Shown: positions 1 through 64,000 of the stretch, one piece after another
Position numbering within the stretch: position 1 is the first letter of the stretch
Layout: each line of letters starts with the position of its first letter
Origin: Thelephora terrestris
Taxonomy: Eukaryota; Basidiomycota; Agaricomycetes; Thelephorales; Thelephoraceae
Length of the DNA: 64,000 bases
NCBI GenBank assembly: GCA_015956445.1
Contig: WIUZ02000007.1
Location: 1,798,001-1,862,000, forward strand
Direction of reading: 5' to 3'
The notes under the pieces: model-generated
The model's database searches: none
The model's input: the letters and a program-made list of their open reading frames with translations, nothing else
What the model was told of the DNA's origin: nothing
Program-made: the position numbers and the translations under genes

Positions 1-128
1 TGCCCACCTGCCCATTTCAACCCCCTCCTATTTCATTGAAATAAGCTCCCCCGCATCTCACATCCCCAACTGGCACACAAAATGAGATAAGACCTTTCTC
101 CCATCAGTGACACCTCCACACTACCCTT

Positions 129-2844
<2,716 letters not shown>

Positions 2845-3803
2845 GGTACAGCGGTTGGCTTGTTACGTCATGAATGGAATTCTACAGACAGAATTGAATC
2901 AGATATCACATCAAAGTAAGACCTAGGCCGTCCCCGTGGGCCAACGATCCGGAAAAATGCAAGTGAGACAGGTGGGGGTGGGGGGCATGGAGTATCTTAG
3001 GTTTCGTCACGGTTTGCGAACACAAGAGGAGACTGAGGTGCATCGGCATGATTGTTCAAATTGGTCTCCGATGGGACAAAAGAGCCCGTGAAAATGATTG
3101 AAAGGAGCGTGAGGCCCTGAGGGGTCGCGATCGGTTTGCTACTGGTTCCGTGACAAACGACGGAGGGATGGTCAACCCGCCACGGCAGTCCTCAATAGGC
3201 TGGAATCCAGCCTCGAATTCAGAGGCGAGGAGGACGCGATTCGGAAGGGGACGATGCCCAGGGGGACAGTCCTTAACAGTCCTTAACGCATCGGAGAGAA
3301 ACGGTTCCCGGGACAGCAAGCGGACTTCGGTTCGGAAGATACCGATCGCTATCAAGGCTCAGACTCAGACTCAGCGAGGCTCCGTGAACGCGAATCACAC
3401 GTCCCGTAAAGCCTATCCGGGCTCATGTGAAGTGCGTTTGCCTGGCAAGATAACCCTCAAGGCTTGTAGGCGTACTCCAAGTTTTGAGGCAAAGGAAATT
3501 CCCACTTACCGGCACCCTATTATGGAAACCTGTACTGGAACGCCACTCGTCCGTCGAACACCCTGCTCGCGGTCGGTATTCCCTGTGACAGACCAATTCT
3601 TACTACTGTAGGGCCGCCGATCGGATCGACTTGAACAAGGAAGGTAAGCCCGTTGTGATTTTCGTATTTGTGCACATCCGCCCTCGAAAACGTTTCAAGT
3701 CGGCACGGCACTTCACCCAGCTCTCGCTCTTCCTTTGAACACCAGGGTCAGTTTACTCCATGTTCGTATTCCTCACCTCACACCCGCCAATTTGAACTGT
3801 TAG
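2845..3803. other. Intergenic stretch without a supported gene
   Basis: This stretch separates the helicase promoter side from a Copia remnant. It contains a G-rich tract near 2970-2990. The open frames here (for example 3150-3611 plus) have no recognisable domain and no splice or promoter context. I see no gene. Confidence 0.5.
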
Positions 3804-4400
3804 ATGCTCCCCAAACTCGCGGCTGATGGATCCAACTGGGTTATTTGGAAGATGCGCATACAAGTATTCTTGGGGGCAAACAAACTCGCGCAACATCTCG
3901 ACCATTCAACCCCTCCTCCGGTGAAACCTCAGCCGCTCACGGATGGTGCGAAGGAGGATGCTATCAAGGAACATGAAAAACAACAGGAGAAGTACCTGGA
4001 GTGGATGCGAGCGGATGCGCAGGCTATGCACTATATCATGCAGACGGTCCCCGATTCTGTCCTCATCAAGATGATTCGCTGTGCGACGTCCAAAGACCTC
4101 TGGGAAGCAATCTGCGCCGAGCAAGAGGGCAAGGCCTAAATACTAAGGATGAGGTTGACTCGCAGAATGCACGACGAACGATGCACAGAAGCCGACGACG
4201 TCCGCGCTTACCTTGCGAAGATGCTTCAACTTCATGACGAGCTTGCAATGGCAGGTGAAAACCTCCATGAGGAGTACTTCGCCGCCATCCTCGCCAACTC
4301 TCTTCCCGAATCCTACAGTAACCTCATATCTGTGGCATACACAGCAACGAAAGTGTGGGACAAGGAACCTACCCCCCAACAAATCGTCTTGTTTGCATAA
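3804..4400 (+). pseudogene. Decayed Ty1/Copia gag (UBN2-like) fragment
   Basis: The reading frame resembles the N-terminal half of Copia Gag of the UBN2/DUF4219 type: LAADGSNWVIWKMRIQVFL near the start, then ATSKDLWEAI, and further on LPESYSNLI in the capsid-like region. The frame is broken by TAA at 4137-4139 and continues in the same phase to TAA at 4398-4400. The first stop sits where gag normally reads on, so it is a point nonsense change, compatible with CAA to TAA. No protease, integrase or RT follows and no LTR is visible, so this is an isolated remnant between the helicase and the RhoGEF genes. Confidence 0.75.
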
Positions 4401-4589
4401 ATACCGAATGTCGATTCCATCACAGTCACGAAGTCAGGGAGGTGGACAAGCTGTACTGATCATTCTGAAACGTGTGCGTAGATGGATATCTGTAGTCATC
4501 AACGAGGGGGGAATGAAACCGGGTTCGGGTGGGAGAGAACGGCGAGAAAAATCAAAAATGCTGACCACAAGCCAAGACACAAGCAGTCA
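4401..4589. other. Spacer between gag remnant and RhoGEF paralogue
   Basis: No coding signal is recognised here. The stretch may include degraded Copia sequence downstream of the gag fragment. Confidence 0.4.
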
Positions 4590-7085
4590 CTAAAACTGAG
4601 GAGCCGGGTGCGCTGGCGAGTCCAACTGATAAAGGTGCGGGGTGAACGAAGGCAAAACAGACGGTCCAGGCAGGGGCAACGGAACAATAGGGACCAACTC
4701 AAACACATGCTGGGTGGTCACCGCCCTCTTGCCATGTAGGAGAGCTTCCATATTCATCACCCCATGTACTCTGGGTTGCCGAGAAACCACATCGTCCGAA
4801 GAACCCTCAGAGATGGGTTGAGACTGGTTTGCGCCTCGGCCGTCCCAGGTGCATCGCACATCATTTCCGGAGATGATTTGGACCAAACAGCCGGTCTCCA
4901 CGTGGCGAATCTCGATGAATCGTTGATCGAAAAGGAGGATGTAGGGCGGGTGGCAGGTGACACGGTCCGCTTTGCCTTCCCATTCGACCGTGCCTATGCG
5001 CGAGGGGCCTCCGTGTTTATCTACAGACAGCCCGAATTCTGCAGATGGTGTCAGACCGCCCCATTTTCAGGTCCCCGGGAAAAGAAATACCATCGTAGCA
5101 GAGCAAGAACTCATCGCTGCCGGACCTGAACATGCCCATGGGCCGGCATGACTTAATCCTTTTTGCAAGACCCTTCAACCCGGGATCGTCATGCTGAGGG
5201 ATAGTAACGCTCTTGAAGCTACTCGGGTGTTAACCAAGGCACCTCACTTCCAAAGATGAGACGACTCACTCTGAGAGGTCCATGATTTCGAAACCCTTGT
5301 TGCACAGGATCACAATTCTGGCCTTCGGGAAAAGCAAGTCATATGCATCGGTGTGAGGCAGAAAGAAATCCTAAAACCAAAAAGACTCAGCGCCAGAGGG
5401 GCGGGGAGGAGGACGATATGGAACCTACACGGTAAACACGGAACCATTCTGGCCGATGAGACTGTAGACCGAACCTCGATGTGGTCGAAGGTTGAGCCCC
5501 CGCCCTCTCCTTTGTCTTTCCGATGACAGGTTCGAGGACTCGGAAAATGCTGTTGCGCTGGAAGGTAATTTTTGGTCAAACAACGTTGGCTCAGATAATT
5601 TTGTGGATTCACCGACATCTTTCTTCTTCATATAAATCACTAATGTCCTGCCGGCGAGGTCGCCAGAAGTGAAGAACTGCACATCCTTGTTCCCGCTGAG
5701 TTTCTGGGGTGTATGCGGAGCGTCTGCTGCTCCAGGTGATGGGGGCACAAGCGCTTCGATGTGGTAGGCAAACAACGACTGTAACGATGGTCGGCAGCGT
5801 GTCAGCGACTAGGGATCATCGTCTCTGACCTTGTCAGCAAGTACGAGGAATATACCGAATTCTTCCAGCATGGCGCATTGGGTTACCATTCGTAAATGTT
5901 GTACACGTAGCATCGCTGAGCAGACACGCCGGGTGAGGGAGACGCATAACAAATGCGGAGAAACCACATACAACGTGAATCATTTCTGAACCCAACCCGC
6001 ACTCCGTCCGCACATCCAATCGCTACAAGAGCACGACCGTCAGGGGTGTCTGTGATTGATCCGGGAGTAGTCAAGACAGGAATGGAGGGAAAGTCCAGGA
6101 CGACCTACCAAACGGAACCGAACAGGTAACATTTCCAGTGAAATTCTCGTCATCAAGATTCCACGGACTCTCTCCGCCGCTTCCAAGAGGCGTGGGAACA
6201 AAGAATGTATCCACACTCAAGGTCTTCATCTCAAGCACCTTGTTCGACTCCTGCACGGCCTTCCTCAACCCTATCGCTCCCTCTAATTTGGCCCTCCACT
6301 CTGACCGCGCCTGAGCCGACTCGGCGAACAGGGCGTAAGGGCCTCCCAATCGGTTGGCACGGTGAACCGTGAAAGGGTAGACCACTCCAACATTATTTAC
6401 AGCCCCGCCCGCAGCGGGAGAACTGAAGACATGTTCTTGGACCTCCGTTTTGTTTTTCCAGAGACTCCATAAGATGCCACGCCTTTGGGTCGGAGGATTG
6501 GGAAATGGCCCCAAAGTCAAAAGGTCCAGACGGATAGGCTACACAGTGGGTAAGTGGCTTTGTGGTTCTGTGTGAAATCTGACAAGTCTTACCCTTCGGT
6601 ACAGCTCGTACTTCGTGACTCCGTCTTTCTCCTGGGGTTTAGCCAGAACGACTGTTAGAGCCTAGGTCAGATTCGAAATGATCATCAATTCATTCAGTGT
6701 GTCACCCGTACGGTGGCTGTCGACCAAAAAAGCGAGCACTTCAACCCAACGGTTCCATCCAAATCGTCCCTCGAGCTTTAGCAAGAGCTTGCCGGTGTGG
6801 ATTAATAATCGATCCTCGCTGAGCAAATCCATGTTCTGCCAAGCGTTAGCGTTAGAGCCTTGTTATTCTGACAAGGAAGGCGAAAATCATACGGTCCCCT
6901 CTCCATCTTTGAAAACCAAGTTCGTGTCATACCACCATGGTTCAACTTTCTCCTGACTTGAAACGGCGCCAGGTGCCATCTCCTTTCCAGGGTTCTTTAT
7001 AATAGCCATAGCGGGAGGTATTGTGTCGGTGCGCCTGGCGGGGATTTCTCAAGAATAATCCTGGGCAGTAACTTGTCACAGAGGC
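4590..7085 (-). CDS. N-terminally truncated ROM2-type RhoGEF paralogue (PH-CNH)
   Basis: This is a tandem paralogue of the gene at 7544-12864. Read on the minus strand, it starts with the very end of a DH domain (KNPGKEMAPG; YDTNLVFKDGE near 6930-7020). A PH-like domain follows (MDLLSEDRLLIHTGKLL near 6835; KPQEKDGVTKYELYRR near 6610), then a citron-homology (CNH) domain (LGGPYALFAES, TPDGRALVAIGCADG, NKDVQFFTSG, GFEIMDL, VEWEGKADRV, FIEIRHVETG, VHGVMNME), ending at 4590. Short introns link the exons and no disabling stop was noticed in the CNH exons. The kinase and nearly all of the DH catalytic core are missing, so nucleotide exchange activity is not expected. It is either a truncated duplicate or a small PH-CNH protein. 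CNH domains bind Rho-family or other small GTPases. The start codon is not settled. Confidence 0.7.
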
Positions 7086-7543
7086 AAGGGATAGACCTGT
7101 CAATATAGTTTTTTTTGTCTGGTCGGTGCACATAGGGGTGTTGGGCGCGCCACTACGCTTATTTGGAACCATACTACAAGTATGGGACTTCAGTCAGCGC
7201 TTGTTGATCATCTGATGGGGAGAAGGCGGCTTCCCACAGATCGTTGGCTACATTCGACTTCTATCATGTCCTAGCAGATCTAGATGTAAGGATGATTGAT
7301 ACCTCGTCCACCCATACTTTGCCGGCGTTAGAACACTGCACAAGTGCAAACAGCAAACCCAGGAGAGGTGAAACAGCTGCAGTGTGGCACTTCAAAAGGG
7401 AGTAATACTTAGACGAGTATCGTTGGTCGTTAATGAGAGTGGACAAAGCTAAGGTGAGGGAGAAGGGTAGGGAAAATCCCAAACCCAAAGCTCAGGCTGC
7501 AAACTGGCCGATTACATTACAACGCGCGAGAAGGTGAAAGAGA
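7086..7543. other. Spacer between the two RhoGEF paralogues
   Basis: It contains no supported gene. If the upstream copy is expressed, its promoter would have to lie here. Confidence 0.45.
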
Positions 7544-10500
7544 TTACCCAGAACTTCGAAATGACAACGGGGCTGTCGGCATCAACCCGAACACGTGCTG
7601 AACCGTTTCCCCCATATTCCCAAGCTGGGGCATTTCCATGTTCATTACCCCGTGTACCCTCGGTTCCTGCGAAACTACCTCAGCCAAGGCACCTTCGGGG
7701 ATGGCCCGGTACGTTCCTCGGCCGTCCCAGCTACATCGCATATCGTTCCCTGAGATGATTTGGACCAAACGACCGGTCTCTACGTGGCGAATCTCGATGA
7801 ATTGTGGATCAAAAAGCAGGATGTAGGGCGGGTGCCAGGCGACGCGCTCCGCTTTGCCTTCCCACTCGACTGTGCCTGTACGTGATATTTCTCCAAATCT
7901 GCTTACGTACAGCCCGAACTCTGCGGATGAGGTCAGATCGTTCTGCTTTCGGCTCACCCGGCGAAAGAAATACCGTCATAACAGAGCAGGAGCTCTTCGT
8001 CGCTAAACCCGAACATGCCTATCGGTCTACATGACTCAGCCCTCTTCGCAAGCATCTCCAATCGGGGGTCTTCTCTCTGGGGAATGGTAACACTCTTGAA
8101 GCTACCCGGATGTTGGCTGAGCCATCCCACTTACGCAGAGGAGACGACTCACTCTGAGAGGTCCATGATCTCGAAACCCTTGCTGCACAGGATCACAATC
8201 CTCGCTTTCAGGAACAGCAAATCATACGAATCAGAGGGCAAGAAGAAGTCCTGGAAACGAAAGGGCTTAGCGTCCCCAATCGGCAGACAGACTACCGGAA
8301 CTTACAGGGTAAACACGGAACCACTCTGACCGTTGAGACCGTAGACCGAACCTTGACCCGATCGAAGGCTGAGGTTTCGACTTCGGGTATATCTTTGTGA
8401 TCACAGGTTCGAGGACGCGGAACACACTATCATGCTGGAAGGTAAGTTTCTGTCAGGCGACTTTGACTCTACCGATTCAGAAATCAATCACCCACATTCT
8501 TCTTCTTCATGTAAATGATCAGTGTCCTGCCGTTAATCATACCAACGGTAAAGAATTGGACATCCTTGTTGCCACTGAGCTCTTGGGGTGTCTGTGAAGC
8601 GTTCCCTGCTTCGTACGAAGAGGGTACGAGGGCTTCGATGTAGTAGGCAAAGAGCGACTACGATGGTCATCGGCGGCATACAGCCTGGTAAGTTCCTCGT
8701 TTCGTACCTTGTCCGCGAGTACGATGAAGATACCGAAATCTTCCAGCATGGCGCATTGAGTCACCATTCGTAGGTGCACCACTTGTCGCATAGCTAGACA
8801 GCCACCTGGAATCAGGAGGAAGCAAATCGGAAGCAAAAATGACACATACACCGTGAATCGTGTCTGAACCCGATCCACACTCCTTCTGCGCATCCTATGG
8901 CCACCAAAGCACGACCATCAGGGGTAGCTACAACCCCGATCAGAGCAGGAAATGTGCGGAGGTCCTGCATGACGTACAGAAAGGAACGGAACAAGTGACC
9001 TTGCCCGTGAAATTCCCATCATTATTCCACGATGGTCCCGCGTTCGCCAGAAGCGTAGAAGCGTAAAATGTGTCCACACTCAACGTCTCCACCTCGAATA
9101 CCTTATTCAACTCTTGCACAACCTTCCTCAGCTCTATCGCTTCCTCCAGCTTGGCTTTCCACTCCAGCCGTGCCTGAGAAGTCTCAGCAAACAGAGTGTA
9201 AAGACCACCCAATCGACCGTTATGGTGGATTGTACAGGGGAACACGGCTCGACCGTCGTTAACGGCCTCGGGACTCGTACCCGCAGCGGGGGAACTGGCG
9301 TTTTGGGCTTGACCATCTACCTCCCTTCTATTACTGCCGCCGAAAGGTAACAGCCCGCCACCTCGCCGGGTGGGAGGATCCGTGAAGGTTGCTAAGGTGA
9401 GTAGGTCCAGTGGAATTGGCTACACAACGGGTGAGAATCTGTAGTCAAACCTGAAACGAAAATTGACTTGCCCGTCGGTACACTTGGTGCTTCGTGATTC
9501 CATCCTTCTCCTTGGGTTTCGTCATGACAACTACCAAAAGATTCGTGAGCCGAGGACACACCGAAGCAACCAAAATTCCTCCTACGGAAGTTATCAAACA
9601 ACAAAACAAATAGCTCCACCCATCCACCCCAGTCAAATCCTGTCTCAGGCTGCCTCATGAGCGTGCAAGTATGGAACAACCGCCGATTCTCGTGAAGCAA
9701 GTCCATGTCCTATCGAGCGTTAGCGCTGGACGCGTGCTCTGACGAGGAAAAACAAACATACGATGTGCTCTCCAGCTTTGAAGTCTAACTTTGCGTTATA
9801 CTCCCATAGCTTTTGCTTTTGCTTGGCCGACACGACTCGAGGTTCTATCTCCTTTCCAAGACCCTTGATGACATCCAAGAGGGCAGGTATCGATTCCAGA
9901 TCCCCGTGCCCTGCGGAGGTTTCCTCGAGAAGGCCCCTCAACAGCAGCTCGTAACGAAGGAGACAATAGACAGGCCTGACGATGAAACTCTTCATATCCA
10001 GCTTGCGCGCATCAACATGTCGCACACATCGCTAAAAGGAAACAGAGAAGGGATCAGAAGGACGTAACGAATACAACTGGAAAACTCACATCAACAAAAG
10101 CCTTGAACTGCGGGTTATTCGCCATCTCATCGTCGATCCGATACGCCGCGATAGGGTAATTCGGAACGTACTCCAGATACGCGTCCCTGAAGGTCAGAAC
10201 CGCATCATACATTGGCGCAGTGATACTCCTGATGATCGGATGCTCCTCTCTCTGAATCTCGAACAACTGGTCCAGGAGTCGCCTGTGATGCGCATGCAGT
10301 TCACCAAAGTTGTGGAACACGTCTCGGATGAAGCTTTCCAGTCGGTCGCGAGGGATGATCGGTGGGTCCATCGAACGCAATGGTCGGACGTACATCTGCA
10401 GTTGGTTGTTTCAGTAGGAAACCCGGGAGGCACGCTTCAGACGTACGTATTCAAGATTTTCCAAATCGTTGACGTAGGCCATCTCTCCCTGAATAAGTTG

Positions 10501-12864
10501 GAAGATGACACTGCAGAAACCCGTCAGCAGACCTTCCCCGTCATCTCTAACCGTGAACGAAGAACACGCACGCCTGACGCTTCGCCACCTGCTTTGGAAT
10601 CCCGCTCCTCACACCCTCGGGCACAAAGCCGCGCCACTCGTACTTCCCCGTCGGTCCCTTACCCATGGCTTGTTGGAAAGCCTTCAGCTGAGGGACACTC
10701 AAGAGATTTATCACGGTCTCAATCGCTCCATTCAATGAATCGATGTCAGGATCCCCCTCCGCTGTCACCAACCGGATTTCTTCGAAAAAGACGAGATACA
10801 TTCGCAGGTGCTCCAAGGGGCGGTTGAGCCAATGCTTAAGATCCTTCTTGTTCGCGTTGTCCGGGTGCCAGAGAGATTGCTTGACGAAAAGCAGAGGAGG
10901 GTTAGTCACCAATAGTCGATAGCAGTCCGAGAGGACCTAGTTCACACCTCAAGGAAGGCCCTGAATCTGAAATCTCCGTTATTCTCCATCTCCTCCTGCG
11001 ATCTCTTCTCTGCCACCGCCAACTGGCAAACGTACGTAGTATATGCCGGTCGAAACTCAGTCTCAGCATTGAGGAAGATATCCCCGATCCTCAAAGCGAT
11101 CACGCCCTGCTCCCGTTGCCGACTGTTAATCATTTCCAGAAAGTGACGGTTGCATTCACGTAAATCAAGGATATTCCCAAACACTTCATTGATAAATTCA
11201 TGGACCCCGCCTCGGATAACGGGAGGATCTGCATTTCGCAGACGGCGAATGTAAACCTTGCAAAAATGCTTGAGCCCCTCGCCCGACATCGGCCGGATAC
11301 CGTTCGCTACGTACCTCCTCGACAAAGTCCAAGTTTTTGATATACTGCTGTTCCTGCGCAATAAACTCGCAGATGATTCTAGACATCCTAAGTTGAGTAG
11401 GAGATCTCGCCGGTGGGGAGTGCCATACGTTTGGCGCTTGACTTCGCGTAAAGTTCCGACCACACTCGTCATTGCGGGCCTCTGAGCGGGATTTTCGTCC
11501 CAACAGCGGAGTGTTACGTCCCACACTTCATCGGTCGAACCCGGATCCTGAGGACGATCCGGCCGTTCACCCTCCATAATCTTAAAAGTCGTGACTTCCG
11601 TCGTGAACGTCTTAAACGGACGCCTTCCGGTAAAGACCTTAGATGGGATGTAGAGGTCAGGTGAATTACACACAAACGCTAGTTGCAAGGGTCCTGGGAC
11701 TGACCTCTATTGTAACCATGGCGAAAGCAAAGACGTCTGCCTCCCTCGTGTTTCCATCACCTTCCGCGAGGATCTCCGGCGCGGCCCACCCCGGAGAATA
11801 TCCCTGTACTTTGGTGATAAGAACGGAGTCAAACCTACGGACGACCGAGGTGAAACCAAAATCTGTCAGGCGGGCACGGCCGTTGTAGTCAATGAGAATG
11901 TTGGACTGATGAAAGGCTATTGGTTCAGGTTGAAACGACGAAAAAAAATACCTGCCCCTTTCAAGTCTCCGTGTGCTGTGGATCTTCCATGGAGAAAGGC
12001 GAGTCCTTCTGCGACATCCAAGAGCTTGGGAGGACACAGTTATTGGTCGAGCAGCAATTCTCACTGGGGAGAGACTTACAAGAGCAATTCGGTTCGCGCC
12101 GGGATTTTCACACAGATAATCGGTTACGGTTCCATTCGGCATCCATTCCGACACGAATTGCAATGGGGTTCGAGTAACGCCAATGAGAGGAACAATATTC
12201 GGATGTCTCAATCTTTTCCACATGACTGCCTCCCTGCAGAATCCCTACGTGCATAGGGCATCTCTCGGTGAGCACAAAACGAATACACCGATACAGAATA
12301 CAAGCCTTTTCAATGGCCTGACGAGTTTGCTGAGTGATTCTCAAGTACTTGATACAGACTTTTCTGCCATCGTAGATGCCTTTCCATACATCGGAAAACC
12401 CGCCGGAGGCGACTGGGTCATCGCCGACTCTGGAGACCTCGCCAGAGATGTTGTGAGAGGATGGTAGGATGTTGTGGAGGCCACAGATTGCTTGAAGTTT
12501 ATGTAAACATCGTCGGGAAACATCGTCAGTGATCGGGGTGACATCGAGGACCTGCAGAGTCTGGTTCGTTAGCTGGGGGCGGCACGAGAGGGAGACTCAC
12601 CTCGTCGATGAAATCGACTAGTTGAGTCAATTCCGGCCCCTCAAGACTGGACGAATATTGTTCCTTGTCGTCGTTTTGGATTAAGCGATCGAGACAGAGC
12701 AACACTTCAGGAGAACGCGAGCGAATAGAGGTGTCGTAAAACTTGGGAAGTAGACATTGTGAGCAAACCCACCACTGGAGCCCCGCAGGCAGCAATAATG
12801 CTGTCGAAGGTAAAGCGACGATATCCTGGGGCGCCATTGCACGACAGCGGGCGCGCAATGCCAA
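7544..12864 (-). CDS. TKL-like kinase fused to ROM2-type RhoGEF (kinase-DH-DH-PH-CNH)
   Basis: Multi-exon gene. Domains on the minus strand: an N-terminal region (12864-12590); a protein kinase (glycine loop GGFSDVWKG with the lysine in VCIKYLR near 12360-12420; catalytic HGDLKG at about 11954-11974 in place of HRD; LTDFGF near 11855; GWAAPEIL near 11780; CWDENPAQRP near 11495); a first DH-like domain (FIAQEQQYIKNLDFVEE near 11370; NADPPVIRGG; KHWLNRP near 10830); a second DH domain (LIQGEMAYVNDLENLE near 10480; MYVRPLRSMDPPIIPRD at 10395; LLRYELLLRG near 9960); PH (RQPETGFDW near 9650); and CNH (TIHHNGRLGGLYTLF near 9230, to 7544). ROM2-type GEFs activate Rho1 in fungal cell-wall integrity signalling, so coupling to a kinase suggests a signalling protein at the plasma membrane. 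Domain order and intron joins are seen; function is inferred. The extreme N- and C-termini are uncertain. Confidence 0.8.
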
Positions 12865-13659
12865 ACTCTTTCAAGCTGTCCGAGTCACGTGCAGCAGGAT
12901 TGATCACGTACTTTTTTTTTCTTTTTTTTTGAATTCTGATTTAACATGCTACAGCCTCTTCTGACTTGCTGCTCGTCCATTAGGACAGAACACGAGGTAA
13001 ACACTAAGTAATACCTAACTCCTACCAAGACTGACCTCCCAATTGGCTGCGCGGGGCAGGAAAGAAACAGAAAAAGTCCATGTAACTACTGGGTTTGGGG
13101 CTCAGGCTACATAAAAGAGAAAATGGGGCATAGGAAGAGACGAAAACCAGTTTGGGCATGCTCTGCAAAAGAGACAAGGTATGGAAAAAATTTGGGGCAT
13201 TGGCCCTGCATGTTGTGGTGGAAAAAAATTGTGTGCGCTCCATAAAGGGAAGGAGGCAAGTGATGAGGAAGAAAAACGGGAACGAACCACCACCGATCGA
13301 ATTCCTGTATATCCTGCTGTCCCTCAGTCAGGGGCAGGTGGTGTCGGTGTCGGTTTAGGCTCAAGTTCTAGAGTTGCATAGAATATGAAAAGGGGGTTTA
13401 GGGAGGGCTACCGGATGTGGGTCCTTGTCCAGTGGCGCATCAGGGGGGAGCAGGTTGGCATGAGGGGCCAATAGCTATGCAAGCTCCCCAGCGTCAGCGA
13501 AGGCAAAGCGCAAATACAAGACAAGTTGCGTCTCCGATGCGTCTTATAAGGGGACCCTATACACTGCGGTGTCCAGAGGGTAGTGGGGTGTTGGTGATGG
13601 CGAGGTGTGTGTAAAAGAGTGTGGGATAAAATAAGGGAGGAAGAGTGAAGATAAAGCTG
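12865..13659. other. Intergenic region upstream of the kinase-RhoGEF gene
   Basis: It holds pyrimidine tracts (T-runs near 12911-12930) and A/G-rich sequence, with no recognised gene. It probably contains the promoter of the kinase-RhoGEF gene and the 3' flank of the split gene that ends at 13660. Confidence 0.45.
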
Positions 13660-15135
13660 TCAAACTTTGTAAGCAATAATCGCCAACAAAATAAAACATG
13701 CAAATGTAAGGGCAAGAGGAAGGCTGTCCACGATGTAGACCACGGTTTCTTTAGAGACCAGAAAGCCTGCGAGTGAGAGAAGTTCTCCTGAGGGGATGGA
13801 GGAGATGGAGGAAGAGGGAGGGGAGGTGTCAGGGCCACTCTACCCCAACAACTACCAGTGCACTGAGCCGACTCCGCAGAGTACTCACTAGTCCAACTAG
13901 CTTGTGAGAGAACGGTCACGTCTCTATTCTTCCGGTAGGTTGTCCGAGGTCACTGCAAGTCAGGTCGAAATCCTAAAGAGAAACCCAACCTAAACCGTAC
14001 TTCGTTCGGTTTAACACACAAGGGTTTATCCCTACAACAGGATTGATGACTCCACCAGTTGATCGACTGGACGCTCGAGGTGTTCTAATATGAACGCGGA
14101 GGTTCTATAGTTATGAGGCGCAGTTGACGCACAGAGCGGGAGGGAGAGCAGATGGGGATGTCTTGGATCAAACAAGAAACTCTGACTTGGCCTTAACTGC
14201 AACTGGGCTGAGAAGGGCAGAGGATTTCCTGAGGTAACAAAACTAAGGTACTACGATACAGCCACAGTTGCTACTTATACTAAAGGAGTGGCCATGACGT
14301 CAATACCCTAATATACCCTTATCAAGTCCGAACAAAGGGAGATAAGGAGTGCGAGAACGCTAAGTAAGGGAAGCAAACAAATATGACGCGTGGGAGAATA
14401 AAGGACAAAGGGCCTTACTAGCGTGTGAAGGATTGCATAAAAGATAACGAATGTCCGCATGAAACATAGGGATAAAGATAACACTAGTCTTTAAAAGAAA
14501 AGGGGGGGGCATGGGATCATGAAAGTTCGTACCTGGGGATCACACCCAAGGGTCAGGTGGAAGCGTCTCATTGCTTCGTGCAATTTTCGAGCGGCTCCGA
14601 TGACTGGGACCATACAGCTTCCCTTGTTGTCTGTAGGCGGTAACAGCATCACGGACTAGTGGCAACCTCAACGTACGTCCGAACATGAGGAGGTTGGGCC
14701 TAGACTCATGGGACATGAGGGATTACAGATTTGCCGGCGTTTCATGCTAACAGCTACTCCACATTCGCTTGGCTAAACAAAAGGAGTCTAAGGCACTCCT
14801 TCCGAATAACAGAGATTCCTTCCTCCGGTTAGGAGACTGTGATGTGACTGTCCACGTGTGTGATCAGGGTCCAGGGTTGATCGTAATCGTAAAGTCATGA
14901 GGGGTCGTAAAAGGAGTTCGTAATGTCATAAAGGGGTCATCAGGGTCTTGAGACCTATTTTTAGTGCGCGCGCGTTCTAGGCGTTCCGGAACGAAGTTCT
15001 TCCAAGGCCGTCCCGCGGGCCGAGGTGTCAGCTTGATGCAGTAAGCCAACGATGATGGTACAGGGGCGGAAGTTGATGTGACCCGGACCAATGAGGTTCG
15101 TCGAGGTAGGTCACGTGAAGGATCACCGATCTAGG

Positions 15136-15145
15136 CTATAAGAAG
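15136..15145 (+). promoter_or_regulatory. TATA-like box of the TG-A gene
   Basis: CTATAAGAAG lies about 65 nt upstream of the TG-A start codon (15210). The same box precedes the ATG in copies b (about 28075) and d (60229). Conservation and spacing suggest the core promoter. Confidence 0.6.
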
Positions 15146-15209
15146 GACGTCTTCTTGGAGCCATCCTTGATCAGCAACACCAGCAACTTCCCCATCATCT
15201 TACCACAAC

Positions 15210-17316
15210 ATGTCCTTCCCCAACAACCATACCTACAAAGTCGCCAACGGCATCTCCACCATCTCCCGTATTGACCGTCGTGCCGCCGCTCGCAAGACCT
15301 ATGCCTGTGTGGCGGGGACTCCCTATACCACGGATGATCAGGTATGGGGGAGACCTAGAGCTTTGTGTGCTAGCACTAACGCCTTCCTCTAGGTAGAGGT
15401 TACGTTCTTTTGGGCGTTGATGTCCAGCTAACGGCTTCTAGATCTTGGAGGTCATCACGGAGGTGGACACTGAACGTCTCAGGGAGACGATGCCTCATTT
15501 GATGGGGTTGACCTGGGACGATGAGCTCTGGGTTCGTACCATAATTGCAGAGAAGGTGGCCTTCCAGATGCGGGGTAGGTTCAGAGAGCTGGAGCATCCG
15601 ATCAAAAAGGAGCTCTGGTACACCCTGCAGAGGGGGATCTACGATCAGGACCTGTTGGAGCACGGAGCGACTGTTCCTCGGGCTGTCAGCCATGCCACTG
15701 CTTCCACTAGTCTCTTGTGGTCGCTCGTTCGGGAAGGGGAGAGTCGGGTAAGTTCTCTGTTTGAATATTCGAGTATGACTCTCGACTAATCAAACTGCCT
15801 AGGTTGAACGATTGGAGAGGGAGGTGAAAGAGGCAAAGGCAGACGTCCTTCGTTTGTCAGCGGAGGGTCTTCAGATGAAGGAGACCTTGGCCGCTTTTCA
15901 GCAGGGAACAAACGATGCATTGGAGGCAATGGTCGCCAACCATCAGGAGTTGATCGCCGGGTTGAAGGTTCGGGATAACAACATCAAGGGTGCTTTGGCC
16001 AGGAGGGATGAAAAGGTTCCTTCAGCCTTTGCAGGTTTATGCAATGACTGAAAGATTTCTTCTAGACTGAAGAACTCGAAAAAGTGGTGGCCGTATTGAC
16101 GGCGCAGGTTGAGTCCTTACAGGACAAGACCTGCAACTGCAAGGAGGTGCCAGTGTTGGTTGGTCAGGGGACTGCCGACGTTCCGTTCGAGTTGGAGTAC
16201 GCCGACGAGGTGGTACTCCCATCTCCTAACCCGTCGTCCTATGCGACGCCTCCGATCGAGAACTCGGTACCCGTCCCGACTCCGGCTCCGGCTTCTACCT
16301 TGGCCGCTTCCAACAAGGAGAACTGTGGGCACTGCGTCCTGCAGCTGATCCATCAGTTGGTGAAGATTGAAGATGAGGTCATGGAGGTTGACCGAGCTGA
16401 AGATGCTCCGAGGGTCGCCGAGGTACGTCCGGTGACTAAGGGGCAACGATGCAAACGCTCTCGACGCCGTCCCGCCCATCGTATGACCGCGTCGGCTAAT
16501 CCTTACCCTCGACCAGTTGAGTCGGATGGTGACCAGTCTGGTCGAGGTGAGGAGCGAGGATTCCGATATCGGGTCCACCGTCCTTACCGACAGGTCGAGT
16601 CCGAGATCCAACTCCGACACCAGCTTCGCCTCACAAGACAGGATCCCACCCAGGGGTCCGATCACTGGGGGCAAGGGCACCTGGAATCGGTGATTACATC
16701 TTGATTACATGGTGAGTTCATGTGCACTTTTCAATGATTGTAATCGCCGATTCCAGGTTGATTACATTTCAAATGTTACCTTGACATGCAATCCAGCCAA
16801 TGTCCACCATTTACATTTGGAATGTTCTCTACAAATGTTTCTGGGATGTTCTTTACCTGTCGGCAAAAATGATACTGCAATGTAGTCAACATGTTCTTCA
16901 ATCATCTGAGATGTAATCTAAATGTGCTCAAAAACATGAGATGTTTTCACAATGTGCCCAGTGGGCACATTCAGGAAACATTGCTTGGGAACATTTTGAG
17001 GAAATTTCAAATGGAGTTGGTGGGCACAGTTGAATTACATGTCAAGGTAACATTTAAAATGTAATCAACCTGGAATCAGCGATTACAATCATTGAAAAGT
17101 GCACATGAACTCACCATGTAATCGGGATGTAATCACCGATTCCAGGTGCCCCTGCCCCCAGTGGATGAGGGAGACGGAGGGTCGCTCGTCGACTACGTTG
17201 ATAGTGCTACCGAGCAGTCACCCGGTAATGGAGATGTGGGACCAGGTGTTCCGCAGTTCTGTGACATCTGGGAGGCTGATCAGTCCGCTCGAAGGCATCT
17301 CTTCCTATCGGCTTGA
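15210..17316 (+). pseudogene. TG-A coiled-coil protein gene, copy a, broken by a MITE
   Basis: Four exons: 15210-15341 (132 nt), 15442-15747 (306), 15803-16015 (213), and 16066-16662 plus 17167-17316 (597+150=747), with GT-AG introns. Translation without the MITE gives 465 aa. Exon 1 starts MSFPNNHTYKVANG. Exon 2 has LTWDDELWVRTII and KKELWYTLQRGIYD. Exon 3 is a heptad-rich coiled coil (LEREVKEAKADVLRLSAEG). Exon 4 continues the coil to QDKTCNC, then an acidic/Pro-rich region (FELEYADEVVLPSPNP, EDEVMEVDRAED), a basic patch (KRSRRRPAHR) and an acidic tail ending LFLSA. As it stands, the MITE inserts a stop at about 16702. No known domain is recognised. Matching exon lengths in copies b and d argue for a genuine protein-coding gene. 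Confidence 0.75.
16663..17163. mobile_element. CACTG MITE 1 (501 bp) in TG-A copy a
   Basis: Terminal inverted repeats are CACTGGGGGCA...TGCCCCCAGTG, extending well beyond 100 bp (GGAATCGGTGATTACATC and its complement). The 3-bp duplication GAT flanks it (16660-16662, 17164-17166). CACTG ends with a 3-bp duplication fit the CACTA/EnSpm (CMC) superfamily, non-autonomous. It interrupts exon 4 of the TG-A gene. Copies of identical 501-bp length lie at 55004 and 61548. Confidence 0.88.
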
Positions 17317-18175
17317 ACTAGTCGTTCAGCTGAGTGCCGAAGATGGTGACGCCATGTTTGGGGAGGTCCTAGCGAGGAGGGGCCAGCACTACGATCTCCG
17401 GGATGGACAGTTGATGACCTTTAGGCCTGCCGTAAATAGAGTCGATTTCTGATGGGATGATGATAGCACCGTATATAGCTCGTGGTGGATTCGCTGGGAA
17501 TAGTATGCGCGTGTGTGTGTTTTGAATGATTGGTGTGAAGGATAAGGAGTGTGAAGTATTCAAACATAAGAAAGGATAAGAAGAGTTCGAAGAAAGAGCG
17601 TGTTATAAAAAGTTTAAAAATACCATGTTCCTGACAGGAGGGAGGGGGGTTGGGGATGGGAGAAGCTGGTCGTCTGGTGTGTGTTTCCTTAAGTAGCTTT
17701 TCGATCAAGTTCTCTGGGAAAACATTGACAACATGGATGGGAACCCTAGGGTTCTTCCGCTTCTTGATGGCTGCGAGGCAGCAGTCGTGGCAAGGGCCTG
17801 GAACAGGGTTGGTGATGGGATCAGCGATAGGGTGGTCAGGTGGTGGGGTCTTTGGACTGTAAGATAGCCCGCTCCGTTCTGATTGGATTGGCTGATTTGG
17901 ATGTTGATGGTTGGGGATGACCCTGGGAGCATGCCTGATCGGAGGACGGACCGTGCGAGAAGAGTGTTGGGGTGGTGCTGATCGATGGGGTGGGGCGGTA
18001 GAGGGTTGTGATGATCTGTATGGATCGTCTCGGTAGCTCGTCCACCATTGGGTGTTGTTGATTGGCATGTTGCGTCCCATGTTCTGGACGATTTCTGTGA
18101 TTGGTGTGAAGTCCGTTGTCGAGTTGGCTGAGGTTGTAGTGAAGAGGTCTATAAGAACTCTTACTAGTCCTTCTT

Positions 18176-19431
18176 GGTTTACTTAGAAGCTAAGCGTTAA
18201 CAACTAAGTAGGCTGGTTGAGAAGTCAGTTATCCCGACTATCAACTCCACAGGGTGGGCGGGGTTTCGTACTTTCCGGCTCCTTGTCCTGATGAGTTCGC
18301 TGAAGGAGGTTGTAGGTCCTTCAGATGTGTTCAGAGGGGTTCAGTAACCTTTATCACTACTGCACGTATATTCCCTGGTCCAAACACCTAGTAAGAATGT
18401 AAAGGGGGTTGCTGATCTTGATAAGAATGGAGTTCCTGATCTACGCTGATGATCGGGAATGGAGATATTGATGTGTGAAACGGATACGATCGAGGCTGTG
18501 TATGAGGCTGTGAAGAAGGCTGTGTAGAATGCTGTGCACTGTGGCTGTGTAAGTGACTGTGCTGTGGCTGTGTTAAGGGGGTGGCTGTGCTAATACTTCT
18601 GAGGCTGTGCTGATATGTCTGAGTAGTTTTGATGATCTGTCAATATACTGCTGAGGTACGTCCAAATGCTGCTGAGATACGTCTGATAACTTGATACTGC
18701 TGAAACTTGAGAACCTGTCTTGATAAGATAAACTTGAGAACCTGTCTTGATAAGATAAACTTCTTGATATGTCTGAGATACTGATACGTCGGATACCAAT
18801 GTGGTACTATTACTAAATCTGGCTGTCACCTAGTCAGTCACTAGTCTGAGGTAGAATACTCTCTGCCTGAAGGGTCTGCCTTCAGCACTAACAGAGATAA
18901 GGATATTGCTACGTCACAGAGTCAAGTGTACTAAGCTTATTCAGAAGTCCAAACTTAGAACTTATTCACACAGAGGTGGGGCTCAAAATGGTATGTGATT
19001 ACTGAAAATCACTCAACCACTCAGGCCTAAGGAGGTGAGGCAAAGTAGGGGTCTTGGTGAAAAGGGGTAGAGTAAAAGAGGGTGAGTTATAGAGAGAAGA
19101 GGGGATAGAGGGGACAACTACTGGCCAGTGGCCAAAAGCTGTTGGGTAGAGAGAGAGAGGGGTAAAAGGTTATGGGTCAGTTGCCTTCCTTAGAACTGGG
19201 GGTGAGTTCTTTATATACTTTTTCATGTGAGATTATTCTAGAACGTTCTATGGCCTTCTACTGTATTCTATGGTAATTAATGGAGTGACAGACGTCACAA
19301 GTGTGACAAAATGTCACAAAAGCGTGACCGGTGTCACATGGGGTGTGACATTCCGTCACCTTCTAGAACATTCCGGCAAGTTCCAGGATGTTCCTGAACT
19401 TTCTGTAACATTCTGTAACTTTCCATGAGTT
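18176..19431. repeat. Unassigned region with short tandem motifs
   Basis: No gene is recognised. It contains GGCTGTG-type short repeats (about 18490-18620), an exact 2 x 27 bp tandem at 18704-18757 (unit starts AACTTGAGAACCTG), and clustered GTGACA/TGTCAC words at 19285-19350. It may hold upstream exons of the split gene or old transposon ends. Confidence 0.45.
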
Positions 19432-22400
19432 TCTTGTCCTTATCTAATCTAATCTTATCTGATAAGACTGTTATCTTATCTAATCTAATCTTGTTGTGGT
19501 GAATTATCATAAATAATGACATGGTTGTTCTCATGTCCGACACCGTCTTGTCTTGCCATTCGCTGATCCTTTCCTGTGCGATTCTCCAGAAGGGTGGGGT
19601 CTCCTCTTGTTCCGATTCGGATGATGGGATTACCGGTGTTTGGGGTTCTTCCTTTGATATTAGATCTGAGTTTGCCTGTCGCCGTCGAATGCTTCCGGGA
19701 AAGAGCGCCGGATTCAGTGAGGAATGTGATGAAGTGTTTGAGAAGATCCTTTTTGAGGAGACTGGAGGTGGGCCATTTGCGGTGAGAAATTCTTGGTGCA
19801 TGTCGTCGTAGGCTTTCCTGAGCAACTTCGAAGAGGGGACATGCTTTGATCGCGTGTTCTCTTGAAAGGGGGACCGGTAGATAGGGGGAACTGGTGGATG
19901 TACTGCAATTGCATGTTCCATGATTGGGAATCTTGAACCATTCGAAGTATTTGGTCGTGTAGCCATGTCTGGTGATAAACTGTGTGAGACGGGAAGTGAT
20001 AGGGCGGTTGAGTTTTTTAAACCACTTGGGGGGTTTGAGAGAAGGACGTAGAACTTGGGAATTTTGGAAGAAAAGGGAGTCTTCTTTTATAGGATGGTCC
20101 TCGATGTGTTCCTTCCAGTTCTTGATTGGGTTCTTTTCTCGGATTTCAGAGAGTATATGAGAAAGGCTGGCAAAAGAATGGACCGGTTTGCGTTTGGATT
20201 TGGCCCCCGCCTTAATGAGGTGATCTGCGATGTTCATCCCTGTAGAGCCTCCGTGACTGGGAGTCCAGACCAGAGAGAAGGTGACTTTGGGGTTGATCGT
20301 GAAAGTTTTGTGGATCGCGTTTCGGAAATCAATAGAGGATTGTTGTGATAGGTGGGGTGAAGGATCAAAGTTAACAGAAATGGCACTAGAGTTGTCGGAG
20401 TACATTTTGATGTCGCTGATTTCCGGGTGTGACTTCAGGTACGTAAGGGCTCCTCTGGCTCCTCATGAAATGGCGAACATTTCTGCGTCGAAGTTTGACG
20501 CTCGGTCTGAGTACGGTCTTGAAACAGAGAAGCAGTGTTCGAGCTTCCCTTTTCCCACGGCATGGTGATATCCTGTAACCGCGTATCCAGTTTTGTAACT
20601 GGTGTTCTTTTTGTTGGGGAGGCGTGATCCATCAGTGAAGATGGTGAGATAAGAAGGGTCACGACGTCTGCGTGCGAAGGTGATGTTCTCACTGGGGGCA
20701 GGGGTAGGTTTACTGAGTCAGTAAACTGTGAGTAAATTGCAAGTAAATGGAAAAAGAACCCAGCAAAATACTTGCCTGGCAAACACAAAGCAAATTCACA
20801 ATTGACTGGGTCATGTGACCACAGTTTCCCCATTAGGTAAACCTCAGAAAAATTCACAATTTACTGACAAATTTACCAGCAATTTACTGAGCCACTTGCC
20901 CAATCAGTATATTTTCAATTTGCTGAGTGGTTTGATTGCAATTTACTGGACTCAGTAAACTGGAAAAAAACCAAACTGGTTTACTGACAGCGTCCTTGAT
21001 TGGTCAATTTGAAAAATAACCGAAATTTTACCTGGATGTGTCATTGTCAGTAAACTGCAAGTTTTCTTTCAGTAAATTGGAAATACACATCAGGTAAACT
21101 GGGAAAACATGTGACAATTTGATCGTGGTTTACTGGACTCAGTAAATCAGACAAAAACCTAACCAGTTTACTGACAATGTACCTGATTGGCTAATTTGAA
21201 AAATACTCGAAATTTTACCAAGACGTGTCTTTATCAGTAAACTGCAAGTTTTCTTTCAGTAAATCACAAATACATGTAAAGTAAACCAGAAAACACGTGT
21301 AAACTGTAAGTAAATTCAAAGTTTAGGTGTTTTCTGGTTTACTTTACATGTATTTGTGATTTACTGAAAGAAAACTTGCAGTTTACTGATAAAGACACGT
21401 CTTGGTAAAATTTCGAGTATTTTTCAAATTAGCCAATCAGGTACATTGTCAGTAAACTGGTTAGGTTTTTGTCTGATTTACTGAGTCCAGTAAACCACGA
21501 TCAAATTGTCACATGTTTTCCCAGTTTACCTGATGTGTATTTCCAATTTACTGAAAGAAAACTTGCAGTTTACTGACAATGACACATCCAGGTAAAATTT
21601 CGGTTATTTTTCAAATTGACCAATCAAGGACGCTGTCAGTAAACCAGTTTGGTTTTTTTCCAGTTTACTGAGTCCAGTAAATTGCAATCAAACCACTCAG
21701 CAAATTGAAAATATACTGATTGGGCAAGTGGCTCAGTAAATTGCTGGTAAATTTGTCAGTAAATTGTGAATTTTTCTGAGGTTTACCTAATGGGGAAACT
21801 GTGGTCACATGACCCAGTCAATTGTGAATTTGCTTTGTGTTTGCCAGGCAAGTATTTTGCTGGGTTCTTTTTCCATTTACTTGCAATTTACTCACAGTTT
21901 ACTGACTCAGTAAACCTATCCCTGCCCCCAGTGTCTGGTTGTGGACTAGTGATTTCCTGTCGGCTTTGGTGCATACCGTAGGGTCAATATCGAGCCGATC
22001 TCCGAACTTGGGTGATGTGGAGCAAAAGGATGCAGGGTCACAGTGATCGTGATAGGGATATTGTCGCTCTGTGTCAGGCTGAAGGGTGGATGCAAGGAGT
22101 GTGATTTGTGAATGTTTCTGAGGGTTCTTGGTCGGTTTGACCCAAAGAAAAGGGGGTCTGATGAATGGAATGTGAGTTTTGGAGCCTCGGTGGGCTCCCG
22201 GGACTCGGATGTGAAGTGGGGAGGAAGGTGGGATGAATGATGGTGGGAGTCTGAGTGAGACTTCAGATGATAGTGGTAGTCGGAAAAGTCTTGCTGCCGA
22301 GGATTCAAATAGCTTATTGATAGTGACTTCGATGGGGGGGACAAAGGAGGCGAAGTGGAGTGCTTCTGTTTGAGAGGTGCAAAAGGCTCCGGTGACCCTG

Positions 22401-23875
22401 CGTAGGCCTAGGTTTTGGACTGTCTGGAGCTTCTTAATGAGGGTCTTCTTGGGATGATGGGGGTTGTACCATAGTTGGGAACCGTAGGTAATGACTGGGA
22501 TGACACATGTTTTGAAGAGTAGACGTAGGTGTTCCTGGTTGATTCCTGTGATGGTGTTGCCTAGACAGGAAAGGCCAGAGATGATGTTCTTCCCTTTTTT
22601 GCAGATTATATCGGTGTGATCCTTGAAGGAAAGTTTCCTATCCAGGTAAAAGCCAAGCCATCGGATGTATTTGGGCGGTGTGATGGTGATAGGTTTCCCT
22701 TCAAGGACTGCTGACAGGGAGGGTGAAGAATTGTGCTTCTGACGCCAAGAAAAGTGCATGAGGTCTGATTTGTCGGGATCGATGTGCTTACCCAATGAGT
22801 GGAAGAGGGCTTCGGCCTTTTCCAACGTGGCTCTGAGGGTGATGATGTTTTCTTCCAATGAGTCGGATATGGCGAGGAAGCCCACATCGTTGACGTATGA
22901 TCGAGGGGCAACAGGGAGGCCAGAGGAGGAGAGGATGGGGTGGATATCATCTTCTTGTGATTCACATGGTTGAAGAAGCCTTTGATGTCGATCGCCAGGA
23001 AAGAAGAGACAAGACCTTGTTGTCTTCCGGTGTGGATGTCGTGTATGAGGGAGAGGCCCGCGTCTAGGCAAGATGCGTTTGATCTTCCACCGAATTGGTT
23101 GAATGGCATGAGGTCGAATTTCCCAGAGTCGAATAAGAGTCTTTTGGTGACAATCTTCTCGACCAATTTCCCAAGGCATTCAATAAGTTGGATGGGGCGG
23201 TGAGAATGTAGGGCTGATGGGTCTCTCTTGGGCTTGGGGATAGCTACTACTAAGGAACATTTCCATCTGGGGTGGTGGATCCCTAATTGGACAGATGCTT
23301 TGATGATGCTGTTCAGTTTGTCAGGCTGGCATGAATGGGCCCATTTGAGTGCTTTGTATCCTAAACCGGAAATCCCAGGTGCGGACATGTTGGAGAGATT
23401 TTTGAAAGCGAGTCTGATCTCTTGCTCTGTCACTGGGAGGAAGGGGCAGGATGGAGCCGGATTCAGGAGAGGAGGTTCTGTGTCTGGGTTGTCCCTGGTG
23501 GGTTCAGAGAGGGGAAACCACGTGTTCGCAAGAAGCTCAGCCTTGTCTTTGGAGTTCGTCGCCCAATAGCCATTATGGTCTTTTAGAGCAGGGGTTAGGG
23601 TTTTCCGTTGACCTCGGTACCAGGAATTGAGTCTCCATAGGTTGGTGGTGGTGGTGACTTCGGAGGCATATTTCATCGCATGTGATCTCTTGGATTTCTT
23701 GATCTGGTACTTGAGTTGTTTGTCTGTAATCTTTGCTCTGAGGAAATTGTGGGGAGAGGGTTGTGACCTCGCTTTGTCTCGAGTTTTCTGGGCAGTGTGA
23801 AGGGCGGATTTAGCTTCCTTGTCAAACCACTTGGCTGTCCTTGGGGACTTCGGCTTCCTTATGCAGGTTGTTTTC
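19432..23875 (-). pseudogene. Dead LINE retrotransposon (RT-RNase H, Tad1/I-like), 5' truncated
   Basis: On the minus strand: the RT fingers/palm region (SAPGISGLGYKALKWAH, PKPKRDPSALHSHRPIQLI, IDIKGFFNHVNHKKM), then YVNDVGFLAI where the usual active site is Y-x-D-D, a thumb region, and an RNase H domain (TIFTDGSRLPNK, MYSDNSSAISV, WTPSHGGSTGMNIAD). Between NHVNHKKM and HPILSS about 50 residues that normally include the PQGSPLSP motif are missing. RNase H has TGA at 20463-20465. The element is also split by a palindromic CACTG element (20690-21933). The low-coordinate end has ATTAGAT/GATAA repeats typical of a LINE tail. The high-coordinate end stops against a TG-B element at about 23875. Confidence 0.8.
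20690..21933. mobile_element. CACTG foldback element P0 (1244 bp palindrome) in the LINE
   Basis: Ends are CACTGGGGGCAGGGG...CCCTGCCCCCAGTG with the 3-bp duplication TCT (20687-20689, 21934-21936). The two arms of about 0.6 kb are near-perfect inverted copies around a short loop near 21300-21325. Its outer ends match the 501-bp MITEs, but the interior, made of repeated GTTTACTGA/TCAGTAAAC words, is different. It is non-coding and inserted between the RT and RNase H parts of the LINE. Confidence 0.88.
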
Positions 23876-24208
23876 GAGGATTAGCGGAAGGATGAGGGGT
23901 GTCAGGTCGAGTCTTAAAGGGAGTACCGGGTGTAGAAACAAGAGGAGGGGGGATATCAAGCGAGAGTGGTGACTCTGTTTGATAGGGGTGGACTGGCGAG
24001 TGGTAGTCTTGGCAGAACTGACTCAGTTGCTGCACAAAAGGTTCGAAGTCTTGGTCGCTGAGACGTTCGAAGTTGACGAGATACTCTATAACTGAATAAG
24101 GTAATTCAGTTAGTATATCCCACCAAAGAACTATGATAGCGGGGGAGTGGGTGTGAACGTTAGTGGTAAGATGGATGCGTGGGTTAGGGAAGTAAAAGGC
24201 TGGACTTA

Positions 24209-26627
24209 TGTGATGATTTCGCCATTTAACCCCCTTTTATTTCCTTTATTTAACGCCTCATCACCACTAAGTCAGTTGGTGCCCTGCCCTAAACACGGCG
24301 GTAAACTGTTTATTATGCAGTATGCCCTATGCTTAACGACTCAAAGTCCAATACGTGGAACGTGCTACTAGTCAAGATACCCCAGAAGACCCGAGGTATA
24401 ATACGTGAACATGTACCGGCGGACCTTCCTATGAAGATCCCCCCTACCTGGCCCTCCGTTGCCCCTGGACGACTAGTAGATATTCAGGCTACCAACAACA
24501 AGGGATGTATTAATAAGCGTCGCGCGCTGACCTCTCGCAGAAGTCAACCGGCTTATTAATCTGACCCTTGGATTGGACTTATGAAAACCATTATGCTTTA
24601 CGACTCATGGATCACGCGCAATAGACAAAATAGAAAGAAGATTCATTGGAAGCCAACAGTACAAAAGAGTTATCTAATCAATATCTCTTCGGATCCTTTG
24701 TACTACTTTCAATGCCAATCTCACCAACTCCTCGTTCAACCAGTTCTGCTCCCGGATCTCATTCGGGTCCACGTCCGACAAGTCATCGTAATCTGGAAGC
24801 TCCGTATCAGAGTTTGGTTCACTATCGGGAACGAACTCGGCGTACGGATCATACTCCAGAGCAGGCCATTGATGGCGACTACCCCAAGGAGTAGAAACGA
24901 ACTCAGGACGAGGAGTGTCCCTACGGACAACTCCTACGTTCTGATAGAATTCGTCGCTCCCGATCTCAATGACCTCATCGTCGATGGGAACCAACCTGTT
25001 CTCGTGACGGACCAACAAACGAGCGGGCGGCGACTCAGCCCGGTTAGGGATGATCGGCGACCCGGCCCGATAAGGAACCTCCAACTCCTCTTCTTCAACT
25101 CGGACCTCCGGCTCGTTGCACTTCCTCTGAAGATCCCGGACTTCTCCAGTCAACTCGGAGACACGACGAGTAAGGCGGACCTAAAAGGAACAGGGTTAGA
25201 AGATGACAACTATCTTCGATCCCAGTCCCAGTACCTTATCGTCCTCCAACTCTCCGGTCTTAGTAACCAAAGCCCGGACCAAGTCCTTAAGAGTGGTCAC
25301 CTCTCCCTAAAGGAAATGTTGGGTTAGAAAAGTCAATTATCTCCCGACCCCACATTTACCTTTAGCAAATCAATATCGGCCCCCTGTCGAACAACACTAT
25401 CCTCCTGTCCATGAATAACTCCCTGCATATCCTCCTTCCAATTCTCCAAGGCTTCTATCTCCTCGCGACGACCATCAACTCGCTCATTAACATGAGCAAT
25501 CTCATCCATCAACATGGACCCAACGTTACCCGTATGGATAACGCTGGCCTCCAACACCGAGTTGAAGGTCTCATTAGTCTCTGTGACGAACTCGACACCC
25601 CTGTTAAGGAGTTCGGTTGCATAAGGGTTCGTCTCGATACGCGCCAACTTGCGCCGAGACACCCTGCGAGAAGCCTGGATGAAATCCCTAAATCCTAAAG
25701 CGGAACGTCAGCAGACATGCTAAATATGTCAACCGGCATCCCGAACCTAAGTCGGTGAAACCCTCATTAGGGTCGGCGGTAGCGGTCCGGTCCATGACGT
25801 TTCCCAAAGTGGGATAGGGACGGGAGGCATCACAACGAGCGTGAGAGAAACGGTCGATGTTAAAATTGTTCTCCTGAACAGGAGAGTAGGAAGTAGAGCG
25901 GCGGGTGGGAACACGAGTTTGAGCACGAGGCATGTTGGCTGTGTATAACAAAGGTGGGTTTGTTGGAAGACCAGTCATCCAACCCCCTTTAGTTATATAC
26001 CAAATGCCACGCCCCTTCCACGACTCAGGAGTTGAGTCATCATTTCTATTGTTTACTGCGCACGACCCACATGACATCATATGCCCCTATTTCTTAGTCA
26101 TATGCTCCCCTTTTGCCATTGGCTGTTAGTCAGTCATACCCACATTCCTTCCGAACATTCCCAGGCTACGTCATGCTTTGTAACTGCTTTGTAATGCTCT
26201 CAAATTGCTATTGGCCGCCACACTTTCGTTTATCAGCTGATAATTTGTAGCATTAGTCACCACGTAACGCACAGACCATGCAGTGCTGCGCACGGACCAT
26301 GTTTGTCTGTGTTTGTATCTTTAGGGTAGTTACATGTCACTGTCACATCACAAATCTAAGTAGTATATATACTCAGAGTAGTTTAGCCTGTACTCCTTAG
26401 ATTTGTTATCATCAGACTCTCCGTGACCTCTATTGCTGTGTGCTTAGAGCAAGAGTGCCTGAAGACCCTTGTCTCCTTCTTTCTCCTTTCTTCCAATCTA
26501 GTCTGTGAAGAGACTTCCGATATCCCTGGGTTTGCAACAGGGTTATAACTGTGTGTTTGATCCTTGTGTGCGATAGGTTTGGATAGCAAGAGTGCTATTG
26601 AACTGTAGAGGTCGCGTCGGCCTGACA
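24209..26627 (-). mobile_element. TG-C element copy a, complete (2419 bp)
   Basis: In its own orientation (minus here) the element begins TGTCAGGCCGACGCG and ends CGAAATCATCACA. It is flanked by the 5-bp duplication ACTTA (24204-24208 and 26628-26632) and inserted in the minus gene of TG-B copy x. A second copy starts at 63336. It holds one four-exon gene. No transposase is seen. Confidence 0.82.
24674..25933 (-). CDS. TG-C coiled-coil protein (366 aa, four exons), apparently intact
   Basis: Exons: 25933-25747 (187 nt), 25694-25360 (335), 25306-25235 (72) and 25180-24674 (507), joined by GT-AG introns into 1101 nt (366 aa). A TATA-like sequence (TATATAAC) lies about 70 nt upstream. The N-terminus MPRAQTRVPTRRSTSY is basic. 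Exons 2-4 form a long coiled coil (LNRGVEFVTETNETFNSVLE; REEIEALENWKEDMQ; LTRRVSELTGEVRDLQRKCN). An acidic tail follows (IDDEVIEIGSDEF, EFVPDSEPNSDTELPDYDD). The coil end LxxxVxxLTxxVxxLQxKCN and the later DDEVxEI block parallel the TG-A protein (LTAQVESLQDKTCN; EDEVMEVD), so the genes are probably distant homologues. Function unknown. It is the only uninterrupted TG-C gene in the window. Confidence 0.72.
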
Positions 26628-28459
26628 ACTTATACTGAAGTAGACGGTCGCTAGGACGCTTTCAGTAAAGTTGGAGTTCCAAAGGAACTGGTGATCTGCG
26701 CCTAATAAGAAGGGGGGAGTGGTAACTCCGGCGTCGAGGGCTGCAAAGGGTCGGTAGTAAGGAAAATGGTGTCAGGGCCACTCTACCCCAACAACTACCA
26801 GTTCACTGAGCCGACTCCGCAGAGTACTCACTAGTCCAACTAGCTTGTGAGAGAACGATCACGTCTCTATTCTTCCGGTAGGTTGTCCGAGGTCACTACA
26901 AGTCAGGTCGAAATCCTAAAGAGAAACCCAACCTAAACCGCACTTCGTTCGGTTTAACAAGCAAGGGTTGATCCCTACAACAGGATTTGATGACTCCACC
27001 AGTTGATCGACTGGACGCTCGAAGTGTTCTAATATGACTGCTGGGAGTCTATAGTTACGAGGCGCAGTTGACGCGCAGAGCGGGAGGGAGAGCAGATGGG
27101 GATGTCTTGAATCAAACAAGAAACTCTGACTTGTCCTTAACTGCAACTGGGCTGAGAAGGGCAGAGGATTTCCTGAGGTAACAAAACTAAGGTACTACGA
27201 TACAGCCACAGTTGCTACTTATACTAAAAGAGTGGCCATGACGTCAATACCCTAATATACCCTTATCAAGTCCAGAACAAAGGGAGATAAGGAGTGTGAG
27301 AACGCTAAGTAAGGGAAGCGAACAAAGGTGACGCGTGGGAGAATAAAAGACAAAGGGCCTTACTAGCGTGTGAAGGATTGCATAAAAGATAAGGAATGTC
27401 CGCATGAAACATAAGGGTAAAGATAACACTAGTCCAAATGGAAATAGGAGCATGGGGTCGTGAAAGTTCGTACCTGGGGATCTCACCCAAGGGCCAGGTG
27501 TCAATCTCCCTTTACATGGCCTCTGCCAGCTGGATTCGGGAGTAGAGACATTCAACATCCCTTGTTGTCTGTAGGCGGTAACAGCATCACGGACTAGTGG
27601 CAACCTCAACGTACGTCCGAACATGAGGAGGTCGGGCCTAGACTCATGGGACATGAGGGATTACAGATTCGCCGGCGTTTCACGCTAACGGCTACTCCAC
27701 ATTCGCTGGGCTAAACAAAAGGAGTCTAAGGCACTCCTTCCGAATAACAGCGATTCCTTCCTCCGGTTAGGAGACTGTGATGTGACTGTCCACGTGTGTG
27801 ATCAGGGTCCAGGGTTGATCGTAATCGTAAAGTCATGAGGGGTCGTAAAAGGGGTTCGTGATGTCATAAAGGGGTCATCAGGGTCTTGAGACCTATTTTT
27901 AGTGCGCGCGCGTTCTAGGCGTTCCGGAACGAAGTTCTTCCAAGGCCGTCCCGCGGGCCGAGGTGTCAGCTTGATGTAGTAAGCCAACGATGATGGTACA
28001 GGGGCGGAAGTTGATGTGACCCGGACCAATGAGGTTCGTCGAGGTAGGTCACGTGAAGGATCACCGATCTAGGCTATAAGAAGGACGTCTTCTTGGAGCC
28101 ATCCTTGATCAGCAACACCAGCAACTTCCCCATCATCTTACCAAAACATGTCCTTCCCTAACAACCATACCTACAAAGTCGCCAACGGCATCTCCACCAT
28201 CTCTCGCATCGACCGTCGTGCCGCCGCTCGCAAGACCTATGCCTGTGCGGCTGGGACTCCCTATACCACGGATGACCAGGTATGGGGGAGACCTAGAGCT
28301 TAGTATGTTTGCACTAACGCCTTCCTCTAGGTAGAGGTTACGTTCTTTAGGGCGTTGATGTCCAGCTAACGGCTTCTAGATCTTGGAGGTTATTACGGAG
28401 GTGGACACCGAACGTCTCAGGGAGACGATGCCTCATTTGTGTCAGGGTTGTGGGCCTGC

Positions 28460-29083
28460 TTACTGTTTGTGGGGCGCTAGAGGATTAGCGGATGGGTGAG
28501 GAGTGTCGGGTCTGGTTTTGAAGGGGGTTCCGGGTGTGGAAACGAGAGGGGGAGGGACGTCGAGAGAGAGAGGCGATTCGGTCTGATAAGGGTGAACGGG
28601 TGAGTGATAGTCTTGGCAAAACTGATTGAGTTGCTGCACAAGAGGTTCGAAGTCTTGGTCGCTAAGACGTTCGAAATTGACGAGGTATTCTATGACAGAA
28701 TAAGGTAGTTCAGTTGGAATCTCCCACCAAAGAACGATAATAGCAGGGGAGTGGGTGTGGATGTTAGTTGTTAGGTGAACACGTGGAGAGGGGAAGTAAA
28801 AGGCTGGGCTGATACTGAAGTAGACGGTCGCAAGGACGCTCTCAGTAAGATCTGAATTCCAAAGGAACTGATGATCTGCCCCTAGTAGAAAGGGAGGGGT
28901 AGTGACTCCGGCGTCAAGAGCTGCAAAGGGTCGGTAGTAAGGGAAGTGGGTAAGTAAACCGTTGGTTCGGTTCACTTGAAGACTTCTGATGAGCTTATAC
29001 TCCCAGATAGATCTTCTAGCGTCAGGGATGACTGGGCGCTGGACTGGACTGGTGGAGGGGAAAGGGTTAGGGGCACTGAACAT
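28460..29083 (-). CDS. TG-B minus-strand protein (207 aa, intronless), copy y
   Basis: Single open frame starting MFSAPNPFPSTSPV. It stops 20 nt inside the element end. Features: a basic/hydrophobic start (RRSIWEYKLIRSLQVNRT), aromatic-rich core (LLTHFPYYRPFAALDAG, TPPFLLGADHQFLWNSDLTE, VYFSISPAFYFPSP, HSPAIIVLWWEIPTELPYSV), then EYLVNFERLSDQDFEPLVQQ and a Pro-rich tail. No signal peptide or clear membrane helix is seen. I do not recognise the family. The same 624-nt length is found in copies w (52628-53251) and v (in pieces). It is driven from the divergent promoter region at about 29230 (GGGTATATAAGG on the minus strand). Confidence 0.7.
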   Translation of the reverse strand: MFSAPNPFPSTSPVQRPVIPDARRSIWEYKLIRSLQVNRTNGLLTHFPYYRPFAALDAGVTTPPFLLGADHQFLWNSDLTESVLATVYFSISPAFYFPSPRVHLTTNIHTHSPAIIVLWWEIPTELPYSVIEYLVNFERLSDQDFEPLVQQLNQFCQDYHSPVHPYQTESPLSLDVPPPLVSTPGTPFKTRPDTPHPSANPLAPHKQ

Positions 29084-29599
29084 ACACTGGCAGGAGGATT
29101 CCTGCTGAATTGAGTCAGAAGAGGTAAGGTGTGAGGAGAATTCCTCAGCTTACTTTTTATTCAGGTTGTGGGTAGAGGAGTACAGAAGAGATTGAGAATG
29201 GGGAAAAGAAGGAGCGAACGCTCTTCCTTATATACCCAATCCTCTACAGGCAGCTGTGGTAGTTACATTACTGAGTAAAGTGTGATAACTGGTCAGATTT
29301 CACCCTCAAAGTTATCATGATAACTTTGAGTACTGCTCAACCCATACTCACCCCTGTTTTGGGTTGATGGGAGAGGTCCCAATTAGGCAGGTGCCGAGGG
29401 TGTGGATTGCCTGGGAGGCTGGGTGGGTTTCCTTTTTGGGAATATCCCAGAAAGGAAATATTGATGGCTTATGTAAGCAATGATGGGAAACAGAATAGAT
29501 GGAATGTCTATAAAAGAAAATACCATAAAAGGAAATACCATAAGGGGAAATTTGATGGATTACATAATGGAATCATGTGACTTCCTAAAAAGGAAATTT

Positions 29600-30295
29600 T
29601 ACTGGTATGTTATTTTTACCTGGTATGTTATTTTTACCAAATATGTTATTTTACCAAATATGTTATTTTTACCAAATATGTTATTTTTACCAAATATGTT
29701 ATTTTTACCAAATATGTTATTTTTACAATATGTTATTTTTACCAAATATGTTATTTTACCAAATATGTTATTTTTACCAAATATGTTATTTTTACCAAAT
29801 ATGTTATTTTTACCAATATGTTATTTTTACCAAATATGTTATTTTTACCAATATGTTATTTTACCAAATATGTTATTTTTACCAAATATGTTATTTTTAC
29901 CAAATATGTATTTTTACCAAATATGTTATTTTTACCAAATATGTTATTTTTACCAAATATGTTATTTTTACCAAATATGTTATTTTTACCAATATGTTAT
30001 TTTTACCAAATATGTTATTTTTACCAAATATGTTATTTTTACCAAATATGTTATTTTTACCAAATAGGTTATTTTTACCAAATATGTTATTTTTACCAAA
30101 TATGTTATTTTTACCAAATATGTTATTTTTACCAATATGTTATTTTTACCAAATATTTATTTTACCAAATATGTTATTTTTACCAAATATGTTATTTTTA
30201 CCAAATATGTTATTTTTACCAAATATGTTATTTTACCAAATATGTATTTTTACCAAATATGCTATTTTTACCAGATTTGTTATTTTCTACCAGAT
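29600..30295 (+). repeat. 18-bp minisatellite, left arm of P1
   Basis: Tandem unit ACCAAATATGTTATTTTT, roughly 36 units with 1-2 bp variants. The inverse array is in the right arm at about 32755-33145. Confidence 0.85.
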
Positions 30296-30879
30296 TTGTT
30301 ATTTTTCTAACTGCAGCAATTTCTAAGTATGAGAACTTCTAAATAGCATAATTTTCAAGGATAGTGACCTTTCAATAAGTTGATTTTCCAACATTACAAT
30401 TGGAAGGTCTTCATTTCAATGAGATTTATGTAAACTTTTCTTTACCTTTTCTGCCATACAATAGAATATGGTTCTGTTTGTAGTCATGACCTAACCTAGC
30501 CTAAACCAACCCTAACTCAACTTGATTTTGTTTTATCTTATCTTACCTAACCCCTAATCTAATTTAATCTACAAGTGTTTCATCTAATCTACCCAAAATA
30601 GTCCACCTGACCTAACATAACCTACAGTAAATCAAACCCACTGTAAATGTAATCTACCATAAACATAATCTATGGTAAATATAATCTACGGTAAACATAG
30701 TCTACAGTAAACGTAGTCTACGGTAAACTCAATCTACGGTAAACGTACTCTACCGTAAATGTACTCTACCGTAAATGTACTCTACCGTAAATGTACTCTA
30801 CCGTAAATGTACTCTACCGTAAACATACTCTACCGTAAATGTACTCTACCGTAAACATAATCTACCATAAACTTAACCT

Positions 30880-30990
30880 AAACCTAACCCTAACCTAACC
30901 TAAACCTAACCTAACCTAAACCTAACCTAACCTAAACCTAACCTAACCTAAACCTAACCTAACCTAACCTACCGTAAACCCAACCTACCG
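30880..30990 (+). repeat. CCTAACC / CCTAAACC telomere-like repeats, P1 left arm
   Basis: Runs of CCTAA pentamers with interspersed CCTAAAC. The inverted counterpart is at about 32060-32170. Confidence 0.7.
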
Positions 30991-32754
30991 TCAACGTAAA
31001 CCTAACCTGACCTAACCTACCCTAAACCTAACCTGTCCCAAACCTAAACCTAACCTACCCTAAACCCCACCCTACAGTAGTCCACCTAACCTTACCTGAC
31101 CCTGTTCTAAAGTAGCCTTACCCAACCCAATATGGTCTACCCGACCTAACCTAACTAAATCTATCTGGCCCTGACCTGACCTAACCTGATCTAACCCAGC
31201 CTAGCATAACCTAACCTAATCTGCAAAAATGTGAACCTAGCTCAACCTATCCTCACCCAGCCCATTAGTATGTAACTTGGTTTATGGGAACACAGGATGA
31301 ACCACACACTCCCCAACTACAAGCTGACAATTGCTCAAGTGCATCTACTTTGCTGGACCTACAAGCCAGTGGACCTATAAGCCTATAGGCCCACAAACCC
31401 ATGGGGACCTATACTCAGTACATGTGACAAGCCTTATTCTGTTCCAGACTGCAACCTGACTGCAACCCAAACTTGTCCACCTAGTCGGACCTATTAGCCA
31501 GTTGGTGTATTATGGGCCTACAGATCTGTAAGGGTTTGAGTTGATGAGTCCATTAGCCTGCAGGGTGAAAGGGCTTGGGTTGCAGCCAGGTTGCAGTCTG
31601 GAACAGAATAAGGCTTGTCACATGTACTGAGTATAGGTCCCCATGGGTTTGTGGGCCTATAGGCTTATAGGTCCACTGGCTTGTAGGTCCAGCAAAGTAG
31701 ATGCACTTGAGCAATTGTCAGCTTGTAGTTGGGGAGTGTGTGGTTCATCCTGTGTTCCCATAAACCAAGTTACATACTAATGGGCTGGGTGAGGATAGGT
31801 TGAGCTAGGTTCACATTTTTGCAGATTAGGTTAGGTTATGCTAGGCTGGGTTAGATCAGGTTAGGTCAGGTCAGGGCCAGATAGATTTAGTTAGGTTAGG
31901 TCGGGTAGACCATATTGGGTTGGGTAAGGCTACTTTAGAACAGGGTCAGGTAAGGTTAGGTGGACTACTGTAGGGTGGGGTTTAGGGTAGGTTAGGTTTA
32001 GGTTTGGGACAGGTTAGGTTTAGGGTAGGTTAGGTCAGGTTAGGTTTACGTTGACGGTAGGTTGGGTTTACGGTAGGTTAGGTTAGGTTAGGTTTAGGTT
32101 AGGTTAGGTTTAGGTTAGGTTAGGTTTAGGTTAGGTTAGGTTTAGGTTAGGTTAGGGTTAGGTTTAGGTTAAGTTTATGGTAGATTATGTTTACGGTAGA
32201 GTACATTTACGGTAGAGTATGTTTACGGTAGAGTACATTTACGGTAGAGTACATTTACGGTAGAGTACATTTACGGTAGAGTACATTTACGGTAGAGTAC
32301 GTTTACCGTAGATTGAGTTTACCGTAGACTACGTTTACTGTAGACTATGTTTACCGTAGATTATATTTACCATAGATTATGTTTATGGTAGATTACATTT
32401 ACAGTGGGTTTGATTTACTGTAGGTTATGTTAGGTCAGGTGGACTATTTTGGGTAGATTAGATGAAACACTTGTAGATTAAATTAGATTAGGGGTTAGGT
32501 AAGATAAGATAAAACAAAATCAAGTTGAGTTAGGGTTGGTTTAGGCTAGGTTAGGTCATGACTACAAACAGAACCATATTCTATTGTATGGCAGAAAAGG
32601 TAAAGAAAAGTTTACATAAATCTCATTGAAATGAAGACCTTCCAATTGTAATGTTGGAAAATCAACTTATTGAAAGGTCACTATCCTTGAAAATTATGCT
32701 ATTTAGAAGTTCTCATACTTAGAAATTGCTGCAGTTAGAAAAATAACAAATCTG

Positions 32755-33145
32755 GTAGAAAATAACAAATCTGGTAAAAAATAGCATATTTGGTAAAAAT
32801 AACATATTTGGTAAAAATAACATATTTGGTAAAAATAACATATTTGGTAAAAATAACATATTTGGTAAAAATAACATATTTGGTAAAAATAACATATTTG
32901 GTAAAAATAACATATTTGGTAAAAATAACATATTGGTAAAAATAACATATTTGGTAAAAATAACATATTTGGTAAAAATAACATATTTGGTAAAATAACA
33001 TATTTGGTAAAAATAACATATTTGGTAAAAATACATATTTGGTAAAAATAACATATTTGGTAAAAATAACATATTTGGTAAAAATAACATATTTGGTAAA
33101 AATAACATATTTGGTAAAAATAACATATTTGGTAAAAATAACATA
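32755..33145 (-). repeat. 18-bp minisatellite, right arm of P1
   Basis: Complement of the left-arm array but shorter, roughly 21 units. This difference accounts for most of the arm-length difference. Confidence 0.85.
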
Positions 33146-33657
33146 CCAGGTAAATTTCCTTTTTAGGAAGTCACATGATTCCATTATGTAATCCATCAAA
33201 TTTCCCCTTATGGTATTTCCTTTTATGGTATTTTCTTTTATAGACATTCCATCTATTCTGTTTCCCATCATTGCTTACATAAGCCATCAATATTTCCTTT
33301 CTGGGATATTCCCAAAAAGGAAACCCACTCAGCCTCCCAGGCAATCCACACCCTCGGCACCTGCCTAATTGGGACCTCTCCCATCAACCCAAACAGGGGT
33401 GAGTATGGGTTGAGCAGTACTCAAAGTTATCATGATAACTTTGAGGGTGAAATCTGACCAGTTATCACACTTTACTCAGTAAAAGTTAACTACCACTAGT
33501 GCTACAGGAGTCATTATTCTACAACAAGTCAAACAAGAGTCAACATGGTCTGTGCGTAGTTTAGGGTAGGGTCGATGAGTCAGAATGAGGGGACTTAAGA
33601 CGACCGATAGTAATTACTCATACTGGAACAATAGGGGCGCGAGTCAACGGAAGTATT

Positions 33658-33860
33658 CAGGGATTTCTCGTGTTTCGTGGTAGCAATAGAAGCGTGATGG
33701 GGATTTCTCATGATCGATGGGGATTTCTCTGGATCAATGGGGATTTCTCTGGATCAATGGGGATTTCTCTGGATCAATGGGGATTTCTCTGGATCAATGG
33801 TAGTAATAGAAGCGTGGTGGGGATTTCCCATGATCGATGGGGATTTCTCTGAATTGATGG
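33658..33860 (+). promoter_or_regulatory. GGGGATTTC iterons upstream of the TG-B plus gene, copy y
   Basis: Eight copies of a roughly 20-bp unit with core GGGGATTTCTC (unit such as TGGGGATTTCTCTGGATCAA) lie 200-400 nt upstream of the plus gene. Other TG-B copies keep 3 (53570-53645), 2 (37155-37215) and 6 (55938-56105). The core is retained while copy number varies, which suggests a protein-binding array. Confidence 0.6.
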
Positions 33861-34051
33861 GATCTCGATTGGGGTTGAGGGTTCGTTTACCCTAATGAGG
33901 ACGTTAATGGATAATGGGTTTTTGTTTTCCCTTTCTGGTTTTCCTTGAGTCAGGATGTATTTAAGTCAGGGGGATTAATGATCGTTTCCCTCATCGTCTC
34001 TTTTCCACTCCCACCAAACATCAGCACCCTCTTCTCCAATCCTCTGCTACT

Positions 34052-34955
34052 ATGTCTGCTTTTGCTGCCGCCAACGTCGTCCTCAATGCTGCCGCCACCC
34101 CCTTCACTCCGTCTTTTGAGACGGATGCTCCCTTCAACGTGGAGCAACACTTGTACGATACCCCTGCCAACATCGCTCACGACAATCAGATTGCCGTCGA
34201 CTTCCTTACCGCTCATAACGCTCCCGCCGAGTTTTGGGAACAAGCCGGGTTCAAAGACCCCCGGCTTTCTGGACCTGTGGTTCGCGCCCAACACCCTGCC
34301 GCCGTTCAGTTATTGGACCTTATGGAAAGGGAACGGGAGGATAGGATTGCGAAGTTGGAGAAGCAGGTGGACCGCATGTACGTCATCATGAATAGTCTGA
34401 ATGATGACTTCTCTCACTTTGCTTTGGAACATTGGGGACCTTTCCAGGCATCTCTCTTCCGATATTTCGGACATCAGTGTCGGGGAGCTTATTGCACCGA
34501 CCCCCCTTGCAAGTCCCCAGTCGTCCCTTCGCCTCCGCCAGGATCAGGGCATTCCTCTCCCTCCATCCCCTCCCTGGAGTCCTGCCCCAGTTCGCCAGAT
34601 GGTGGAGAGGTCCCAGAAGAAGAAGACCCGCAAGAGTCCGATGACTCGTTCTGGTCAACGTTGTCGTCCCTCCGACAAGTCACGGCAGGTGAGGATGAAG
34701 TTGAAAGTGGAGGTAGCGGGTCTCCAAGACCGTTATGGGTTCTCATTAGTGAGCGGGGCCTTGTCGGACGTGCGGAGAGAGATGTATGAGAGTCTCTCCC
34801 ATGATGTGTTGGGATGTAGGGAGTGCTGGCAGGATCCGGCGACGCGAGAGTGGTCTTATTGTCCGGAGAGTATTCATAACCCTCACCACTTCGCTCACCG
34901 TTGCCCTCTTCCTCAGAATTGTTCTTGCGATGTCGACCCGTTTGTTCTTGTTTGA
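34052..34955 (+). CDS. TG-B plus-strand Cys/His-rich coiled-coil protein (280 aa), copy y
   Basis: Two exons, 34052-34688 (637 nt) and 34750-34955 (206 nt); the intron 34689-34749 is GTGAGG...TTAG. The N-terminus has FETDAPFNVEQHLYDTPANI and TAHNAPAEFWEQAG. A coil follows (REREDRIAKLEKQVDRMYVI), then DDFSHFALEHWGPF and a first Cys cluster (HQCRGAYCTDPPC). Then come an acidic Ser/Pro-rich linker and a C-terminal Cys/His cluster (GCRECW, SYCPESIHNPHHFAHRCP, NCSCDVDPF) that could bind zinc. Exon lengths are identical in copy w. A TATA-like TGTATTTAAG lies near 33955. The start ATG was chosen because it is shared by all four copies. No known family recognised. Confidence 0.72.
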
Positions 34956-37418
34956 GTTGATAGTTCTTTTTCCTCGTTTTTGTACTATTACTATTGCCAA
35001 TGCAACCAATGTCTTGAATCACTTGTGCGATCTTAGCTAACATGTCACGCGTTCGTGACAATTTGATGGGGTTGACCTGGGACGACGAGCTCTGGGTCCG
35101 TACGATCATCGCCGAGAAGGTGGCCTTCCAAATGAGGGGTAGGTTTGGGGAGTTGGAGCATCCGATCAAGAAGGAGCTCTGGTACACCCTGCAAAGGGGA
35201 ATCTACGATCAGGACCTATTGGAGCACGGAGCAACCGTTCCCCGGGCCGTCTGCCATGCCACTGCCGCTACGTCGTTGTTGTGGTCGCTCGTTCGGGAAG
35301 GGGAGAGCAAGGTGGGTTCTCCGTTTGAATATTCGAGTATGGCTCTCGACTAATCAAAATGCCTAGGTTGAACGTTTGGAGCGCGAGGTGAAGGAGGCGA
35401 AGGCAGACGTCCTTCGTCTATCAGCAGAGGGTCTTCAATTGAAGGAGACCTTAGCTGCCTTCCAGCAGGGGACGAACGAGGCGTTGGAGGCAATGGTCGC
35501 CAACCATCAGGAGTTGATCGCCGGGTTGAAGGTTAGGGACAATAACATCAAGGGGGCATTGGCCAGGAGGGATGAAAAGGTAGCTTTCCTCATCTCGAAG
35601 ACGAAATGAGGGAAGCTGACACTTCTTCTAGACGGAAGAACTCGAGAACGTGGTGGCCGTGTTGACAGCGCAGGTCGAGTCCTTGCAGGACAAGACCTGC
35701 AACTGCCAGGAGGGTCCCAAATTGGTTGGTCAGGGGACCGCCGATGTTCCGTTCGAGTTGGAGTACGCCGACGAGGTGGTACTCCCATCTCCTAACCCAT
35801 CGTCCTATGCGACGCCTCCGATCGAGAACGCGGTTCCTGTTCCGACTCCAGGTCCGGCTTCCACCTTGGCCGCTTCCGACAAGGAGAACTGTGGGCGCTG
35901 CATCTTGCAGCCGATCCATCAGTTGGTGAAGATCGAGGATGAGGTCATGGAGGTTGACCGAGCCGAAGATGCTCCGAGGGTCGCCGAGGTACGTCCGGTG
36001 ACTAAGGGGCAACGATGCAAACGCTCTCGACGCCGTCCTGCTCATCGCATGGCTCCATCGGCTAATCCCTATCCTCGTCCAGTCGAGTCGGATGGTGACC
36101 AGTCTGGTCGAGGTGGGGGACGAGAGTTCCGCTATCAGGTCAACCGTCCCTACCGACAGGTCGAGTCGGAGATCCAGCTTCGCCACCAGCTTCGACTCGC
36201 AAGACAGGATTCCGCCCAGGGGTCCGACGAGGGAGACAGAGGGTCACTTGCCGACTACGTCGATAGTGCTGTCGAGCAGTCACCCGGTGATGGCGATGTG
36301 GGACCAAGTGTTCCAGAGTTCAGTGACATCTGGGAGGCTGATCGGTCCGCTCGAAGGTATCTCTTCCTATCGGCTTGAACTAGTCGTTCAGCTGAGCGCC
36401 GAAGATGGTGACGCCATGTTCGGGGAGGTTCTTGCGAGGAGGGGCCAGCACTACGATCTCTGGGATGGACAGTTGATGACCTTCAGGCCTGCCGTAGATA
36501 GAGTCGACTTTTGATGGGATTGGGATAGCACTTGTATAGCTCGTTGTGGATTCGCTGGGAATAGTACGCGCGTGTGTGTGTTTCGAATGATTGGTGTGAA
36601 GGATAAGGAGTGTGAAGCATTCAAAACATAAGAATTAGTAAGAAGAGTTCGAAGAAAGAGCGTGTTATAAAAAGTTTAAAAATACCATGTTCCTGACAAA
36701 TGGGTGAGTAAACCGGCAGTTCGGTTTACTTGGAGACTTCTGATGAGCTTATACTCCCAGATAGATCTCCTAGCATCAGGGACGACTGGTCGTTGAACTG
36801 GACTTGTAGAAGAGAAAGGGTCGGGGGCGTTGAACATACACTGGCAGGAGAATTCCTGCTAAATGAGTCAGAAGGAATAAGATGTGAGGAGGATTCCTCA
36901 GCTTACTTGTTTATTTGAGTTGTGGGTAGAGGAGTACAGAAGAGATTGAGAATGGGGAAAAGAAAGGAGCGAACGCTCTTCCTTATATACCCAGTCCTCT
37001 ACAGGAGTCATTATTCTACAACGAACCAAACAGGGGTCAACGTGGTCTGTGCGCACTTTAGGGTAGGGTAAACGAGTCAGAGAAGTGGAACTTAGAACGA
37101 CAGATATCGAATACGAAATAGGGGAACAATAGCGAATGAGTCATTTAGGAGCTTGGTGGGGATTTCTCCCGTTTCATGGTAGTAATAGAAGAGTGATGGG
37201 GATTTCTCTGGATTTGATGGGATCACGATTGGAGTTAAGGGTTCGTTTGTCCTAATTGGGTTTTAAATGGATAATGGTTCATTGTCTTCCCCTTTTGGCA
37301 CCTTATTGAGTCAGTTGTATATAATCCAGGGGGATTATTGATCTTTTCCTCCCATCGTCTCTTTTCCGCTCCCACAATTACCACTACCACTCTCTCCTCT
37401 GAAACATCTTCCACTGCT

Positions 37419-37738
37419 ATGTCTGCCTACGTCGCCAACAACGCCGTGCTCAACGCTGCCGCCACCCCCTTTGACTTCTCTCCGTCCTTTGAGACGGATG
37501 CTCCCTATGTCATGGAGCAACACCTCTATGATACCCCCGCCAACATTGCTCACGACAATCAAGTGGTCGTGAACTTTCTGACCGCTCACAATGCTCCCGC
37601 CGAGTTCTGGGAACAAGCCGGATACGAGGACCCCAGGGCTTCTAGGCCTCGTCCTGAAGGTGCTCACCCTGGAGCCGTGCTTTTGTTGGATGCTATGAAG
37701 AGGGAGAGGGAGGATAGGATTACGAAGTTGGAGAAGCG
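37419..37738 (+). pseudogene. TG-B plus-strand gene, copy x, 3' truncated
   Basis: Reads MSAYVANNAVLNAAATPFDF through EDRITKLEKR, then leaves the family alignment at about 37738. This is the N-terminal ~106 residues only; the Cys/His regions and exon 2 are absent. Confidence 0.75.
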
Positions 37739-38248
37739 CTGACCTGCCTCCGTTTCGCTGGCCGTCCAACTCGTACTATACCCCTAGCAACTCCAGCACT
37801 CTCCTCAGCTATCCACCCATACGTCACGACGCAGCGCAAAGCCCCCTCCTCCGACACGACCCCTTGTCGACCATCGCCAGTCTCCTGATAGTCTCGCGAC
37901 TTCCCACTCCTCTGGACTTCGACAAAATCCTCTAAGTCCACGCTCCGAGTCCAGCCTCCCCGATCCCACGTGCCACCCGATCACTTCCGTTCTCCCACCT
38001 GACTTGATTCGCCTCACCCCCCTTGTTCGTTATTGTTCGGATTCCCCCGCATCGGTCCGCCGTCCCGACTCCAGAACATGTGCCCCCCGCCCTCTTGTTG
38101 CATGTTGTCACCGTCTCGACTGTCTCGCCGTGTTCCCCGCCTCCCGCCTGTTCCACTCCGATCCCGCCTTGACCTCTCGGTTCGATCCTCCATTTCATTG
38201 TCCCGTAGTTTCCCACGATACCTTCATTCCTCCCCCCACTCCTCCCGC
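37739..38248. other. Pyrimidine-rich segment between TG-B copy x and palindrome P2
   Basis: No gene or known repeat recognised. Its left edge is the sharp end of TG-B homology and its right edge is the P2 terminus. Confidence 0.5.
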
Positions 38249-41200
38249 CAGTAGTCCTTATTAAAAACATTAATGTTTTAGGAGTTTTTGTCGCAAATTT
38301 GAATGATTTTTCTCATGAGTTTTTGAATGGCCTGAGGGGGGATATTTTACTCATAAAGTTTTAATGGAAATTATGGGGGGGACTGGGACCCAGCTTACTG
38401 GGCACTGGTGCTCCCAATTAGGCAGGTGCCGACAGTGTGGGTGGCCCGGGAGAGTGGATTGCTTATATAATAAAAATTAAAAAATTCAGGGAAATTCCAG
38501 AAAATTCCAGAAAAATTCCAAAAATTATTAGAAAATTCCCACGGGTGTCAGGGAGGGCAGAAAATGAAAAATGGACTGTGGGAATTTCCGATCAAAATTT
38601 CCCAAAAAGGAAATTTTTGATGGCTTACATAAGCAACTCAAAAATGATTTTGATATTGAATTTCCTTTTTGGGAAATTTTGATGGCTGACATAAGTAGGT
38701 CATGTGACTGAAAAAAGTGGGTGTTGCTTATGTAATCAGGTCATGTGACCGACCAAAAAAGGAAAGTTTTGATGGCTTACATAAGCGTCTCAAAAATGCT
38801 TTTGGAGGGGTCTTTCCTAAAAAGGAAATTCCTTTTTAGGAAATATTTGATGGATTACCAAAAAAGGAAATTTGATGGCTTACATAAGCAGCTCAAAAAT
38901 GCTTTTTGCAAAAATTACCAAAAAAGGAAATTTCCATTTTAGGAAAGAGTTTCCAAAAAAGGAAATTTTGATGGCTTACATAAGCAACTCAAAAATGATT
39001 CTGGCAAAAATTACCAAAAAAGGAAATTTTTTAAAAAGGAAATTATATGCTAGAAAATTCGGAAAAATGCCAGAAAAATCCTAAAAAATACTGAAAAAAT
39101 TCCCACACGTCTAGAAAGTGCCCAAAATGGTAAATTATTCCCAGAAATATTCAAAAAATTGTTTTTCTGGCTGGAAAAATCAGGAAAAAATTCCAAAAAA
39201 ATTCCAAAAATTCCAGAGTATGGATAAATATTTTATAAAAATTATTTCAATTTTTTTGGTCCATTGAATAGTCCATAATTTCAATATTAATATATTTTTT
39301 GCCCAAAAAATTCAAAAAAATCCCAAAAAAATAGATAAAAATAGGAAAATACAAATTTATCTGTAATATTCATTATATCATAAAGTACAGACCAGTTTGT
39401 GGTCATAAACTAGCCCTAAACCTAGTCCTGGACCTAACCTAACCTAACCTAGCCTAACTCTAACCCTAACCTAGACCTAAACCTACACCTAACCTAAACC
39501 TAAACCTAACCTAACCTAACCTAACCTAACCTAACCTAACCCTGACTTAACCTAACCTAACCTAACCTAAACCTAACCTAACCTAACCTAACCTAACCTA
39601 ACCTAACCTAACCTAACCTAACCCCAAACCTAACCTGCCCTAAACCCAGCCTGCCCCAAACCTATCCTGACACCAAACCTAAACCTAAACCTAAACCTAA
39701 ACCTAACCTGCCCTAAACCTAACTCTGACCTGGCCTAGTTCAGCCTTATCTTATCTTATCTTATCTTATCTTATCTTATCTTATCTGTCTTATTCTGTCT
39801 TACCTACCCTAGACCCAACCTAACCTGACATAGTCAACTTAACCTGGTCCACCACAGATCATCCAACCTAACCTAAAGTGGTCTACCTGACCTAGACTGA
39901 TGCAACTTGAGTTTATCTCTTCTAATCAGCTGTTATCTTATCTGGCCTTAATCTAAATACCGTAGCTAACCAACATCTAACCCAACCTCACCTGGCTCAC
40001 CAGCAAGTAGCTGGGCTACAGGAACACACCGTGAGCTGCACCATCCCATATCCTGTATCCAACTGTCACTCAAACACAAGAACTGTGGTGGACCTACAAG
40101 TTAGTGGACCCATAAGCCCACAGACCCACAAGTATAGGCTGTTCATCCAGTGGAAACATCTGTTATCCATCCTCACCCACGCACCACCCTCACTCTGTGT
40201 TCTGTGCCAGACTGCAACTTCACCACAGCTCATGTTCAGCCACCTGGCTGAACCTGCAAGTCAGGGTGATAGACTACTGGTTATAGATCCATGGATTTGT
40301 AGACCTGATTGTACATGGGTTTAGCTAGGTGGCTGAACATGAGCTGTGGTGAAGTTGCAGTCTGGCACAGAACACAGAGTGAGGGTGGTGCGTGGGTGAG
40401 GATGGATAACAGATGTTTCCACTGGATGAACAGCCTATACTTGTGGGTCTGTGGGCTTATGGGTCCACTAACTTGTAGGTCCACCACAGTTCTTGTGTTT
40501 GAGTGACAGTTGGATACAGGATATGGGATGGTGCAGCTCACGGTGTGTTCCTGTAGCCCAGCTACTTGCTGGTGAGCCAGGTGAGGTTGGGTTAGATGTT
40601 GGTTAGCTACGGTATTTAGATTAAGGCCAGATAAGATAACAGCTGATTAGAAGAGATAAACTCAAGTTGCATCAGTCTAGGTCAGGTAGACCACTTTAGG
40701 TTAGGTTGGATGATCTGTGGTGGACCAGGTTAAGTTGACTATGTCAGGTTAGGTTGGGTCTAGGGTAGGTAAGACAGAATAAGACAGATAAGATAAGATA
40801 AGATAAGATAAGATAAGATAAGATAAGGCTGAACTAGGCCAGGTCAGAGTTAGGTTTAGGGCAGGTTAGGTTTAGGTTTAGGTTTAGGTTTAGGTTTGGT
40901 GTCAGGATAGGTTTGGGGCAGGCTGGGTTTAGGGCAGGTTAGGTTTGGGGTTAGGTTAGGTTAGGTTAGGTTAGGTTAGGTTAGGTTAGGTTAGGTTAGG
41001 TTTAGGTTAGGTTAGGTTAGGTTAAGTCAGGGTTAGGTTAGGTTAGGTTAGGTTAGGTTAGGTTAGGTTTAGGTTTAGGTTAGGTGTAGGTTTAGGTCTA
41101 GGTTAGGGTTAGAGTTAGGCTAGGTTAGGTTAGGTTAGGTCCAGGACTAGGTTTAGGGCTAGTTTATGACCACAAACTGGTCTGTACTTTATGATATAAT

Positions 41201-42323
41201 GAATATTACAGATAAATTTGTATTTTCCTATTTTTATCTATTTTTTTGGGATTTTTTTGAATTTTTTGGGCAAAAAATATATTAATATTGAAATTATGGA
41301 CTATTCAATGGACCAAAAAAATTGAAATAATTTTTATAAAATATTTATCCATACTCTGGAATTTTTGGAATTTTTTTGGAATTTTTTCCTGATTTTTCCA
41401 GCCAGAAAAACAATTTTTTGAATATTTCTGGGAATAATTTACCATTTTGGGCACTTTCTAGACGTGTGGGAATTTTTTCAGTATTTTTTAGGATTTTTCT
41501 GGCATTTTTCCGAATTTTCTAGCATATAATTTCCTTTTTAAAAAATTTCCTTTTTTGGTAATTTTTGCCAGAATCATTTTTGAGTTGCTTATGTAAGCCA
41601 TCAAAATTTCCTTTTTTGGAAACTCTTTCCTAAAATGGAAATTTCCTTTTTTGGTAATTTTTGCAAAAAGCATTTTTGAGCTGCTTATGTAAGCCATCAA
41701 ATTTCCTTTTTTGGTAATCCATCAAATATTTCCTAAAAAGGAATTTCCTTTTTAGGAAAGACCCCTCCAAAAGCATTTTTGAGACGCTTATGTAAGCCAT
41801 CAAAACTTTCCTTTTTTGGTCGGTCACATGACCTGATTACATAAGCAACACCCACTTTTTTCAGTCACATGACCTACTTATGTCAGCCATCAAAATTTCC
41901 CAAAAAGGAAATTCAATATCAAAATCATTTTTGAGTTGCTTATGTAAGCCATCAAAAATTTCCTTTTTGGGAAATTTTGATCGGAAATTCCCACAGTCCA
42001 TTTTTCATTTTCTGCCCTCCCTGACACCCGTGGGAATTTTCTAATAATTTTTGGAATTTTTCTGGAATTTTCTGGAATTTCCCTGAATTTTTTAATTTTT
42101 ATTATATAAGCAATCCACTCTCCCGGGCCACCCACACTGTCGGCACCTGCCTAATTGGGAGCACCAGTGCCCAGTAAGCTGGGTCCCAGTCCCCCCCATA
42201 ATTTCCATTAAAACTTTATGAGTAAAATATCCCCCCTCAGGCCATTCAAAAACTCATGAGAAAAATCATTCAAATTTGCGACAAAAACTCCTAAAACATT
42301 AATGTTTTTAATAAGGACTACTG
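38249..42323. mobile_element. Giant palindrome P2 (4075 bp foldback element)
   Basis: Ends CAGTAGTCCTTATTAAAAAC and its exact complement. Arms of about 2 kb around a centre near 40260-40330; open frames in the two arms translate identically, so the arms are essentially identical. Content resembles P1: GGCAGGTGCCGA near the ends, blocks of AAAGGAAATTTTGATGGC followed by TTACATAAGC, TTATC runs and long CCTAA arrays (39430-39620, mirrored at 40920-41130). No target duplication is evident. Non-coding. Confidence 0.8.
39430..39620 (+). repeat. CCTAA array (left arm of P2)
   Basis: Nearly uninterrupted (CCTAA)n from about 39500 to 39620, mirrored as (TTAGG)n at 40940-41090 in the other arm. Confidence 0.8.
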
Positions 42324-43527
42324 CTACGCCCTTCACGAACTTCACGATTCCCGCTCTCTCGTGACGTTTGCCTTGTTATGTTTTGTTCTCCCCTCTTCGT
42401 GTTCTACCTTCAACCACTCTCTCTACCTACTATATAAGTGTCAGTAGACAGTCCTGGTTCGAATAACGAAGTGCAGTTCCCCCTTTCCCTCTGAAGTTCA
42501 ACTCAGCCTTGCGCTGTCTAAAGCCTCCAACACTCTTCGTTCCTCGCGACCAAGTTCTCTTTGAGTGCAGTGCTCGAAGAACCCTCTAGCTTTTCTCTTT
42601 CCTCGTCTCGACTTCTCTCGACGTGAAGCGCAGTGCTCAGCTCTTAGCTCTTCGTGGCGAACGCAGTGTTCACCACTTCTACTAGTTTCTTCTCGTCTCA
42701 GGTACCATCTCGTTCTCTCGTCTCGCGCTGATAGCTTCTTTCTTAGCCACCTATCCCGCCGCAACCCTCTTCGTCGCAACGCTTGTCTATTGAGACTCTA
42801 CTCTATCGCTACCACTTCCTGTTGAACCGAAGGTCTGTGCCCGGCAACGGGTCAACCGGCTCCACCGCTTCGTGCGAGAGCCGATGCCGGAGAGCGCTGA
42901 ATAAGTGACCCGAAGGGACGGTGTCACATCAGTGACCCGATCGATCGGTATGACGCGCGCGTGCCTTAAGCCGCCGCACGGACCATGCATCAGTCACAAT
43001 GTATAGATGTGACGTTAATAGAGTAGATAGTATATATACCCCTCATGTGTCCATAGATCAATCAATCACTTCTCTCTCTCTCTCCCCCACTTGCACTACT
43101 ATATCTTTCCCTCTCAGGTAAGAACTAGAGTACGCCATGTAGTAGTATAGAATATACTCTACCTGCTCAACAGGTTATGAGCCCGGGCTACGCCCTGTGT
43201 TCCAAGCTGCGCCTCTGTGGCTGCGCTGTGAACAGGCTCTAATCTTACCTTAGTGCGCCCTCTGTGGCTGCCACTGCGCTATCCACTGCGCAGGAAGGGG
43301 ACTTAGAACAAAAAGTCAAAACCCCAAAAGGGGATGAAACAGTGATTGGCTAAGCTGAGCACAACACACATTCATAGACCCCACAAGGGGAGGGTAGTCG
43401 ATTAACATCTGCCGACGGTGTGGACTGAGGCAACATGCAATAAACCTCTCACTAAAGTAATCCTTAAAAGGGAAAGACTAATTCTTCCCTCTTTCATTGC
43501 ACTTGGCATAGAAGCGTTCATTAACTA
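42324..43527 (+). other. Probable Copia LTR/leader and flanking sequence
   Basis: Region upstream of the Copia gag. A TATA-like AGTATATATACCCC lies near 43030 and a CT-rich initiator-like tract at 43070-43120. An additional TATA-like CTATATAAGTG lies near 42430. The LTR ends could not be fixed because no second LTR survives in the window. ORFs here (for example 42498-42779) are not supported. Confidence 0.45.
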
Positions 43528-46500
43528 ATGACTCTTAATTTGGGCGTAGGCACTTCCACCCCCCAAAACCAAAGAAACATGTCGTCTCAGCTTACCTCTC
43601 TCGTCCCCGTCCTCGAAGGCCCCAACTATCAGCGATGGGCTCCTGCCATCAGAAGCTTCTTGATGGCACAAGGACAGTGGAGACTGATGAAGAAGGGAAA
43701 GCCTACCAAAACGGTACGACCATACATAGCAGCTGTTCCTGCCACCGATGATGCTGAAGAAATTCCGGCGCAGGAGGGCGGCGAAGACGTTGACGAAGAC
43801 GCGCTCGAAGCGTGGGAGGAGAACAACTCCAAAGCCCTAGGAAATGTATTCCTGAGGCTAAGTCCTGACATCCAGGCAAAACACAAGTCCGAAGAGGATG
43901 CTTGGGCTTTGTACCAGGCAATCGATGCGGAGTATGGGAAGCCCGGTGTAATGGGGATCTATTCGGAGTTCAAAAACGCTCTGGACATACAGATCCCTGG
44001 AAATGCGGACCCCATTCCGGCGATAGACAAAATCATGGCCCATTTTGGTCGACTTGCTGAAGCAAATGCAGCAATCCCAGATTTCATCAAGGCCATGATG
44101 ATACTCTCCCGGATGCCTCCTGCCTATAATTACCTTGCCCAGATCCTCTGCCAGGCCGACGATATCGGTAAAGTCAATATCAATGAGCTAAGGAAAATGG
44201 TCAAATTGGCCTGGGAGCAGAAGTCCAGCTCCCGTCGCTCCGGACAACAAGCACAGAAGTTGTCCAACGTACAGCGCGCCCCTGGGAACCCAAATCCAGC
44301 AGCAACAGCAGCAGCACGACGGGAGCCAGCCCCAGGGCCAAGGCCGAGGACAAAACCGTCGAGGACAAAGAGGAGGTCGAGGAAGATTCCAGCAACAGAC
44401 TCAGCAAACTGACGAGTCCCAAATGCCACCTCCCCCTCCACAACCTCCGGTTCCCTCCAGCTCTACCATCTCGGTCTCGGATTATGGCTTTGCCTCCATG
44501 GCGGCTTTTCCCATACGCCATTCCCCCATCCATCGTCAAGGCACAGGGGTCCCTTCCTTCTACCCCTCCGTACAGGAGGCTAGGGACCTTGCAACGCGCA
44601 TAAGCGTAAAGCCTTCGATTGAGACCCTCAAAAGGCTGGAGCGCTCCTATGAGCAGACAGTTGATCCTCGCCCCCGCAAAAAGGCGTGTACCCCGCCAGG
44701 CGAGGATGAAGTAAGCCTAGGATGGTCGGATGATGAGATGGATGTTCTCTCCCCTGCGTCAGTTGCCGGACCGTCTGGCCTTGGCGGAAGGTATGAAACA
44801 AATTTAGTGTTGAGTAACGAAACTAACGACTCCACAGCACCTGAAGATATACATAGTTCTTCAGTAGTTGCTTCCAAATATATTTGCTTTACCTTGTCTG
44901 CCCCGAGTGAAACTGAGGCTGTGTGGATGCTCGATTCTGGAGCATCCCGGCACTTTACTTTTGACATAAACGACTTCGTGGAGTACGAGGCTATTGAGTC
45001 CATTCCTTTGAGAACAGCGACCACCTTCACGACGATTATTGGTAAAGGAACAGTGATCCTCTACATAAACGAAAAGGCCGTTCGACTAAATCCTGTCTAT
45101 CATGTCCCAAACATCTCCCATAGGCTGCTGTCCCTTGGTCAGTTCCTCAAAAGCGGACTCTTCTCGAGGGGGAGTGCTCGCGAAATCTCACTCTATGAGG
45201 AAGAAACAGAGTTTCTTACCTTCCACCCTCGAACCGAGGATGACAGTATTTACGTCATTAGAACTCTCCTCGGAGCGCAACTTACTGCTGCTACAATTGA
45301 GACCATTTATAGTGCTGATTTTGAAATCATGCACCGCCGACTGGCTCACCCCTCAAAGGAGGTGATCCAAAAGGCTGGGAAACATGTCAAGGATTTTCCT
45401 CATGTCGAAATCCCGAAAGAGCACCTCTGCACTGGATGTGCGCAAGGAAAGATGACAAACAAACCCTTTCCCCCATCCAACACCAGAGCAAGCGCTCCCT
45501 TCGAGCTGATCCATTCGGATCTCAAGACCTTTCCCATCGAATCCTACCGCAAATACAAGTACTCAATCGTTTTTTATGACGACCACACCTCACACGCCTG
45601 GACCATGAATTTGCGCACTAAGGACGCTGCACTTGTGGCTACCAGACACTTCCTGGCTATGGTTGAAACCAAGTACCAGAAGAGAGTACGTCGATGGATG
45701 TCCGATGCCGGAGGGGAGTACACATCCCTAACATTTACGACGATGCTCAAGGAAAAGGGGATTGAGATCCTCCAATCTATTCCGCATGCACACCAACAAA
45801 ACGGTCACGCGGAAAGGATCATTCAAACATTAATGGATAAGGCGGAATCCATGAGATTACAGGCTTGCCTCCCTCAGTCTTGGTGGGAATTTGCCCTTGA
45901 CCACGCAACTCACGTTTACAATTGAACGCCGAACCGTCGCCTAAATTGGCAGACTCCATTCCAACTATTAAATGGAAGTAAGCCTTCAATTGATCATCTT
46001 CGGGTCTTCGGCTGCGGAGCCTACGTCTTCATCCCGGAAGAAGTACGGATAAACAAACTCGCGCCCCGATCAGAATTGATGACCTACCTGGGTACTCACC
46101 CAGGAGGAAAAGGATGGATCTTTATGCGCAGACCTAACAATATCATTTTCTCCGCTGCTCAGGCCACCTTCGATGAGTTGCACTTTCCAAAGTGCCCAAC
46201 TGCCAGTGTACGGCGGAACACACGGCTGCAATCTACTGCGCCACCTCTACCCAGTCATCACTGTCACAAAGACGGTGACTGCCAGTGTCCCCTTCCAGGA
46301 GGACAAGAGGAAGATGACGCAGCACCCTCAACGCGTCCCAAGCCTACCCCCAAGCCTTCCTCAAAAGGCAAGGAACGTGCTGTTGAGCCCGTACCACGGC
46401 CACAAACGCCGGTACAATCTAGAGCGCCCAGTCCGGAGCCGCCGAGATCGCCTACACCCAGCTCTAGCTCTGATTCCGGCCCTGAGGATGCACCACCCGC

Positions 46501-48132
46501 CCCGCCAACGATTATGCCTCCGTCACCTGTTAAGACTCGGAGGCCTCAACGTGAGCGGAAAGTACCGGCCAAGCCTGGCAATGTTTACGGTAGTAAGCAT
46601 CCGGTAGAGATAATTAAGTCTACCCGACGTATGAAGGATTGGAAGAAGGTTGTTGGAGATTTTTCCGTAGCACCTAGGCGCGGGCGAAGTTCAGGAGCAG
46701 TTCCCGGACCTAGCGCGCAGCCACTTCCTGAGAGAGAATCCTCCGCTGAGGAAGAGACTGAAGCGGCGTCAGAGTCCGAAGGTGAGGTTGAAAAATCCGT
46801 TGAACCATCCAGATTCACCACCCCTGAGGAAGACACTGACACCCTTCTAGCTAGGCTATGCCGGGAAGGGGGAGTAGAACTCCAAAACCTCTTAATTTCG
46901 AAAGCCGTCTCACCAACCGCCAACGAAAAAACTCCAAAAGAATGGAAATACCGAGACATCGCCACACTACCACAGGCAGAGCTCGAGGAATGGAGGACAG
47001 CCTGCAACGAAGAGTTGGAAGCTCTTCGCAGGCGCAAAGTATACGACCTGGTAGAGCGCCCTTGAGGCCGCAAGGTTATCAAAAACCGCTGGGTATTCTA
47101 CCAGAAACCAGATGGTCGCAAGAAAGCCCACTTAGTAGCAAAAGGCTTCTCACAGGTTGAGGGAATGGACTACGATGCCGTATTCTCCCCCGTTGTCCGA
47201 TTCGAGACAGTGCGCCTAATATTTGCAATGGCCGCCCTCGGAGGATGGGTCCTCAAAGGACTTGACGTTCAAAACGCGTACCTATACGGCGAACTCAATG
47301 AGGAAATATACATGGAACAACCAGAGGGATTCGTAGCTCCAGGAAAAGAGACTCATGTTCTCCGCTTAAAGCGTGCCCTCTACGGACTGAAACAAGCCGG
47401 GCTCGCATGGTGGCGAGCCCTGAAACGGTCCATGGAAAAGCTTGGATTCAAATCCTTGAGCTCAGATGCTGGGATCTTCATCTACCAGGATAAAGATGGA
47501 AGATTTGTAATTGCGTTAATCTACGTAGACGATGCCATCTTTACCGGACCCCACACAGCGCTTATGGAGCAGCTCAAAGGGGAGTTTATGAAGATATGGG
47601 AAACCAGGGATTTAGGGGACCTAACCGATTTCCTCCGCATGAGGATCACCCGACATGGCAGCAAAATCTCCATAGATCAATGCGCCTACCTTCAAACGGT
47701 CCTTGAGCGATGTGGGATGCAAAATGCTAAAGTCGCAGCAACCCCTCTCCCGGCCGGGTATGTGCCGACTCCGTCGACAGAGGTAGCATGCCCGGAAAGA
47801 TGAAGCAGGTTCCAAACCATAATTGGTTCCTTACTATACCTCATGCTGGGTACCCGACCAGATATCGCCTTTGCGGTTACCAAACTTGCGCAATATGCTG
47901 CAAACCCATCAAAAGAGCACGTTGAGAAAGCGCTGTATATCTGCCGCTATTTAATCGGGACTTCCAAATATCAATTAACCTACGACGGAGATTCACGGGA
48001 AGGTATCTCAGCCTGTACCGACTCAGACTGGGCTTCAGACCCCACTCAGAGACGATCCCAAAGTGGATACTTTGTCCGAATGGCAAAAGGGCTCATCTCA
48101 TGGACCTCAAGAGCGCAGAAAACCATTGCGCT
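43528..48132 (+). pseudogene. Ty1/Copia gag-pol, decayed and 3' truncated
   Basis: Gag (43528-about 44290; LEGPNYQRWAPAIRSFL) is followed by a Q/RG-rich stretch in another frame, showing a one-base shift near 44285. Pol then has protease (WMLDSGASRHF), GAG-pre-integrase (MHRRLAHPSKE, CTGCAQGKM), the integrase core (SDLKTF, DAGGEYTS, HQQNGHAERIIQTLMDKAE), RT (VFSPVVRFETVRLIFA; LDVQNAYLYGEL; IYVDDAIF) and the start of RNase H (CTDSDWASDPTQRRSQSGYF). Stops at 45923-45925, 47063-47065 and 47801-47803 are all TGA where an Arg CGA fits. RNase H stops at KTIAL where TG-D begins (48133). The 3' LTR is absent. Confidence 0.88.
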
Positions 48133-49063
48133 TGTCAGGGCCACTCTTCGCCCTTCAGGTACCAGTGCTGTTGGTGAGTCGCAGCTCCAACCAACAAGAA
48201 ACAATGGGGCAAAGGGGGAACGACTTCCCTATATCCACCCAAAGTCTACGTGATCCAAAACGCGATGGACGAGCGTTCTCCGGTAGGTTGTCCGAATTCA
48301 CAGCAGGAGTGCCGAGCCTCTATCAGGTAAATCCCTATCGTCTTCTGAGGGCAGATACAAGAGCCCGAGGATGGCGCCTCAAACTGACGACTTGATCCAA
48401 AGAGCAGTGCGGAACTCGATGTCATGTCCGAGCTCGCTTCAAACACCGGTTAAGGATCAAGACTGAGTGAGAGAGGAGAGCGAACGGTTCAAGGAGTTAC
48501 TCGATAAGCTCTTCAGTGGCCTACAGCAAATACACCGATGCTGCAAGGAGAAGAGGACTTCCCAAGATATCAAAGATGGGGAGTCCTCAGCTACTCTACT
48601 GGTACCTATATAGAAGAGTGGCCGGGACATAGATAACCCTATCTAATAATAACTCGGAGCAAAGAAGGGCCGAGAGTAAGCATGAACAGTAAGCGGCCCG
48701 GAGTATAGAATTGAAATGATAAAAGAATGACTAATGGGTCAGGGTTCGTGAGAGAATAAGAAGGGGGTCATGACGTCATGTGGGAAAGGAATGACAAAGG
48801 ATAATATCACATGCAAGGACGAACCAATGAGAGGACGACGCGTCAGCTCGTTTGATCGGGACAACAAAGACCGAGTGGGGCTTGAATGTCGAGGGTGAAT
48901 GTATGATGAGTCTGGACCGGGGAAACGGTGGGCCGAGCCAATGGCGAATAGGGCGCGAGCGCTGTCGATGGTCGAATAAAGCGTAGTGCGAACCGGCCGT
49001 TGGATCCATCAAACTCCCTTCTTCCCCGAATCAACAACCTCACCAACCAACTACTCATCCACT

Positions 49064-50743
49064 ATGCCCATGATCTCCGATCGTGTCTTCCGTGCTGAGA
49101 ACAGCACCGCTACCATCGAGTCTGCAGACCCGCGCTCCGTGCAGAACAAGAGTTACTTCCTTCCGAATGCCAACGTGGCGTACCCCAGTTATCGCGAGGT
49201 GCGACGTCACGTGTCGCCGTTTGCTGGCAACAACTGACATCGCATCGTAGATCTTCGCGGTTGCCGCCAAGGTGGATGCCCGACAACTGGAGGCGACGAT
49301 AGCCAAGCCTCCCAACTACTTGACCATAGACGACGAGCTGTGGTACCACAACTTGATTGACCACAAGTTACAAGAGTCTATGCGCGGGGTCACGTTTGAC
49401 ACCGAGCTGCGTATGCCATGGGAGACTCCGGTGGCGTCATCGTTGTGGGGTCTTCTGAAGATGGGGATCTATGACCTGGGAAACGGCGAAGGAAGGTGGC
49501 CAGGGGCGACTCGTTTGCAACATTATACAGCAGCCGTTGGTCATCGCCTTTGGTTCCTTTTGAGGACAGAACAAAAAGCGGTGAGTCGGTCTGTGCATCC
49601 TGCTTGTGGGATAACACTGACAGGCTTGTAGAATGAGCGGCTGAAGCGTGAAGTGAAGGAAGCGAAGGATGATGCCCGTAGGATGTACTCGGAAGCGTTG
49701 GACACGAAGAAGACGCTGCTCCTGATGAATGATACGCTCCGCGTCACGTTTGAGAGCGAGCTGCTGGCGGTGCGCGAAGAACACAACCGGTTGGTCGAGT
49801 CCTTGAAGGAACGGGATGACACCATCCAGCGAGACCTGATCGAGGTCGACCGACGGCTCAACCGTCATAGAAGGGCTCTGAATGAGCTCGACACCAAGGT
49901 TGGTGCGACTTCTCCTGGTCTTCGTCCAAGAGAGCTCATGCCACTCCTAGGTCGATACGTTGGACGACGCTTTGCCATTGCTGGGCACTCGGGTCGAATC
50001 AATGAGCGAGCGGTTGTGTCACTGCCGCACTCGTTCGGTAGCTGCGGTTCGCGACGAGTCCGGGGACGAGTCGATACCGGATCGGATGGCTTCTCCCATA
50101 GGTGGGATGTCGATTGACATATTTGTCTTGTCTACTGACATCCTTTTTAGCTTCCGATGGGTCGTATCGCACACCTGCGCACACCGATGGTGGGGAGGAG
50201 GTTGTCCGCGAGACGTCCGAGGAGACGGCCGTGAATCCGGTTAGCAGTTCTCCCGAGTTGGAGTACGCGGGGGAGAACGAGGTGGCTGTTCCGATTCCGC
50301 CTCCATTGATCTCACCGGTGCATGGGCAACGTTCTACCCGTGCTCGTCGTTGGGTTCCTTATCGTGGAGCACTTCGTCCAGCACACCGTATGCGTCCCAG
50401 TAATCCCAACGTCGTCCGACAGGGTGGAGACATTGAATCCACCGTCCTATTCCGATGCGACGATGCTTCAGTGTCGCGTGGATCGCGGCGAGCTGATTCC
50501 GGTGGAGTCCGTCTACGTGAACGGCTTAACCGACCTTACGCTCTTGTCGGTCCAGCGTGCAGCGGAGGCCGTTCGCCTGGTGGCTCAACTGACCGAGAGA
50601 GTGGAGGGTTGGTCAGTCCAGAGGACTCTGGATCAGACTTTGGTCGATTCAGCGAGGAACTGCCTTCGCGCCGAGGTTCAGTTAGCCATCGCTCATCGTC
50701 TGGAGGAAGCTCGGGTCGTCGAGATGGTCGACGAGGAAGTTGA
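49064..50743 (+). CDS. TG-D coiled-coil protein (491 aa, five exons), intact homologue of the TG-A protein
   Basis: Exons 49064-49198, 49251-49580, 49632-49898, 49951-50101 and 50151-50743 sum to 1476 nt, an open frame of 491 aa. Compared with TG-A: exon 1 (45 vs 44 codons) starts MPMISDRVFRAENSTATIE; exon 2 opens with ATCTT and has LTIDDELWYHNLID and LWGLLKMGIYD; exon 3 opens NERLKREVKEAKDDARR (TG-A VERLEREVKEAKADV); exon 4 has LGTRVESMSERLCHCR (TG-A LTAQVESLQDKTCNC); the last exon has PELEYAGENEVAVP and RPAHRM. Introns 1-3 fall at the same places; intron 4 is extra. Shared features are DDELW, GIYD and C-x-C after the coil. An overlapping frame to 50813 is open at the 3' end, as in TG-A. Function unknown. 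Confidence 0.8.
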
Positions 50744-51066
50744 CGAGAATGCCTCGGAGGGGACGGAGGAGGAGGTTGCCAGTGCTGAGGAGTACTGGCA
50801 GACCAGGTCTTGACGACTAGGGTTTGTACACCTTAGTCCTCGTCCATAGAGTCCGGGCAGATTCAACTCCGTCGGTTTGGTAGTCTTGTGTCTTCGCTGC
50901 GCGCCGCGTGTAATATCATCAGTGTCCTTGTCTGTGTTCCTTGATGACGTGTGAGTCGTGATAAGGGAAGTGGTAAGGTAAGAAAAGGGGTATGGGTAAG
51001 GAAAGTGGGCGAAAGTTGGGTGTGAAAATGGTTTAAAAAAAGGGAATAAAATTCAGCACGCTGACA
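50744..51066 (+). other. 3' noncoding end of TG-D
   Basis: Probable 3' untranslated region and terminus. An overlapping open frame (50322-50813) crosses the stop of the main gene. The A-rich GGTTTAAAAAAAGGG near 51030 resembles the TAAAAAGTTTAAAAATACC block before the TG-A end. Confidence 0.45.
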
Positions 51067-51331
51067 GTGATCATGTTCCTCTATGGACCAAAGGGGGTGG
51101 TGGAGGTTGAAGTCTCCCGTGATGATGATCTCGGTGAAGGGGAGTTTGGCGGAGAAAATGATAGGCAGAGAAGCAGAATCTTCAGGGTTATAAACATTGG
51201 TGAATAAGATAGATGAGGAGTTGAAGTTGACTTCGAGGGCTTGAACATTAGGATTGGAGATTATACCTGATCTGTTCTGGACCGTCCAGCCCGGGTGAGA
51301 CTTGGGGACGTAGACCGCTACTGAGGGTCTG
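51067..51331 (-). pseudogene. LINE endonuclease (EEP) fragment
   Basis: The minus strand reads SVAVYVPKSHPGW, LEVNFNSSSILFTNVYNP and EIIITGDFNLHHPLW. The last is the GDFN-x-H signature of the exonuclease-endonuclease-phosphatase domain of LINE ORF2. It is cut on both sides by TG elements. It could be from the same type of LINE as 19432-23875, which lacks its endonuclease. Confidence 0.75.
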
Positions 51332-52221
51332 TGTCAGGGCCACTCTACCCCAACAACTACCAGTGCACTGAGCCGACTCCGCAGAGTACTCACTAGTCCA
51401 ACTAGCTTGTGAGAGAATGATCACGTCTCTATTCTTCCGGTAGGTTATCTGAGGTCACTACAAGTCAGGTCGAAATCCTAAAGAGAAACCCAACCTAAAC
51501 CGTACTTCGTTCGGTTTAACACACAAGGGTTTATCTCTACAACAGGATTGATGACTCCACCAGGTGATCGACTGGACGCTCGAGGTGTTCTAATGTGAAC
51601 GCTGGGGTTCTATAGTTACGAGGCGCAGTTGACGCGCAGAGCGGGAGGGAGAGCAGATGGGGGATGTCTTGGATCAAACAAGAAACTCTGACTTGTCCTT
51701 AACTGCAACTGGGCTGAGAAGGGCAGAGGATTTCCTGAGGTAACAAAACTAAGGTACTACGATACAGCCACAGTTGCTACTTATACTAAAGGAGTGGCCA
51801 TGACGTCAATACCCTAATATACCCTTATCAAGTCCAGAACAAAGGGAGATAAGGAGTGTGAGAACGCTAAGTAAGGGAAGTGAACAAATATGACGCGTGG
51901 GAGAATAAAGGACAAAGGGCCTTACTAGCGTGTGAAGGATTGCATAAAAGATAAGAAATGTCCGCATGAAACATAGGGGTAAAGATAACACTGGTCCTAA
52001 AAGAAATAGGGGCATGGGTCATGAAAGTTTGTACCTGGATCTAGACCACACCCAAGGGTCAGGTGAGCCCGTCTCGTGGCTTCTGCGATTGGCCAGAGAT
52101 CACGAGGACTCTACACATCCCTTGTTGTCGGTAGGTGGTATGATACCAATGGACAGGCAGTAACCTGGGAGTTGCAGCCGTAATCGCTTGATCAGACCCA
52201 GTCTTGATTAGGCATAGCACC
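51332..52221 (+). mobile_element. TG-A element copy c, 5' part only
   Basis: The TGTCAGGGCCACTC start and noncoding 5' region match copy d closely up to GGCATAGCACC, where TG-B copy v is inserted. The coding part is not found after that insertion, so it is truncated by deletion or rearrangement. Confidence 0.78.
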
Positions 52222-52627
52222 TGTCAGGGTTGTGGGCCTGCTTACTGTTTGGGGAGCGCTAGAGGATTAGCGGAAGGGTGAGGGGTGTCAGGTCGGATCT
52301 TGAACGGAGTTCCGGGTGTGGAAACGAGAGGAGGAGGGATATCAAGCGAGAGTGGTGACTTGGTTTGATAAGGGTGAACAGGTGAGTGATAGTCTTGACA
52401 GAACTGACTCAGTTGCTGTACGAAAGGTTCAAAGTCTTGGTCGCTGAGACATTCGAAGTTAACGAGATATTCTATAACAGAATAAGGTAGTTCAGTTGGG
52501 ATTTCCCACCAGAGAACAATAATAGCAGGGGAGTGAGTGTGGACGTTAGTGGTAAGATGGATGCGCGGATTGGGAAAATAGAAGGCTGGGCTTATGCTAA
52601 AATAGACTGTCAGGGTTGTAGGCCTGC

Positions 52628-53251
52628 TTACTGTTTGTGGGGCGCTAGAGGATTAGCGGATGGATGGGGGGTGTCGGGTCTTACTCGAAAGGGAGTTCCG
52701 GGCGTAGAGACGAGAGGAGGAGGGATATCAAGAGAGAGAGGTGACTCTGTCTGATATGGGTGGACGGGCGAGTGGTAGTCTTGGCAAAACTGATTAAGTT
52801 GCTGCACAAAAGGTTCAAAGTCTTGGTCGCTAAGGTGTTTGAAGTTGACGAGATATTCTATAACTGAATAAGGTAATTCAGTTGGAATTTCCCACCAGAG
52901 AACGATAATAGCAGGGGAATGAGTGTGGATGTTAGTGGTGAGATGGACACGTGGGGAAGGGAAGTAAAAGGCTGGACTGATACTGAAGTAAACGGTAGCA
53001 AGAACACTCTCTGTAAGATCTGAATTCCAGAGGAATTGATGATCCGCTCCTAGGAGGAATGGAGGAGTGGTGAATCCGGCGTCGAGAGCTGCAAAGGGAC
53101 GGTAATAAGGGAAGTGGGTGAGTAAACCTGCTGTTCGGTTTACTTGGAGACTTCTGATGAGTTTATACTCCCAGATAGATCTTCTGACGTCCGGGACGTT
53201 TGGTCGTAGGACTGGACTAGTAGAGGGGAAAGGATTTGGGGAACTAAACAT
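52628..53251 (-). CDS. TG-B minus-strand protein (207 aa, intronless), copy w
   Basis: Same length and layout as 28460-29083, with scattered conservative changes (for example NVPDVRRSIWEYK for PDARRSIWEYK). The frame is open throughout and ends 20 nt inside the element. A minus-strand TATA-like GGGTATATAAGG lies near 53396-53407, about 150 nt upstream. Confidence 0.72.
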   Translation of the reverse strand: MFSSPNPFPSTSPVLRPNVPDVRRSIWEYKLIRSLQVNRTAGLLTHFPYYRPFAALDAGFTTPPFLLGADHQFLWNSDLTESVLATVYFSISPAFYFPSPRVHLTTNIHTHSPAIIVLWWEIPTELPYSVIEYLVNFKHLSDQDFEPFVQQLNQFCQDYHSPVHPYQTESPLSLDIPPPLVSTPGTPFRVRPDTPHPSANPLAPHKQ

Positions 53252-53844
53252 ACACTAGCAGGAGAATTCCTGCTTGAATGAGTTAGAGAGAGTAAGACGT
53301 GAGGAGAATTCCTCAGCTTACTTTGTTTATTCAAGTTGTGGGTAGAGGAGTACAGAAGAGATTGAGAATGGGGAAAAGAAGGAGCGAACGCTCTTCCTTA
53401 TATACCCAATCCTCTACAGGAGTCATTATTCTACAACGAGTCAAACAGGAGTCAACATGGTCTGTGCGTAGTTTAGGGTAGGGTAGATGAGTCAGAGAGA
53501 GGGGACTTAGAATGACGGATGGTAATTACTAATACGGGAACAGTAGAGGCGCGAGTCAATGGAAGCATTCGGGGATTTCTCGTGTTTCATGGTAGTAATA
53601 GAAGTGTGGTGGGGATTTCCCATGATCGATGGGGATTTCTCTGAGTTGATGGGATTGCGATTGGGGCTGAGGGTTCGTTTCTCCTAATGGGGACGTTAAT
53701 GGATAATAGGTTATTGTTTTCCCCTTTTGGTTTCTTTTGAGTCAGGATGTATTTAAGTCAGAGGGGTTAATGGTCGTTCCCCCATCGTCTCTTATCCACT
53801 CTCACCAACCAACCACTACTCTCTCCCAAACATATATCACCACC

Positions 53845-54747
53845 ATGTCTGCTTTCATTGCCAGCAACGCCGTACTTAATGCTGCCGCCACCCCCTTTAC
53901 TCCATCCTTTGAGACAGATGCTCCCTACGATGTGGAGCAACACTTGTACGACACCCCCGCCAACATCGCCCATGACAATCAGGTGGCGGTAAATTTCCTG
54001 ACCGCTCACAACGCTCCTGCCGAATTCTGGGAACAGGCCGGGTACGAAGATCCCCGACTTGCTAGGCCTCAGGTTGAGGCTAGACATCCCGGAGCCGTCC
54101 TTCTGTTGGACGCCATGGAGAGAGAGCGGGAGGATCGGATTGCGAAGTTGGAGAAGCGTGTGGACCTCATGTATGTCATCATGAATAGTTTGAATGATGA
54201 CTTCTCTCACTTCGCTTTGGAACATTGGGGACCTTTCCAGGCATCTCTCTTCTGATATTTCGGACACCAATGCCATGGGGCTTATTGCACCGACCCCCCT
54301 TGCAAGTCCCCAGTCATCCCTTCGCCACCGCCAGGATCAGGGCGTTCCTCTCCCTCCATCCCCTCCCTGGAGTCCTGCCCCAGTTCGCCAGATGGTGAAG
54401 AGGTCCCAGAGGAAGAAGAACCGGAAGAGTCCGATGACTCGTTCTGGTCAACGCTGTCGTCCCTCCGACAAGTCACGTCAGGTTCGGATGAAGTTGAAGG
54501 TAGAAGTGGCGGGTCTCCAAGACCGCTATGGTTTGCCTTAGTGAGCGCCACCCTGTCGGACGTAAAACGGGAGATGCATGATAGTTTGTATCATGATGTG
54601 TTGGGGTGTAGGGAGTGTTGGCAAGATCCGGTAACCCGGGCATATTCGTATTGCCCCCAGAGCGTTCACAACCCTCATCACTTTGCTCATCGTTGCCCGA
54701 TGGCTCAGGATTGTGCTTGTGATGTAGACCCCTTTGTTCTTGTTTAG
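53845..54747 (+). pseudogene. TG-B plus-strand protein gene, copy w, one nonsense change
   Basis: Exons 53845-54481 (637 nt) and 54542-54747 (206 nt) match copy y in length. TGA at 54253-54255 replaces CGA (Arg of LFRYFGH in copy y), cutting the protein before both Cys clusters. The sequence after the stop is still in frame and conserved, including GCRECWQDP, SYCPQSVHNPHHFAHRCP and CACDVDPF, so the change is recent. Confidence 0.72.
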
Positions 54748-55003
54748 TTTTATAGTGTGTTTTAACTGCCTTTGTATTACTACGATGAATAAGACCAATG
54801 TCTTTAATTATCTGTGTGATTTTGGACACTATGTCACGCGTTCGTGACATAGACCATCGCTAAGACACTTTCAGTGATGTCAGGGTTCCAAAGGAACTGG
54901 TGATCCGCGCCCAATAAGAACGGAGGAGTGGTGGTTCCGGCGTTGAGGGCAGCAAAGGGACGGTAGTAAGGGAAGTGGGTGAGTAAACCGGCAGTACGGT
55001 TTA

Positions 55004-55504
55004 CACTGGGGGCAGGGGCACCTGGAATCAGTGATTACATCTTGATCACATGGTGAGCTCATGTGCACTTTTCAATGATTGTAATTGCCGATTCCAGGTT
55101 GATTACATTTCAAATGTTACCTTGACATGTAATTCAACTGTGCCCACCAACTCCATCTGAAATTTCCTCAAAATGTTCCCAAGCAATGTTTCCTGAATGT
55201 GCCCACTGGGCACATTGTGAAAACATCTCATGTTTTTGAGCACATTTAGATTACATCTCGGACGATTGAAGAACATTTTGATTACATTGCAGTATCATTT
55301 TTGCCGACAGGTAAAAAACATCCCAGAAACATTTGTAGAGAACATTTCAAATGTAATGGGTGGACATTGGCTGGATTACATGTCAAGGTAACATTTGAAA
55401 TGTAATCAACCTGGAATCGGCGATTACAATCATTGAAAAGTGCACATGAACTCACCATGTAATCAAGATGTAATCACTGATTCCAGGTGCCCTTGCCCCC
55501 AGTG
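55004..55504. mobile_element. CACTG MITE 2 (501 bp) in TG-B copy v
   Basis: Same termini as MITE 1, in the opposite internal orientation. The 3-bp duplication is TTA (55001-55003, 55505-55507). It interrupts the minus gene of TG-B copy v. Confidence 0.88.
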
Positions 55505-56301
55505 TTAATTGAAGACTTCTGATGAGTTTATACTCCCAGATAGATCTCCTGGCGTCAGGGACAAGTGGTCGTTGAACTGGGCTAGTGGAAGGAAAAGGGT
55601 CGGGGGCACTGAACATACACTGGCAGGAGGATTCCTGCAAGAATGAGTCAGAAAAAAGTAGAACGTGAGGAGAATTCCTCAGCTTACTTTGTTTATTCAA
55701 ATTGTGGGTAGAGGAGTACAGAAGAGATTGAGAATGGGGGAAAGAAAGGAGCGAACGCTCTTCCTTATATACCCAATCCTCTACAGGAATCATTATTCTA
55801 CAATGAACCAAATAGGGACCAACATGGTCTGTGCGTAGTTTAGGGCAGGGTAGCTGAGTCAGAGGAGTGGGACTTTAGAATAGCGAATGACAAAACGAAA
55901 TCGGGGAACAATAGCGAACGAGTCATTTAGGAGTACAATGGGGATTTCTCACGTTTCATGGTGGTACTAGAAGGCTAGTGGGGATTTCCCATGATTGATG
56001 GGGATTTCCCTCGTTTCATGGTAGCAATAGAAGACTGATGGGGATTTCTCGTGATCGATGGGGATTTCTCAGGATTTGATGGGGATTTCTCAGGATTTGA
56101 TGGGATCACGATTGGGGCTGAGGGTTCGTTTTCCCTAATCGGGATTTCAATGAGTGGTGGTTCGTTGTTTTCCCTTTTCAGTTTCCTATTGACTGGGTTG
56201 TATATAATCTAGGGGAGTTATTGGTCTTTTCCTCTCATCGTCTCTTTTCCCTTCCCACCAACACCACTAAACCTCTCCTCTCAAATCACTCTTCTGCTAC
56301 A

Positions 56302-56835
56302 ATGTCTGCTTACGCTGCCAACAATGCTTTGCTCAACGCTGCGGCGACCCCCTTCGACTTCTCCCCGTCCTTTGAGACGGATGCTCCTTTCGACGTGGAG
56401 CAACACTTGTACGATACTCCTGCCAACATTGCTCATGACAACCAAGTGGCCGTGGACTTCTTGACAGCTCACAATGCTCCTGCTGAATTCTGGGAGCAAG
56501 CTGGGTATGAGGACCCCAACAAGACTCGACGATGGGCTCCTGGGGTTACTCCCATGCAGGATGCGATGGAACAAGAGAGGGAGGATAGGATCCTGAAGTT
56601 GGAGAAGAGGATGGATGTCATGTATGTCGTCGTTAACAGTCTCAACGAGGACTTTTCTCACTTTGCTCTGGAACATTGGAAACCTTTCCAGGAATCTCTC
56701 CTCCGGTATTTCGGCCATCGATGCAACGGAGCGTACTGCACCGACGCAGCTCCTCACTCCCCCGTCGTCCATCCGCTACCTTCACGATCAGGGAGTTCCC
56801 CTTCCCCAATCCCCTCCTTGGAGTCCTGTTCTGCT
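56302..56835 (+). pseudogene. TG-B plus-strand gene, copy v, 3' truncated
   Basis: Reads MSAYAANNALLNAAATPFDF, HLYDTPANIAHDNQVAVDFL, the coil, the first Cys region (HRCNGAYCTD, with the third Cys missing) and SLESC, then runs into unrelated CT-rich sequence. The C-terminal Cys/His exon is lost. The TATA-like GTATATAATC is near 56203. Confidence 0.72.
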
Positions 56836-56879
56836 GACATGCCTCCATTCTCTGGAGTACTCGTTGGCAACATTCCCTA

Positions 56880-57300
56880 TGTCCCTTTCCCTCGGGATGC
56901 TTCGCGACGTTTCGCGACGTTTCTATGCTCTCTATACCTCCCTACCCCTCCCTATGTATCCCTATACTTCCCTACATATCCTTATATCTCCCTTTACCTC
57001 ACTACTCCCTTCCCTATACTAACATACTTGTCCCAATGCTTTGCGACCTTCCCGATGTTTTGGTATCCTCTCTATCTCTCGCTACCCCCCCCCCCTCCGA
57101 CCTCCCTATATCCCTCCCAACACTACACCATTCGTGACCCCTCCCTATATCTTCTCCCGACTTCCCTATACCTTCGCGATATCTCCCTACACCATTCCCC
57201 TCGATCTCTCGATCCCTATGCTCGATCATTCTCTTTTGGTTCATTTCTCAACCACATCTCTTTCCTTGGTCGTTCCCTTCGATCCCTTGCCCTCCCTATG
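56880..57300 (+). repeat. CT-rich degenerate repeat (CCCTATATCTC type)
   Basis: Pyrimidine-rich sequence of variable CCTCCCTATA units. It joins the broken end of TG-B copy v to the minisatellite. Confidence 0.6.
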
Positions 57301-57329
57301 TCATGAGCCCCTTCAGCTATCTTTTCTCC

Positions 57330-58901
57330 ATGGGTCATGGACCATACATCGTGACAATTCTCCATGGGTCATGGGCCATGCAACGTTGTACAACGCGTTG
57401 TACAACCCATGACCCATGGAGAAAAGATACCATTGTACAACCCATGACCCATGGGTAATGGAATAGTATACGTTGCCCATGCCCCATGGGTTGTACAACA
57501 CTATCCCTTCCCCATGCCTCATGGGTTGTACAATGCTATCCTTTCCCCATGGGGCATGGGTTGTACAACACTATCCAATTTCCATGCCCCATGGGTTGTA
57601 CAACGCTATCTGTTCCCCATGGGTCATGGGTTGTACAACGCTATCCATTCTCCATGGGGCATGGGTTGTACAACACTATCCATTTCCCATGCCCCATGGG
57701 TTGTACAACGCTATCCGTTCCCCATGGGTCATGGGTTGTACAACGCTATCTGTTCCCCATGGGTCATGGGTTGTACAACGCTATCCTTTCTCCATGGGGC
57801 ATGGGTTGTACAACACTATCTGCTCCCCATGGGGCATGGGTTGTACAATGCTATCCATTTCCCATGGGTCATGGGTTGTACAACACTATCCATTTCCCAT
57901 GCCCCATGGGTTGTACAACGCTATCTGTTCCCCATGGGGCATGGATTGTACAACGCTATCCGTTCCCCATGCCTCATGGGTTGTACAATGCTATCCGTTC
58001 CCCATGGGTCATGGGTTGTACAACACTATCAGTTCCCCATGGGTCATGGGTTGTACAACGCTATCCTTTCTCCATGGGGCATGGGTTGTACAACACTATC
58101 CATTTCCCATGCCCCATGGGTTGTACAACACTATCCGTTTCCCATGGGGCATGGGTTGTACAACACTACCCATTCTCCATGCCCCATGGGTTGTACAACG
58201 CTATCCATTCCCCATGGGGCATGGGTTGTACAACACTATCCATTTCCCATGCCCCATGGGTTGTACAACGCTATCTGTTCCCCATGCCCCATGGGTTGTA
58301 CAACACTATCCTTTCCCCATGGGGCATGGGTTGTACAACACTACCCATTCTCCATGCCCCATGGGTTGTACAACACTATCTGCTCCCCATGGGTCATGGG
58401 TTGTACAACACTATCCATTCTCCATGCCCCATGGGTTGTACAACACTATCCGATTCCCATGCCCCATGGGTTGTACAACACTATCTATTTCCCATGCCCC
58501 ATGGGTTGTACAACGCTATCCGATTCCCATGCCCCATGGGTTGTACAACACTATCCAATTCCCATGCCCCATGGGTTGTACAACACTATCTATTTCCCAT
58601 GCCCCATGGGTTGTACAACGCTATCCGATTCCCATGCCTCATGGGTTGTACAACACTATCCATTTCCCATGCCCCATGGGTTGTACAACACTATCCATTC
58701 CCCATGGGGCATGGGTTGTACAACACTATCTGTTTCCCATGGGGCATGGGTTGTACAACACTATCCAATTCCCATGCCCCATGGGTTGTACAACACTATC
58801 CATTTCCCATGCCCCATGGGTTGTACAACACTATCCATTCCCCATGGGGCATGGGTTGTACAACACTACCCATTCTCCATGCCCCATGGGTTGTACAACA
58901 C
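57330..58901 (+). repeat. 35-bp minisatellite (CATGGGTTGTACAAC)
   Basis: About 40 units of 35 bp, core CATGGGTTGTACAACACTATC followed by a variable CCATGCCCC / CCATGGGGC / CCATGGGTC block. The first units (57330-57465) are in the opposite orientation, giving a head-to-head start. It continues after TG-A copy d at 62728. All three forward frames are open, which is a property of the unit, not evidence of a gene. Confidence 0.88.
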
Positions 58902-60302
58902 TGTCAGGGCCACTCTACCCCAACAACTACCAGTGCACTGAGCCGACTCCGCAGAGTACTCACTAGTCCAACTAGCTTGTGAGAGAACGATCACGTCTCT
59001 ATTCTTCCGGTAGGTTGTCCGAGGTCACTACAAGTCAGGTCGAAATCCTAAAGAGAAACCCAACCTAAACCGCACTTCGTTCGGTTTAACAAGCAAGGGT
59101 TGATCCCTACGACAGGATTTGATGACTCCACCAGTTGATCGACTGGACGCTCGAGGTGTTTTAATATGACTGCAGAGAGTCTATAATTACGAGGCGCAGT
59201 TGACGCGCAGAGCGGGAGGGAGAGCAGATGGGGATGTCTTGGATCAAACAAGAAACTCTGACTTGTCCTTAACTGCAACTGGGCTGAGAAGGGCAGAGGA
59301 TTTCCTGAGGTAACAAAACTAAGGTACTACGATACAGCCACAGTTGCTACTTATACTAAAGGAGTGGCCATGACGTCAATACCCTAATATACCCTTATCA
59401 AGTTCAGAACAAAGGGAGATAAGGAGTGTGAGAACGCTAAGTAAGGGAAGCGAACAAATATGACGCGTGGGAGAATAAAGGACAAAGGGCCTTACTAGCG
59501 TGTGAAGGATTGCATAAAAGATAACGAATGTCCGCATGAAACATAAGGGTAAAGATAACACTAGTCCTAAAAGAAATAGGGGCATGGGTCATGAAAGTTC
59601 GTACCTGAATCCAGACCACACCCAAGGGTCAGGTGAGTCCGTCTCGTGGCTTCTGCGATTGGCCAGAGATATCGAAGACTCTACACATCCCTTGTTGTCT
59701 GTAGGTGGTATGGTACCAACGGATGGGCAGTAACCTGGGAGTTGCAACCGTAATCGCTTGATCAGACCCAGTCTTGATTAGGCATAGCACCTGGGAATAT
59801 CGTTCTTCCTAAGTGGCACCAGGGATTATATTCTTCGGCCGCTGTTCTCGGCTCGGGCCTACTCTGCTTCCAAAGCACAACTAGATCAGATAGGGTTACT
59901 ATCCGATTAGAAGCACAGTGTCCAAATGTTGATACCCCGTGCCCACGTGTGTGTTCCAGGGTCCAGGGTTGTTCGTAATCGTCAAGTCATGAGGGGTCGT
60001 AAAAAGGGGTTCGTGATGTCATAAAGGGGTCATCAGGGTCTTGAGACCTATTTTTAGTGCGTGCGCGTTCTAGGCGTTCCGGAACGAAGTTCTTCCAAGG
60101 CCGTCCCGCGGGCCGAGGTGTCAGCTTGATGTAGTAAGCCGACAATGATGGTACAGGGGCGGAAGTTGATGTGACCCGGACCAATGAGGTTCGTCGAGGT
60201 AGGTCACGTGAAGGATCACCGATCTAGGCTATAAGAAGGACGTCTTCTTGGAGCCATCCTTGATCAGCAACACCAGCAACTTCCCCATCATCTTACCAAA
60301 AC

Positions 60303-62408
60303 ATGTCCTTCCCCAACAACCATACCTACAAAGTCGCCAATGGCATCTCCACCATCTCTCGCATTGACCGTCGTGCCGCCGCCCGCAAATCCTACGCTTG
60401 TGCCGCGGGAACTCCCTATACCACAGATGACCAGGTATGGGGGAGACCTAGAGCTTAGTATGTTCGCACTAACGCCTTCCTCTAGGTAGAGGAACGTTCT
60501 TTTGGCGTTGATGTCAAACTAACGGCTTCTAGATCTTAGAGGTCGTCACGGAAGTGGACGCCGAACGTCTCAGGGAGACGATGCCTCACTTGATGGGGTT
60601 GACCTGGGATGATGAGCTCTGGGTCCGTACGATCATCGCCGAGAAGGTAGCCTTCCGAATGAGGGGTAGGTTCGGGGAGCTGGAGCATCCGATCAAGAAG
60701 GAGCTCTGGTACACCCTGCAGAGGGGAATCTACGATCAGGACCTATTGGAGCACGGAGCGACCGTTCCTCGGGCCGTCTGCCATGCCACTGCTGCTACGT
60801 CGTTATTGTGGTCGCTCGTTCGGGAGGGGGAGAGCAAGGTAGGTTCTCCGTTTGAATATTCGAGTATGACTCTCGACTAATCAAACTGCCTAGGTTGAGC
60901 GTTTGGAGCGCGAGGTGAAGGAGGCGAAGGCAGACGTCCTTCGTTTGTCAGCAGAGGGTCTTCAATTGAAGGAGACCTTGGCTGCCTTCCAGCAAGGGAC
61001 GAACGAGGCGTTGGAGGCAATGGTCGCCAACCATCAAGAGTTGATCGCCGGGTTGAAGGTTAGGGATAACAACATTAAGGGGGCATTGGCCAGGAGGGAT
61101 GAAAAGGTAATGCTGCTTTCATCATTGCTTAGAATGATGGAAGCTGACATTTCCTAGACCGAGGAACTCGAGAACGTGGTGGCCGTGTTGACAGCGCAGG
61201 TCGAGTCCTTGCAGGACAAGACCTGTAATTGCAAGGAGGGTCCCAAATTGGTTGGTCAGGGGACAGCCGATGTTCCGTTCGAGTTGGAGTACGCCGACGA
61301 GGTGGTACTCCCATCGCCTAACCCTTCGTCCTATGCGACGCCTCCGATCGAGAACTCGGTTCCCGTTCCGACTCCGGCTCCGGCTTCCACCTTGGCCGCT
61401 TCCGACAAGGAGAACTGTGGGCGCTGCGCCTTGCAACCGATCCATCGGTTGGTGAAGATCGAGGATGAGGTCATGGAGGTTGACCGAGCTGAAGATGCTC
61501 CGAGGGTCGCCGAGGTACGTCCGGTGACTAAGGGGCAACGTTGCAAACACTGGGGGCAGGGGCACCTGGAATCGGTGATTACATCTTGATTACATGGTGA
61601 GTTCATGTGCACTTTTCAATGATTGTAATCGCCAATTCCAGGTTGATTACATTTCAAATGTTACCTTGACATGTAATCCAACCAATGTCCACCAATTCCA
61701 TTTGAAATGTTCTCAATAAATGTTTCTGGGATGTTTTTGACCTGTCGGCAAAAATAATACTGCAATGTAATCAGCATGTTCTTCAATCGTCCGGGATGTA
61801 ATCTAAATGCGCTCAAAAACATGAGATGTTTTCACAATGTACCCACTGGGCACATTCAGGAAACATTGCTTGGGAACATCTTGAGGAAATTTCAAATGGA
61901 GCTGGTGGCAACAGTTGGATTACATGTCAAGGTAACATTTGAAATGTAATCAACCTGGAATCGGTGATTACAATTATTGAAAAGTGCACATGAACTCACC
62001 ATGTAATCAAGATGTAATCACTGATTCCAGGTGCCCCTGCCCCCAGTGAAACGCTCTCGACGCCGTCCTGCTCATCGCATGGCTCCATCGGCTAATCCCT
62101 ATCCTCGTCCAGTCGAGTCGGATGGTGACCAGTCTGGTCGAGGTGGGGGACGAGAGTTCCGCTATCGGGTCAACCGTTCCTACCGACAAGTCGAGTCGGA
62201 GATCCAGCTTCGCCACCAGCTTCGACTCGCAAGACAGGATTCCGCCCAGGGGTCCAATGAGGGAGACGGAGGATCGCTTGCCGACTATGTCGACAGTACT
62301 GTCGAGCAGTCACCCGGTGATGGAGATGTGGGACCAGGTGTTCAGCAGTTCGGTGACATCTGGGAGGCTGATCGGTCCGCTCGAAGGCATCTCTTCCTAT
62401 CGGCTTGA
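60303..62408 (+). pseudogene. TG-A coiled-coil protein gene, copy d, broken by a MITE
   Basis: Exons 60303-60434 (132 nt), 60533-60838 (306), 60894-61106 (213), and 61158-61547 plus 62052-62408 (390+357=747). Without the MITE and one AAA duplicate, the frame codes for 465 aa, aligned end to end with copies a and b. The MITE lies after GQRCK, in the basic patch, a different point of exon 4 from the MITE in copy a. Confidence 0.78.
61548..62048. mobile_element. CACTG MITE 3 (501 bp) in TG-A copy d
   Basis: CACTGGGGGCAGGGG...CCCCTGCCCCCAGTG, with the 3-bp duplication AAA (61545-61547, 62049-62051). Same length and orientation as MITE 1. Confidence 0.88.
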
Positions 62409-62727
62409 ACTAGTCGTTCAGCTGAGTGCCGAAGATGGTGACGCCATGTTCGGGGAGGTCCTAGCGAGGAGGGGCCAGCACTTCGATCTCCGGGATGGAA
62501 GGGTGATGACCATGAGGCCTGCCGTAGATAGAGTCGACTTTTGATAGACTTGGGTAGCACTTGTATAGCTCGTTGTGGATTCGCTGGGAATAGTACGCGC
62601 GTGTGTGTGTTTCGAATGATTGGTGTGAAGGATAAAGAATGTGAAGCATTCAACACATAAGAATTGGTAAGAAGAGTTCGAAGAAAGAGCGTGTTATAAA
62701 AAGTTTAAAAATACCATGTTCCTGACA

Positions 62728-62975
62728 AACACTATCTGATTCCCATGCCCCATGGGTTGTACAACACTATCCATTCTCCATGGTGCATGGGTTGTACAAC
62801 ACTATCTATTTTCCATGCCCCATGGGTTGTACAATGCTATCCAATTCCCATGCCCCATGGGTTGTACATCACTATCCAATTCCCATGCACCATGGGTTGT
62901 ACAACAGCATCTTGTGCCCATGGGGCATCAGTTGCAGAATGGTGTCCTTTCTCCATGTCCCATGGATTATATCAC
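62728..62975 (+). repeat. 35-bp minisatellite, continuation
   Basis: About six further units, increasingly diverged. This is the right part of the array split by TG-A copy d. Confidence 0.85.
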
Positions 62976-63335
62976 TATTCCAGGAAAGGAGATACTTTAT
63001 AAATCAACCATTAGCTGTGTGAATTTGAAAAAATTAGACCCTGTTTGTATGCATGATAGACCATATATCAGTTTGTGGCTCTAACCTAATGGAAACTAAA
63101 CTTAACCTGATAATAGCCACAACCTAATCCTCAATCTAACCTGAGCCAATGTAAACTTGACCCATGAACCTAAGCCTAACCTAATCCTAAACCTGGTCTA
63201 ATCCCAAATCTAACCCTAACCTGACCTGACCTAACCTAACCTAACCTAACCTAACCTAACCTATACCTAACCTAACCTGGTATGGGCAAACCTAACCTAC
63301 CTATCATGACCTGTTTCAGCCTAATGTCATGTATG
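62976..63335 (+). repeat. CCTAACC-type repeat-bearing segment
   Basis: The segment between the minisatellite and TG-C copy b. It has degenerate CCTAA repeats at 63080-63280, with an uninterrupted (CCTAA)n core near 63230-63260. No gene. The composition recalls the arms of P1 and P2. Confidence 0.6.
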
Positions 63336-64000
63336 TGTCAGGCCGACGCGACCTCTACAGTTCAATAGCACTCTTGCTATCCAAACCTATCACACTCAGG
63401 GGTCAAACACACAGTTATAACCCTGTTGCAAACCCAGGGATATCGGAAGTCTCTTCACAGACTAGATAGGAGAAGAGGAGAAAGAAGGAGACAAGGGTCT
63501 TCAGGCACTCTTGCTCTAAGCACACAGCAGTAGAGGTCACGGAGAGTCTGATGATAACAAATCTAAGGAGTACAGGCTAAACTACTCTGAGTATATATAC
63601 TACTTAGATTTGTGACGTGACAGTGACATGTAACTACCCTAAAGATACAAACACAGACAAACATGGTCCGTGCGCAGCACTGCATGGTCTGTGCGTTACG
63701 TGGTGACTAATGCTACAGATTATCAGCTGATAAACGAAAGTGTGGCGGCCAATAGCAATTTGAGAGCATTACAAAGCAGTTACAAAGCATGACGTAGCCT
63801 GGGAATGTTCGGAAGGAATGTGGGTATGACTGACTAACAGCCAATGGCAAAAGGGGAGCATATGACTAAGAAATAGGGGCATATGATGTCATGTGGGTCA
63901 TGCGCAGTAAACAATAGAAATGATGACTCAACTCCTGAGTCGTGGAAGGGGCGTGGCATTTGGTATATAACCAAAGGGGGTTGGATGACTGGTCTTCCAA
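63336..64000 (+). mobile_element. TG-C element copy b, truncated by the window end
   Basis: Starts TGTCAGGCCGACGCG and follows the complement of 26627-25950 closely, including AGTATATATACT and the gene promoter (GGTATATAACCAAAGG near 63961). The start codon of its coiled-coil gene would lie just beyond position 64000. Confidence 0.82.

Follow-up and report, generated by a model that had tools for sequence, protein, structure and literature searches.

The 64-kb stretch of DNA analysed here (the window) holds units that end in TG...CA and carry genes of their own, and the question they raise is what kind of mobile element they are. An earlier note on this DNA had distinguished four such families with 5-bp duplications, and all four are indeed found, nested in one another in the window. 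The note gave its family letters without coordinates and the mapping of A to D used here is our assignment, in which the fourth family, D, is most likely the element at 48133-51066. The units are:

13827..17636, + strand (gene orientation; gag-pol sense would be -), family A solo LTR, duplication GGAGG
16663-17163, 501-bp MITE interrupting this first A copy
23876..37738, + strand, older B copy hosting a family C and a family A copy, in pieces 23876-24208, 26628-26769 and 36699-37738
24209..26627, - strand, family C element of 2,419 bp, duplication ACTTA, hosted by the older B copy
26770..36698, + strand, family A solo LTR, duplication AATGG, sitting in the older B copy (26628-26769 and 36699-37738) and split by the nested B copy 28440-35060
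28440..35060, + strand, family B element, 28440-29250 plus 33502-35060 (2,370 bp), duplication ATTTG
29251-33501, palindromic insertion within this B element
48133..51066, + strand, most likely the family D element, target a copia RNase H, right end without a matching duplication
51332..52221, + strand, 5' part of a family A copy, cut by a diverged B copy
52222..56840, + strand, diverged B copy, 52222-52607, 54850-55003 and 55505 to about 56840
52608..54849, + strand, family B element nested in the diverged B copy, duplication TAGAC
55004-55504, MITE inside the diverged B copy
58902..62727, + strand, family A solo LTR, duplication AACAC, in a 35-bp minisatellite and containing a MITE (61548-62048)
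63336..64000, + strand, second family C copy, running off the window

The six duplications that the note had reported as exact are exact: GGAGG, AATGG and AACAC flank family A copies, ATTTG and TAGAC family B copies, and ACTTA a family C copy. For four of these six insertions an uninterrupted related target is present in the window (for A and C each a B, for one B copy an A, and for the other a diverged B), and the minisatellite around the A copy at 58902 continues beyond it. The D copy has non-matching flanks in the window (GCGCT on the left, GTGAT on the right), and another D copy, on C12, is flanked by the duplication TTGTT. The motif TGTCAGG occurs 29 times in the window against an expectation of 10.75 +/- 3.43, and none of 100 shuffles reaches 29. 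The statement that the units lack a reverse transcriptase, integrase or transposase also stands, as no such match is found within the units themselves.

The identity of family A is given by a locus elsewhere in the genome. The note had proposed looking for same-orientation copies around a gag-pol, and at C56:2015667-2028263 two 3,300-bp A copies with 0 differences lie in the same orientation with 5,997 bp between them. The element is bounded by the outer duplication GGCAG and has the purine tract AGGAAGAGGATAA before its 3' LTR, seen at this one locus. Its inner frames match the Pfam families zf-CCHC, aspartic protease, RVT_1, RT RNase H, Integrase_H2C2, rve, SH3_Tf2-1 and Chromo, in the order gag CCHC, then protease, RT, RNase H and integrase in Ty3 order, then the chromodomain. 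The gag family match is below the Pfam cut-off, the CCHC match is above it, and one stop parts the protease frame from the RT frame in this copy. Family A is thus the LTR, 3.3 kb long, of a Tf1-like chromodomain Ty3 retrotransposon. The A copies in the window are solo LTRs of that chromovirus, which LTR-LTR recombination would have left behind.

Grouping by score and frame length gave eight pol loci of the A type, and in all four that were inspected (C56, C23:1046625, C4:77518 and C1:551469) the A LTR adjoins pol in the same relation, with the inner flank TTATCCTCTTCC in common; other A flanks differ. Two of the eight loci lie 9,310 bp apart, and one LTR plus one inner region measures 9,297 bp. 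Full-length elements are rare, with eight pol loci of this group against 464 first-look end candidates. Among 13 A copies listed regardless of their flanks, nine have an exact duplication, three others are LTRs of full-length elements, and one has flanks that do not match; two longer interrupted copies, listed because their flanks matched, stand outside the 13. A 12-nucleotide stretch that starts at the third base of the inner region is the complement of the sequence at LTR position 2882, which lies 34 nucleotides after a TATAA, and 3 of 1000 shuffles reach a complement of 12. The sequence thus suggests that the gag-pol RNA would start near position 2882 and that it probably primes its own reverse transcription.

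Within the predicted U3 of this LTR lies a spliced gene of 465+ amino acids, antisense to the gag-pol frames. In the first A copy of the window its exon borders were assigned by visual inspection and by similarity to the C56 copy:

15210..16662, + strand, A gene of copy 1, exons 15210-15341, 15442-15747, 15803-16015 and 16066-16662, cut by the MITE after 16662 and resuming at 17164

The gene is under strong purifying selection, with codon constraint and codon periodicity that track the predicted exons. The 2.9-kb U3 upstream of a start near position 2882 would carry a complete opposite-strand spliced gene with its own TATA box, so that a solo LTR with this anatomy could remain a free-standing gene. 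A related arrangement is found at another Ty3 locus, L065, where an A-like gene lies antisense downstream of pol; over 33 codons of exon 2 it shows 16 synonymous differences and no nonsynonymous one.

Family D repeats the relation of family A to pol. At C12:1333105 a D copy (94.7% over 685 bp) starts some 1.46 kb beyond the H2C2 domain of a pol, preceded by the purine-rich stretch AGAAGGAGGATCC and a chromodomain frame recognized by eye. At this one 3' junction D is the 3' LTR-like neighbour of a sister chromovirus, and its gene is antisense to the pol. In the window the gene is:

49064..50041, + strand, D gene, exons 49064-49198, 49251-49580 and 49632-49898, with the start of exon 4 from 49951

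The D and A genes are homologous (hhalign 99.4%, E 3.3e-21, 37% identity over 241 columns) and have introns at the same places, and exon 1 of the D copies shows 14 synonymous and 0 nonsynonymous differences. This homology across two LTR families, together with the shared introns, ends and relation to pol, points to an old residence in LTRs.

Family B carries two divergent genes and family C one:

28460..29083, - strand, B gene 1, 207 aa, under strong purifying selection
34052..34955, + strand, B gene 2, frame 34052-34789, then conserved frame 34401-34955 (splice or frame switch)
24674..25933, - strand, C gene, 366 aa with a coiled coil, exons 25933-25747, 25694-25360, 25306-25235 and 25180-24674

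B gene 1 lacks a stop in 141 of the 150 copies scored, although copies differ from the one in the window at about 35-69% of synonymous sites. The 150 were the best of 414 candidates, a choice that favours intact ones. Even its singleton changes are biased to synonymous, at 0.229 of expectation. Taken together, this bias, the stop-free copies and the divergence make the B copies look young yet drawn from many lineages.

Among the loci that we examined, neither a B-pol-B nor a C-pol-C arrangement was seen. The 150 scored copies of B gene 1 form 27 same-strand pairs at a distance of 3-20 kb, and five of these enclose an integrase or copia RT match, as does one of the 19 same-strand pairs at that distance formed by exact B right ends (among 100 listed of 171). 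The spacings of the enclosing pairs run from 4.4 to 18.9 kb with no common value (all but the C11 and C17 pairs were read); one copy, on C23, has its own duplication, and one on C13 stands directly against a truncated copia RT. B or C ends are absent from the 1.1-kb windows downstream of 18 other pol loci, 4 of which are still in open frame at the far end. The flank groups (15 B-left, 13 B-right, 9 C-left) are all distinct except for one segmental duplication. A purine-tract pattern occurs beside B ends at four places each (controls 4 and 0), and the four of these eight places that were inspected have no pol, one having a gag-like frame 1.4 kb away. If B were an LTR, its gene 1 would share the strand of gag-pol and be placed close to the U5 end, which is unusual for a gene in an LTR.

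Several candidate partners were rejected. A B copy on C16 (L052) is oriented as a 5' LTR would be, 1.4 kb ahead of a gag-like frame, and we read it as an insertion because the intervening sequence partly recurs elsewhere without B (L044). The B copy adjoining the pol at C59:1193451 has its own duplication and is likewise an insertion, and the one downstream of the pol at C59:692426 is read as such, being followed by a gene of another Ty3 family. Two equal family C copies 40.8 kb apart on C59 share their flanks and belong to a duplicated segment. The family C copy near the pol at C16:618613 follows a stretch like the 38249-42323 palindrome after that pol and is read as nested. The suggestion that the units are giant solo LTRs hosting genes holds for A by the C56 pair and for D by one pol junction; for B and C no flanked gag-pol was seen, and the note's other alternative, non-autonomous elements of an integrase-type transposon, may apply to them. 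Most likely, in our view, B and C are LTRs of the A/D kind or non-autonomous relatives derived from such LTRs.

A different account of B and C, and perhaps of solo A and D, is that they are self-standing mobile elements that consist of genes alone and have integrase-type ends; retrotransposon machinery would move them in trans, with their own proteins acting in cis. B and C would then be a new kind of mobile element of 2.3-2.4 kb with retroviral-type ends and own proteins under strong selection, present in hundreds of candidate copies without a polymerase, integrase or transposase of its own, and A and D would show genes of that sort built into chromovirus LTRs. Leaving nested insertions out of account, the inspected B copies are indeed units of 2.2-2.4 kb flanked by exact 5-bp duplications, the search gave neither B nor C a pol partner, and the stop-free state of B gene 1 fits as well. 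However, the ends of A and D are of this kind too and both families border on pol as LTRs, the choice of the best B gene 1 candidates favours intact ones, and we know of no way to copy a single LTR-like unit without a PBS and a PPT. Since full-length A is also rare, the rarity of full-length B may be loss, and we consider the gene-only account rather unlikely.

That the LTR genes are host genes, captured by retrotransposons or now serving the host, appears improbable. Introns in the A, C and D genes and TATA-like boxes upstream of the A, B and C genes (none is seen within 140 nucleotides of the ATG of the D gene) are unlike gag-pol and would suit a host origin, but a set of hundreds of candidate copies, repetitive and nested, does not look like host genes, and the homology of A and D with their shared introns, ends and relation to pol speaks for LTR residence of long standing. 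Database searches also go against it: none of the proteins has a Pfam match above the cut-off, B gene 1 and the D protein have no PDB match, and the B proteins have none in NCBIfam or PHROGs. It is more improbable still that the antisense RNA alone matters, in self-silencing or copy control, with the open frames incidental. The gene does lie antisense to the U3 of the gag-pol transcription unit, and passages of PMC7264820 discuss a regulatory role of antisense transcripts in other retrotransposons, but constraint is codon-specific in A, B, C and D, and reading B gene 1 in its two other frames gives ratios of 1.9 to 4.6.

We find quite probable the reading as a whole, that A is the gene-bearing LTR of a chromovirus, D is alike, B and C are probably of the same kind, and the product is most likely a nuclear accessory factor.

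The claim that the proteins fit no known family agrees with the Pfam result, and purifying selection marks the genes as real. B gene 1 has no relatives in viral or prokaryote contigs, PDB or Pfam, and the B proteins have no profile match to A, C or gag. The B, C and D genes searched have no Pfam match to an integrase or transposase, a trait of Ginger-like DDE transposons, and there is no Pfam match to TRP28 or SMC. A match of A/D to C (63.5%, E 6.8e-5) is not claimed as homology because the aligned part is made up of coiled coil and acidic stretches. Most likely the gene product works in the nucleus as an accessory factor for its own element, and it might act in nuclear entry, tethering or silencing escape, as proposed for Grande, Retand and Boty.

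The usual view of LTRs is as regulatory DNA, and of solo LTRs as dead remnants. In this genome LTRs contain complete spliced genes that remain when gag-pol is lost, so that a solo LTR could still express a selected protein, and the homologous genes in the A and D chromovirus LTRs suggest that the arrangement is old. What look like orphan mobile units are at least partly leftover retrotransposon end-repeats, unusually long ones with conserved genes of their own, in a location that is not commonly searched for genes. They are well suited to the question of why antisense accessory genes are retained by retrotransposons, and they caution that conserved genes may be concealed by repeat masking.

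The note had supposed the transposon-borne gene family to be undescribed, and the LTR location fits this: in the open-licence literature we found no description of an antisense accessory gene inside an LTR. MMTV sag is an LTR-coded protein on the sense strand, and HTLV-1 HBZ is an antisense product started in the 3' LTR with its coding sequence mainly outside the LTR. Both belong to vertebrate retroviruses and are likened to A by gene placement, not by sequence. Tf1 LTRs are a few hundred base pairs, and family A differs from Tf1, Tf2 and Tj1 in its 3.3-kb LTR with a gene. HTLV antisense transcription and HBZ are covered in sections of PMC7264820 and PMC11963269, respectively. The Tf1, Tf2 and Tj1 elements of fission yeasts share with A the chromodomain and the SH3_Tf2-1 domain, and are described in the relevant part of PMC4600332 as self-primed, their PBS being complementary to the predicted mRNA 5' end; the counterpart in A would be the 12-nt complement at the predicted start. 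The rice elements Retrosat2, RIRE3 and RIRE8 resemble A in LTRs of about 3 kb or more and an extra ORF, and RIRE8 and Retrosat2 also in TGTCA...TGACA ends, but the account of these elements in PMC3485330 places their ORF0 ahead of the gag-pol ORF and does not describe it as residing in the LTR. A close likeness is also seen to the antisense accessory ORFs of maize Grande (gene23), rice RIRE2, Silene Retand (ORF4/TRP28) and Botrytis Boty (brtn), which, in the portions of PMC7264820 and PMC11963269 devoted to them, are conserved genes antisense to gag-pol, some with their own promoter and some with a nuclear product. Those genes lie between pol and the 3' LTR, whereas the A gene lies outside the inner region and inside the LTR, in the predicted U3, and is therefore present twice per element and kept in the solo LTR.

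Family A is the LTR of a chromodomain Ty3 retrotransposon (chromovirus) that carries a gene of its own. The genome searched comprises 40.6 Mb in 60 contigs, and the window corresponds to C58:1798001-1862000. Its size, taken with the short introns and the Tf1-like chromovirus, makes a fungal source probable. TGTCAGG occurs 29 times in the window against 10.75 expected, a count reached by 0 of 100 shuffles. Copies of repeat families A, B and C were delimited by self-comparison and end searches, and D was resolved separately:

13827-17636: family A copy
24209-26627: family C copy
26770-36698: family A copy
28440-35060: family B copy, interrupted
48133-51066: family D copy
51332-52221: family A copy, partial
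from 52222: family B copy, diverged
52608-54849: family B copy
58902-62727: family A copy
63336 onward: family C copy
in pieces: older family B copy
16663-17163, 55004-55504 and 61548-62048: 501-bp MITE with ~177-bp inverted ends CACTGGGGGC and 3-bp duplications GAT, TTA and AAA

The six 5-bp duplications claimed in the earlier note are all exact, and the D copy of the window is without a target duplication. Four insertions could be checked against related uninterrupted sequence within the window (A in B, C in B, B in A, and B in the diverged B), and the A copy at 58902 splits a 35-bp minisatellite, the two parts of which lie at 57316-58905 and 62728-62971. When rows were listed regardless of flanks, exact duplications were found for 9 of 13 A rows, 4 of 5 B rows and the single C row; three of the other four A rows are LTRs of full-length elements and one is unexplained, and the B exception wrongly joins the ends of two separate copies. 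Longer interrupted copies (two A, three B, one C) entered the listing solely because their duplications matched. The genome-wide first look gave 464 candidates for the A left end, 447 for the A right end, 356 and 302 for the B left and right ends, and 325 for C (best 40 scored).

Other repeats share the window. The MITE, two of whose three copies lie within A LTRs at different places, resembles CACTA/EnSpm elements. An AT-rich 4.07-kb palindrome (38249-42323; arms 99.1% identical over their whole length) is either a natural fold-back element or an assembly artefact; an A copy on contig C1 (locus L031, 2195-3356) contains its outer parts again, there forming a palindrome of 1.16 kb. A second, near-complete palindrome of 4.25 kb (29251-33501; ~97% identity in matched parts) is inserted in a B copy and contains one of two short CCTAA-type telomere-like repeats (31163-31222), the other being at 63208-63263, inside the chromosome. 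Also present are a reverse transcriptase fragment with an RVT_1 match, LINE-like by eye (22606-23676), and a direct repeat of ~2.3 kb (4677-7021 and 7565-9890; 69% identity).

At C56:2015667-2028263, two 3,300-bp A copies with 0 differences and in one orientation are separated by 5,997 bp and bounded by the outer duplication GGCAG, bearing out, for A, the solo-LTR alternative that the earlier note had offered. In Pfam, the frames between the two copies hit the zinc knuckle, aspartic protease, RT, RNase H, H2C2, rve, Tf2-type SH3 and chromodomain families; the gag family match is below the cut-off, and this copy has one stop between the protease and RT frames. The A LTR stands in the same relation to pol at all three further loci fetched from that pol group (8 loci among 90 in our grouping, 4 of the 8 examined), and the inner flank TTATCCTCTTCC is common to all four. 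Two of the eight loci are 9,310 bp apart, which is close to the 9,297 bp of one LTR plus one inner region. It is because of this LTR pair, the further pol loci and the recurring inner flank that A is identified as an LTR and its isolated copies with 5-bp duplications as solo LTRs.

Reversed D sequence is found downstream of pol at C12:1333105 (94.7% over 685 bp, from ~1.46 kb after the H2C2 domain start), preceded by a frame that was judged by eye to be a chromodomain, and by AGAAGGAGGATCC. At this one junction, on the 3' side, D is placed relative to pol just as the A LTR is to its own. The D element of the window interrupts the RNase H frame, read by eye, of a copia element at 43528-48132 with gag, integrase and RVT_2 matches.

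The A gene in the C56 copy encodes 465 residues in four exons, antisense to the gag-pol frames, from LTR position 1377 to ~3117 in gene orientation. The gene has a TATAA of its own, 73 nt upstream of the ATG. A further conserved frame in its codon pattern lies behind the first stop, so the true C-terminus is longer or alternative. TATA-like boxes precede the ATG of the C gene and both B genes by 66-151 nt; none was found within 140 nt of the D gene ATG.

Judged by their substitution patterns, the genes of all four families are real. Codon-position periodicity in A tracks the predicted exons. In A exons 1-3 (37 copies) the nonsynonymous/synonymous ratio relative to expectation is 0.10 for changes in at least three copies and 0.49 for singletons, and in exon 4 (16 copies) 0.19 and 0.43, in a sample of mostly best-scoring copies (76 pieces kept of 92, short and overlapping ones dropped); 26/37 and 11/16 copies, respectively, lack a net frameshift or stop. 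An A-like gene also lies antisense and downstream of pol at a further Ty3 locus, L065 (16 synonymous but no nonsynonymous changes among 33 codons of exon 2; dN/dS 0.10 in exon 3 and 0.16 in exon 4). By profile alignment the D gene is clearly a homolog of the A gene (hhalign 99.4%, E 3.3e-21, 37% over 241 columns). The introns of the two genes coincide in position, and both proteins contain the exon-2 residues L-T-x-D-D-E-L-W and G-I-Y-D. A comparison of two D copies shows 14 synonymous but no nonsynonymous differences in exon 1, and dN/dS is 0.057 for exon 2 and 0.031 for exon 3. Against one other copy, the C gene gives exon dN/dS values of 0.128, 0.043, 0 and 0.126. The C copy at 24209-26627 is a mosaic relative to locus L051, the outer parts differing by a few per cent and exons 1 and 2 at ~45% of synonymous sites, which suggests recombination between lineages.

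Compared with the window copy of B gene 1, 13 complete or partial copies give dN/dS of 0.015-0.066, differences by codon position of 157/67/836 and no stop in 12; relative to expectation, shared changes stand at 0.064, singletons at 0.229 and wrong frames at 1.9-4.6. Genome-wide, 141 of 150 scored copies lack a stop and 9 have one or two, these being the best 150 of 414 first-look candidates, so that intact ones are favoured. The first frame of B gene 2, which changes over to a second conserved frame, has dN/dS of 0.15-0.29 in 13 of 15 rows and of 0.48 and 0.70 in two shorter ones.

Among the pairs, flanks and pol loci examined, no gag-pol partner was found for B or C. Their ends are absent from the 1.1 kb downstream of 18 other pol loci, 4 of which are still in open frame there. 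When copies of B gene 1 on one strand and 3-20 kb apart are paired, 5 of 27 pairs enclose a pol match, at spacings with no common value (4.4, 13.5, 13.7, 18.1 and 18.9 kb), as does 1 of 19 right-end pairs. One copy of the pair on C23 has its own duplication, and one B of the pair on C13 abuts a truncated copia RT; other such pairs are on C11 and C17. On C16, a B copy is followed after 1.4 kb by a gag-like frame, and some of the intervening sequence recurs at locus L044 without B. No two of the B or C flanks are alike, save in one duplicated segment. The missing partner is no proof against an LTR origin, because full-length A is also rare. B copies look young, with few nonsynonymous singletons, yet their lineages are far apart at synonymous sites; movement of B as a unit without its own gag-pol therefore stays alive as a reading, and relics of a lost element are hard to square with this pattern.

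The earlier note could not place the proteins in any known family, and Pfam searches agree, with no match above cut-off and weak A and C matches mostly to coiled-coil families; the A, D and C proteins appear partly coiled-coil. B gene 1 and D proteins have no PDB match, and B gene 2 has four weak ones (best E 0.01 over 32 residues). The B proteins match nothing in NCBIfam or PHROGs, B gene 1 has no relative among the viral or prokaryote contigs searched, and B and A proteins are unrelated in profile comparison. In the A protein we take two stretches, one basic and the other a V-x-E-V with acidic flanks, to resemble nuclear localisation and SUMO-binding motifs (putative). With gene23, brtn and HBZ as analogues, we tentatively propose that the LTR-gene product may work in the nucleus as an accessory factor on behalf of its own element. 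That selection persists although candidate copies number in the hundreds suggests that the product in some measure favours the element encoding it. Another Ty3 family (L050, C59:696272-698800; L073, C2:1520300-1521400) has by eye an apparent gene starting K-T-L-R-R-S on the sense strand 3' of pol, and further families may thus have extra 3'-end genes.

Near its beginning, the A inner region has 12 nt whose complement occurs in the LTR at position 2882 (numbered in gag-pol sense), 34 nt past a TATAA; a match this long is also reached by 3 of 1000 shuffled 40-nt stretches. A gag-pol RNA starting near this position would divide the LTR into a U3 of ~2.88 kb and an R-U5 of 0.42 kb, placing the A gene wholly within U3. 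The complement to the predicted RNA start would be the same self-priming arrangement as that known for Tf1 and Tj1 (PMC4600332). Retrosat2 combines a long LTR with an extra ORF0 (PMC3485330). In the available text of a fungal LTR survey (PMC3248453), a word search returned no 'long LTR', 'LTR length' or 'antisense', and the accessible portions of the open-licence literature searched gave no description of a conserved gene within the LTR of such an element. The antisense accessory ORFs described in PMC7264820 and PMC11963269 lie between pol and the 3' LTR, whereas the A gene lies inside the LTR.
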